Shown in pieces: positions 1 to 64,000 of a stretch of 64,000 bases of DNA. The translations under genes and the position numbers were made by a program. Source of the stretch: Sipunculus nudus (lineage: Eukaryota; Annelida; Sipuncula; Golfingiida; Sipunculidae); assembly GCA_026874595.1 (NCBI GenBank), contig CM049306.1:1254019-1318018 (forward strand), read 5' to 3'. The notes beneath the pieces were generated by a model. That model saw only the letters and a list, made by a program, of their open reading frames with translations, ran no database searches and was not told where the DNA came from. Position 1 is the first letter of the stretch; each line of letters starts with the position of its first letter.

Positions 1-440
1 TCAGCCCAATGCATTAGACTCAAGGTAAGTTTGATGTATTGGCCTGATATTTTGACCTTTCTATGCATCTTTGATGGCTTTCTGGTTCACAAGACAGGTG
101 TCGCCACCTACAATGACTTTCGCACAGTGTATGTGCCTGCTTATTTCCACAGAGGAATTTGGTATATCAGCCTGATATTGGGCATATTTATACATATTGG
201 ATAGCTTTGTCATATACAAGACTGGTGGTGCCATCTACAAGAGCTTTTGTGTTGTGTGCACCCACGCCAGAATTTCAGCAGTGATATTTGTGTAATTGTT
301 TCTTATTCAAAATGTTTAGTACTTGTATTGTTCATAAACAAGATACATGTGTACTTAAAAAGTAATGGTCCAGCATTGAAGCATTATACCTGGTGTATAT
401 CCCATTGCACAGGTTTGCATTAGGTCTGCAGGCCTTGTTT
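1..440 (+). repeat. Tail part of a T2-type hairpin-headed element
   Basis: This stretch matches, by eye, the 3' portions of the elements ending at 26938 and 33562: the same block about a mobile 'gtttgatgtattggcctgatat' region, the same 'gccacctacaatgactttt' block, and the same end (CACAGGTTTGCATTAGGTC, then GGCCTTGTTT at 431-440). The head lies outside the window or is lost. The tail palindrome, perfect in other copies as GGCC-TGTA-GGCC, is damaged here (GGTCTGCAGGCC). No coding content is supported. Confidence 0.7.
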
Positions 441-598
441 TCCTATAAGCCCTGTTGATTCAATTTTCACAGTATATTTACATAAGGATTTAATCTTTTA
501 AAATCTGAAATTTCAAAGGAATAGGTTGAAAAGAGTAGCTTTTATTCAAGTTTTCATACACCATGTCAAGTGTTGTTTACATCTGGCCCACTTAGTAA
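441..598 (+). repeat. Fragment of T1-type element interior
   Basis: The segment resembles 13684-13805 and 36781-36925, which lie inside the two long T1 copies: 'cctgt...gtt/gga tttaattttcacag', then 'gctttttattcaagttttca', then 'caccatgt'. It directly abuts the preceding T2 tail, as other element junctions in this window do. It is a fragment without head or tail. Confidence 0.55.
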
Positions 599-970
599 TA
601 CAGCCTTCACTTGCATTATGTAACCCACCCCAGGCAGCTTGCCTTGGCTCAGCTTGGCCACTACTAGCAGGCTTCCCCTCTGCCCTGCACCCCCCCCCCC
701 CCCCGATGATGCATAAACTAGATGAATGTTATAATTTTCTGTTTTTGATTAATTCTTATTCTAGGCTATGCTACATTTTGTTTTGTAACACCTGGGTTAC
801 AATGATTAAAGTGCACATTTAATTGTCCACAAGGTGGTGTATTGCTATGAAAGTGTGGATGTTCATCAGATAAGGAATTCCTTACTTCAGAACAGTAAAA
901 GCTTCACCAGGTGTGAAATTGAATAATAATTCCAGTTATAAATTAGAGCTGAGATAGTAATTAGCACAAT
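599..970 (+). repeat. Direct repeat R9, copy 1
   Basis: About 370 bp, from TACAGCCTTCACTTG to TTAGCACAAT, recurs in the same orientation at 9599-9979. The copies share a poly-C tract in the same place (690-704 here), the segment 'ttaaagtgcacatttaattgt', and 'aaggaattccttacttcaga'. I estimate around 90% identity by eye. The pair encloses the decayed HEEADTR-family gene and its nested transposon. It may be a dispersed repeat or one end of a duplication. It does not end in recognisable LTR signals. Confidence 0.75.
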
Positions 971-1086
971 TAAAAATACTCTAAGTTCTTACCGTGACAT
1001 TTACCTGCTTTGATCATTTTTCACCAGAGTATATTTTAAGGAAATTTAGAACTGCACAGAGCAAAATCTTTGAGGATGACTATATT

Positions 1087-1127
<41 letters not shown>

Positions 1128-1939
1128 TATCAAATATTAATTTTAGGTTACTGATAGTATTTGATATATTCTAATATTTTTATCAATGGCATAAACGCTG
1201 GTTTTTAATGTGTGATTAGAACAAAACTTTAAATTTTATAATTGCACAAATAACGACTGCACATTTCTATTTAAAACAGCAAAAAGGGGTCAACTGCACT
1301 TTAGAGTATACCGGGTTTACACTCCTTCAGCTATTACATTGAGAGCAGTCCTGAGACAATATTAATCATTGTTGATAAATCAAGGCTCTCTCACATTGTC
1401 GTGTTGGATGCTGAGTTCTGCACAAGCTCTTGCTCAAAGCATAGACAACACCTTGAGGAACTCTGAATAGCTCTACAGAGCTCGTATTAACTTGGACAGA
1501 TTCCCAACCATTTTTGATTTACTCAAGACATCAATGGAACCCCATGGTAACTTGTTGCAGATTCGCTGTAAGCTCGTGTCGAGTTACAACGATAAATTCT
1601 TTTTGTCTGATAGGGCGGCTTAAAAGTTGTCTGACTGTCGAGACACAACTTTCCACCCAGCATGAGAAAGCAAGTCTGCCTTGGCAGCCATGTTGGCAGG
1701 ATATTCTGCCATCCATGAATGTCCGGCCCTGTGTTTGTGCTGAATTCGTATTAGCTCGTCAATGAACCCGGGGTGACAGTGTGCTTGGGTTTCCGGATAA
1801 CTTGCCAACGTGTGGGAGTCCCTAAAGTTTTTCTCTGACAGCCAGTGATTCAGAAATATTTGATGAATAAATTATATCATCCTTGTGTCAGCCCATTTTT
1901 TGTTGTTACAGAGACACAGAAAAAGACATCTTGTTGGCC
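971..1939. other. AT-rich spacer with a TA microsatellite
   Basis: Contains a run of about 17 TA dinucleotides at 1090-1123. The rest is AT-rich to 1300 and more balanced from 1320 to 1900, where several short open frames overlap on both strands without recognisable content. A pyrimidine-rich stretch ending in TTACAG at 1906-1911 looks like a splice acceptor just before the first codons of the gene relic. Confidence 0.5.
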
Positions 1940-2766
1940 ATGTCGGAAGTAAAACTGAGACCAAAACATATCAAGAATGAATGTGGCCACTGTGTCGTAT
2001 GTGGCGATGAGGCTCCATTACTTGAATTAACCCGCCCCCTAGATGATGAATCATGGAGATCACTTGTAAAGCAGCCACATTAAGATAGTATATGCCAATT
2101 ATCAAACTTTCACAAGAGAGCCAAAGTAAACCTGTTAATTTATGGTTTCACAGGAAATGCAGATCAGAGTTTACACACAAAAAAACACTAGCCATTGTAG
2201 ACAAGCAGCAGAGAACCGATTCCGACCAAGATTGCTTAGACATAAGGAAGTCTTTGAGAAAAGAATGTGGCGAACAGTCAAGGGTGTATGAAAAGGTGTG
2301 TATATTTTGTCAAAGCAAGAACAATTACATTTAAGGAACAAATACTCGGGAAGCCTTAAAACCAGCAGTAGAGCTAAGGGCGGATAAAACAGTTCATGAT
2401 ATAGCAGCCCAGCATTTGTATGGAAGAATCTTATCTTTTACCTCAAGAGTTAGTGTTGCAGCAGAAGCGCATTACCACAGGACATGCTATAGAGATTACA
2501 CATGCATAAAACCAGAAAAAGTCAAAAGTGAATGTAATAATGCTGACACTGCATATCAAACTGTAGAGAGGAGAGCTTTTAATATGCTCTGTGATCATGT
2601 ACAGATTTATGTCTTTTCAAACCCCCACATTATTCCCCTCTCTCAGTTTACTTCAAAACTTACATCCATTATGACCGCTGAAAACGACAATGTTACTAAA
2701 GCAACAAAAAAACCACTTGCACCACAATCTCGAAAGAGACTTTGGGGATTCTTTGCATTTCTTTAA
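1940..2766 (+). pseudogene. Gene relic part 1: Cys/His-rich N-terminal region
   Basis: The first block starts at an ATG (1940) shortly after a TTACAG acceptor-like site, so a 5' intron is possible. It shows CGHCVVCGDE, then, after a stop and frame change near 2081-2092, FHRKCRSEFTHKK, then CIFCQ near 2305. After another shift near 2332 comes AAEAHYHRTCYRDYT at about 2458-2502. The spacing of Cys and His pairs suggests two zinc-binding modules (inference). It continues into a region with PHIIPLSQF and ends at a stop at 2764. Three breaks mean that it is dead as a reading frame. Confidence 0.7.
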
Positions 2767-2935
2767 AGTGCATCACAGGGTTTTTGTAAGGCCAGACAAT
2801 TTGGCTTTCCAGTCAATTGCAACTGACTATATTCTTTTGAAAGAGAAATATTAAAATTGTGTTAACCAACAATATAAAATGTCAATGATTGATTAAACCG
2901 CCCAGTTCTTACGCGAGCAAATTCATCGTGATATC

Positions 2936-4417
2936 AGAGAACAACCTTGGCCTCCTGATCCTCAAGAACTTGACACAACCTATGTAATTTTACCTAGCTG
3001 TCTTGTGCAATTCCTGAATGTCCTGCTATGTGGTAAACATGCAGCAGCAGGTCGTATCGATAGGGTGTCATGGTCTATTGCTCAAGATATTATCAATGCT
3101 GTGTCTGTGGGCAAAGTGCTGATGCCAAAGCATGTTTTGCTTCCCTAGGCAGTAGAGACTCTGACAGGCAATGTTGAACTAATAAAAATAATGAATCGCC
3201 TTGGACACTATTGCTCATACTCTGTCTTGGAGGAAATTGACACTGCACTATGCATTGCAAAACTCTTACATGCTGTAAATAACAGTCTTTGTCTCCCCCT
3301 AAGCATAGATCGTTCCATCCCAACTGTGCTTGCTTTTGACAATATTAATAGACAAGAAGAAGTTTAAAGTGGGGCAGGAATGTCACATCATGTTAATGGT
3401 ATAATTGTCAAACCTATTTCACTGTCATGCGCACCTCCAAGGCGTAAAGCTAGTGTCAACAAAAGAGGCAAGAAGCGGTATATTCAGCCATTCGAAACCC
3501 CTCCCTCCAATACATAACAGGAAATAGGGAGGGACCACCTCCTATCACACCAGATGATATTTCTATGGATCCTGCATTGATGCGTGCCCAGCAAAAGAAC
3601 ACTCTCTGGATCATGCTACAGCAATGTGATGTAGCGGACCAAACATTATGTTCATGGACAGGTTTTCACATAGAGACGAGAAACAATTTGGTTGTATCTG
3701 CAGATACGGTTGGTTACTTATCAACTATAAATGGGCCAGCAACAGCAATGTCAACTGTACAAGAAATTTTACATCAGTCCCTCACTATTAAACAATGTCT
3801 GAATCTTCAGAATATTGCAGTAGTATTGGATCAGGCTCTGTTCACCAAAGCGACAGAAATCACATGGAAGCATCATTGCAAATACAGCAGCATTGTGCTA
3901 ATGATGGGCAATTTTCACATAATATGCAATTTTGTCAACAACAGGCAAGATGTTTGGAGATGCAGGGCTTCGTGATCTAGCCATTGAGTCGGGAGTCATT
4001 GCGGAAGGGTCAGTCAACCAAGTCCTTGAAGGAAAACAGTACAACCGAGCTGTTCGATTTCACAAGATGACATACGAGGCATTGATGAGGTTGGCCTTGG
4101 CAGGTTTTGCAGACTGGCTAAAAACCAAGCACCCTGAAGATCTTTCAAAGTTCAGTGATACTACTCATGCAGTATCTGATCTTCGCCAGAACATAAGTAC
4201 AGCATCATACTCTGATACTTTGGAAGATGAATCATATAAAAGAATCTTTGGTTTGTTCATCACCTACCTTAAGGCTTTAAAATGTGACAGAGGTTTGCTA
4301 TCAGCCTTTTGGATGACCTATGTGGAAATGGTTGGAATCTTACTTGGTCTACTTCGTGCAGACAGAGAAGGTGATCGGCAGCTTTATCTGAGCAGCATTA
4401 GGAATATGATCCCGTAG
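2936..4417 (+). pseudogene. Gene relic part 2: central conserved region
   Basis: Reading from 2936 gives a continuous family-like sequence (SWSIAQDIINAVSVGK, LPKHVLL-type, MNRLGHYCSYSVLEE, FDNINRQEEV, SGAGMSHHVNGIIV) with in-frame TAG at 3146 and TAA at 3364. From 3565 the frame encodes QNIAVVLDQALF, TEITWKHHCKY and MMGNFHIICNFV. A shift near 3950 moves it to a frame with MFGDAGLRDLAIESGVIAEG and YNRAVRFHKMTYEALMRLAL, ending at 4415. The order and conservation identify this as one ancestral coding region rather than separate genes. Its biochemical role is unknown to me. Confidence 0.7.
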
Positions 4418-4419
4418 AG

Positions 4420-4980
4420 TTTTGCCATGGACAAAGTCAATTTTGTTAGATATCTTCCAATATACTATGCCCAGATGATGCGGCTAAAGGAAATATGTCC
4501 AGAATTAAATGCCCATTTCAAAAGAGGAGGATTTTCAGTTCAACTGAGTGAAAAAAATCCATTCGGATGAATTGCTGCTGATCAAGTCACAGAGGAAACA
4601 GTGAACAAGGACACCCAAACCGCTGGTGGGACACATGGATTCAGTCTCAAGCCTGCGGCTGTATCTCGCTATTATTTAACAGCTGAATATCGAGCCACAG
4701 CACTGAGGCAGCTGCGAGATTTGGTATCTGTTAACTCACAGGGACTTAGCCATGTTGACCTCAAGCAAAGCCGTATTAAAAGAGATGAACTGGAAGTGTC
4801 CTCACTAGTTGACCTCCTTTAAACCACTGGATTAACCCATTCTGCCAAGATCCATCTCATCTGATTAGCATTTCAACTGGGATAGCTGCACCACCTGAAG
4901 AAGCTATTGATCTACTGAGGGCACAACAGGGGGGAGAAAAAGCTTGCCAGACTTTCCAGAACACACGATTTCAGAATGGT
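4420..4980 (+). pseudogene. Gene relic part 3: NPFG / NKDTQTAGGT block
   Basis: In-frame segments read VNFVRYLPIYYAQMMRL, HFKRGGFSVQLSEKNPFG, then a TGA at 4568, then ADQVTEETVNKDTQTAGGT (about 4579-4632), GFSLKPAAVSRYYLTAEYR and SHVDLKQSRIKRDELEV, with a stop at 4820. A shifted frame then gives ISTGIAAPPEEAIDLLRAQ up to the transposon insertion at 4981. This block is the most recognisable part of the family after the C-terminal core. Confidence 0.7.
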
Positions 4981-5016
4981 TAGGCCATCCTTAAAAATGT
5001 CTGTGTTGGGGCTAAC
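4981..5016 (+). repeat. Left terminal inverted repeat of nested transposon
   Basis: Begins TA then GGCCATCCTTAAAAA and ends TGTTGGGGCTAAC. About 32 of 35 aligned positions match the reverse complement of 6901-6935 (two substitutions, one missing G). Confidence 0.8.
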
Positions 5017-5149
5017 ATTGGTCCAAAAAAAGTCATCAGGTAGGGAGGAAAAAAATATTTTTTTAAAGGAGGATATGGAGTTTACCACACCTTTTTTTAC
5101 CGGATATTAGCATATGCGAGGTTTATGTCAAATAACATACCCGTACTCC

Positions 5150-5411
5150 ATTCATTCCTTGCCTCGATACCATTGAAACATGCACAACAAGGTATCTCTG
5201 AACAGATTTCGTGTTTTATTACAAGCTTAAAATCCTGTACTTGGGTTTAAAATGTTTTAGTACATGCTTTGAACATGTACATGTCAAACATTTACGTATT
5301 TGAAAAGTTATCAAGTACTTTTCCAATAATGGTCAAGCATGTTATCATGGAAGCATTATAACTGATGTATATCCCATTGCACAGGTTCGCATTAGGCCTG
5401 TAAGCCTTGTT
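5150..5411 (+). repeat. T2-tail fragment nested inside the transposon
   Basis: Matches the end part of T2-type elements: 'aagcattata', then GCACAGGTTCGC at about 5380-5391, then ATTAGGCCTGTAAGCCTTGTT. The palindrome AGGCCT-GT-AAGCCT is one base off the usual form. It shows that T2 sequence predates or entered this transposon, making a three-level nest inside the gene relic. Confidence 0.65.
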
Positions 5412-5599
5412 CTGGATCTCACATGAATTTGCAGACAATTTTATTTTGTGTTGTATGCGAGTGCCAGAATTGTAGGAATGAGTGCAGTTTGAGATTTCCT
5501 TTGCAAGTGAAGAGGTATAATTAAGAAGGACGGTAATAAATGAACTCTTTAGTAATAGTCAATGCCTAATAAGGTAGTAAAATATATAAAATGTTTATA

Positions 5600-5930
5600 T
5601 AAATATATGTAAAACTGTACTTTTTGAGAGATGAAACCATATATTGGATGTCGGTACCCTGATTAGGAATTTTATTTCTTCGGTGTTGATGTATATACAA
5701 ACAAAATCTTGGTCAAGTTCGAAGATGGGTGACCTTGACTTATTTCTCGACGTTTTAGAGCGAATTATAGAAAATAACCGGTGTGTGTTAACATTTACCA
5801 TGTGAGGAGGATATCTCCAAAAGTATTCAACACAGAAATTTCATTTCTTTGGTGCTGATACATATCAACAAAATCTCAGTCAAGTTCCAAGATGGATGAC
5901 CCAAGGTCACAGAGCTTATAATAGAAAAAA
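5600..5930. repeat. Two diverged internal repeat units in the transposon
   Basis: Two blocks of about 180 bp resemble each other: 5660-5770 and 5830-5920 both contain 'ttttatttctt(c)ggtg(t/c)tgat', 'acaaaatct', 'agtcaagttc(c/g)aagatgg(g/a)tgacc'. Such repeats are usual in non-autonomous elements. No coding function is indicated. Confidence 0.5.
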
Positions 5931-6900
5931 AACTTAGGAGCTTATTTCTAAGGAACCACTGGATGGATTGTTTTGGAATATGGAATGGTCATTGGCCTTG
6001 ATGATCTCGAAAGTGCTGCAGCTGTGGCCGGTAGAAACGATGCGTCAGACACGTCGCAAAACCCTGTCATGATCGACACAGAACTGACGAAATCACGCAA
6101 TTTTTGTAATACCAAACATCTGATTTGTGGAGATCGTGCGTTACACATCGTCCGTTGCAGATTCCATTAAATAGGCCCGCTTCATTTGCTTGATATAGGC
6201 CTACACGCGGTGCCACCGTGAGTGTTGCTGAAAAAATTATAACCAGCGTAAGCGACACGATGTCAGTGAACATTTTCCCGCCAAAATAGTGATGAATGAA
6301 GTCATATGGGGTGAACTTTTACTACGGACCTCTTATTGGCTCTCTGGCTATGACGCGTGACCGCTCCGCCAATCACAAGAACGTTTGCGTGGGCAAGGCA
6401 CGTGTTTATGCAAATCAACGTGTCACATGGTTTAAATGCCAACATTGGTCAGTTGACAGTATGAATGTCGAGAGAACTTTCATTTAATCAGTTAATGCGA
6501 CAGCGGTATGCTTCCGCTTTATTTGAAATCAAATAAGAACCATTTCTAATTGCTCCATATTTTTTTTCAGCCTGTTTCGCCAGAACAACGAAATTTGATG
6601 GCGGTTTCCCGGCAGTTTTTCTACTCTCGCGCACGAGTGTAGCGATTGTTCCACGTGTATATATATAGGCACAACCTGACTAACTGTTAGGGCTCAAATT
6701 AAACGATCGGCGACGTTGGGTAATACCTTTCATTATGGAAATTAAGTGCATCTAAGAATGTAATAGAAGGACTATTTTTCTAGCACATGAAGGCAGATTT
6801 TTACGGGCCCAGGTGCTTGCGGCAGATCATATAAAAATATTAATTTGCAGATATGTCAAAAAAAAAATTCCAGCCGCAGCCAAAAATCACGACCGGCCGG

Positions 6901-6937
6901 GTTAGCCCCAACACAGAACTTTTTAAGGATGGCCCTA
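6901..6937 (-). repeat. Right terminal inverted repeat of nested transposon
   Basis: Inverted partner of the left end: starts GTTAGCCCCAACACAGA and ends AAGGATGGCCC followed by TA. The following bases resume the interrupted gene relic. Confidence 0.8.
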
Positions 6938-7305
6938 AGACTTTTACCAAAGCATCCCAAAGCTACAACTGAAAACGTTCAGTATTATGAAAAAAGGTCA
7001 CTGTCAAGGGAACAGGATCAGATTCCATACTGAAGGCTGACAGGAGGTTCGGCAACATGCTTCTTATTCCCCAGAATAGAAAGCTGGATATGGGCGATGT
7101 ACTTTGTTACCCTTTGGCAAATACTGATGGCACGCTGAAGAAAACAAATAAATCTGTTCTTTCAAAACAACTGGAGAACAAAGTATCAACTGTTGATTAT
7201 ACACTACAACCATGTGCAACGCTCATTGATGCTATGGGGCTAATCCAAAAAATTAATGGTGAGAATTGCACCTTTGACGTCCTTGCTGATTACTTGTTAG
7301 CATGA
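6938..7305 (+). pseudogene. Gene relic part 4: IPK/RKLDM block after the insertion
   Basis: Directly after the transposon the frame reads DFYQSIPKLQLKTFSIMKK, with a stop at 7038. A shifted frame carries ILKADRRFGNMLLIPQNRKL, then VLCYPLANTDGTLKKTNKS, ending with TGA at 7303. In relatives these blocks directly follow the IAAPPEEA block, so this part and part 3 belong to the same gene. Confidence 0.7.
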
Positions 7306-8427
7306 ATGCTTCTTGCTGGTCAAGGGAGTGATAGAATGGATGTCATCTTTGATGTGTATAAAGACCAGTCGATCAAATTTGCTGAACATATAAGCTGTGG
7401 GTCGAAAGAAAGCATAGCTATCAGTCAAATTCGACTAGGCCATAAAATAAAAAACTCGCAGTGCTGCTAGCATGTAATGAGAGCAAGAAAAACTGACCAA
7501 GTTTTTAGCAGAAACCTTTAAAGGTGACGGAAGAAGAGAAAAGCTTGGTACAAAAACTATGTTTGTTACATGTGGGGTAAAGTGTTTCAAACTGACCAAA
7601 AGTATGTGCCCAGAATTGATGCTCTAATGTCCAGCCACGAGGAAGCTGACACGCGTATACTTTTGCATGCTGCACAACATTTCTCTTCATTGATCTGCAT
7701 AACAGATACTTATGTCTTTATCATATGTCTTAGCTTGAATGAGAACATAAAAAGCAAACTTTTCATCAGGCGGGGAACTTAATCTTGAATAAGAATTGTT
7801 GATTTCACAAAGTTGGTTGCAACGCTCGGAACAGAGGTATGTTCTGCCTTGTTAGGACTACACCCGTGGACAGGATGTGATACTGTGAGCGCCCTGGCCA
7901 TCCAAGGAAAGATGAAAGCTTTAAAATTTATTCACAAAAATAAAAATTCAGGCAAGCATTTTTATCAGTTGTTACCGGATGGGAGCTTCCGAGATACATG
8001 TTCATTACTATTCAAGAATTCACTTGCAAACTTTACTGCAGCAACACAAAAGTAGAAGAAGTCAATGAAATGTGATATCAAATGTTCCATTGCAAGCAAG
8101 GTGATTTAGAATCAGGACAACTCCTGCCTTGTGAAAACTTCCTTCTCCAACATTCCTATTTGGAGAAGAAGTTTGGAAAATTCCCCAGAAATACCAGAAC
8201 CTAGCAATGGACATCGATTGGAGAGGCACAAAGACGGAAGTCTGGGGATTCAGTGTAAGACAACATCACCTGCTCCAGAAGTTGTTACCAATTTAATTTC
8301 ATGCAAGTGTTCTTGGTCCTGCTGAGCACCAGAATGTACATGCATTCTCAATGGAATCAGGTGCACAGCAGCTTGCAAATTACTGAAGTGTGTCAATATG
8401 GAGGAGGAAGATAATGAAAACCAGTGA
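7306..8427 (+). pseudogene. Gene relic part 5: HEEADTR / GCDTVSA core and Cys-rich tail
   Basis: Segments read SDRMDVIFDVYKDQSIKFAE (7330-7390), then SSHEEADTRILLHAAQH (HEEADTR at 7636-7656), ITDTYVFII near 7700, LLGLHPWTGCDTVSALA (TGCDTV at 7870-7887), ESGQLLPCENF near 8110, and IWRRSLE at 8160. It closes with CKCSWSC, a stop at 8323-8325, and ECTCILNGIRCTAACKLLKC to a final stop at 8425. The order E-x-x-D, DTDV-like, GCDT-x-S-x-GK resembles the acidic motifs of PIN/FEN nucleases (inference). The DTDV-like site here is DTYV, so an expected acidic residue is missing. Confidence 0.72.
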
Positions 8428-9598
8428 CGGGATGAGAACCAGCATCAAGTTTAAAAAATGGACCAGTTTCAATTTTTGACTGATTAAATATTAAATGAAT
8501 GATATCAGTGTTAAGTTAGGCTTTTTATCATTTATGGTATTCTAAATAACCCTATCCTTATCATTTCATAACATACTTTCATTTAAAAACTGACTATAAT
8601 TTGCCAGGAAACATTGACAATACATTAAAACATGGCTAATAAATTGGTTATTAAATGGAAACCTGGAGTGTTCATATTCACATATTCCTGTGCATTTCAC
8701 ATATCATAGGGACCACTGTAATACTAATGACGGTTATTTTTGTAGTAGTGAACAACTTGTGCATTTTCGCCTGCTAAATGGGGCTGCAAGGATCAATCGT
8801 CCCCCCCCTACCCTCCACCCAGCCCCACCCCCCCTCCACTCCACCCAGCCCCCACCCCCCCTCCACTCCACCCAGCCCCCCCCCCTCCCCTTCACCCAGC
8901 CACCCCCCCCCCCCCCCAACCCTCCCATCCCTTCTCCCCAGCCGAAGTAAAAACTGGATACATTAATCAACAATTTAATAATATAAGATAAAACTCCTGA
9001 TATTCTGTGGTGATCTATTTAAAATGCAATAAAATGTTTGGTGATGGGCGATATTAGAGGATTTTATTATTTTCATAATCCGCTGTCACTTCAAGTGCAT
9101 GAGAACTAGAAATTCCGAAAAAAAATCAGAGTAATTCAGAGTTATTTTGCGGAAAGAGTGTTAGGAATTCAAAACATTAGGAAAACATTTTTGTTTTGCA
9201 TAATCTGTACTGAGAGAAAAAAAACTCTGTGATGAATAAAAGAAAGATATGATTTTATTAAATATTTTAACATATGCAACTACAAATAATTCACTAAAAT
9301 TTATGTGTACATGGGAAAGTGATGTTTTGGTATTTTACCAGCACTTTCTAAACATAATGTGATCAAGATCGATCAGGAGCCATATCTTTAACAAAAAATA
9401 AACTAAATACAAAAATTTATACATTTTAAAAATGGCTGCCAAAAAGATATTTAGCTGGGCATGCTGCACGTCTATCACACGTTTTCATACAGTTCAGATG
9501 CCGTAGTAACTAAAAAACATAACAGCATTTAGTCCCCCCAGTTGGTAGTCGAACCCAGTTTTGGGGGTCTGGCTCATGGTCTACTAGTAATACCGGGT
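8428..9598. other. AT-rich spacer with C-rich tract
   Basis: Nothing coding is visible. The main feature is a strongly C-rich, G-free tract at about 8800-8942, built from CCACCCAGCCCC-like units. The remainder is AT-rich single-copy-looking sequence. The open frames on both strands across the C-rich tract are low-complexity (Pro/Ser/His or Gly/Trp) and are not genes. Confidence 0.6.
8800..8942. repeat. C-rich polypyrimidine tract with CCACTCCACCCAG units
   Basis: Imperfect tandem units of 'cccctccactccacccagcccc' type. The minus strand is G-rich with many runs of three or more G, so a G-quadruplex there, or an i-motif on the plus strand, is plausible (inference). Confidence 0.75.
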
Positions 9599-9979
9599 AC
9601 AGCCTTCACTTGTGATATGTAAACCACTCCAGGCAGCTTACCTTGGCTCGGCTTGGCCACTACTAGCAGGCTTCCCCTCTGCCCTGCATTCCCCCCCCCC
9701 CCCAGATGGTGCATAAACTAGATAAATGTTATAATTTTCTGTATTTGATTCATTGTTATTTTAGGCTATGCTACATTTTAGATTTTGTATTGTACCACCA
9801 GGGTTACAATGATTAAAGTGCACATTTAATTGTGTCCCCAAAGTGGTGTATTGCTATGAAAGTGTTGATGATTATCAGATAAGGAATTCCTTACTTCAGA
9901 AGAGTAAAAGCTTCACCAGGTATGAAAATGACTATTAATTCCAATAATAAATTATAGCTGAGATAGTTATTAGCACAAT
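9599..9979 (+). repeat. Direct repeat R9, copy 2
   Basis: Second copy of the 599-970 block in the same orientation, with its poly-C at 9691-9703. Differences are scattered substitutions and small indels such as an added TTTTAGA at about 9777. The bases just outside (AGTAATAC on both left sides) are also similar. Confidence 0.75.
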
Positions 9980-10433
9980 GATATTTTTTGTCCCTCATTC
10001 AACCAACAGTGTGTATACTTTATTTGAAAAGATGTTTTTATTTTATCAGATTTACTAAATCTTTTATTTTGGTGAATAAAATTAAGCATGTACTGAAAAC
10101 TCCAATGTACAAAAAATTTTAATAGTGATTCAAGGAATAATCTTGAAGATGCCATTTTGTGGCATTATTGTCTTTTAAATTCAGTTTAAACATTTGTGAA
10201 TTAATAATAATGAAATATGTTTGTATGCATAATATGACCTGATATGAGCTACACTATGGATAAATAGTGATTATAACTTAGAACTCAGATATTTTAACTT
10301 ATATTTTCATATTTTTTTTACTTGTAAATAAAAAAATGAATCTGATAAAAACTATTAATGGAAAAAATGGATCTGCTAAAAAAAAGGCTTTAATATAAAC
10401 TTAAATGCATTATTCCCTTGAAATTGAAATAAA
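9980..10433. other. AT-rich spacer
   Basis: Very AT-rich sequence with homopolymer runs. No coding, repeat or RNA signal is recognised. Confidence 0.5.
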
Positions 10434-10726
10434 GGTATCAGTCCATTCTGTCCACTCGCCTGTCCATCTGTAAATTTTTCATATGCATCACAGTATCTCA
10501 AAACTTTTGCTGTTTTCCTTCATGACAGTCCTGTCAGAGTATTAGTTTTGCAATCATATAGTTAGAACTTTAACTATTACTTTAACTATGTAGGAGGGCC
10601 CCTTTCCTCTAAGCTTCTCATATGCTTATATATATGAAAAACATTACAATAGAATATTTTAAATATTTTGCTTTTACAAAAATTTCAAACTTCAGCTGAG
10701 CGCCATGACCCATGGGTCCCTTGTTT
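10434..10726 (+). repeat. Truncated T1-type element with intact tail
   Basis: Begins with a 'ctgtccactcgcctgtccatctg' tract, equivalent to the GTCC-rich tract behind T1 heads. It ends CAGCTGAGC (10693-10701), GACCCATGGGTC, then CCTTGTTT at 10719-10726. The hairpin head is missing. Confidence 0.65.
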
Positions 10727-10833
10727 CAAACTAGACAAGATAATACTGAAATATCATAAATTAATGAATTCATTATTATTTGACAAAAAACTACCCTTTT
10801 ATCAGTTCCTTAATTTAAAAACATTAGTTATAA

Positions 10834-10900
10834 AGTGTAAAACAATCAAACAGTTGACTCATCTACACAAGATGAGTCAACTGTTTTAATGTTTTACACT
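10834..10900. repeat. 30 bp near-perfect inverted repeat (hairpin)
   Basis: Arms 10834-10863 and 10871-10900 match at 28 of 30 positions with a 7-base loop (TACACAA). The stem contains CAGTTGACTCATC. It may be an insertion footprint, a cruciform or an RNA hairpin. No flanking terminator or gene is associated with it. Confidence 0.85.
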
Positions 10901-11078
10901 ATATCCCAAAACTATATGTTTTGATAACCCAAAGTAAACTGGTTCACTTCTGGATATCCCAATGTTAACTGGTGTACATTGGAATATTCCAGTGTCAACC
11001 AGATGAGATTGGAATAACATACAGTGAATATTCCCATCTCAACTGTTCAGAAGGGAATTTCCAACTGTCAACTGTGAC

Positions 11079-11083
<5 letters not shown>

Positions 11084-11150
<67 letters not shown>

Positions 11151-11163
11151 GAGGGGGGGGGGG
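11084..11163. repeat. TA microsatellite followed by a G run
   Basis: About 32 TA dinucleotides (11084-11147), then AAATGA and a run of 11 G (11153-11163). Confidence 0.95.
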
Positions 11164-11549
11164 CGTTTTGTCTTTTTTATCATCAAGGTTGGTGGGCTTT
11201 TGACCTGGTGGGCTTTTGTCCTACACCCCTTTCTAGGAAATGCCTATTGTTATAGCATCAAGTGTACCTAGACCTGCTCAGCTGGCTTGGTGTGCTTGGA
11301 CTAGCTGTTATCTATGTGATGACCAGTGGTTCTGATAACCTATTGCACTTTAAAGGCCAGAACAAGCAACAGCTGGGAGATAGTGAACATAGACTGCTGG
11401 TTTTTGATGACTAAAATCAGTAAAATTACATGAATTTTGAACTAATGTGTTTCATCACCACCCCCCCCCCCCCCAAAATACTGTGGTTGGCTTCATATTC
11501 AGGGGGATAAAATTTAGCAATTTTCACTGAGTTATTGTTGCACAAGGAT

Positions 11550-12450
11550 TTGATTCTCATAAACTAACCAAACATATAAGCCAGGAACTTAATCCATTAT
11601 CATATGAATTAACTGTATCCGCCAAAACAAAGTTTTGCGGATACAATGTTTTTGACCCGGTTCTGCGGCCGCCGCTGTGTTCGTTTCCGGAGAACTCTTC
11701 TGAGACTACTGGACAGATTTTTCCGAAACTTACACCAATTATTGGGTCACATGAACTATTGCCTAACCTATTGGTGTTGACCTCTGACCTTTCCTCTGCC
11801 CAGCGTCCATTTGTGCGTCTGTTTCCACACATAAACCCACATATCTCGGGAACCATTTGACCGATCAGGAAAAATTTTGTACAAATGTAGCCCTTGGATA
11901 GCTTTATAACATACACAATAAATAGTGACGCCACCTGCAACCATTTTTGCACAGTGTCTGTCTGTTTGTCTGCTGTGGGCTAAAATCACTCATATCTCGG
12001 TAGTGGTTTGACATATCTGCCTATCATTTTGCAGGTTTATACATCCTGGACAGCTCTTGATTTTATGACAGGTGGCGCCACCTACATTCAAGTTTACACT
12101 GCAGACATCCAAGCTAATATCTCGGGAACTGTTTGACCGATTGGGCCAAAATTTTGCAAGTGTATAGATCTCACATAGCTCTTTATCATACACACCAGCA
12201 ACCATTTTTGCACAGCATCCGTTTGTTTGTCTGCCGTGGGCTAAAATCACTCATATCTCTGTAGTGGTTTGACGTATCTGCCTAAAATGTTGCGTGTTTG
12301 TACATCTTGGATAGCTTTTTCTATTTTTTTGCCAGGTGGCGCCACCTACATTTATGTTAATGCTGCAGACATTCAGGCTTATATCTCAGGACTGGTTGGA
12401 AATATCCCCCTGAAATTTTGCATGTGTATAGATCTCACAGTTAGTCAGTT
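11550..12450 (+). repeat. Tandem ~0.28 kb units, T2-interior type
   Basis: Three diverged units, each with 'atatctcgg', 'gtttgac', a GGTGGCGCCACCTAC or similar block, and 'catttttgcacag...gtctg'. The same unit recurs at 54430-55480. No head or tail is seen here. Open frames on the minus strand read through units and are not genes. Confidence 0.65.
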
Positions 12451-12941
12451 TACCTGATCTTAAGGAATATTTGCCCAGTAAAATAAGTGAAACTGGTCTG
12501 GCTGCTATGTCTTACCATATGAAGTGGTAAAACCCATAGTTACTTATATTTCATTTAGGTTTGGAGCAAATTCAACCATTCTGAACAAACCAATTTGTGA
12601 ACATGTGCAAAAATAATAGAACACCTGTGATAACACTCTTTACACACCAGTGCAATGTATTCACATGAACTTTTTGAACTATGTATAATGTTGTCCCTAA
12701 TATTTCTATTAATGTGAAATTGGAATATAATATAAATTCTAATCCCATCCCACACATGCACAAATACCCACCAAAAAAGGGTAAAAACTGAACTAAGCAG
12801 ACCCAATTGGACCTTGGAATATAAATATATTCCTTTATAAAATATTTACACAAGAGGAAACGTGTATTGAGACGTTGCACCTTTTCATAAAATTTGAAAC
12901 TGGGAAAAATTACAAATAATTAAAGAGCCCTCTTAATAAAG

Positions 12942-12999
<58 letters not shown>

Positions 13000-13084
13000 C
13001 AACACAGTTGCACTCCATAGGAAAAAGGACCTTATCAGACCTTAGCAGACCCTATCGGATGTTGGAATGTAACCACAATTTTTT
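12451..13084. other. Spacer with TA microsatellite
   Basis: Nothing coding is supported. A TA run occupies 12945-12996, shortly before the head of the T1 element. Two overlapping open frames on the minus strand at 12555-12880 are AT-rich and unrecognised, so I do not call them. Confidence 0.5.
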
Positions 13085-13113
13085 AGCTCAGCTGACTATA
13101 AGTCATCTGAGCT
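13085..13113 (+). repeat. T1 head hairpin, copy A
   Basis: Stem AGCTCAG / CTGAGCT (7 bp), one C-T mismatch, stem TGACT / AGTCA (5 bp), 3-base loop ATA. The same structure with loop GAA opens the element at 17932. Confidence 0.85.
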
Positions 13114-15687
13114 ATAGTCGTGGTCCATTGTCCGTCGTCCGTCCGTCCGTCCGTCCGTCCGTAGATGTGGCACGTTTTGAAACCGTAAGACCTAGGAATC
13201 CAAAATTCAGCATAATGTTAGATGTCCCCAAGATCTCCTACCAAGCCAAAAACTGGGTCTTTGCGACTTCATTCCTTTGAGAAATTAAGGAAAAACCTCA
13301 ATTTTTTATTAAAAACCTATTTTCACACTTTAGGACTGCCTAATATCAAAACCACTCATCTGTTTTTCCTCATATTTCCTATAAATAATCCTCTATATAA
13401 TTCCTATGTACATGCCAGATATTAGGTCTGTATTATTTAATTTAAAAAAGTTATGGGCCCAAACATAATGCATTTTTTAAATAATCAGGAAAGAAATTTT
13501 ATCACTTAACACAAAACTTGTTAAAGCTAAGCACTTTTTTTCCAGTAATATTACTTTTATTAATCAAAATTAAATTGTATACCCAAAATTAGATCAAAAT
13601 CTTTTATATTTTTAAAAATATTAGCAAAAATAAAAAATTGGTACCTTAAATTTTGCCCAACTTTGACCATGGCACTTTTTTTGCTGTAACTGCTGTGGAT
13701 TTAATTTTCACAGCATGTTTTTGTTAGCATTTCAACTGTTAACACCAAAAATTTGAAACCATTTGATCAAAAACTGTAGATTTTATTCAAGTTTTCAATC
13801 TCCATGTCACATATTGCTAGTGTTATGCAGTTTGCTAGAGCTCAGCTCCCGAGCTTCAGCTCTAAGTTCCTTAAATTTGGCATACAGTTAGATTTCTCCA
13901 AAATCCCCTACCATGCCAAGAATTTGGTCACTAGGACTTAATTCCTTCGAGATATCAATGAAAAACTTAATTTTTCCATTAAAAACCCAATGTTACACTT
14001 TAAGACTGCCTAATATCAAAACCACTGATCTGACTTTGATCATATATAATATACATATCTTTCTATACATTCACTATGCACATGCCAGAAATAATGTCAG
14101 TATTGTGTATTTTTTTTAAGTAATGGGCCCAAACATAATGCACTTTGTAAAAAATCAAGAAATATATTTACTCCCTTAACAAGGGCATTGCTGAAGCTAG
14201 AGATCTTTTTTGTCAGGGATGTAACATTATTTAATCAAGATTCAATTGAATACCCAAAATTAGTTCTGAATTTTTCAAATTTTATAAGTTATTAGTATAA
14301 ATATAAAATTAGTACCTTAAATTTTGCCCAACTGTGACCATGGCACGTTTGTTTCCCGTGAGCACTGTTGATATAATTTTCATATCATGCACACATAAGG
14401 ATTTCAGCTTTTTAGTTTAGAAAGCTGAAAGAAATTTGCCAAATATTGTAGCTTTTATTAATGTTTTTTATGAGACCCTGTCAGACTTTGGCTCTCTCCA
14501 GCCCCTCTTGAGTCACCTGTATGTTGACCTTGTTGACCTTTCATCAAATTATGCACGCTTGAGGGGAGAATCCAGGCAGCTGATGGCCAGCCACAGTTGA
14601 TCCAGGTGTTCAACCCAACTCATCTAGTAGTTTTAACCAACAACATAACAATAAACAATAAATTAATAAATTTTTATTGGTTTTTAATAACAAATTAAAG
14701 AAAAATAGAAAAGGAATTTGTTAGTTTATAATAACAGGAAATTAACTTGCAGTTACTGATGATATAAGAATCTTGTATCGATGGGTAGAATGTCACATAT
14801 TCCAAATAACACCATGCAGTCACCTATGGCATTTTTCAGTTCATTTTTAATGATAAAGAAGTAAATCATATTATTCATTACTAATCATTAAGGATTATAT
14901 GAAGGAAATTAATGATAGACAAAGATGCAGTTGATAATATTAATCTAGATTCCTACTGTGTCTAGTGTGTACATTGATGTGAAATTAGTCCAAAATGAAT
15001 TTTTTACAGTTATTTTTAATATAAATAAAAGCCATAAAACCAGGTACTTATGATCATTATTTAAATGTGTGAATTTTGTATATTCTGGATTCTCAACATC
15101 ATTGTTTGGTGAAAACTGAATAAATACCAGACATGGTGCAAATACTTTGTAATTGTATTTAAATACGAATATGATTATGTACTCCATTATAAAATTTCTT
15201 GCATAAAGAATGGGAATTCAGGTAAAAATGAAAGTATATGAATACTCGTGCAAATACTTTCAAAATGTATTCATGAATGCATTCATGAATATATTCTTTA
15301 ATATTATTTTAATAATCATATCAATTATATTTCATTTTAAAAAATCATGATTCTCTTATTATTTTTAATAAAAATTATATTTGGGACAATATTTGTAATT
15401 TTTTTAATAAATAGTTAAATTCTTATATTATATGTTCTGCTTATAAGTTATATGGCCAAGTCAAAATCTGTGTGACAGTAGTACTCCATTTGTTAATAAA
15501 ATAAATGAAATCAATCCTCTTCCCTGTCTCCAAAGGTACTATCAAAATCATACATAAGCTAAACAACAACAACTCATAATACAGCTTATATTTATTACCA
15601 CACAAAACCAGCATGTGCCTCATTTCTAAATAATATTTTTTTATCATATATAACAGCTGAGCGTCGTGACCCATAGGTCCCTTGTTT
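13085..15687 (+). mobile_element. Complete T1 hairpin-headed element, copy A (2.6 kb)
   Basis: The head 13085-13113 folds into a hairpin: AGCTCAG pairs with CTGAGCT and TGACT with AGTCA, loop ATA. A GTCC-repeat follows at 13131-13162. The tail carries CAGCTGAGC (inverted copy of head GCTCAGCTG), GACC-CATA-GGTC, and CCTTGTTT ending at 15687. The copy at 36178-38804 has the same ends and nearly the same interior, which fixes both boundaries. The interior has two diverged units (13180-13850 and 13860-14450), then an AT-rich part. No protein is visible, so it is non-autonomous. It resembles Helentron/DINE-type elements in plan (inference). Confidence 0.75.
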
Positions 15688-15689
15688 AT

Positions 15690-15965
15690 TAGTTTGATAG
15701 AAGAAATAATTCAAATTCAGTCTCATTACAAACTGAACACACAGACACATACATACACAATTGTGACCACAATTTTTTTAATTTGTTTTATTAGTTTGAT
15801 AGAAGAATAAATTCAAATTCAGTCCCATTACAAACTGAACACACAGACACATACATACACAATTGTGACCACAATTTTTTTATTAGTTTTATTAGTTTGA
15901 TAGAAGAAAAAATTCAAATTCAGTCCTATTACAAACCGAACACACAGACACATACATACACAATT
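15690..15965. repeat. Three ~101 bp tandem copies
   Basis: The unit begins AGTTTGATAGAAGAA (15691, 15793, 15894) and includes 'cacacagacacatacataca' and 'acacaattgt'. Periods are 102 and 101 bp. It starts right after the tail of T1 copy A, so it could be the insertion target region or a post-insertion expansion. Confidence 0.85.
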
Positions 15966-17154
15966 GTATCCAGTCTTTGTATCCAGACCCTTTATTCACT
16001 GGACCCTGTGCTGGTGTCTTTTTAATATTTATGAACACAGAGACACTGTTTCTTGCCTTCAAACACCTAAGGACTGTCAACTAGTGTTGGGACCGATGAT
16101 CCATTATAAACTATGATTGGTCGGCTGATGCAGACGATCTGTTCATTGATCTTGCATTACTATAATCAATTACAGGGTTAATCAAGGTTGGGCTTTATGA
16201 TGATGGAAGGTACAATGTCATAAAGTTTATACAAATCAAAACAAATACAATCAATGTTTATAACAGACTTGCATTTAATTTAACTATATACACATGTAGG
16301 CTATAGAGTTATTAGATATATATCAACCTATAGTAGGCCCTACATATAATTTGAGAGGATTTACAGGTCTATATTTGATCAGAAATTTCATACTCCTAGA
16401 GGTCAACCAGTTTTAACTAATGACTGATCATGAAATTACAACTGATTCTCAACACTTCTCAAACATGACTAATAATCAGTCATCAGTTACTGATATGCTG
16501 GTGATGATTGATTATGATCAAAGAAATTAATACCAACACTGCTGTTAATCCACTTTGAACATAAAAAAACTCTGTTATATCTTTGATATGTATGTATATA
16601 ATGTATAGCAGCTGACTAGCCACTCTAATACCATGTGAAAGTACAGCAACTGACCAGGGCAGACACGTGACTGTGCTTGTTAGGTGCTGTTGAGGTAGAT
16701 TTACCCCTGGTATTTGTGGTATATAACTGTCTCTATGTTAATCATAGAGACACTACAGGGTCTTTGAGGACCCTTGAGCCAATGTTGTTACATTGATAAC
16801 ACATGGACACTTGGTCTAGCATGTCAATGTAGTGAAAACAAAATGTAACATCGTTGGCTCATGGATGCTGTACACAGAAAAAGTACCTGATCAAGTTTCC
16901 TGCGCAAGTCGGCTGTTATATACATTAAAATGGATTTACCTGTGGTATTTATTTTTGGGCCGATGGGTGTATAATTTTCCTTGAAGAAGATAAATCTAGT
17001 TGGGTAAAGTTTTATTTATGAAGCTGTCACAAAACACTTGAGATCTAAGAAAAAATCCCTTCTTCCAACCTCTTTGGGGCCCAGGTGCTCAACTGGTCTA
17101 ATAATGCATGGGTATGGTATGTCTGTGTGTCTGATGCATGTAACCTGATGTTTA
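15966..17154. other. Spacer; short inverted repeat
   Basis: No gene is seen. An imperfect inverted repeat (17 of 19 bases, arms 16775-16793 and 16843-16861, TGAGCCAATGTTGTTACAT type) encloses about 50 bp. Confidence 0.5.
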
Positions 17155-17931
17155 CACACACAGGACTTTTCAGTCCGTAAGCTGTTAAAAGGCATGAACT
17201 TTCAGGCTCTTGCACGTTTGAAGGCATGTATTTTTAGTCCGTAAGCATTTAAAGGCAGGACTTTTCAATCTGTAAGCTGTTTAAAAGCAGGAATATCCAG
17301 TCTGTTTGGCATTTGAAGGCAGGACTTTTTAGTTTGTTAGTTGTTTGATGGCAGGACTTATCAGTCTGTTAGGTTTTTGAAGGCTGGACTTTTCAGTTTA
17401 TTGGGCAATCGAAGGCAGGACATTTTAGTCTGTTAGGCATGTGAAGGCTGTTATTTTCAGTCCGTTAGGTGTAAAAAGGCAGAACTTTTTATAACGTTAG
17501 GCATTTGAGCTGGACTTATGTTTGTTAGGCATTTGAAGGCATGACTTTCCAGTCCCTTTGGCATTTGAAGGCAGGAAATTTTAGTTCGTTAGGCGTTTGA
17601 AGGCTGGACTTTTCAGTCTGTGAGGCATCTGAAGGCAGAATGTTTAGTCCATAAGGGGTTTGTAAGCAGGACCTTTCAGCCCATTAGGCATTGGTAGGCA
17701 GGACTTTTCAGGCCATAGGTGTTTGAAGGCAGGATTTTTCAATCTGTATGCTGTTTGAAGCCAGGAATTTCCAGTCTTTTAGGCATTTGAAGGCAGGACT
17801 TTTTAGTTTGTTAGTTTTTTTATGGCAGGACTTGTCAGTCTGTTAGGCATTTGAAGTCAGGAATTTTTAGTTTGTTAGGTGTTTGATGGCAGGGCTTGTA
17901 AGTCTGTTAGGCATTTGAAGGCAGGATTTTT
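17155..17931. repeat. Minisatellite M1, left part (~33 bp unit)
   Basis: Degenerate unit of about 32-34 bp around 'gttaggcatttgaaggcagg' plus 'actttt(c/t)agtc(t/c)'. Some 23 units run to 17931, where the T1 element interrupts. The array resumes with the same unit at 21526. Confidence 0.9.
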
Positions 17932-20900
17932 AGCTCAGCTGACTGAAAGTCATCTGAGCTATAGCGATCACTCTTTGTCCGTCGTCTGTCTGTCCATCTG
18001 TCCGTCCGTTAACCAGGCACAAATCGTAACTGCTGGACCTAGAACCTTGTAACTTGGCATTCTGAGAGGTCCATGAAAAATCTCCTTGGAAACCAGAAAT
18101 TAGGTCTCTGTTACCAATATCCTTCGAGCTATGGGGCCCCAAAGTACCCCCCATAAAAGTAAAAAATTTCATACAAAAACATCAATATCTCATTAACTAC
18201 ATCACTGATGGTCATGATTTTTTGCATACATATTGATCATGAGATGTTCCATCAGTTCCTGCAGACTGGTGGCGCCACCTGTATTTTTCGATTTTTTACG
18301 AATTTTTTTCTCTATTTTTGAGACCTTTAAAAATGTGAACATCTGTTAACAAGGCACAAATTGTAAAGACTGGACCTAGAATCTTCATTCTTGAGACATT
18401 GAGAGGTCAATGAAAAAATGTCCATGGAAACCAGAAATTAGGTCTCTGTTACCCATATCCTTCGAGCTATGGGGCCCTGAAGTACCCCCCAGAATAGTCA
18501 AAAATTTCATACAAAACCTTCAATATCTCATTAACTGCATCACTGATGGTCATGATTTTTTGCATGGATATTGATCATGGAGTGTTTCATCAGTTCTGCA
18601 GACTGGTGGCGCCACCTGTATTTTTCCAATTTTTACGAATTTTTTTCTCTATTTTTGAGACCTCTGAAGATGCAGTCATCTGTTAACAGGGGACAATCGT
18701 AACGAATGGACCTAGAATCTTCTCTCTTGACATGCAGAGAGGCCCATAAAAAGTCTCCTTGGAAACCTGAAATACCCGAAGTACCCCCCAGAATAATGGA
18801 AAATTTGATACAAAAGTTCAAGTAACTGATCAACTATTGCATTGATCACCATGATTCTTTGCATTGATTTTGATCATGGGGTGTTTCATCAGTTTCTGCA
18901 GACTGGTGGTGGCACCTGTATTTTTTCGATTTTTACGTGTTTTTTTCTCTATTTTTGAGACATTAAAAGATGCGGTCATCGGTTAACAGGGCACAAATCC
19001 TAATGACTGGACCTAGAATCGTCTCTCTTGACATGCAGGGAGGCCCATGAAAAGTCTCCTTGGAAACCTGAAACTAGGTCTCTGTTACCCATAACCTCTG
19101 AGCTATGGGGCTCAGAAGTACCTTCCAGAATAATGGAAAATTTGATACAAAAGCTCAAATATCTGAACAACTATTGCATTGATCACCATGATTCTTTGTA
19201 TGGATATTGATCATGGGATGTTTCATCAGTTTCTGCAGTCTGGTGGCGCCACCTGTATTTTTTCGATTTTTACGAATTATTTTCTCTATTTATGAGACCT
19301 TAAGATGGGGTCATCTGTTAACAGGGCACAAATCGTAACGCCTGGACCTAGAATCTTCTCTCTTGACATGCAGGGAGGCCCATTAAAAGTCTCCTTAGAA
19401 ACTTAGAAAAAGGTCTCTGTTACCCATTTTCTTCGAGCTATGGGGCTCCCAAGTACCCCCCAGAATGATGGAAAATTTGATACAAAAGCTCAAGTATCTG
19501 AAAAACTATTGCAATGATCACCATAATTCTTTGCACTGATATTGATCTTGGAATGTTTCATCAGTTTCTGCAGTCTGATGGCGCCACTGGTATTTTTTTC
19601 GATTTTTACGAATATTACAGGGCACAAATCGTAATGCCTAGTTTTTAGCATTATGATTAATACAATGTAGCAGACAAATACACAGTTTTGTTTTAGCCCA
19701 GTTGACTTGGTCATCTGAGCCATAGCAATTGCCCTGTCTTTGTCATCTCTTCAGGTCACAAGTTGTAACCATTAATAGACTTGATGCAACTTAAAATCAA
19801 GGAAATCTGACAGGGAACCCAAATTATGTCACAGTGACCAATATTATGTGAGCTTTGGGGCAAAGACTTTAGTTTGAGCACACCAAAAGACAGACAATTC
19901 TTAGTGTTCAAGGTGGCTGAGCAGATATTTGGATTTAGTTTATAGTATTTAAAAAATGCATCATATACACACAGAAGTGTCAGCAAGCAAAGTATGAACA
20001 GAATTGACCTATTATTCTTTGAGTTGCGGGGCTTTTGACTGCAACATTAATTGATATGTGTGTGCATGCAGACTTTGAATTAGCAAATACCTCAGGAAAA
20101 GCTGCAACTGTCAGGTCTAGCTTAATTTTTTGAGTCATAATGATCTTTTTTACCTCTGGCTACATAAGTCAGAAAATATAAATACATGTACTATCTTTCA
20201 TTACAAGGTAAGTATTCCTTGGAGTTTGTAGAATTAAATGAGTATGAATTAAAATGTATTGTATAAAATGGCAGCTTTAAATTTTGTAAATAGGGGCATT
20301 TGATGATTTCTAGTAACCTCTGGATCTAGAATCTTGTAACTTGACATTCTGAGAGGTCCATGAAAAATCTCTTTGGAAACCAGAAATTAGGTCTCTGTTA
20401 CCCATATCCTTTGAGCTATGGGGCCCCAAAGTACCCCCCCCCAGAATAGTCAAAATTTTTATACAAAAACTTCAATATCTCATTAACTGCATCACTGATG
20501 GTCATGATTTTTGGCATACATATTGATCATGAGATGTTCAATCAGTTCCTGCAGACTGGTGGCGCCACCTGTATTTTTCGATTTATTACAAATTGCTTTC
20601 TCTATTTTTGAGACCTATAAAAATGTGAACATCTGTTAACAGGGCACAAATTATAAAGACTGGACCTAGAATCTTCATTCTTGACAATGGGAGACCCATG
20701 AAAAGTATCCATGGAAACCTGAAATTAGGTCTCTGTTACCCATATCCTTTAAGCTGTATGGCTCCAAAATACCCGCAAGGATAATGAAAAATTTTTATAC
20801 AAAAACTGCAGTATCTCAATAACTACAACACTGATGGTCATGATTTTTGGCATACATATTGATCATGAGGTGTTTCATCAGTTTCTGCAGACTGGGTGCG

Positions 20901-21525
20901 CCACCTCTATTTTATTAAATTTTTTCGAATTTTTTTCTCAATTTTTGAGACCTTTAAGGATGCTGTCATCTGTTAACGTTGCACAAATTGTAACAACTGG
21001 ACCTAGATTCATCATTCTTGTCATGCAAGGAGGCCCATGAAAAGTGTCTGTGGAAACCTGAAATTGGGTCTCTGTTAACCATATCCTTCAGGAATCTTCA
21101 TTTCTCACACAGTGAGAGACCTATGAAAAGTCTCCATGGAAACCTGAAATAAGGTCTCTGTTACCCATATCCTTCAAGCTATAGGACTCCAAAGTATCCC
21201 TCAGAATAATGGACAATTTGATACAAAAGCTGAAGTATCTGAACAACTAATGCAGAGATCACCATGATTCTTTGCATTGATATTGACCATTAAGTGTTTT
21301 TATTAGTTTCTGCGGACTGGTGGAGCCACCTGTATTTTTTTTTAAAGTTTACACATTTTTTCTCAATTTTGGAGATATATAAATACAGACACAATCTCAG
21401 CCTGTTGGTTAATCTGTTTGATGCTTCAGTTGATTGGATATATACTGCCATTCAGATGATAAAATTTCCTTTTGGCGAATCTCTTCTCTGTCAGCTGAGG
21501 GTCATGACCCATGGGTCACTTGTTT
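17932..21525 (+). mobile_element. T1 hairpin-headed element, copy D (3.6 kb), inserted in M1
   Basis: The head hairpin is at 17932-17960 (AGCTCAG...CTGAGCT, loop GAA), followed by 'tgtccgtcgtctgtctgtcc'. The interior consists of tandem units of about 0.30-0.34 kb, each with 'ggacctagaatcttc', 'ttcgagctatgggg' and GGTGGCGCCACCTGTATTTTT (near 18270, 18607, 18905, 19243, 19578, 20559, 20890, 21325). The tail has CAGCTGAGG, GACCCATGGGTC and ACTTGTTT ending at 21525. A partial second head (AGCCCAGTTGACTTGGTCA) near 19694 suggests a smaller insertion inside. No protein coding is seen. The minisatellite on both sides proves that this is an insertion. Confidence 0.8.
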
Positions 21526-22290
21526 AGTTTGTTAGTTGTTTCATGGCAGGACTTATTAGTCTGTAAGGCATTTAAAGGCAGGACTTTTTAGTCCATTAGG
21601 CATTTGAAGGCAGGACGTTTTAGTCAATGAGGCATTTAAAAGCAGGACTCAAAATTTTTTAGGCATTTGAAGGCAGAACTTTTCAGTCCATTAAGCTTTA
21701 AAGGTAGGACTTTTAATCTGTAACCTGTTCAAAGGCAGGACTTTCAGTCCTTAAGGCATTTGAAGGTAGGACTTTTTAGATGATTAGGTGTTTGAAGGCA
21801 AGACTTTTTGGTCTGTTAGGTGCTTGAAGGCTGGACTTTTCAGTCCATTGGGCATCTGAAGGCAGGATATTTTAGTCTGTTAGGCATCTGAAGGCAGAAT
21901 GTTTCGTCCATAAGGGGTTTGTAAGCAGGACCTTTCAGCCCATTAGGCATTGGTAGGCAGGATTTTCAGGCCATAGGTGTTTGAAGGCAGGATTTTTCAA
22001 TCTGTATGCTGTTTGAAGGCAGGAATTTCCAGTCTTTTAGGCATTTAAAGGCAGGACTTTTTAGTTTGTTAGTTGTTTGATGGCAGGACTTGTCAGTCTG
22101 TTAGGCATGAGAAGGCAGGACTTTTTAGTTTGTTAGTTGTTTGATGGCAGGACTTGTCAGTCTGTTAGGCATTTGAAGGCAGGACTTTTTAGTCCATTAG
22201 GCATTGGAAGGCAGGACTATTCAGTCTATTAAGCTTAAAAGGTAGGACTTTTCAATCTGTAAGCTGTTCAAAGGCAGGACTTCATTAGGT
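21526..22290. repeat. Minisatellite M1, right part (~33 bp unit)
   Basis: Continues the array from 17931 with the same unit. A block of several consecutive units near 21885-22075 is nearly identical to 17620-17815, so the array had higher-order duplication. Confidence 0.9.
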
Positions 22291-22293
22291 GTT

Positions 22294-23998
22294 TGGTGAA
22301 GCCTTGTTGTTGTTATTGACTCATTGTCAGCACTGGTTGTTGTTATTGACTCATTGTCAGCATTGGTGAAGCCTTTTTGTTGTTACTGACTCATTGTCAG
22401 CATTGGTGATGCCTTTTTGTTGTTACTGACTCATTGTCAGCATTGGTGAAGCTTTGTTGTTGTTATTGACTCATTGTCAGCACTGGTGATGCCTTGTTGT
22501 TGTTATTGACTCATTGTCAGCACTGGTGATGCCTTGTTGTTGTTACTGACTCATTGTCAGCAGTGGTGATGCCTTGTTGTTATTATTGACTCATTGTCAG
22601 CATTGGTGATGCCTTGTTGTTGTTACTGACTCATTGTCAGCACTGGTGAAGCCTTGTTGTTGTTATTGACTCATTGTCAGCAGTGGTGATGCCTTGTTGT
22701 TGTTACTGACTCATTGTCAGCACTGGTGAAGCTTTGTTGTTGTTATTGACTCATTGTCAGCATTGGTGATATCTTGTTGTTGTTATTGACTCACTGTCAG
22801 CACTGATGATGCCTTGTTGTTATTATTGACTCATTGTCAGCACTTGTGATACCTTGTTGTTGTTACTGACTCATTTTCAACATTGGTGATGTCTTGTTGT
22901 TATTATTGACTCATTGTCAGCATTGGTGAAGCCTTGTTGTTGTTACTGACTCATTGTAAGCATTGGTGAAGCCTTGTTGTTGTTACTGACTCATTGTCAG
23001 CATTGGTGATGTCTTGTTGTTGTTACTGATTCAATGTCAGCACTGGTGAAGCTTTGTTGTTGTTACTGACTCATTGTCTGCAGTGGTGATGCCTTGTTGT
23101 TGTTACTGACTCATTGTCAGCACTGGTGAAGCTTTGTTGTTGTTATTGACTCATTGTCAGCATTGGTGATACCTTGTTGTTGTTATTGACTCACTGTCAG
23201 CACTGATGATGCCTTGTTGTTATTATTGACTCATTGTCAGCAGTGGTGATGCCTTGTTGTTGTTACTGACTTATTGTCAGCACTGGTGAAGCCTTGTTGT
23301 TGTTATTGACTCATTGTCAGCAGTGGTGATGCCTTGTTGTTGTTACTGACTCATTGGCAGCACTGGTGAAGCTTTGTTGTTGTTATTGACTCATTGTCAG
23401 CATTGGTGATATCTTGTTGTTGTTATTGACTCACTGTCAGCACTGATGATGCCTTGTTGTTATTATTGACTCATTGTCAGCACTTGTGATACCTTGTTGT
23501 TGTTACTGACTCATTTTCAGCATTGGTGATGTCTTGTTGTTATTATTGACTCATTGTCAGCATTGGTGATGCCTTGTTGTTGTTACTGACTCATTGTCAG
23601 CATTGGTGATGTCTTGTTGTTGTTACTGATTCAATGTCAGCACTGGTGAAGCTTTGTTGTTGTTACTGACTCATTCTCAGCATTGGTGATGCCATGTTGT
23701 TGTTATTGACTCATAGTCAGCACTGGTGATGCCTTGTTGTTGTTATTGACTCATTTTCAGCATTGGTGATGCCTTGTTGTTCTTATTGACTCATTGTCAG
23801 CACTGGTGATGCCTTGTTGTTGTTACTGACTCATTGTCAGCATTGGTGATGTCTTGTTGTTGTTACTGACTCATTGTCAGCACTAGTGAAGCTTTGTTGT
23901 TGTTGCTGACTCATTGTAGCATTGGTGATGTCTTGTCGTTGTTGACTCATTGTCAGCATTGGTGATGCCTTGTTGTTGTTATTGACTTATTGTTATTG
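22294..23998. repeat. Minisatellite M2 (40 bp unit, ~42 copies)
   Basis: Unit 'ttgttgttgttattgac' + 'tcattgtcagcactggtgat' + 'gcc', period 40 bp and very regular. Variants (cactgg/cattgg/cagtgg, gatgcc/gaagcc/gatgtc) recur in blocks: the run at 22681-22920 is close to 23321-23560, which suggests higher-order duplication of about 640 bp (16 units). It ends about 265 bp before the first recognised exon. Confidence 0.95.
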
Positions 23999-24263
23999 AG
24001 ACAAATAAATATTAAATTTGATTAAATATGCCTCTCTTTCTTTTTATTTTAGAGCAACCATAGAACCTGTCAGTCACATGAAAATGAGAAAAAATAAAGG
24101 AATGTGTATAGAATCCTGGTTTCCTGTACTTCAGTTTATCTAATAGTTTTCTTCACTGATGTACTTCAGCAGATACTGCTGATATAGACTTGTACAAACA
24201 TGAAATATCAATGAATCCATAAATAAGATGATAAATAATGTGATTCATGTTTTATAATTTTAG
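23999..24263. other. Upstream of first recognised exon
   Basis: A unique-looking stretch between M2 and the exon. It contains a possible acceptor (TTTTATTTTAG at about 24042-24052). An upstream non-coding exon cannot be excluded. No clear promoter motif is identified. Confidence 0.35.
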
Positions 24264-24327
24264 GGGTCTTCATCAGATTGTTGCAGGAAGTCTTTTAAGA
24301 AGAACAATGGCAGCTGAAGTAGATATG
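24264..24327 (+). CDS. Exon with start codon, unidentified acidic protein (MAAEVDM)
   Basis: The exon is flanked by ATAATTTTAG (acceptor, ending 24263) and ATG|GTAATT (donor at 24328). The ATG at 24307 has a strong context (ACAATGG, A at -3 and G at +4). Coding 24307-24327 gives seven residues and ends on a codon boundary, so it joins in phase to the exon at 28882. The 5' part of the exon (24264-24306) would be untranslated leader, and the acceptor implies an upstream non-coding exon. The exon is short, so the evidence is splice signals, start context and phase. RNA data would settle it. I do not recognise the protein. Confidence 0.55.
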
Positions 24328-25297
24328 GTAATTCTGTTTATTTGAATTTATTGTAAATTTAATATTTATTTAAAAAGCAACATTATGGCCATTGTTAGCA
24401 GCATCAGGGGTAAATGTGTACATATTATCTTGTTTGTATTTGGTACAGCTCTTCTTGTACCCCAGATTCTTTTATACACAGTTTATTGAATGATAAGTCT
24501 GTGGTGTAACAAAACACATGGCAGCATCAAATTCATTACAAAATATCATAACAGACTCATGGTTTTCTTCCATTATTCCTTCCAGTCATTCAGCTTCACC
24601 TATGACTACCAGTATGGATAGCCAAAGTATTCAATATATCTAACTTCTCTGACTGCCACTAAAAAAATTATGTGAAAAATATTTTCTCCCTGCACATAAC
24701 GATAGTGTTATTGTCCCCTGCCATACATATACCATAAATACTTCTCACAAAATGGCTAGAAATAACCTGTGCAGTATCCTTAAGTCTGAACTAACCCAGA
24801 ACCATTCTGGAACAGACTGAATATACCATGCAATATATGTTCAGAGTCACCATGACATTGGAATGGCTATGGCTTTGAAATGTAGTGTTACTTTTCTTTT
24901 TTCTTTTTATTTTAAAGATTTTTTGTGGAGATAACCCCGTTTTTAGCTCAGCTGACTGAAAGTCATCGGAGCTATAGGGATCACTCTTTGTCCATTTGTC
25001 TGTCCATTAACAGGGCACATATTATAACTGCTGGACCTAGAAACTTGAAACTGACAACCCATGGAGGGCCATAAAAAATATCCTTGGAAACCTGAAATTA
25101 GGTCACTGTCACCTATATCCTCCGAACCATGGGGCTAGAAAGTACCCCCAAGAATAATTAAAAATTTGATACAAATGCTCCAGTATCTGAATAACTAATG
25201 GATTGATCTTTTTGCATGCATTTTGATCATGGAGTGTTTCATCATTTCCTGAAGACTTGTGGTGCCACCTGTATTTTTTCTTATTTTTATGCTTTTT

Positions 25298-26938
25298 AGC
25301 GAACCTGTGCGCTTATGCGATGGTGCTTTGTCTTCCGTTGTGCATCATCTGTACATTAACCCATATCTCGAAAAAGGCAGGAGCTAGCATCACCAAACTT
25401 TCTGCATAAAAACAGTCATCTAAAAAAGTCTATCGGAATATGTTTATTTTTTGGCTATCTGCATTTACTTTGATTTTATAGGGAAAAAGCTTTAAAACCT
25501 TTAAAAATCTTCTTTTCCAAAACCGTCCAGCCAAATTGTCCAATATTTCACAGAAATAATCGTAGAAATCAATCTCTCCGGTTTGGTGATTTTTGGCCAA
25601 GTTATAGGAAGTTGAACTTAGTCATCTGTCCAAAAGAAGCATACAAAAATTCTAATCTCAGAAATGGCTGGAGCTTTCATCACCAAATTTTATGCCAATG
25701 TTGGTCACATGAGTCATATCTGAACTTGAGGCATTGGTGGCGCAACCTGCATCAGCCTTTTTTGTATGGGAGTCATCAGTGCCTGTATCATACTGAGGGC
25801 AACAAAGAACTTCTTCTCTGAAACCATATGGCCAAATTGTGCAAATAGCACACAGAAATGATCCTAGGGTAGTGCTTTCTGAAGTTTGTTCAAATGGTCT
25901 CTGTTTAGTGACTTTCGGCTGAGTTATGGGAAGCTGAATTTAGTCATATGGCATAATAGCCCATTTAAGCTCAGTAGCTTCAAAGATCTTCTTCTCAAAA
26001 ACAACTGGGCCAAATTCTTAAATCTCACACATTAATTATCCTCATATGTTGATAATTCAAGTTTGTTCGAAGTTACAGGAAGCTGAACTTAGCCAGTTTG
26101 CTGTATCTTCCTATCTGAGTTATAAACCTTTTTCGACTGATGCCACTGAAGCCAATTTGTTTAATATTTTACAAGAATAATCCCAACAATAATTCTTATA
26201 GTAATTGTCTTTGATGGTTCCACATGAATAAATTTTGGCTGAATTATGGAGATTGAATTGAGTCATTTTACCATATATGTTAGCTGTGGGATGCAGTTAC
26301 ATCTAGCCTGGCACTAATTTATTGGCATCTATTACATCATGCCACTAGACATTTAGATTTCAGGTTAAATAGCCTGGCAGACTGCCAACTATTTCTGATT
26401 TGGCAACCAGCCAAAAGTCAGCCTGGATCTATTTATTGTTTTGGCAGACTGGCAACTGTATCAGAAAAGGCAACAGCTCAAGAGTTCACTCAGTGCAGCC
26501 AAGTACAAGTCAAAAGTTCACTCATTCTAGCCAGGTGCAGGTCAAGAGTTCACTCAGTGCAGTAGCTTGAGCCAGCAATTTGTCACAGTTCACTCTTGGC
26601 AACTGCCTTTCTCCCCTAAGCCTGGTCAGCCCAGTGCATCAAACTCAAGAAAAGTTTGATGTATTGGCCTGTTATATTGACCTGTCTGTGCGTCTTTGAT
26701 GGCTTTCTCATTCACAAGACAGGTGTTGCCACCTACAGTGACTTTGCACAGTGTATGTGCTTGCTTATTTCTAAGGAGGATATATCAGTCTGAAATTAGG
26801 CATATGTATACATCTCTGATACCTTTGTCGTATACAAGATATATAGGCCTACTTAAAAATTAATGGCCCAGCATTGAAGCATTATACCTGGTGTATAAAC
26901 CATTGCACAGGTTCGCATTAGGCCTGTAGGCCTTGTTT
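25298..26938 (+). mobile_element. T2 hairpin-headed element, copy 1 (1.64 kb), nested in T1
   Basis: The head AGCGAACCTGTGCGC (25298-25312) has its inverted partner GCACAGGTTCGC at 26905-26916, giving a 12 bp perfect inverted match. A palindrome, GGCC-TGTA-GGCC, and TTGTTT follow, ending at 26938. The interior carries units with 'aaaacc..(c/g)ccaaattgt', 'atttcacagaaataatc' and 'ggccaa(g)ttataggaagttgaac'. The T1 sequence resumes on the other side at 26939, proving nesting. No coding capacity is visible. Confidence 0.75.
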
Positions 26939-27588
26939 CTCTATTTTTGAGACTTTCAGATGAAGCAGTCCGTCTGTTGACAAGGCACAAATCATAACCA
27001 TTAGACCTAGAAACTTCTAACTAAACATCCAGGGAGTTCCTGGGCAAATCTCCTTGGAAACCTGAAATTAGGTTATGGTATTTTTCCAACTACAGACTGA
27101 AAACATGATTTTGAGTGCCCAGTAAGTCAGATGGGGCACAAATTGTTTCAGCCAGGCCTAGAATCTTCTAATATGACATTCAGGCAGGTCTTGGGTAAAT
27201 ATGCATGGAAACCTGAAATTAGGTCATGGAGACCTAATTCTGTGAGCTAAGGGCCACAAGCATGATTTTGAGCACCCTGAAATCAGATGGGGACAGATTG
27301 TATCTGCTAGCCCTAGAATGTTCCATTGTGATATACATGGAAGTCTTGGGCAGTCTCCATGGAAACCTAAAATTAGGTCATGGTGACCTATATTTTGCAT
27401 GCTACCAGCCATAACCTCTTAGGCAATATCCATGGAAACCTGAAATAGGGTCATGGTGACCTATATTACTGGCTAAAAGCATTTTAAGCACCCAGACAGT
27501 TGACAGGGTACAAAACTTTACTGTTGAACCTAGAATATTCTGTCTTGACATCCAGTGATGTCCTTCAGAAATATGCATGTTCATTTTT

Positions 27589-27807
27589 AGCTCAGCTGAC
27601 TGCATACAAAAAGGCTAGATTTCATGGAAATGGCTGGACATATTATCATGAAACTTTTACTTTTTGTTTTTTTTTTATTAAGAACTTTAATTGCTACAGT
27701 TTTTAAATTGGGATACCTGCTACAAAATTTGGCATTCAGATGATAAAATTCATTTTGTGAATGTCTTCCTAGTCAGCTGAGCATTATGACCCATGGGTCA
27801 CTTGTTT
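27589..27807 (+). mobile_element. Short (0.22 kb) T1-like copy or second head
   Basis: Starts AGCTCAGCTGACTGCATAC and ends with the T1 tail at 27807. It lacks the second arm of the head hairpin and most of the interior. It is either an internally deleted copy inserted in copy C or a rearrangement of copy C itself. Confidence 0.5.
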
Positions 27808-28881
27808 TAATGTTTGTTTATCTAAGGACTGTGTACACCTGCAGAATTTCATTCCAGTTTCAGACTATGTGATGGGCTTACACACAATAATCCTGGTGGC
27901 AACCAGGTCATAACCCTAAAAGGCACACTCTTTTATGAGTGAAACACAACTGTTGACCACAGTTTCCCCATTAAGCCTGCAGAGCACTCACCCTGTGTGG
28001 GGCTGATCGTGAAATATCTCACCGTCTCGGCTGAACTCACAATTTAAAGGCATTGAGCCAAGTGCTCTTCCTTGGACCACAGAAGCTAGTTGTGATTGTT
28101 TTTCTTCCAGACAAAGTATGAAACTGTCCAATGAACAAAAAAATGTACCCAGTCATCCCAGGTCTTGAAGCTTCTGATCTTGTCTGAGGGTATGGGCATC
28201 TTGAACTTTCTCTGATAATTCAGAATATGGCTGTTATATTCTTAAAATATTTAGATGAATATGATTTCCTCATTTCAGATTATCAATGATAAACATGGGA
28301 ATCACAGTGTCATGTCTATAGATATGATTGTTCACATGTAAATAAACTGGGATTATTTACCTTTTATATAAGTGTAGATGCCAGCATGTATATACCAAGA
28401 ATATTGACATTTATGACAGAAAATTAATGTTTTTTACAATCAAAGTCATATAATACATAAAATATGTCCTGTTGGAATTAATACTAGCATTATAAGTGTA
28501 TGGCATTTGTGTGTGTATTTTACAAGATCATGCATATTCATGTATCAGTGACTACATGCTCTTTAATTGCCATCTTTGTCTGATCATTCTGTCAAAGAAC
28601 TCAGCAATCTAGTTCACTGAAGCCATTACAGATATTCTGATATTGCAGAAAAAAAACCTCCCAGCTGAATATAATTGTACCAGAAAATATGTAGTGATAA
28701 CTTTCTCCTGAGTCAGTCATCAAATTTTGTTTTACTGCCTCGATATTCTTTACAAATCTAGTAAGAAAATAAACATGTACAATCTTCAGACTGCTTAAAA
28801 TCAAATTATACTTATACAAAAAAATAGCACTAAATGAAGGTATAAAGTTAACATGTATAAAAATGTACTGTTTTGTTGCAG

Positions 28882-28986
28882 ATGGATATTGAAGTAGACT
28901 TAGGACAGACAACAAAAAAAGACCAAATTGGATTCAGCCTTATCAGCAAGGATGTCATTGTAGATGGAGTTAATAGTAACATGAAG
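28882..28986 (+). CDS. Exon 2 of unidentified acidic protein
   Basis: 35 codons between acceptor TTTTGTTGCAG and donor AAG|GTATAT, phase 0 at both ends. The translation begins MDIEVDLGQTTKKDQIGFSL and continues with ISKDVIVDGVNSNMK. It has no low-complexity bias, unlike everything around it. Joined to exon 1 it gives a peptide with two adjacent Met residues (MAAEVDM-MDIEVDL), so translation could also start here. A 39-44 bp minisatellite begins only about 30 bp past the donor. I do not recognise a domain. The assignment rests on splice sites, phase and codon-like composition. Confidence 0.65.
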
Positions 28987-29019
28987 GTATATATAAAAAA
29001 GTACCCTCATCTCTGGGTA

Positions 29020-31225
29020 CTTCTTGACCTCAGAAGGACTAGTATCCCTCCATCTCTTGTTCCCCCCTTAACTCAGAAGGATAGGCTTCCTCCATCTCTT
29101 CTTTCCCCCTTTGCCTGAGAAGGAAGGGTATCCCTTCATCTCTTGGTTCCCCCTAAACACAAAAGGACAAGCTTCCCTCAATTTCTTGGCTCCTCATGAT
29201 CTAAGAGGACACATATCCCTGCATCTCTTCTTTCCCCTTTGACCTCAGAAGGAAAGGTATCCCTCCATCTCTTGTTTCCCTCTAGACGCACAGGGACAAG
29301 CATTCCTCCTTCTCTTGGTTCCCCTTGAACTCAGAGGGACAGACATTCCTTCATCTCATTTCCCCCTTGGCCTCAGAAGGGGAGGTATACCTCCATCTCT
29401 TGGTTTCCCCTAAACTCAGAAGGACAAGCATCCCTCAATCTCTTGTTTCCCCAAAGGCCTTGGAAGGTGTGTCCCTCCATCTCTTGTTTCACGATTGGAC
29501 TTTGGATGAGGGCTATCCCTCCATTTCTTGGTCCCCCCTTAACTCAGAAGGACAGGTATCCTCCATCTCTTATTTCTCCCTTGGCTTTAGAAGGAGGGGT
29601 TTCCCTCCATCTCTTTGTTCTTCATTACCTCAGGACTGGAACTCTCCATATCTTAGTTCCCCCTTTACCTCAGCAGACCAGTTATCCCTCCATCTGTTGG
29701 TTCCCTCTTGACCTCAGGACAGGTATCCCTTCATCTCTTGGTTCTTCTTGACCTGAGAAGAGGATCCCTAATCACTTGGTTCTTCTTGACCTCAGAAGAG
29801 GATCCCTCTATCTCTTTGTTCTTCTTGACCTCAGAAGAGGATCCCTCCATCTCTTTGTTCTTCTTGACCTCAGAAAAGGATCCCTCCATCTCTTGGATCC
29901 CTTGAACTCAGGGGGAAAGGTATCCCTCCATCTCTTTGTTCCCCCTAAACTCAGAAGGATAGGCATTCCTCCATCTCTTGTTTCCCTCTAAACGCAAAAG
30001 GACAAGCATTCCTTCACCTCTTGTTTCCCTCCTGACCTTAGAAAGAGTGGTATCCCTCCATCTCTTGGTTCCCCCTAAACTCACAAGGTCAAGCATTCCT
30101 CCATCTCTTGTTTCCCCCTGACCTTAGAAAGACAGGTATCCCTCCATCACTTGGTTCCTCCTATCCTCAGAAGGACAAGCATCCCTCCTTCTCTTGTTTC
30201 CCCCTTGGCCTCAGGAGAGGTATACCTCCATCCCTTGGTTTCCCCTAAACTCAGAAGGACAAGCATCACTCAATCTCTTGTTTCTCCCTTGGCTTCAGAA
30301 GGAGGGGTATCCCTCCATCTCTTTGTTCTTCATTACATCAGGACTGGAACTCTCCATATCTTGGTTCCCCCTTTACCCAAGCAGACCAGTTATACCTTCA
30401 TCTATTGGTTTCCTCTTGACCTAAGAAGGACAGGTATCCCTTCATCTCTTATTTCTACTTGACCTTAGAAGAGGATTCTTCCATCTCTTTGTTCTTGACC
30501 TCAGAAGAGGACCCCTTCATCTCTTGGTTATTCTTGATCTCAGAAGAGGATCCCTTCATCCCTTTGTTCTTTTTTACCTCAGAAGAGGATCCCTCCATCT
30601 CATGGTTCTTCTTGACCTCAGAAGAGGATCCCTCCATCTCTTTTATCTTCTTGACCTCAGAAAAGGATCCCTCCATCTCTTGGTTCTTCCTGACCTCAGA
30701 AGAGGATCCCTCCATCTCTTGGTTCTTCTTGACCTGAGAAGAGGATCCCTCCATCTCTTGGTTCTTCTTGACCTGAGAAGAGGATCCCTCCATCTCTTTG
30801 TTCTTCTTGACCTCAGAAAAGGATCCCTCCATCTCTTTGTTCTTCTTGACCTCAGAAGAGGATCCCTCCATCTCTTGGTTCTTCTTGACCTCAGAAGAGG
30901 ATCCCTCCATCTCTTGGTTCTTCTTGACCTCAGAAGAGGATCCCTCCATCTCTTTGTTCTTCTTGACCTCAGAGGACAGGCATCCTTTCATCTCTTGGTT
31001 CCCCCCTAAACTCAGAAGGCCAAGTATCATACCATCTCTTGGTTCTCCTTAAACTCAGATGACAGGCATCCTTTCTTCTCTTGGTTCCCCCTAATCTCAG
31101 GAAGCCAGGTATGGCTCAATCTCTTAGTTCCTCATTTGCCTCAGAAAGAGGAGTACCCTTCCTTCGCTTGGTTCTCCCTAAACTCAGCAGGACAAGTTTC
31201 CCTCTATCTCTTGGTTCCCTGCAGT
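29020..31225. repeat. Minisatellite M3 (39 bp and ~43 bp units)
   Basis: The left two thirds has diverged units of about 43 bp ('cccctaaactcagaagg' + 'acaagcatccctccatctctt' + 'ggtt'). From about 30460 to 30970 a homogeneous 39 bp unit takes over ('ttcttgacctcagaagagg' + 'atccctccatctcttggttc'). The stretch 29370-29700 is partly repeated at 30205-30450, so higher-order duplication occurred. Because 39 is divisible by three, long frames stay open on both strands (for example 30455-31030, minus). They are repeat artefacts. Confidence 0.9.
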
Positions 31226-31497
31226 TTGACATTTTTTACCTTAATGGTTGCTAGGCCAAAAGAAAGGTATGGTTCTCAGGCTCACGTCAGTTTCAACCCC
31301 CCGCATCAAAAATTTTTATTTTTGTTTTCAAGAAGATAAAATAATACAGTTTTCATAAGATTTCTTATGTTTTGTAGTGCTTCTACCTGTTAAGCAAAAA
31401 AATTATGACATTTCTATCAACATACAAAAAAAATAAAAAAAAAAATTGGCTGCCCTCACTTATTTCTAAAAAAAAATCTGAGAACCATAACTTTTTA

Positions 31498-33562
31498 AGT
31501 GAACCTATGAGCTTATGCAATGGTGTGGCATTGTCAATCCAGCATCCACTGTTCGGAATCCACCATACGTTAACCAATGCTATCTCAAAAACTGTTAGAG
31601 CTAGCAGTGTCAAATTTTGTGGAAGAATCAGTCGCATGTCAAACTTTATAGGATTGAACTTGTTTTTTTGCTATCTGCATGTACTTAAATTTTATATGGA
31701 AAAAGCTTAAAATACTTTAAAAATCTTCTCCAAATTTGTCTAGCCAAATTGTTAAATATTTCACATAAATAATTCCTGAAACTATCTCTCTCAAGTTTCT
31801 TCAATGGTTCAAGTTTGGTGAATTCTGGCCAAGTTACAGGAAGCTGAACTTAGTCATTTGGCCAAGAAAGGATACTAAAATTACAGTGTCAGAAACAGCT
31901 GAAGTTATCTTCACCAAATTTTATGCAAATGTTGGTCATATGAATCATATATGAATTTGAGGTATTGGTGGCACCACCTGCATCTACCTTTTCTGTACAA
32001 TGGTCAACAGTCATCAGTGCATTAACCTATTATATCTCAGGAGTAGCAGGAGCTAGCATCCCCAAATTTTATGCGAAAATCTGGCACATATCAAATGTTG
32101 TGGGTTTGAGTATTTTGTGGCGGCACCTGCATTAACTTTTCATTTTATGGGGGAAAAGCTAAAAATCCTTTAAAATCTTCTTCTCTAAAATCATTTATGC
32201 AAATTGTTCAATATTTCACAGAAATAATCCCAGAGATAAGCTCTCTCAGGTTTGTTCAAATGGTTTGAGTTTAACGAATTTTGGCCAGGTTACAGGAATT
32301 TGAACTTGGTCATTTGCCCAAGTAACTACAGAAGCTAGCATCACCAAGTTTTGTGCAAATGTTGGTCACATGACTCGTATTTGAAATTGCAGTTTTTGTG
32401 GTGCCATCTACGTCGACCTGTTTTTACTGACAAAAACCTCATAATTTTAGCCTCTTTCAGTTTAAAATTGTTTTATGGTGAAACTTTCAAGCTTAATCGT
32501 TTAATTTTTTACAAGTATTATCCCAGGTTAGGATTCTTTCAGTTGTAGAAGAATACATTTAGTTTGTGATTTATGGCAGAGCTTTAACAATGAAAGGACT
32601 ACATCTTTTATTATTCTAATCTTTTGATAAACAAAATCTTATGGATATGCCAGCTTGAAAAAAAAGCATTGTAGCCAAAGTCTTGAAGTATGTGTGAACA
32701 GATTGACCTACAGGCAAAGATTGAGTCTGTATCTATAAGTAGCTTGGCAGACTGCAAACAATTTCAGATAAATGCAACTGGCCAAAGGACAGTCTGCATC
32801 TGTTTATAGCTTTGGCAGACTGCCAACTGTATCAGATTATGCAACAAGTCAAGAGTTCACACAGTGCAGCCAGGTACATGTCAACAATTCACTCTATGCA
32901 GCCAGATGCAGGTCAAGAGTTCACTTAGTGCAGTGGCTGTAGCTAGCAATTTATTCCTGTTCACTCTGGGCAAATGCCTTTCACACTTAAGCCTGGTTAG
33001 GCTGGTGCACCTGACTCAAGAGAAGTTTGATGTATTGGCCTGATATTTTGACCTGTCCATGCATCTTTGATGGCTTTCTCTTTCACAAGACTGGTGTCAC
33101 CACCTACAATGACTTTTGCACAATGTATGTGCCTGCTTATTTCTCAGGAGGGATTTGATAAATCAGCCTGACTTTGTGCATATTTATACATATTGGAAAG
33201 CTTTATCATATACAAGACTGGTTGCACGATTTACAATAATTGCTGCACAGTGTATGTCCCTGCTTATTTCTCAGGAGGGGTTTGATATATCAGCCTGAAA
33301 TTGGGCATATATATATCTCAGGTAGCTTTGTCATATACAAGACTGGTGGGGCCACCTACAGTCATTTTTATGTTGTGTGCACCCATGGAAGTATTTCAGC
33401 AGTGATCTTTGTGTAATTGGTTCTTGTTCAAAATGTTTAGTACTTGTACTAGTAATTGTTTATGTACATGTTACACATGTAAAGTAATGGTCCAGCATTG
33501 AAGCATTATACCTGGTGTATATACCATTGCACAGGTTCGCATTTGTCCTGTAGGCCTTGTTT
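31498..33562 (+). mobile_element. T2 hairpin-headed element, copy 2 (2.07 kb)
   Basis: The head AGTGAACCTATGAGCTTATG at 31498 corresponds to AGCGAACCTGTGCGC of copy 1. The tail has GCACAGGTTCGC at about 33529-33540, then a palindrome-like CCTGTAGG and CCTTGTTT ending at 33562. The interior has units of about 0.3 kb with 'gctagcatcaccaa', 'ggtcacatga' and 'ggtggcaccacctgcat'. It then has the block (from about 32990) also seen at 1-440 and 26620-26938. It ends only 70 bp before exon 3. Confidence 0.75.
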
Positions 33563-33632
33563 ATTTTGCCTTACATGTTAATATTTTTTTCTTCATGAAG
33601 CTGAATTGATCCCTGCTTATGTGGTTTTGCAG

Positions 33633-33884
33633 CAGTCTGGAATGAATGGTGCAGGTTGCACATCCAGAGGAGAAGAAGCTGTTAGTCCTGGAGAGGGGGG
33701 AGCACTACCCAGTGTAACACCTGCTCAGTCAACCACAGAACCAACAGTTTTGAAAACAGAGGAAGACTCTCTAAAAGTGTTATCTGCTGGAGAAAGCAGT
33801 GATCAGAATGTCACAGGCATAGTGGCTGAGGGAAGATCAGAACCCCAAAAAAGGCAAGGAAGGACTTCACCAAGTCTGACTGAG
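33633..33884 (+). CDS. Exon 3 of unidentified acidic protein (84 codons, disordered)
   Basis: The acceptor is GTGGTTTTGCAGCAG, a tandem NAGNAG site, so the exon starts at 33633 or 33636 (one Gln more or less). The donor is ACTGAG|GTAGCT. Phase is 0 at both ends. The sequence is rich in Ser, Thr, Glu, Gly and Pro (for example SPGEGGALPSVTPAQSTTEP, KTEEDSLKVLSAGESSD) and ends GRTSPSLTE. It looks like an intrinsically disordered linker with several Ser/Thr-Pro sites that could be phosphorylated (inference). No domain is recognised. The frame continues open past the donor for 23 codons, so the end depends on the splice site and phase agreement with exon 4. Confidence 0.65.
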
Positions 33885-33948
33885 GTAGCTAACAATCTGA
33901 TACCCTTAATGGCCTTTTTCCTAGAATTGCCTCTGACTTCTCCCCCTT

Positions 33949-34290
33949 TTTAAGTCAACTGAGGTATAGGTATGGCGCTTTGTCCCTCGTCCATCTGGCC
34001 TTCCATTAGCAGGGCACAAATTGCTACTTAAAATTTAGGGAGTTCAATAAAAAATCTCCTTGGAAACCTTAAATTAGGTCACTGCAATCTATATCCTTTG
34101 AGCTATGGGGCTTGAAAGTACCCCCCAGAATTATAAAAAAATTGATACAAAACCTCCAATATCTTGATGATTAATGCATGGATTGTCATGAATCTTTGCC
34201 TTGAATATTGACATGACTTGTTTTGTCAGTACCTGAAAAGTGGTGGCACCAACTGTATTTTTTCTTATTTTTACCAATATTTTTCTATTA
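33949..34290 (+). repeat. T1 fragment with degenerate head
   Basis: Starts near TTTTTAAGTCAACTGAGGTATAG, a shortened head keeping only the second part of the hairpin. It continues through the T1 unit ('cagggcacaaattgct', 'ggaaaccttaaattaggtc', 'gagctatgggg', 'ggtggcacca') and breaks off near 34290 without a tail. Confidence 0.6.
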
Positions 34291-34740
34291 TTTTACTATA
34301 AAATGACAGCAATCATGGTTCTCAGCTGTGATTCCATCTAGTGTCTGGAGTGTTTATTAATCACCAGTGGAAGCCCTATAGTAATCACCGTGTCTGTCTG
34401 TCTACAGGTCGTACAATCCATCCAAACAAATTTGTTTCTAGATTATGACAAAAATAAGTTTATGGGTGATAATTCTGCTTTGGCTAGACAGATTGGCTTC
34501 AAACTTGATTCAGTAATGACCGACCACCTAAGTAAGAAACATTTTGATTTTCAGGGTCCAGAGGTCAAGGTGAAGGTCACAGGAGCCACACCTTTAAAAT
34601 GGTTGTGGATGCACTGTAAATCAAACTTTTCATCCCAAACTTTTCATCTTTCACACATGGCTTACTTGCCCAAAGTGGAAGAAATCTGTAGATCCTGAGG
34701 TTACCTAGACATTGGTAAAGGTCACTGGACCCCACTTTTT
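34291..34740. other. Intronic spacer with unrecognised open frame
   Basis: An open frame at 34390-34698 includes a 'ccagaggtcaaggtgaaggtcacagg' block. Similar 'ggtcaaggtcacagg' phrases occur in repeats at 49213 and 49530, so I read this as repeat debris, not an exon. Confidence 0.45.
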
Positions 34741-36177
34741 AGTTCACTCTGTGAACTTATGCCATGGCGCAGCGTCCACTGTCAAATGTCCACTGTCCAC
34801 CGTTTGTTACCAAATATCTCAACAGCCACAGCAGCTGCCTTCATGAAACTTTGCAGAATTACTGATCATAGAATGAATATGAAAAAATAAGCTTTTGGTG
34901 GCGCCACCATTTTGACCTAGTTTCTGCAGGCCAAAATGGTCTTTTTCATTTCTTCCAAGAAAAGTCTTAAAGTATAAATATTATGGCCTTCATATCATAG
35001 GCAAAAGATCCTTAGAGGAATGGGAAAATTTGAGAATAAATTCAGTCAAGTCATTTTCAAAATGGCATCTCTACAGAACTTAAATTGTGTCGATCGCAAA
35101 ATTTGGCAACTTGAAGTGTTTCCATACATGATGTATTGTCTGTTACCAAATATCTTAGTAACTGCTGCAGCCTTCAGTTTCAAATTTCACAGGAATATTG
35201 ATCATGTGACTGCTAAATGATTTTGACCTCCAGGTGGCGCCACCTGTGTTGACCTTCTTTCTGCTGGTTGTACTGGTCTTTTCTGCATTTTCCAAGATAA
35301 GTCATAAAGTATTAATATTGTGGCCTTCATATCATAGGCAAAAATTCCTTAGAGGAAGTGGAATAATTTGAGTATAAATTTAGTCAAGTCATTTTCAAAA
35401 TGGCGTCTCTACGGAACTTTAAATTGTGTCAATCACAAAATTTGGCAACTTGATGTGTTTCCATACATGATGTATTGTCTGTTACCAAATATCTTAGGAA
35501 CTGCTGCAGCCTTCAGTTTCAAATTTCACAGGAATATTGATCATGTGACTGTTAAATGATTTTGACCTCCAGGTGGCGCCACCTGTGTTGACCTACTTTC
35601 TGCTGGTTGAAATGGTCTTTTCGGCTTTTTCCAAGATAAGTCATAAAGTATTAATATTGTGGCCTTCATATCATAGGCAAAAAGTTTCTTAGAGGAAGTG
35701 GAATAATTTGAGTATAAATTCAGTCAAGTCATTTTCAAGATGGCGTCTCTACAGAACTTCAAATTGTGTAGATCGCAAAATTTGGCAACTTGATGTGATA
35801 CCATACATGATGTATTGTCTATTACCAAATTTCTTAGGAACTGCTGCAGCCTTCAGTTTAATAATTTCATATGAATATTGATCATGTGACTGCTAAATGA
35901 TATTGACCTGCAGGTGGTGCCACCTGTATTGAGCTACATTTGCTGTGGGTGAAAATTGCTTGTATCTCAGGAGCATTGGTCTGAAATTGGCATGTGCATC
36001 CATCTTGGAAAGTTTCTGTAAAACCAGACAGGTCGCGCCACCTAACTTGTGCAATAGAACACTGTCCACTTGGAAAGGAATTAATGTTTTTTTACATTCA
36101 CTTTTTTTCTTTTTTAATCACCTACCAGCATGCACAGTAATTCACAGAGTGAACATTTGACCCCTGGGTCTCTCGTT
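34741..36177 (+). mobile_element. T3 hairpin-headed element (1.44 kb)
   Basis: The head contains GTTCAC-TCT-GTGAAC (34742-34756), a 6 bp-stem hairpin. The inverted copy TTCACAGAGTGAAC lies at 36141-36154, a perfect 14 bp match. The tail palindrome GACCC-CT-GGGTC and TCTCGTT end the element at 36177. The interior has three units of about 340 bp, each with 'atatcttaggaactgctgcag' and 'aggtggcgccacctgtgttgac' (near 35233, 35573, 35915). It is followed with no gap by the head of T1 copy B. No coding content is visible. Confidence 0.8.
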
Positions 36178-38804
36178 AGCTCAGCTGACTATAAGTCATC
36201 TGAGCTATAGTCGTGGTCCATTGTCCGTCGTCCGTCCGTCTGACGGTCCGTCCGTCCATCCGTAGATGTGGCACGTTTTGAAACCGTAAGACCTAGGAAT
36301 CCAAAATTCGGCATAATGTTAGATGTCCCCAAGATCTCCTACCAAGCCGAAAACTGGGTCTTTGCAACTTCGTTCCTTTGAGAAATTAAGGAAAAACCTC
36401 AATTTTATATTAAAAACCTATTTACACTTCAGGACTGCCTAATATCAAAACCACTCATCTGTTTTTCCTCATATTTACCATAAATATTCTCTATATAGTT
36501 CCTATGTACATGCCAGAAATTATGTCTGTATTATTTAATTTAAAAAAGTTATGGGCCCAAACATAATGCATTTTGTAAAAAATCAGGAAAGATATTTGAT
36601 CACTTAACACAAAAAATGTTAAAGCTATGGACCTTTTTTCCAGTAATATAACTTTAATTAATCAAAATTAAATTGTATACCCAAAATTAGATGAAAATCT
36701 TTTAAATTTTTTAAAATATTAATAAAAATAAAAAATTGGTACCTTAAATTTTGCCCAACTTTGACCATGGCACGTTTTTTTCCTGTAAGTACTGTGGATT
36801 TAATTTTCACAGCATGTTTTTGTTAGCATTTCAACTGTTAACACCAAAAATTTGAAACCAGTTGATCAAAAACTGTAGATTTTAATCAAGTTTTCAAGCA
36901 CCATGTAACATATTGTTTACATCAAGCTAGTATTATGCGGTTTGCAAGAGCTCAGCTCCCCAGCTTCAGCTCTAAGTTCCTTAAATTTGGCATACAGTTA
37001 GATGTCTCCAAAATCCCCTACCATGCCAAGAATTTGGACACTAGGACTTAATACCTTCGAGATATTAATGAAAAACTTCATTTTTCAATTAAAAACCCAT
37101 TGTTACACTTCAAGACTGCCTAATATCAAAACCACTGATCTGACTTTAATCATTAATAATATACATATTTTTCATTCTCTATGCACATGCCAGAATGATG
37201 TCAGTATTGCTTAATTGTTTTAAGTTATGGGCCCAAACATAATGCACTTTGTAAAAAATCAAGAAATATATTTACTCCCTTAACAAGGGCATTGCTGAAA
37301 CTAGAGATTTTTTTGTCAGGGATGTAACATTATTTAATCAAGATTCAATTGAATACCCAAAATTAGTTCTGAATTTTTCAAATTTTATAAGTTATTAGTA
37401 TAAATATAAAATTAGTACCTTAAATTTTGCCCAACTGTGACCATGGCACGTTTGTTTCCCTTGAGCACTGTTGATATAATTTTCATATCATGCACACATA
37501 AGGATTTCAGCTTTTTAGTTTAGAAAGCTGAAAGAAATTGGCCAAAAATTGTAGCTTTTATTAATGTTTTTTATGAGACCCTGTCAGACTTTGGCTCTCT
37601 CCAGCCCCTCTTGAGTCACCTGTATGTTGACCTTGTTGACCTTTCATCAAATTATGCACGCTTGAGGCGAGGCATACAGGAATCCAGGCAGCTTATGGCC
37701 AGCCACAGTTGATCCAGGTGTCCAACCCAACTCATCTAGTAGTTTTAACCAACAACATAACAATAAACAATAAATAAATAAATTTTTATTGGTTTTTAAT
37801 AACAAATTAAAGAAAAATAGAAAAGGAATTTGTTAGTTTATAATAACAGGAAAATTAACTTGCAGTTACTGATGATATAAGAATCTTGTATTGATGGGTA
37901 GATTGTCACATATTCCAAATAACACCATGCATTCACCTATGGCATTTTTCAGTTCAATTTAAATGATAAAGAAGTAAATCATATTATTCATTACTAATCA
38001 TTAGGGATCATATGAAGGAAATTAATGATAGACAAAGAAGCAGTTGATAATATTAATCTAGATTCCTACTGTGTCTAGTGTGTACATTGATGTGAAATTA
38101 GTCCAAAATGAATTTTTTACAGTTATTTTTTAATATAAATAAAAGCCATAAAACCAGGTACTTATGATCATTATTTAAATGTGTTAATTTTGTATATTCT
38201 GGATTCTCAACATCATTGTTTGGTGAAAACTGAATAAATACCAGACATGGTGCGAATACTTTGTAATTGTATTTAAATACAAATATGATTATATACTCCA
38301 TTATAAAATTTCTTGCATAAAGAATGGGAATTCAGGTAAAAATGAAAGTATATGAATACTCGTGCAAATACTTTCAAAATGTATTCATGAGTGCATTCAT
38401 GAATATATTCTTTAATATTATTTTAATAATCATATCAGTTATATTTCATTTTAAAAAATCATATGATTCTCTAATTATTTTTAATAAAAATTATATTTGG
38501 GACAATATTTGTAATTTTTTTTAATAAATAGTTAAACTCTTATATTATATGTTCTGCTTATAAGTTATATGGCCAAGTCAAAATCTGTGTGACAATAGTA
38601 CTCCATTTGTTAATAAAATAAATGAAATCAATCCTCTTCCCTGTCTCCAAAGGTACTATAAAAATCATACATAAGCTAAACAACAACAACTCATTATACA
38701 GCTTATATAAATTACCACACAAAACCAGCATGTGCCTCATTTCTAAATAATATTTTTTTATCATATATAACAGCTGAGCGTCGTGACCCATAGGTCCCTT
38801 GTTT
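36178..38804 (+). mobile_element. Complete T1 hairpin-headed element, copy B (2.63 kb)
   Basis: Matches copy A (13085-15687) over its whole length with small indels, about 95% by eye. The head hairpin (loop ATA), the GTCC tract (with an inserted TGACG), the AT-rich 3' half and the CAGCTGAGCGTCGTGACC tail are all conserved. The end of CTTGTTT is at 38804. Its first base abuts the last base of T3. High identity to copy A, which lies about 23 kb away outside this gene, implies fairly recent activity or gene conversion. Confidence 0.8.
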
Positions 38805-38975
38805 TTTAATTGTTACAATAATCTAAATGCTGCAAGTTCAAGGATAATAAGTTCTCAGATGTTTTTTGTCACAAGGTCATTGGTTAAGGTCACTGAACTG
38901 TCATTCTGAAAATTTCTTAAAAAATATCCTTCTTTACAATTTCAGCTGAGCGTTGAGACCCATGGGTCCCTAGTT
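38805..38975 (+). repeat. T1 tail fragment
   Basis: A short piece ending CAGCTGAGCGTTGAGACC, CATGGGTCCCTAGTT, with its head missing. It lies between copy B and the next element, so B may have inserted into an older T1 copy. Confidence 0.6.
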
Positions 38976-39465
38976 ATATGCCTGTCATATGACAGGAGTA
39001 TTATGGTATATTCACCATCTGTCAGTCCATCTGTCTGTCCATTAACTTTTAGGCTTGCCATGATAACTTACCGGCACTTCTATAGATTTTCACAAAACTC
39101 ACCATAACTACTTACCAAAAGATTATCTCACCCGAGTTTTGTTATGGGCAAAATCCATGCATTTAAATAAGGTCACGAGTCACTAGGCTACTTTGTGGGT
39201 TTGCCCCGTTAACTTACAAAGAATATGAAGGATTTGGATAAAACTTATTAGAAATGTTAATCAAAAAAATATCTCACCTAAGTTTGATTTCCAGCAAAAT
39301 CCATGCATATTTAATGAGGTCAGAGGTCACCACACTTTGGAAGCACCTTGTTGACTTACCAAAAATCCTATGGATTTTCATGAAACTCATTATACATATT
39401 TAATGAGGTCAGAGGTCACCAGATACACAACGGGCATATTATGCATGTTTGTGGTGCTCTTGTTT
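38976..39465 (+). mobile_element. Fourth-type (T4) hairpin-headed element (0.49 kb)
   Basis: The head ATATGCCTGTCATATGACAGG contains the palindrome CCTGTCATATGACAGG. It is followed by 'ccatctgtctgtccattaac'. The tail has GGGCATAT, an inverted match to ATATGCC of the head, and ends GCTCTTGTTT at 39465. Internal units of roughly 130 bp carry 'caaaatccatgcat' and 'gaggtcagaggtcacca'. It starts exactly where the preceding T1 tail ends. Confidence 0.65.
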
Positions 39466-40246
39466 CCTTTTGTTACACAATAGTATTCACAGCTGTGCAC
39501 ACAGTTAATGTAAGACTTCTAGGGCTCTTGTTTAGAATGACAAACCACAGCAACAGTCTGATATTTAGTAGGACATAAATGGTATAACAATTGGAATTAT
39601 GATGTAAAAATTTATTAATATTCAGACATATTCTGGTAAACTCTTCTTGCAAATCCAAAATAAGGTCACTTATGACCTTTATTTATGTACCATGGCCTTA
39701 AGTAGTGTGTCAGATTTAGCTTAGGGTCATGGCCCACTTGTATTATTTCTTGCATTTTTTTTTGTTTTTGATCATTGGACATAGCACATTTGCTTGCTTT
39801 TTGTGTTGCAGGTATTTTTTTCAGCTGTAGGTAATCTTATACATACATATTTGAAAAAACTACTGTGATAAAGAGTAAAATCTGTTATTGAAAATCTTGT
39901 GATAAAATGAAGGGAATTTGCAATGTATTTGTCAACAATACATTGTGTCAGTGTGTCAGTTAGAGCTATGTTCTGGAACCTTTTTGCTTGATGTTGTTGA
40001 TTTCCTAGTACTGGTCTGCAGGCTCATCCAGTGTAGCAATAGAAAAATGTGCAAAGCAGCTGGTACATGTGGCCGCCGCTGTGGCTAACACATATTAGCC
40101 ATTCAGTGAATTCTAATTAACTATCATTCTACGAAGCCAGTTTGCAGTGTGTGTAACTGATTATGCTGTAACATAACAGATGGACAAGCTGAACCCCCCC
40201 CCCCAGTTATGCCCTATAAGGATTTATGATTGTTTTTGTTACTAAG

Positions 40247-40321
40247 GAAAAAGAACTGGTACCACTACAAGAGGCAGATGACTTTGAGTTTGATATTCCA
40301 CTCCCAAGTAAAGTACAGCAG
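40247..40321 (+). CDS. Exon 4 of unidentified acidic protein (DDFEFDIPLPS motif)
   Basis: 25 codons between acceptor TTTTTGTTACTAAG and a strong donor CAG|GTATGT, phase 0 at both ends. The translation is EKELVPLQEADDFEFDIPLP then SKVQQ. The acidic-aromatic core DDFEFDIPLPS resembles GEFDFDLPSS of the next exon, so the two exons may be an internal duplication carrying a short linear motif (inference). It is surrounded by a mobile-element pile-up upstream and a 26 bp minisatellite starting about 270 bp downstream. Confidence 0.65.
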
Positions 40322-40589
40322 GTATGTAACTCAACCAGATGAAACTCAGGAATGAACTGTTTAAATTAGTGTACACTTTACAACCATCATGTAATCTCTG
40401 GAAAATTTTCTTTGCACCATTTATCTAACAACCAACTGTTAATGGGAAAACAAAAAAAATCGTTTGCCTTTTTGCTTTTGTCTATGCAATAAAAACATTG
40501 CCACAGTTTATTCAATGCATCAGCTCCAATACATGCATGTTAAATCACTGTTTATCAAGTCATTTAACAGAATAAAAATGATGTGTTAT

Positions 40590-43500
40590 CACTGATTTCC
40601 ATCATCACGTGTTATCACTGATTTCTTACATCATGTGTTGTCACTGATTTCTATCATAATGTGTTATTACTTATTTCCACCATCATGTGTTATCACTGAT
40701 TTCCACCATCATGTGTTATCACTGATTTCTATCAGCATGTGTAATCACTGATTTCCTTCATCATGTGTTATCACTGATTTCTAACATCATGTGTTATCAC
40801 TGATTTCCACCATCATGTGTTATCACTGATTTCTATCATCATGTCTTATCACTGATTTCTAACATCATGTGTTATCACTGATTTCTAACATCATGTCTTA
40901 TCACTGGTTTCCACCATCATGTGTTATCATTGGTTTCCACCATCATGTGTTATCACTGATTTCTAACATCATGTGTTATCACTGATTTCTAACATTATGT
41001 GTTATCACTGATTTCCACCATCATGTGTTATCACTGATTTCTTTCATCATGTCTTATGACTGGTTTCCACCATCATGTGTTATCACTGATTTCTACCATC
41101 ATGTCTTATGACTGGTTTCCACCATCATGTGTTATCACTAATTTCTTTCATCATGTCTTATCACTGATTTCCTTCATCATGTCTTATCACTGATTTCCTT
41201 CATCATGTCTTATCACTGATTTCCTTCATCATGTCTTATCACTGATTTCTAACATCATGTGTTATCACTGATTTCCACCATCATGTGTTATCACTGATTT
41301 CTAACATCATGTGTTATCACTGATTTCTATCATCATGTCTTATCACTGGTTTCCACCATCATGTGTTATCACTGATTTCTAACATCATGTGTTATCACTG
41401 ATTTCTATCATCATGTCTTATCACTGATTTCCTTCATCATGTCTTATCACTGATTTCCTTCATCATGTGCTATCACTGATTTCCTTCATCATGTCTTATC
41501 ACTGATTTCCTTCATCATGTGTTATCACTGATTTCCACCATCATGTGTTATCACTCATTTCTATCATCATGTGTTATCACTGATTTCCACCATCATGTGC
41601 TATCACTGATTTCTAACATCATGTGTTATCACTGATTTCTAACATCATGTCTTATCACTGGTTTCCACCATCATGTGTTATCACTGATTTCCACCATCAT
41701 GTGTTATCACTGATTTCTAACATCATGTGTTATCACTGATTTCTAACATCATGTGTTATCACTGATTTCCACCATCATGTGTTATCACTGATTTCTAACA
41801 TCATGTGTTATCACTGATTTCCACTATCATGTGTTGTCACTGATTTCCACCATCATGTGTTATCACTGATTTCTAACATCATGTGTTATCACTGATTTCT
41901 AACATCATGTCTTATCACTGATTTCTTACATCATGTGTTATCACTGATTTCCACCATCATTTCTTATCACTGATTTCTATCATCATGTGTTATCACTGAT
42001 TTCCACCATCATGTGTTATCACTGATTTCTAACATCATGTGTTAATACTGATTTTTTTACATCATGTGTTGTCACTGATTTCTATCATTATGTGTTATCA
42101 CTTATTTCCACCATCATGTGTTATCACTGACTTCCACCATCATGTGTTATCACTGATTTCTATCATCATGTCTTATCACTGATTTCCTCCATCATGTCTT
42201 ATCACTGATTTCTAACATCATGTGTTATCACTGATTTCCACCATCATGTGTTATCACTGATTTCTATCATCAAACCTTATCACTGATTTCTAACATCATG
42301 TGTTATCACTGATTTCTAACATCATGTCTTATCACTGGTTTCCACCATCATGTGTTATCACTGATTTCCACCATCATGTGTTATCACTGATTCCCACCAT
42401 CATGTGTTATCACTGATTTCTATCATCATGTCTTATCACTGATTTCCACCATCATGTGTTATCACTGATTTCTAACATCATGTGTTATCACTGATTTCTA
42501 ACATCATGTCTTATCACTGGTTTCCACCATCATGTGTTATCACTGGTTTCCACCATCATGTGTTATCACTGATTTCTAACATCATGTGTTATCACTGATT
42601 TCCACCATCATGTGTTATCACTGATTTCTAACATCATGTCTTATGACTTGTTTCCACCATCATGTGTTATCACTGATTTCTAACATCATGTGTTATCACT
42701 GATTTCCACCATCATGTGTTATCACTGATTTCCATCATCACGTGTTATCACTGATTTCTTACATCATGTGTTGTCACTGATTTCTATCATCATGTGTTAT
42801 CACTTATTTCCACCATCATGTGGTATCACTGACTTCCACCATCATGTCTTATCACTGATTTCTATCATCATGTCTTATCACTGATTTCCTTCATCATGTC
42901 TTATCACTGATTTCTAACATCATGTGTTATCACTGATTTCCACCATCATGTGTTATCACTGATTTTTATCATCATGTCTTATCACTGATTTCTAACATCA
43001 TGTGTTATCACTGATTTCTAACATCATGTCTTATCACTGGTTTCCACCATCATGTGTTATCATTGGTTTCCACCATCATGTGTTATCACTGATTTCTAAC
43101 ATCATGTGTTATCACTGATTTCTAACATTATGTGTTATCACTGATTTCCACCATCATGTGTTATCACTGATTTCTTTCATCATGTCTTATGACTGGTTTC
43201 CACCATCATGTGTTATCACTGATTTCTACCATCATGTCTTATGACTGGTTTCCACCATCATGTGTTATCACTAATTTCTTTCATCATGTCTTATCACTGA
43301 TTTCCTTCATCATGTCTTATCACTGATTTCCTTCATCATGTCTTATCACTGATTTCCTTCATCATGTCTTATCACTGATTTCTAACATCATGTGTTATCA
43401 CTGATTTCCACCATCATTTCTTATCACTGATTTCTATCATCATGTGTTATCACTGATTTCCACCATCATGTGTTATCACTAATTTCTAACATCATGTGTT

Positions 43501-46110
43501 AATACTGATTTTTTTACATCATGTGTTGTCACTGATTTCTATCATCATGTGTTATCACTTATTTCCACCATCATGTGTTATCACTGACTTCCACCATCAT
43601 GTGTTATCACTGATTTCTATCATCATGTCTTATCACTGATTTCCTCCATCATGTCTTATCACTGATTTCTAACATCATGTGTTATCACTGATTTCCACCA
43701 TCATGTGTTATCACTGATTTCTATCATCAAACCTTATCACTGATTTCTAACATCATGTGTTATCACTGATTTCTAACATCATGTCTTATCACTGGTTTCC
43801 ACCATCATGTGTTATCACTGATTTCCACCATCATGTGTTATCACTGATTCCCACCATCATGTGTTATCACTGATTTCTATTATCATGTCTTATCACTGAT
43901 TTCCACCATCATGTGTTATCACTGATTTCTAACATCATGTGTTATCACTGATTTCTAACATCATGTCTTATCACTGGTTTCCACCATCATGTGTTATCAC
44001 TGGTTTCCATCATCACGTGTTATCACTGATTTCTTACATCATGTGTTGTCACTGATTTCTATCATCATGTGTTATCACTTATTTCCACCATCATGTGGTA
44101 TCACTGACTTCCACCATCATGTCTTATCACTGATTTCTATCATCATGTCTTATCACTGATTTCCTTCATCATGTCTTATCACTGATTTCTAACATCATGT
44201 GTTATCACTGATTTCTATCATCATGTCTTATCACTGATTTCCTTCATCATGTCTTATCACTGATTTCCTTCATCATGTGTTATCACTGATTTCCACCATC
44301 ATGTGTTATCACTCATTTCTATCATCATGTGTTATCACTGATTTCCACCATCATGTGCTATCACTGATTTCTAACATCATGTGTTATCACTGATTTCTAA
44401 CATCATGTCTTATCACTGGTTTCCACCATCATGTGTTATCACTGATTTCCACCATCATGTGTTATCACTGATTTCTAACATCATGTGTTATCACTGATTT
44501 CTAACATCATGTCTTATCACTGATTTCCACCATCATGTGTTATCACTGATTTCTAACATCATGTGTTATCACTGATTTCCACTATCATGTGTTGTCACTG
44601 ATTTCCACCATCATGTGTTATCACTGATTTCTAACATCATGTGTTATCACTGATTTCTAACATCATGTCTTATCACTGATTTCTTACATCATGTGTTATC
44701 ACTGATTTCCACCATCATTTCTTATCACTGATTTCTATCATCATGTGTTATCACTGATTTCCACCATCATGTGTTATCACTGATTTCTAACATCATGTGT
44801 TAATACTGATTTTTTTACATCATGTGTTGTCACTGATTTCTATCATCATGTGTTATCACTTATTTCCACCATCATGTGTTATCACTGACTTCCACCATCA
44901 TGTGTTATCACTGATTTCTATCATCATGTCTTATCACTGATTTCCTCCATCATGTCTTATCACTGATTTCTAACATCATGTGTTATCACTGATTTCCACC
45001 ATCATGTGTTATCACTGATTTCCACCATCATGTGTTATCACTGATTTCTATCATCAAACCTTATCACTGATTTCTAACATCATGTGTTATCACTGGTTTC
45101 CACCATCATGTGTTATCACTGATTTCCACCATCATGTGTTATCACTGATTCCCACCATCATGTGTTATCACTGATTTCTATCATCATGTCTTATCACTGA
45201 TTTCCACCATCATGTGTTATCACTGATTTCTAACATCATGTGTTATCACTGATTTCTAACATCATGTCTTATCACTGGTTTCCACCATCATGTCTTATCA
45301 CTGGTTTCAACCATCATGTGTTATCACTGGTTTCCACCATCATGTGTTGTCACTGATTTCTAACATCATGTGTTGTCACTTATTTCCACCATCATGTGTT
45401 ATCACTGACTTCTATCATCATGTCTTATGACTTGTTTCCACCATCATGTGTTATCACTGATTTCTATCATCATGTCTTATGACTGGTTTCCACCATCATG
45501 TGTTATCACTGATTTCTATCATCATGTCTTATCATTGATTTCCACCATCATGTGTTATCACTGATTTCTATCATCATGTCCTATCACTGATTTCCACCAT
45601 CATGTGTAATCACTGATTTCTATCATTATGTCATATCACTGATTTCCACCATCATGTGTTATTACTTATTTCCACCATCATGTGTTATCACTGATTTCTA
45701 TCATCATGTGTTATCACTTATTTCCACCATCATGTGTTATCACTTCTTTCTATCATCATGTGTTATCACTGGTTTCCACCATCATGTGTTATCACTGATT
45801 TCTATCATCATGTGTTATCACTTATTTCCACCATCATGTGTTATCACTGATTTCTATCATCATGTCTTATCACTGGTTTCCACCATCATGTGTTATCACT
45901 GATTTCTATTATCATGTCTTATCACTGGTTTCCACCATCATGTGTTATCACTGTTTTCTATCATCATGTGTTATCACTTATTTCCACCATCATGTGTTAT
46001 CACTGTTTTCTATCATTAATTGTTATCACTGATTTCCATTATCATTTGTTTTCACTGATTTCCATCATCATTTGTTATCACTGATATCTAACATCATGTT
46101 GTTCATAATT
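40590..46110. repeat. Minisatellite M4 (26 bp unit, ~210 copies)
   Basis: Unit 'tgttatcactgatttccacc' + 'atcatg', period 26 bp over 5.5 kb. Unit variants (tctaac, ttcctt, tctatc, cttatgactgg) recur in the same order in long blocks. 40897-41284 matches 43030-43418 (offset about 2133 bp). The rare variant 'gttaatactgattttttt' occurs at 42041, 43498 and 44799, and 'atcaaaccttatcactg' follows each of these about 230-260 bp later. This is higher-order repeat structure of roughly 1.3-1.5 kb and 2.1 kb, all near multiples of 26. Confidence 0.95.
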
Positions 46111-46189
46111 CAGCTGATGTTTTAACTTCCTTACATTACACATTTATTTTTGTAACAAAGACAGTAACATTATATCAAAAACAGTTTTT

Positions 46190-46640
46190 GAATTGGGCTT
46201 GACCAGCTAGACCTGGGGACTTGGCTGTGACCAGTTAGACCTGGAGACTTAGACTTGACCAGCAATAAGCAGGGATTTGGATTTCACCAGCTTGGACTGG
46301 GGTTTGGACTTGACAAGCTTGGACTAGGGTTTGGACCTGATCAGGTAGGACTTGGTTTTGGGCTTGACCAGCTTGGACTGGGGCTTGGACTTGACCAGCT
46401 TGGACTGGGGCTTGGACTTGACCAGCTTGGACTGGGGCTTGGACTTGACCAGCTTGGACTGGGGCTTGGACTTGACCAGCTTGAACTGGGGTTTGGACTT
46501 AACCTGCTTGGACTGGGGCTTTGACTTGACCAGCTTGAACTGGGGTTTGGACTTGACAAGTTTGGACTGGGGCTTGGACTTGACCAGTTTGGACTGGGAA
46601 TTAGACTTGATCAGCTAGAACTTATGATTTTGAATCAGGA
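46190..46640. repeat. Minisatellite M5 (27 bp unit, ~16 copies)
   Basis: Unit 'gacttgaccagcttggactg' + 'gggcttg', 27 bp, with degenerate ends. As 27 is divisible by three, frames encoding a 9-residue repeat stay open on both strands. They are not genes. Confidence 0.9.
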
Positions 46641-46721
46641 CTTTAATTTGATCAGCTAGAATTTGTCTCCACTCAAGATGGGAAAGCATCAATATAAATA
46701 TAACAATGATCTCTTTGACAG

Positions 46722-46772
46722 GAAGAAGATGATGGTGAATTTGATTTTGATCTGCCCAGTTCAACAACAACA
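46722..46772 (+). CDS. Exon 5 of unidentified acidic protein (EFDFDLPSS motif)
   Basis: 17 codons (EEDDGEFDFDLPSSTTT) between acceptor CTCTTTGACAG and an ideal donor ACA|GTAAGT, phase 0 at both ends. It repeats the acidic-aromatic plan of exon 4. No further exon is recognised up to 64000, so the gene probably continues past the window or through an exon that I could not see among the repeats. Confidence 0.65.
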
Positions 46773-47144
46773 GTAAGTATTAAAACAATAAATATTAAAC
46801 ACAAATTTTAACAATTATATTAACTGGTGTTATATTAAATTGTACATTGAATGCAAAAATAAAAGAGAAACACTTCAAACTTTGCAATCAAGAAAGTGTT
46901 TTAAAATCTGATAAACAGACATCCTCAATTATATATTAGAAGTGTAAAAATATTAATCATACATATATTCCTGTCAACAAACAAACTTTGTATAAAATTG
47001 ACTAAAGCAGGTCCTGAGATTTGTTGCAGACACATGAATCGGGCTGAATTGTAGATTTATATCATTATTATATACAAAGAAGTCTTGATAACTGCCAGAA
47101 AGACAATAGAATTTGTGTCATTACCTCTTATTTCTCAGTCACCA
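46773..47144. other. Start of intron 5, AT-rich
   Basis: Unique-looking AT-rich intronic sequence without recognisable features. Confidence 0.5.
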
Positions 47145-49014
47145 TGCAAAGTAGAAAATCATCTGAGCTGAAGCAATTACTCTTTGTCTGTCATCTTACC
47201 ATCTGGCTGGTCATTCTTGAGCAGGGCAAAAATCTACACTGTAAGGGCTTGAAACACCCAACTTAGCCTGATACATCTTGGTAAATCTCCTTGCAAACCA
47301 TAAATTAAGTCACTGAGACCTATATTCTCCTAGATAAGTTGCGCAAAAAATGTGTATCAACACCTCAGAAATTAAGTCCCCAGACAGTAAAATTCCTGAA
47401 AAGGCCAGAATTCTCAGGAACAGCTGCATTGACTGCCTTGTAATCTGGGGCGCTAATTGATCATAAAGGATGTTATATGTTGCAGACGACTGGTGGCACC
47501 ACCTGCATTATTTCTATTTCCCAGTATTTTTGAAGATGACAATTTACAGCCATCAGGAAAAACTTTAGCAGGCCAAAAATCATAACAATATGGCGAAGGA
47601 AAATCAAACTTCACATGCTTAAAGATACTGATAGGTCATCTGAGGAAATCACATTTCAGCACCTGACAAGCCAAGACTCTTGTCTGTAAGATAACATAAA
47701 AAAGGCCAGGTATATCAGGAAAAACTAAATTGTCATGAAACAGTGAATGCTTACTGTTCCTGTAGAACACAAACTGCTGCATGAAACATTGAATGCTTAC
47801 TGTTCCTGTAGAACACAAACTGCTGCATGAAACATTGAATGCTTACTGTTCCTGTAGAACACAAACTGCTGCATGAAACAGTGAATGCTTACTGTTCCTG
47901 TAGAATACAAACTGCTGCATGAAACAGTGAATGCTTACTGTTCCTGTAGAATACAAACTGCTGCATGAAACAGTGAATGCTTACTGTTCCTGTAGAATAC
48001 AAACTGCTGCATGAAACAGTGAATGCTTACTGTTCCTGTAGAATACAAACTGCTGCATGAAACAGTGAATGCTTACTGTTCCTGTAGAACACAAACTGCT
48101 GCATGAAACAGTGAATGCTTACTGTTCCTGTAGAACACAAACTGCTGCATGAAACAGTGAATGCTTACTGTTCCTGTAGAACACAAACTGCTGCATGAAA
48201 CAGTGAATGCTTACTGTTCCTGTAGAACACAAACTGCTGCATGAAACAGTGAATGCTTACTGTTCCTGTAGAACACAAACTGCTGCATGAAACAGTGAAT
48301 GCTTAGTGTTCCTGTAGAACACAAACTGCTGCATGAAACAGTGAATGCTTACTGTTCCTGTAGAACACAAACTGCTGCATGAAACAGTGAATGCTTACTG
48401 TTCCTGTAGAACACAAACTGCTGCATGAAACAGTGAATGCTTACTGTTCCTGTAGAACACAAACTGCTGCATGAAACAGTGAATGCTTACTGTTCCTGTA
48501 GAACACAAACTGCTGCATGAAACAGTGAATGCTTACTGTTCCTGTAGAACACAAACTGCTGCATGAAACAGTGAATGCTTACTGTTCCTGTAGAACACAA
48601 ACTGCTGCATGAAACAGTGAATGCCTACTGTTCCTGTAGAACACAAACTGCTGCATGAAACAGTGAATGCTTACTGTTCCTGTAGAACACAAACTGCTGC
48701 ATGAAACAGTGAATGCTTACTGTTCCTGTAGAACACAAACTGCTGCATGAAACAGTGAATGCCTACTGTTCCTGTAGAATACAAACTGCTGCATGAAACA
48801 GTGAATGCTTACTGTTCCTGTAGAACACAAACTGCTGCATGAAACAGTGAATGCTTACTGTTCCTGTAGAACACAAACTGCTGCATGAAACAGTGAATGC
48901 TTACTGTTCCTGTAGAACACAAACTGCTGCATGAAACAGTGAATGCCTTCTGTTCCAGTAGAACACAAACTGCTGCATAAGACTGGTGGAACCATCTGCA
49001 ATATTTCCTTTTTA
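47145..49014 (+). repeat. T1-like fragment that has grown a minisatellite (M6 host)
   Basis: Begins with a degenerate T1 head (ATCATCTGAGCTGAAGCAAT) and the usual 'tttgtctgtcatcttaccatctgg'. The interior units contain 'gactggtggcaccacctgcat'. The 46 bp array M6 (47734-48980) sits inside a unit, between 'aactaaattgtcatgaaa' and 'gactggtggaaccatctgc'. The same junction is unexpanded elsewhere (near 50200-50260). No coding function is seen. Confidence 0.65.
47734..48980. repeat. Minisatellite M6 (46 bp unit, ~27 copies, very homogeneous)
   Basis: Unit 'gaatgcttactgttcctgta' + 'gaacacaaactgctgcatga' + 'aacagt', 46 bp. Variation is limited to a few sites (acac/atac, gctt/gcct, ctt/gtt), so the expansion is recent. 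Confidence 0.95.
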
Positions 49015-49936
49015 GCTAACCAAAGCGAAGTTCAGAAGAGCTTATACCGTACCTCCGTTGTCGGCGTCACCATTGTCTATAGACACCCCAAGTTTAAGTC
49101 TTTTTTTGTCTGTAACTCAGCAACCACTGACTCAATTGCTTTCATATTACACATATGTATTGTATTGGTGGTTATCAATCCCCCGATGATATGAGGATCA
49201 TAAGGCAAAAGGTCAAGATCACAGGCCCCGTTGTTCATGAACAAGTCAGGTTAAAGTTTGTTGTTGTTCTCATTTCTCCATTGCTAATGAAGACATTTAG
49301 TTACACTTGATACACTGATGTACAGTGACAATACCTAGCACAGCTATTAAAAGTTTTTATCATATTTTTATTTTAAGGCCAGTAATTAGACAAAATTTGT
49401 ACAGATCCCAACCCAGCTCAGGTTAAAATTTTTATTTACTCTTTATAACTGGGCAACCACTTGCCCTATTGCTTTTATATTTCACATATGTATTGCATAG
49501 GGGATTTGGAATCCCCATATGATTTAGGGAGCAAAAGGTCAAGGTCACAGGCCCCAGTTGTCCATAAACAAGTCCTGTTAAAGTTTTTTTGTTAGGCTCA
49601 TTGTACCATTTGCTGATAAAAATATTTCAATTAAACTTAGTCGACTGATGTAGAGTGACAATACCCAGCACACCTATTAAAACTTTCCCCATATTTTAAT
49701 TTCTGGACAAGTAATAAGCACTTCCCGAACAAACTTTGTACAGACCCAAACCTAGCTCAGGTTAGTGTTTAGGGATAACACTTTATAATTCAACAACCAC
49801 TCACCATATAGCTTTCATATTTCTTATATGTATTGTATAGGAGGTTAGGAATCCCACATATTATTTGGGGGTTTAAGATCAATGATTTTCTGAACCCCGT
49901 ACTGGCAAGCTATGTTGGCCTCAGATGACTTGTTTA
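49015..49936 (+). repeat. Repeat element with ~0.3 kb units, different sequence
   Basis: Begins TTTTTAGCTAACCAAAGCGA and ends CTCAGATGACTTGTTT. Three units contain 'aaggtcaaggtcacaggcccc', 'catatttcacatatgtattg' and 'aacaagtc(a/c)(g/t)gttaaagttt'. The plan (AG start, units, CTTGTTT end) is like T1-T4, but I find no clear hairpin head. Confidence 0.5.
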
Positions 49937-51289
49937 TGCATTTTTATTGGTATCTTTGAGGATTTCAGATTACATGTAGCCATCAGTCAAGACTTCAGCC
50001 AGGCACAAAACAAGAGACCCAGGAAGTTGAAATTTCACATTCTGATAGGTCCTCTCTGGAGATGCTAAAGTAGGTCACTGTTAACTTCATTCTATCAATA
50101 ACGGAGGGAAAACTTTTGTTTTAGCTCAGAAGATGAGACTCCTGTCTGTATAAATTCATATAAAAGACAGAAATCTCAGAAAATGGTGAATAGATTGTCA
50201 TGAAATACAGCATGTTGATTGCTGTTTCAGAACTTTAACTGTTGCAGAAGACTGGTGTCTCCTAGCCTTAGGAAGTTCAAACCTCACATGCTGATAGGTC
50301 CTCTATGGATATCCCAGAGTAGATCACTGTGATTCTTGTTGGAAAAAAGCCACATTTTGCAGGAACATCTTGATGGATGTATTTGCATATTATATATTTG
50401 TATCCCAAACTAAAAACCTTGTGCTTAGAAATTGTTTGAGGATGAAGCCTGTATTAAAGTCCTTACCTTTCATTCAAAAGTAAATTTGGCCTTAAAATTG
50501 GTGAAAATCACATAAACATTAGATATCTCCAGAAAAGCTAAATGAATTGTTCTGAAAATCATCGTACTATAATTTGAGGGTTTGGTCATGGTCCCTATCC
50601 CAACTTTGCTGATACAATTCCCAGTTGTCCTACACCAGTCTGGCAGATAGATTCACACCTGGTGCCTGTTCTCAGACTACTTTCATGTTGCATGCTTAAC
50701 CCTTGTCAAACCTTGACAGGTTTATTTCTTCAGGTTCCTTGAAGCCACTTGGGCTGCCATTTGTTTACACACTAAAACCAAGATTTGTGTCAGAGGTCAC
50801 ATCCATATTATTGGTATACCATTAGTGTTTCAGAAAGATCTTGGATAGCTTTGTCTTGTTTGGAAGACTGGTAGCTCCATCTCTATTGACCAGTCATGAT
50901 TTTGAATGACCCACAACAAATTGCTACCATGGTAGTTTACATCCCCCATTGCTCACATTCAGGATAACTAAAATTATGTCTTTATTATTCATCTGGATAA
51001 CTAAAATTATGTCTTCATTATTCAAACCTATATTTTGCATGCATTTTGAATTTTAAAGGGTTCTTGCAAAGGTTTGGGGACATAATCATCACTTTTCCAG
51101 TTAAACACATGCCAGGGGACTATGCAGGCCTCCAAGCCCTTGTTTTCCCTCTTTTTGATAAACAATTCATCCAAGTTCTTTTGGGAGTTTGAAAACTGAT
51201 AATATTATTACACAGTTATAATTATTTTCTTCAGACTGACATTTTCCAGGGGTTCATACATTTCACTGATCTATAAAATTGAACCAGTT
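49937..51289. repeat. Degenerate T1-type interior units
   Basis: Diverged units share 'catgctgataggtcctct', 'agactggtg(t/g)c' and 'gaaatttcacat' phrases with 47150-47730. No head, tail or coding sequence is recognised. A short direct duplication 'ggataactaaaattatgtct' occurs near 50963 and 50995. Confidence 0.5.
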
Positions 51290-52330
51290 TGTCACCAGTC
51301 CACCTGTCATCATTCACATGTCACTAGTCCTCCTTTCATCATTCACATGTCACCAGTCCTCCCGTTATCATTCACATGTCACCAGTCCTCCTGTCATCAT
51401 TCACATGTCACTAGTCCTCCTTTCATCATTCACATGTCACTAGTCCTCCTTTCATCATTCACATGTCACTAGTCCTCCTGTCATCATTCACATGTCACCA
51501 GTCCTGTCATCATTCACATGTCACCAGTCCTCCTGTCATCATTTACATGTCACTAGTCCTCCTTTTATCATTTACATGTCACCAGTCCTCCTTTCATCAT
51601 TCACATGTCACCAGTCCTCCTGTCATCATTCACATGTCACCAGTCCTCCTTTCATCATTTACATGTCACCAGTCCTCCTGTCATCATTCACATGTCACCA
51701 GTCCTCCTTTCATCATTCACATGTCACCAGTCCTGTCATCATTCACATGTCACTAGTCCTCCTTTCATCATTCACATGTCACCAGTCCTCCTGTTATCAT
51801 TCACATGTCAACAGTCCTCCTGTCATAATTCACATGTCACCAGTCCTCCTTTCATCATTTACATGTCACCAGTCCTCCTTTCATCATTCACATGTCACCA
51901 GTCCTCCTGTCATCATTCACATGTCACTAGTCCTCCTGTCATCATTCACATGTCACTAGTCCTCCTGTCATCATTCACATGTCACCAGTGCTCCTGTTAT
52001 CATTCACATGTCACCAGTCTTCCTGTCATCATTCACATGTCACTAGTCCTCCTGTCATCATTTACATGTCACTAGTCCTCCTGTCATCATTCACATGTCA
52101 CTAGTCCTCCTGTCATCATTCACATGTCACTAGTCATCCTGTTATCATTCACATGTCACCAGTCCTCCTGTTATCATTCACATGTCACTAGTCCTCCTTT
52201 CATCATTAAATGTCACCAGTCCTCCTTTCATCATTCACATGTCACCAGTCCTCCTGTCATCATTCACATGTCACCAGTCCTCCTTTCATCATTCACATGT
52301 CATCAGTCCTCCTGTCACCATTCATATGCT
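51290..52330 (+). repeat. Minisatellite M7 (29 bp unit, forward, ~35 copies)
   Basis: Unit 'cctcctgtcatcattcacat' + 'gtcaccagt', 29 bp. Variants are gtcact, ctttcatc and gttatc. This is the reverse complement of the unit that fills 55815-64000. Confidence 0.95.
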
Positions 52331-52334
52331 TTTC

Positions 52335-53168
52335 ACTCTTGGTCTAGTGGTGTGCTTAACAATCTTGGTCTAGTGGTGTGTTTATCAATCTTGGTCTAGT
52401 GGTGTGCTTATCAATCTAGGTTTAGTGGTGTGCTAATATTATTTATAAAGCTGCTGTGTCTATTGGTGTAATGTATTATAATTCCACTCTGGGTCCAGTT
52501 TTGTGGATATCACTCTGGGAATAGTGGGGTGCTTATATTATGTATTAATCTCTCGGTCAATTGGTGTGCTTGTATTATTATTCAGCTCTGGGTTTAGTGG
52601 TGTGCTTATCAATCTGGGCCTAGTGTTGTGTTTATCAATCTTGGCCTAGTGGTGTGCTTATCACTCTGGGCCTAGTGGTGTGCTTATCAATCTAAGTCTA
52701 GTGGTATGCTTATCAATCTGGCTATAATGTCGTGCTTATCAATCTGGGTGTAGTGGTGTGATTATCAATCTGGGCCTAGTGGTGTGCTTATCAATCTAGA
52801 CCTAGTAGTGTGCTTATCAATCTGGACCTAGTGGTGTGCTTATCAATCTGGACCTAGTGGTGTGCTTATCAATCTGGGCCTAGTAGTGTGCTTATCAATC
52901 TAGGTCTAGTGGTGTGCTTATCAATCTGGGCCTAGTGGTGTGCTTATCAATCTGGGCCTAGTGGTGTGCTTATCAATCTGGCTATAATGTCATGCTTATC
53001 AATCTGGGTGTAGTGGTGTGCTTATCACTTTGGGTCTAGTGGTGTGCTTATCACTTTGGGCCTAGTTGTGTGCTAATATTACACTCTGGTTTAGTGGTGT
53101 GCTTATATTATCATTAATATCTATATGAAGTAGTGTGCTTACCACACTGGGTCTAGTGAAGTGCTTAT
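52335..53168 (+). repeat. Minisatellite M8 (26 bp unit, ~28 copies)
   Basis: Unit 'cttatcaatctgggcctagt' + 'ggtgtg', 26 bp. A remnant with the same unit ('ctggtctagtggtgtgctta') continues after the T2 element at 55770-55795, so the element interrupted this array. Confidence 0.9.
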
Positions 53169-53170
53169 TG

Positions 53171-55759
53171 GCGAACCTGTGAGCTTATGTGATGGCGCAG
53201 TGTCGTCCGTCCACCGTCCGCCTTCAAGGGCTGGCTTTCCACTGTCAATGGCTGTAAGTCCATAACTGTAACCATGGCTGTAACTGTCAGAGCTAGCAAC
53301 TCCAAATTACATGTAAGGATTAGTCCCATGTGAAACTTAGAGCCCTGGAGATTATTATTGGGTATCTGCATTAATTTAGATTTTATAGAGAAAAAGCTTA
53401 AAAACCTTTTAAAATCTTCTTCTCTGAAACTCCAGCCAAATTGTCCAGTATTTCACAGAAATATTCTTTGGAACAATCTCTCTCAAGTTTGTTCAAATTG
53501 TTTCAGTTTGATGATTCTTGACCTAGTTTCAGGAAGTTGAACTTAGTCATCTATGCAAAAAAGCATACTAAAATTAAAATCTCAGAAACAGCTGGAGCTG
53601 TCATCACCTAATTTTATGCCAATGTTTGTCACATGAGTCATATCTGAAATTGAGGTGTTGGTTGCGCCACCTACATTTATCTGTTTTTTTAAAGCAAAAA
53701 TTTAAGTTTAGACTCTTCTAGCTTATAGCTTTTTTTTAAGAAACTGTTAAGCTGATTGGTTTTAACTTTACAAGAATTATTCTGCCAGTTTTATAAGAAT
53801 AGATTTGGTAAATGCAGCTTTAAAAAAGCAGTGTAGCCAATTGAAAAGGCTTTCTGTGTTTGAAAACAGATTTGACAACATGCCCAGTTTCAGCAGCCAT
53901 GTCAAGAGATCACTCAGTACAACCAGGTGGGGTCCAGATATCACCATGGCAACTGACCTGGCTCTGTCTGGTGTCTAGACAATGTGTCTAGACGTCTAGA
54001 CCAGCGTCTCGACATCTAGACACATCGTCTAGAGACAGAATGCCCAGATAAGAATTATCTGAAAGAAAGACTATATCTTTCAGCTGTTTGAAAAAACTTG
54101 GTTTGCATTTTTAGTGAATCTCTGAGCATATGCAATGGTGTGGCGTCGTCGGTCTTCCGTCATCTGTCGTGTGTCATAGCTATATCAAAAAGGGCAGGAG
54201 CTAGCATCACCAAAGTTTTTACAAAAAATTTGTCATCTAAAAAATTCTTTCAGATTGTGCTTATTTCTTAGCTAACTGCATTTTGTTAGATTTTATAGGG
54301 AGGAAGCTAAAAAACATTAAATAAAAATGTTCTTCTCCGAAATCATGCTGCCAAATTGTCCATTCATCTGTTCCAATAATCTTCCCTGGTAAAAAGAACA
54401 CATCCTAAATATCCTGACTGATACATCCGTTTGTCCAATCAGGCTAAGAATGTAGCCCTTGGATAGCTTTATAACATACACTAAAAATGGTGGTGCCACC
54501 TGCAACCATTTTTGCACAGTGTCCATCTGTTCATCTGCCTTGGGATAAAATCACTCATATCTCGGCAGTGGTTGGACTTATCCACCTGAAATTTTGCAGG
54601 TTTATACATCCTAGACAGCTTTCTTGATTTTATGACAGGTGGCACCACCTTCATTCACGTTATGCTGCAGACATCCAAGCTCATATTTTGTTAAAAGTTT
54701 GACTGATTTGGCCAGAATTTTGCATGTGTATAGATCTCACAAAGCTCTTTATCGTATGCAAAACTGGTGGCACCACCTGCAACCATTTTTGCACAGCATC
54801 CATCTGTTCATCTGCCTTGGGATAAAATCACTCATATCTCGGCAGTGGTTTGACTTATCAACCTGAAATTTTGCAGGTTTATACATCCTAGACAGCTTTC
54901 TTGATTTTATGACAGATGGCGCCACCTTCATTCATGTTTATGCTGCAGACATCCAAGCTCATATCTCGGGAACGGTTTGACCAATTGGGCTAAAATTTTA
55001 CATGTGTATAGATCGAACATGGCTCTTTATCATACACAAACTGGTGGCGCCACCTGCAACCAGTTTTGCACAGCATCCATCTGTTCATCTGCCTTGGGAT
55101 AAAATCACTCATATCTCGGCAGTGGTTGGACTTTGTCCACCTGAAATTTTGCAGATTTATACATCCTAGACAGCTTTCTTGATTATAGACAGGTGGCACC
55201 ACCTTCATTCATGTTTATGCTGCAGACATTCAGGCTTATGTATAGATCTTACATCGCTCCTGATCATATACAAAATCAATGGCCCACCTGCCACCATTTT
55301 TGCACATGTCTTCTGTTTGTCTGCTGTGGGATAAAATCACTCATATCTCGGCAGTGGTTTGACTTATCAACCTGAAATTTTGCAGGTTTATACATCCTAG
55401 ACAGCTTTCTTGATTTTATGACAGATGGCGCCACCTTCATTCATGTTTATGCTGCAGACATCCATGCTTATATGCAACACACCTCACTCTGTTTACCCTT
55501 GCCACTCAATCCATGCCTCACTTCACCCGTCCCATTCTGATTTCGGCAGATACATGTAGTCATTTGTCGACTATCCATATTCTAGTTTTAAAATGTCCCA
55601 TTGTGAAACTTGCAGGTCTGAAACACCCATTTTGTTGAGATCATAATACTTGGGTAGATATGCAGGACATAAGAGGATCAATATTAAATTAAAAAAAAAA
55701 TTCCTCCATTCATACTACCAAATTTTGCACAGGTTTGCATTAGTCCTGTAGGCCTTGTA
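53171..55759 (+). mobile_element. T2 hairpin-headed element, copy 3 (2.6 kb), inserted in M8
   Basis: The head GCGAACCTGTGAGCTTATGT is followed by 'gtcgtccgtccaccgtccg'. The tail GCACAGGTTTGCATTAGTCC is followed by TGTAGGCCTTGTA at 55759. A second head-like AGTGAATCTCTGAGCATATG at 54113 suggests two copies fused or nested. The last kilobase has 277 bp units ('tttgcacag...catctgttcatctgcc', 'cactcatatctcggcagtgg', 'gacaggtggc(a/g)ccacc') at about 54511, 54787 and 55064, the same as 11550-12450. Both flanks are M8. Confidence 0.7.
53975..54032. repeat. 22 bp inverted repeat built of TCTAGA motifs
   Basis: Arms 53975-53996 and 54011-54032 match at 20 of 22 positions, loop 14 bases. The region has five GTCTAGA-type palindromes in 60 bp, inside T2 copy 3. 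Confidence 0.85.
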
Positions 55760-55761
55760 TT

Positions 55762-55814
55762 ATTATATAACCCTGGTCTAGTGGTGTGCTTAATATAATC
55801 ATTAATCTCTCAAT
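55762..55814 (+). repeat. M8 remnant after the T2 element
   Basis: 'ttatataaccctggtctagt' + 'ggtgtgcttaatataatcat' resumes M8. It becomes the 29 bp array at 'gtagtgtg|acatgtgaatg'. Copies of this junction recur near 56791-56880 and 62161-62250. Confidence 0.75.
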
Positions 55815-58800
55815 GTAGTAGTGTGACATGTGAATGATGACAGGACTCGTGACATGTGAATGATGACAGGAGGACTGGTGACATGTGAAAGTTGACAGGA
55901 GGACTGGTAACAAGTGAATAGGAGGACTGGTGACATGTGAATGATGACAGGAGGACCAGTGACATGTGAATGATGACAGGACTGCTGACATGTAAATGAT
56001 GACAGGAAAGTTGGTTACATGTGAATGATGATGGGAGGACTAGTGACATGTGAATGATGACAGGAGGACTGGTGACATGTGAATGATGACAGGAGGACTA
56101 GTGACATGTGAATGATGACAGGAGGACTGGTGACATGTGAATGATGATAGGACTGGTGACATGTGAATGATGACAGGAGGACTAGTGACATGTGAATGAT
56201 GACAGGAGGCCTGGTGACATGTGAATGATGAAAGGACTGGTGACATGTGAATGATGACAGGAGGACTAGTGACATGTGAATGATGAAAGGACTGCTGACA
56301 TGTAAATGATGACAGGAGGACTGCTGACATGTGAATGAGGACAGGAGGACTGGTGACATGTGAATGATGACAGGAGGACTGGTGACATGTGAATGATGAA
56401 AGGAGGACTGGTGACATGTGAAAGATAACAGGAGGACTGGTGACATGTGAATGATGACAGGAGGACTAGTGACATGTGAATGATGAAAGGACTGCTGACA
56501 TGTAAATGATGACAGGAGGACTGGTGACATGTGAATGATGAAAGGAGGACTGGTGACATGTAAATGATGACAGGAGGACTGGTGACATGTGAATGATTAA
56601 AGGAGGACTGGTGACATGTAAATGATGACAGAAGGACTAGTGACATGTGATTGATGACAGGAGAGATGGTTACATGTAAATGATGACAGGAGGACTGGTG
56701 ACATGTGAATGATGAAAGGAGGACTGGTGACATGTGAATGATAACAGGAGGACTGATGACATGTGAATGATGAAAGGAGGACTGGTTTGCATTAGTCCTG
56801 TAGGCCTTGTATTATTATATAACCCTGGTCTAGTGGTGTGCTAAATATAATCATTAATCTCTCCATATAGTAGTGTGACATGTGAATGATGACAGGAGGA
56901 CTGGTGACATGTGAATGATGACAGGAGGACTGTTGACATGTGAATGTTGACAGGAGGACTTGTGACAAGTGAATAGGAGGACTGGTGACATGTGAATGAT
57001 GACAGGAGGACCAGTGACATGTGAATGATGACAGGACTGCTGACATGTAAATGATGACAGGAGAGATGGTTACATGTGAATGATGATGGGAGGACTAGTG
57101 ACATGTGAATGATGACAGGAGGACTGGTGACATGTGAATGATGACAGGAGGACTGGTGACATGTGAACGATGAAAGGAGCACTGGTGACATGTGAAAGAT
57201 GAAGGGAGGACTGGTGACATGTGAATGATGACATGTGAATGAAGAAAGGACTGCTGACATGTAAATGATGACAGGAGGACTGCTGACATGGGAATGAGGA
57301 CAGGAGGAATTGTGACATGTAAATGATGACAGGAGGACTGGTGACATGTGAATGATGAAAGGAGGACTGCTGACATGTGATAGATGAAGGGAGGACTGGT
57401 GACATGTGAATGATGACAGGAGGACTAGTGACATGTGAATGATGTAAGGACTGCTGACATGTAAATGATGACAGGAGGACTAGTGACGTGAATGATGAAA
57501 GGAGGACTGGTGACATGTAAATGATGACAGGAGGACTGGTGAAATGTGAATGATGAAAGGAGGACTGGTGACATGTAAATGATGACAGGAGGACTAGTGA
57601 CATGTGATTGATGACAGGAGGACTGGTGACATGTGAATGATGAAAGGAGGACTGTTGACATGTGAATGATGAAAGGAGGACTGGTGACATGCAGATGATG
57701 ACATGAGGACTAGTGACATGTGAATGATGACAGGAGAGATGGTTACATGTAAATGATGACAGGAGGACTGGTGACATGTGAATGAGGAAAGGAGGACTGG
57801 TGACATGTGAATGATAACAGGAGGACTGGTGACATGTGAATGATGAAAGGAGGACTGGTGACATGTGAATGATGATAGGACTGGTGACATGTGAATGATG
57901 AAAGGAGGACTGGTGACATGTGAATGATGACAGGAGGACTGGTGACATGTGAATGATGATAGGCCAGGTGACATGTGAATGATGACAGGAGGACTGGTGA
58001 CATGTGAATGATGAAAGGAGGACTGGTGACATGTGAATGATGACAGGAGGACTGGTGACATGTGAATGATGATAGGCCAGGTGACATGTGAATGATGACA
58101 GGAGGACTGGTGACATGTGAATGATGACAGGAGAGATGGTTACATGTAAATGATGACAGGAGGACTAGTGACATGTAAATGATGACAGGAGGACTGGTGA
58201 CATGTGAAAAATGACGGGACTAGTGACATGTTATTGATGACAGGAGGACTGGTGACATGTGAATGATGATAGGACTGGTGACATGTGAATGATGACAGGA
58301 GGACTAGTGACATGTGAATGATGAAAGGACTTCTGACATGTAAATGATGACAGGAGGACTGCTGACATATGAATGAGGACAGGAGGACTGGTGACATGTA
58401 AATGATGACAGGAGGACTGGTGACATGTGAATGATGAAAGGAGGACTGGTGACAAATGAAAAGGAGGACTGGTGACATGTGAATGATGACAGGAGGACCA
58501 GTGACATGTGAATGAGGACAGGACTGCTGACATGTAAATGATGACAGGAGAGATGGTTACATGTGAATGATGATGGGAGGACTAGTGACATGTGAATGAT
58601 GACAGGAGGACTGGTGACATGTGAATGATGACAGGAGGACTGGTGACATGTGAATGATGAAAGGAGGACTGGTGACATGTGAAAGATGAAGGGAGGACTG
58701 GTGACATGTGAATGATGACATGTGAATGAAGAAAGGACTGCTGACATGTAAATGATGACAGGAGGACGGCTGACATGTGAATGAGGACAGGAGGACTTGT

Positions 58801-61800
58801 CGCATGTAAATGATGACAGGAGGACTGGTGACATGTGAATGATGAAAGGAGGACTGCTGACATGTGATAGATGAAGGGAGGACTGGTGACATGTGAATGA
58901 TGACAGGAGGACTAGTGACATGTGAATGATGTAAGGACTGCTGACATGTAAATGATGACAGGAGGACTGGTGACATGTGAATGATGAAAGGAGGACTGGT
59001 GACATGTAAATGATGACAGGAGGACTGGTGTCATGTGAATGATGAAAGGAGGACTGGTGACATGTAAATGATGACAGGAGGACTAGTGACATGTGATTGA
59101 TGACAGGAGGACTGGTGACATGTGAATGATGAAAGGAGGACTGTTGACATGTGAATGATGAAAGGAGGACTGGTGACATGCAAATGATGACATGAGGACA
59201 AGTGACATGTGAATGATGACAGGAGAGATGGTTACATGTAAATGATGACAGGAGGACTGGTGACATGTGAATGATGAAAGGAGGACTGGTGACATGTGAA
59301 TGATAACAGGAGGACTGGTGACATGTGAATGATGACAGGGGGACTGGTGACATGTGAATCATGATAGGACTGGTGACATGTGAATGATAAAAGGGGGACT
59401 GGTGACATGTAAATGATGACAGGAGGACTGGTGACATGGGAATGATGAAAGGAGGACTGGTGACATGTAAATGATGACAGGAGGACTGGTGACATGTGAA
59501 TGATGAAAGGAGGACTGGTGACATGTGAATGATGATAGGCCAGGTGACATGTGAATGATGAAAGGAGGACTGGTGACATGTGAATGATGAAAGGAGGACT
59601 GGTGACATGTAATTGATGACAGGAGGACTAGTGACATGTGAATGATGAAAGGAGGACTGGTGACATGTAAATGATGACATGAGGACTAGTGACATGTGAT
59701 TGATGACAGGAGGACTGGTGACATGTGAATGATGACAAGAGAGATGGTTGCATGTAAATAATGACAGGAGGACTGGTGACATGTGAATGATGAAAGGAGG
59801 ACTGGTGACATGTAAATGATGACAGGAGGACTGGTGACATGTAAATGATGTCAGGAGGACTGGTGACATGTGAATGATGAAAGGAGGACTGGTGACATGT
59901 GAATGATGAAAGGAGGACTGGTGACATGTGAATGATAACAGGAGGACTGGTGACATGTGAGTGATGACAAGAGGACTAGTGACATGTGAATGATGAAAGG
60001 AGGACTGGTGACATGTGAATGATAACAGGAGGACTGGTGACATGTGAATGATGACAGGAGGACTAGTGACATGTTAATGATGAAAGGACTGGTGACATGT
60101 AAATGATGACAGGAGGACCGGTGACATGTGAATGATGAAAGGAGGACTGTTGACATGCAAATAATGACGTGAGGACTAGTGACATGTGAATGATGACAGG
60201 AGAGATGGTTACATGTAAGTGATGACAGGAGGACTGGTGACATGTAAATGATGACAGGATGACTGGTGACATGTGAATGATGACAGGACTAGTGACATGT
60301 GATTGATGACAGGAGTACTGGTGATATGTGAATGATGATAGGACTGGTGACATTTGAATGATGACAAGAGGACTAGTGACATGTGAATGATGACAGGAGG
60401 ACTGCTGACATGTAAATGATGACTGGAGGACTGGTGACATGTGAATGAGGACAGGAGGACTGGTGACATGTAAATGATGACAGGACTGGTGACATGTGAA
60501 TGATGACAGGAGGACTGGTGACATGTGAATGATGACAGGACTGGTGACATGTGAAAGATGAAGGGAGGACTGGTGACTTGTGAATGATGACATTAGGACT
60601 CCTGACGTGTAAATGATGAAAGGAGGAATGGTGACATGTGAATGATGACAGGAGGACTGGTGACATGTGAATGATGACAGGAGGACTGGTGACATGTGAA
60701 TGAGGACAGGAGGACTGGTGACATGTGATTGATGACAGGGGGACTGGTGACATGTGAATGATGAAAGGAGGATTAGTGACATGTGAATGATGACAGGAGG
60801 ACTAGTGACATGTGAATGATGACAGGAGGACTGGTGACATGTGAATGATGACAGGAGGACTGGTGACATGTGAATGATGAAAGGAGGACTGGTGACATGT
60901 GAATGATGACAGGAGGACTGTTGACATGTGAATGTTGACAGGAGGACTGGTGACAAGTGAATAGGAGGACTGGTGACATGTGAATGATGACAGGAGGACC
61001 AGTGACATGTGAATGATGACAGGACTGCTGACATGTAAATGATGACAGGAGAGATGGTTACATGTGAATGATGATGGGAGGACTAGTGACATGTGAATGA
61101 TGACAGGAGGACTGGTGACATGTGAATGATGACAGGAGGACTGGTGACATGTGAATGATGAACGGAGGACTGGTGACATGTGAAAGATGAAGGGAGGACT
61201 GGTGACATGTGAATGATATCATGTGAATGAAGAAAGGACTGCTGACATGTAAATGATGACAGGAGGACTGCTGACATGGGAATGAGGACAGGAGGAATTG
61301 TGACATGTAAATGATGACAGGAGGACTGGTGACATGTGAATGATGAAAGGAGGACTGCTGACATGTGAATGATGAAAGGAGGACTGGTGACATGTAAATG
61401 ATGACAGGAGGACTGGTGAAATGTGAATGATGAAAGGAGGACTGGTGACATGCAAATGATGACATGAGGACTAGTGACATGTGAATGATGACAGGAGAGA
61501 TGGTTACATGTAAATTATGACAGGAGGACTGGTGACATGTGAATGAGGAAAGGAGGACTGGTGACATGTGAATGATAACAGGAGGACTGGTGACATGTGA
61601 ATGATGAAAGGAGGACTGGTGACATGTGAATGATGATAGGACTGGTGACATGTGAATGATGAAAGGAGGACTGGTGACATGTGAATGATGACAGGAGGAC
61701 TGGTGACATGTGAATGATGATAGGCCAGGTGACATGTGAATGATGACAGGAGGACTGGTGACATGTGAATGATGACAGGAGAGATGGTTACATGTAAATG

Positions 61801-64000
61801 ATGACAGGAGGACTGGTGAAATGTAAATGATGACAGGAGGACTGGTGACATGTGAATAATGACGGGACTAGTGACATGTTATTGATGACCGGAGGACTGG
61901 TGACATGTGAATGATGATAGGACTGGTGACATGTGAATGATGACAGGAGGACTAGTGACATGTGAATGATGAAAGGACTGCTGACATGTAAATGATGACA
62001 GGAGGACTGCTGACATATGAATGAGGACAGGAGGACTGGTGACATGTAAATGATGACAGGAGGACTGGTGACATGTGAATGATGAAAGGAGGACTGGTGA
62101 CATGTGAATGATAACAGGAGGACTGATGACATGTGAATGATGAAAGGAGGACTGGTTTGCATTAGTCCTGTAGGCCTTGTATTATTATATAACCCTGGTC
62201 TAGTGGTGTGCTAAATATAATCATTAATCTCTCCATATAGTAGTGTGACATGTGAATGATGACAGGAGGACTGGTGACATGTGAATGATGACAGGAGGAC
62301 TGTTGACATGTGAATGTTGACAGGAGGACTGGTGACAAGTGAATAGGAGGACTGGTGACATGTGAATGATGACAGGAGGACCAGTGACATGTGAATGATG
62401 ACAGGACTGCTGACATGTAAATGATGACAGGAGAGATGGTTACATGTGAATGATGATGGGAGGACTAGTGACATGTGAATGATGACAGGAGGACTGGTGA
62501 CATGTGAATGATGACAGGAGGACTGGTGACATGTGAACGATGAAAGGAGGACTGGTGACATGTGAAAGATGAAGGGAGGACTGGTGACATGTGAATGATG
62601 ACATGTGAATGAAGAAAGGACTGCTGACATGTAAATGATGACAGGAGGACTGCTGACATGGGAATGAGGACAGGAGGAATTGTGACATGTAAATGATGAC
62701 AGGAGGACTGGTGACATGTGAATGATGAAAGGAGGACTGCTGACATGTGATAGATGAAGGGAGGACTGGTGACATGTGAATGATGACAGGAGGACTAGTG
62801 ACATGTGAATGATGTAAGGACTGCTGACATGTAAATGATGACAGGAGGACTGGTGACGTGAATGATGAAAGGAGGACTGGTGACATGTAAATGATGACAG
62901 GAGGACTGGTGAAATGTGAATGATGAAAGGAGGACTGGTGACATGTAAATGATGACAGGAGGACTAGTGACATGTGATTGATGACAGGAGGACTGGTGAC
63001 ATGTGAATGATGAAAGGAGGACTGTTGACATGTGAATGATGAAAGGAGGACTGGTGACATGCAGATGATGACATGAGGACTAGTGACATGTGAATGATGA
63101 CAGGAGAGATGGTTACATGTAAATGATGACAGGAGGACTGGTGACATGTGAATGAGGAAAGGAGGACTGGTGACATGTGAATGATAACAGGAGGACTGGT
63201 GACATGTGAATGATGAAAGGAGGACTGGTGACATGTGAATGATGATAGGACTGGTGACATGTGAATGATGAAAGGAGGACTGGTGACATGTGAATGATGA
63301 CAGGAGGACTGGTGACATGTGAATGATGATAGGCCAGGTGACATGTGAATGATGACAGGAGGACTGGTGACATGTGAATGATGACAGGAGAGATGGTTAC
63401 ATGTAAATGATGACAGGAGGACTAGTGACATGTAAATGATGACAGGAGGACTGGTGACATGTGAAAAATGACGGGACTAGTGACATGTTATTGATGACAG
63501 GAGGACTGGTGACATGTGAATGATGATAGGACTGGTGACATGTGAATGATGACAGGAGGACTAGTGACATGTGAATGATGAAAGGACTTCTGACATGTAA
63601 ATGATGACAGGAGGACTGCTGACATATGAATGAGGACAGGAGGACTGGTGACATGTAAATGATGACAGGAGGACTGGTGACATGTGAATGATGAAAGGAG
63701 GACTGGTGACAAATGAAAAGGAGGACTGGTGACATGTGAATGATGACAGGAGGACCAGTGACATGTGAATGAGGACAGGACTGCTGACATGTAAATGATG
63801 ACAGGAGAGATGGTTACATGTGAATGATGATGGGAGGACTAGTGACATGTGAATGATGACAGGAGGACTGGTGACATGTGAATGATGACAGGAGGACTGG
63901 TGACATGTGAATGATGAAAGGAGGACTGGTGACATGTGAAAGATGAAGGGAGGACTGGTGACATGTGAATGATGACATGTGAATGAAGAAAGGACTGCTG
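55815..64000 (-). repeat. Minisatellite M9 (29 bp unit, reverse, >280 copies, runs off the window)
   Basis: Unit 'ggactggtgacatgtgaatg' + 'atgacagga', 29 bp, the reverse complement of M7. Higher-order structure: 56791 onward is repeated from 62161 at an offset of exactly 5370 bp for over 1 kb, with a later indel of about 110 bp. Shorter blocks (for example the 'ggaccagtgacatgtgaatg' block near 57001, 58490, 60990, 62371 and 63740) also recur. Long open frames, up to 579 codons on the minus strand, come from a 29 bp unit that visits all three frames. They are not genes. Confidence 0.95.

Follow-up and report, generated by a model that had tools for sequence, protein, structure and literature searches.

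The window, the whole 64,000-nucleotide stretch that was analysed, contains nine repeat elements of four families (T1 to T4) and two exons of a host gene (Table 1). The gene lies on the + strand, as do all the elements. The start coordinates given for the nine elements in the preliminary description were all correct. T1c may be composite, given the second T1 head (TTTTTAGCTCAGCTGACT) at position 27584. A stray T1-type tail ends at position 38975, directly 5' of T4.

Table 1. Repeat elements and host-gene exons of the window.
Feature	Position	Strand	Characteristics
T1a element	13080..15687	+	T-run, head AGCTCAGCTGAC..GTCATCTGAGCT, GTCC tract, AT-rich body, tail CAGCTGAGCGTCGTGACCCATAGGTCCCTTGTTT
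T1b element	17927..21525	+	GGTGGCGCCACCT units of ~0.335 kb; tail GTCAGCTGAGGGTCATGACCCATGGGTCACTTGTTT
T1c element	24940..27807	+	split by T2a insertion
T2a element	25293..26938	+	TTTTTAGCGAACCTGTGCGC head, GCACAGGTTCGCATTAGGCCTGTAGGCCTTGTTT tail; nested inside T1c T-run
host-gene exon	28881..28986	+	open frame, AG and GT borders; read from sequence
T2b element	31492..33562	+	subterminal repeat and 3' palindrome decayed
T3 element	34736..36177	+	TTTTTAGTTCACTCTGTGAAC head, 339-bp units, tail TTCACAGAGTGAACATTTGACCCCTGGGTCTCTCGTT
T1a2 (second T1a-type element)	36178..38804	+	adjoins T3 end
T4 element	38976..39465	+	ATATGCCTGTCATATGACAGG head, ACGGGCATATTATGC..CTCTTGTTT tail
host-gene exon	40252..40322	+	open frame, AG and GT borders; read from sequence
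T2c element	53171..55759	+	head without preceding TTTTT; second T2-type head at 54108; 277-bp central repeats

Terminal architecture and genomic copies

The longest exact inverted repeat between the first 45 and the last 65 bases was 9 bp in T1a and T1a2, 10 bp in T1b, 12 bp in T1c and T2a, and 14 bp in T3. It was 8 bp in T2c (11 bp with one mismatch) and 7 bp in T4 (10 bp with one mismatch). The best match in T2b was a different 9-mer, indicating that the subterminal repeat of this element has decayed. Among 3,000 random pairs drawn from the window's first 43.5 kb, inverted repeats of at least 9 and 10 bp were present in 1.6% and 0.4%, respectively, repeats of at least 11 bp in none, and a repeat of 7 bp, the length observed in T4, in 17%. 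The repeats of T1, T2a, and T3 exceed chance, in keeping with the subterminal inverted repeats of some 11–15 bp that characterize Helentrons and HINEs; that of T4, taken alone, is within it.

Head hairpins were found where they had been described, in T1 (imperfect 12-bp stem, read by eye), T3 (7-bp stem), and T4 (8-bp palindrome), that of T2 being weak. Tail palindromes have arms of 7 bp in T1b and T1c and of 6 bp in T2a, and T3 displays GACCC-CT-GGGTC, also read by eye. The tail palindrome is decayed in T1a, T1a2, T2b, and T2c, and spans only 5 bp in T4, a length occurring by chance in 31% of the controls. Single hairpins of at least 7 bp are present in 5–6% of the controls; the signal is the combination of parts. 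The terminal plan that the preliminary description attributed to all four families, including an inverted copy of part of the head and a small palindrome near the tail, is retained for T1, T2, and T3, in which subterminal repeats are combined with a palindrome near the 3' end and a terminus of the CTTGTT type, and only weakly for T4. Its internal units of about 0.3 kb are present in T1b, T2c, and T3 (0.23–0.34 kb), whereas none were detected in T1a and T4.

Genome-wide, 9,950 T1 tails and 6,099 T2 tails were detected with up to one mismatch, and 332 T3 and 118 T4 matches with up to two mismatches; reversed-pattern controls for the four families gave 0 matches each. The bases located 3' of CTTGTTT differed between copies (100 T1 and 100 T2 among the matches listed). 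Copies of T1 and T2 are abundant and their tails are sharp. At the opposite end, TTTTTAG starts 12 of the 16 distinct readable heads of T1, T2, and T3 (a single copy for the latter), and TTTTT precedes 12 of 16 heads. T1, T2, and T4 also have internal sequence in common with Helentron loci. In view of these common sequences, the families cannot be called unrelated, as they initially were. Insertion of T2a into a T1 unit generated no non-T target duplication at this one nested site, where the junction Ts are ambiguous: since flanking Ts may be assigned to the element or to the target, a T-only duplication is possible.

Autonomous partners and identity of the elements

The preliminary description had rightly likened the repeats to rolling-circle elements of the HINE/DINE type and had called for a search for an autonomous Rep/Helicase partner sharing their ends. 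Such an element, of 14–15 kb and harboring the T1 head, core, and tail, was found. At each of four loci, all on different chromosomes (L010, L014, L015, and L023), the T1 tail lies about 1.0 kb past the end of the same Rep-Hel frame. Head and tail are both present on C17 (L035, L010) and C5 (L036, L014), the other side of these copies containing the GTCC tract and units of the T1b type in addition to T1 heads; the tail is also present on C10 and C9 (L015, L023). The L010 frame encodes at least 2,332 residues, runs to the end of the locus, and matches Helitron_like_N and PIF1. Its C-terminal endonuclease match is weak (E 4.4e-4, under Pfam's cut-off); the match is above the cut-off in L011 and L007, whose frames are related to that of L010. 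Twelve loci of this lineage include the frame end, three of which (L011, L024, and L025) have no recognised tail in the DNA examined, even though the L011 protein is 90% identical to that of L010 over 2,013 residues.

For T2, the partner is provisionally a candidate at one locus, on C11, in which the T2 5' body, core, and tail surround a protein of a second lineage displaying 53% identity with the T1 partner over 574 residues. At the Rep match, its open frame extends over only 630 residues; a T1a copy is nested in the locus, and the 5' edge of the locus begins with an inverted T2 tail. The loci examined, which are part of 143 Rep-like matches, included no autonomous element having the ends of T3 or T4.

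Internal sequences of the window elements also align with these loci. The longest alignments of T1b with the autonomous element L035 are at 76–88% identity, the 5' region of the C11 locus matches T2b at 75% over 900 bp, and the central repeats of T2c match the autonomous T1-type element L032 at 83.6% over 798 bp. The body of T4 matches the 5' region of the Rep-like locus L034 at 81–88%, in pieces of 49–218 bp. The families constitute linked modules that come with matching partners.

T1 to T4 are very probably non-autonomous Helentron derivatives (HINEs), each of which would be mobilised in trans by a lineage with matching ends. Rolling-circle chemistry and mobilisation in trans, as we infer them, would involve a Rep/Helicase/endonuclease of the Helentron lineage acting on each family through matching ends. 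The element would be nicked at its ends by the rolling-circle nuclease, with the head hairpin, the subterminal repeats, and the palindrome located 5' of CTTGTT as signals for recognition and termination. A copy in single-stranded form would then be joined to a T-rich site without target duplication.

The preliminary description had suggested a single machinery that recognises structure more than sequence; in its full form, such a machinery would move all four families through their hairpin architecture, whatever the sequence. The order of the parts is alike across families, and a second autonomous group has a tail palindrome altered on both sides, from GACCC..GGGTC to GGCCC..GGGCC (intact in four of its five loci), a compensated change that keeps pairing. 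However, T1 and T2 accompany two different Rep-Hel lineages, and the sequences TTTTTAG and CTTGTT are common to the families as well. The claim of one machinery reading structure more than sequence is therefore unsupported, and we consider it very improbable. It is scarcely credible that the families are MITE-like DDE elements: they are non-coding and have inverted repeats near their ends, but these repeats are subterminal, the two ends differ (TTTTTAG versus CTTGTTT), no non-T duplication is seen where T2a is nested, and the partner that matches them is of the Rep-Hel type.

The closest known system by architecture is Cg_HINE of Crassostrea gigas, for which the available text describes a subTIR of 11–12 bp paired in the left flank with a complementary inverted repeat, a GTCC-type microsatellite, tandem central repeats, a 3' subTIR, a palindrome, and insertion at TT without duplication (PMC7492417). 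The same text reports 11 elements, several with different flanks, and ten autonomous Repbase Helentrons, none of which could be related to them, in contrast to the partners found here for T1 and provisionally for T2 (PMC7492417). By description only, and within the accessible portions of the sources, the Helentrons and HINE/DINE-1 elements of mites, mosquitoes, and flies likewise have subTIRs and a 3' palindrome, together with a T-rich target, variable terminal Ts, and Rep/Helicase/endonuclease partners that share their ends (PMC4067079), and the bivalve Pearl elements, later classed as non-autonomous Helentrons, contain short core arrays (PMC7492417). Canonical Helitrons (Helraiser) are similar in their Rep-Hel protein, 3' hairpin, and proposed single-stranded intermediate, but the 5'-TC and CTRR-3' ends and AT target described for them in the text available (PMC4778049) are absent here, the ends being TTTTTAG and CTTGTTT.

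Orientation relative to genes

Unexpectedly, location sets the orientation of the elements: of 21 T2 elements compared with the nearest T1 element within 50 kb, 20 had the same orientation. Genes were sampled through SH3/PDZ exons (20 loci, from which the bacterial-looking L056–L058 were left out) and through intron pieces. Matches were present in 5 of the 17 SH3/PDZ loci (L041, L044, L045, L050, and L054, with overlap of L041 and L044) and in 10 of 16 intron pieces, L059 containing T4 only; six had none, and three further pieces (L076–L078) gave no element match. L045 and L064 lie within one gene, as do L050 and L060. The sample thus comprises 11 distinct genes with T1/T2-type or partner-derived matches, to which the window gene was added. 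Copies of T1a in or beside genes had 75–89% similarity. In all 12 genes, the T1/T2-type matches, including partner-derived ones, were in the gene sense; a single T3 and a single T4 were the antisense exceptions. T1 and T2 thus follow the sense of the host gene in the genes sampled.

A looser test, less favorable to this pattern, compared 77 T1 of 100 listed, 100 T2, and 100 T3 places with 314 exons from match sets of 72, 108, 103, and 152. Small contigs were not included, nor were many repeated exons belonging to one gene. Among the matches listed, orientation agreed with the nearest exon in 4/6 cases within 30 kb, 7/9 within 60 kb, and 13/17 within 100 kb. The four disagreements were a T2 (C1:38130461, 25 kb from its exon), one T1 at 89 kb, and T3 elements at 25 and 94 kb. 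The control was a terminal-inverted-repeat element (window positions 31263–31490; 1,509 matches genome-wide). Among the matches listed (100 for this transposon) and at distances of up to 100 kb, its orientation was that of the closest listed element in 3 of 12 cases and that of the closest exon in 1 of 6. On these small numbers, the control lies outside the gene-sense rule and may have an opposite bias. Other probes were too sparse: a tRNA B-box pattern proposed as control had only 8 matches, the head of a fifth family (GGGGACATTGATTTGGGTCTGTC), suggested by similarity between L049 and L061, had 39, and T4, for orientation coherence, 118. Comparison of the loci revealed no abundant non-Helentron repeat.

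The intron orientation biases known for transposons are mild or antisense. According to the parts of the sources available, Cg_HINE integrates in both orientations (PMC7492417), in contrast to T1 and T2, a rice survey reports strong orientation bias in no family (PMC7145194), and no gene-orientation rule was found for the mite, mosquito, and fly Helentrons (PMC4067079), nor a gene-sense rule for Helentrons elsewhere in the open-access literature searched, as far as it was accessible.

Origin and meaning of the sense orientation

Neither T-run asymmetry nor poly(A) or splice signals explain the sense orientation. Our leading reading is strand-directed insertion, in which the single-stranded element would be joined, within transcribed genes, to the coding (non-template) strand, probably at T-runs left single-stranded by transcription; it is unproven, and we advance it tentatively, as falling a little short of probable. 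Purging of antisense copies by selection, without directed insertion, is rather unlikely. Selection on intronic insertions is generally well known, and the control transposon leans the opposite way (9 of 12 against the nearest element within 100 kb), so that asymmetric intron repeats could be filtered generally. Nevertheless, poly(A) signals on the window elements are nearly equal (43 sense, 46 antisense), AATAAA is more frequent in sense (25) than in antisense (17), either strand has few splice-like sites (8 versus 6), and a bias of 12/12 would demand strong selection. Orientation could also follow the direction of replication forks, with which genes would be co-oriented. Among the matches listed, 35 of 36 T1 tails between 0.06 and 1.17 Mb of C1 are on one strand, and T1 pairs 0.2–2 Mb apart agree at 0.69–0.72, above the 0.59 expected from the 71:29 strand split. 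This origin is improbable, as agreement drops for T2 to 0.60 at 100–200 kb and 0.49 at 200–500 kb, and T1/T2-type matches agree with individual gene strands in 12 of 12 cases.

The architecture of these elements is already known, being the published HINE plan, almost part for part in the available account of the oyster (PMC7492417). The pairing of T1, and provisionally T2, with Rep-Hel elements answers, in this genome, a question that the oyster HINEs had raised. The main importance would lie in the gene-sense rule: were it near-complete in a rolling-circle family of such abundance, it would directly indicate the target, namely single-stranded DNA of the coding strand. If insertion is strand-directed in this way, thousands of copies point the way of their genes and would constitute a fossil map of the direction of germline transcription.

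Terminal structure and boundaries of T1 to T4

Re-reading the sequence confirmed the coordinates of the preliminary description and most of its motif readings. Its claim of one terminal architecture common to the four families held in part. Comparing the first 45 with the last 65 bases of each element gave exact inverted repeats of 9–12 bp in T1, 12 bp in T2a, and 14 bp in T3; among 3,000 randomly drawn pairs of pieces from the window, a repeat of 10 bp or more occurred in 0.4% and one of 11 bp or more in none. The T4 repeat (7 bp exact, 10 with one mismatch) was within chance for such pairs, and T2b had lost its subterminal repeat. The 3' palindrome was intact in T1b, T1c, T2a, and T3, and central units of 232–339 bp were real in T1b, T2c, and T3.

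The architecture is already known. In the available text of PMC7492417, oyster Cg_HINEs have the same plan (subterminal inverted repeat, complementary inverted repeat, GTCC microsatellite, central repeats, 3' subterminal inverted repeat, palindrome, and TT target), as do mite and fly HINEs and their Helentrons in that of PMC4067079. The likeness to Helentron-associated elements proposed earlier is upheld, and we assign the elements to the HINEs with high confidence.

In the 1.43-Gb genome, of which the window is C1:1254019-1318018, the T1 tail GACCCATGGGTCNCTTGTTT had 9,950 matches and the reversed pattern none. Matches to the T2 tail numbered 6,099 (at most one mismatch), and those to the T3 and T4 tails 332 and 118, respectively (at most two mismatches). 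Sequence 3' of CTTGTTT differed between copies among the 100 T1 and 100 T2 tails listed. Exactly five Ts preceded 12 of 16 distinct heads (8 T1, 3 T2, 1 T3) in otherwise different contexts; the other four had T6 (one), TT (T1a2, abutting T3), or a TTTTTA variant (two). The T2c head, outside this set, had no preceding Ts. T2a was inserted in a T-run of a T1 unit that is unbroken in T1b units. The count of five is compatible with the Ts belonging to the element or to the target and cannot by itself assign them, a difficulty equally met in the text seen of PMC4067079. The body of the T1-tailed block at window 9597-10726 was common to three intron pieces (L066, L067, and L073), in which it was next to T1a.

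Features of the window other than T1 to T4
Feature	Window position	Strand	Remarks
T1-tailed block	9597-10726	+	tail at 10707
Exon-like open stretch	28881-28986	+	AG and GT borders; read from sequence
Element with inverted ends ATGGTTCTCAG..CTGAGAACCAT	31263-31490		1,509 related genome places; unrelated control transposon
Exon-like open stretch	40252-40322	+	AG and GT borders; read from sequence
26-bp satellite	40581-46099		about 212 copies
HINE-like unit	49009-49935		start TTTTTAGCTAACC, 340-bp units, end CAGATGACTTGTTT
29-bp satellite	51290-52328		before T2c; reverse complement of the next, opposite strand
29-bp satellite	55823-63977		after T2c; 8-kb array

Autonomous partners and relations between families

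Searching the genome with the Pfam Helitron_like_N profile gave 143 matches. On contig C17, a frame of at least 2,332 residues (L010) matched Helitron_like_N and PIF1 and, weakly, an endonuclease domain at the C-terminus. A T1 tail lay 1.0 kb downstream, and the upstream side (L035) contained two T1 heads, a GTCC tract, and T1b-type units; by our reckoning, the element is 14–15 kb long overall. T1 tails were also present about 1.0 kb past the corresponding protein end on C5 (L014), C10 (L015, one palindrome mismatch), and C9 (L023), the C5 copy also having a T1 head (L036). An autonomous Rep/Helicase element sharing the T1 ends, the proposed check of the preliminary description, thus exists with head and tail on C17 and C5. 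In the available text of PMC7492417, assignment of Cg_HINE to an autonomous partner was not possible.

Twelve loci contained the protein end (L010, L011, and ten of 17 downstream pieces scanned for tails), and four of them had the T1 tail (L010, L014, L015, and L023). L017 had a T1-type tail 1.1 kb downstream plus a variant tail, TGGCCCATGGGCCA, also found in L018 (one mismatch), L026, L027, and L030. Neither tail was found in the DNA covered around the protein end of L011, L024, and L025. L016 and L028 had T1-type tails in pieces containing no protein end. Two T1 heads inside one element occurred both in the C17 copy (L035 2135 and 2859, oriented) and in T1c (window 24945 and 27589). The L010, L011, and L007 frames also matched DUF6570 and, near the N-terminus, Herpes_teg_N (L010, L011) or OTU (L007).

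The candidate T2 partner is a single locus on C11, where a protein lies between a T2 5' body and a T2 core and tail (L038, L075, L022, L037). This protein was 53% identical to the T1-partner protein over 574 residues; its open frame at the Rep match was 630 residues, and the locus contained a nested T1a and, at its 5' edge, an inverted T2 tail. A third Rep-Hel lineage (L007) was about 31% identical. T1-type autonomous elements contained T2c central repeats in their 5' part (L032, 83.6% over 798 bp). Short pieces of the T4 body matched, at 81–88%, sequence on the 5' side of a further Rep-like locus (L034). The idea of unrelated families under a machinery reading structure was not borne out: T1 and, provisionally, T2 go with different Rep-Hel lineages, and T2c and T4 sequences are found in Helentron loci. 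We therefore regard the families as modules in a Helentron network, their ends matched by lineage, to which T3 is tentatively linked by architecture and weak core similarity.

Orientation relative to genes and location

All T1 to T4 elements were on the strand of the exon-like stretches. Gene strands elsewhere were taken from SH3 and PDZ exons, and pieces between same-strand exons were also sampled. In all 11 genes with matches, T1/T2-type or partner-derived sequence ran in gene sense, and the window gene made this 12 of 12 (two-sided binomial, 0.0005). In the C6 gene, 2 of 36 alignments were antisense, both secondary matches. T4 in L059 was antisense, as was a T3 at C2:29709848 between two + PDZ exons. 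Element-like sequence made up 30.5% of the DNA sampled in 16 intron pieces (L059-L074; padded mask). With listed positions only, sense agreement was 7/9 within 60 kb and 13/17 within 100 kb, one T2 being antisense to an exon 25 kb off; this test is weaker than gene-locus sampling, and over such distances exon and element may belong to different genes. Many small contigs (C61-C90) had long PDZ frames of identical score and are probably bacterial contaminants or symbionts.

Orientation also depended on location, T1 and T2 forming strand domains on C1:0-8 Mb. The first 100 T1 tails listed on C1 formed 21 strand runs versus 42.2 ± 4.1 after shuffling (20,000 shuffles; lowest 27). Neighbours at most 50 kb apart shared a strand in 52/59 (T1) and 18/20 (T2) cases, and in 20/21 cases a T2 shared the strand of the closest T1 no more than 50 kb away. 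T2 agreement was 12/20 at 100–200 kb and 36/73 at 200–500 kb; T1 agreement was 0.69–0.72 out to 2 Mb, partly because the strand split of that stretch is 71:29. The T2 list alone was near random (43 runs, 48.1 expected) owing to wide spacing of copies.

Several sources of the sense bias were discarded. In element-masked introns, the sense-to-antisense ratio was only 1.27 for T-runs of at least 4 and 0.94 for those of at least 5. Poly(A) and splice-like signals carried by the elements give no preference to sense. Nesting in T-runs of other elements produces agreement locally but could not orient elements along genes. The control transposon agreed with the nearest element in 3/12 cases and with the nearest exon in 1/6; it does not obey the sense rule, and an opposite bias is possible.

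For the orientation, we tentatively favour a reading in which single-stranded element DNA would be joined to the coding strand of transcribed genes where it is exposed; selection is a less likely rival, and replication an improbable one. In the available text of PMC4778049, the Helraiser scheme includes cleavage of a single-stranded target, which fits this reading but is no test of strand choice.
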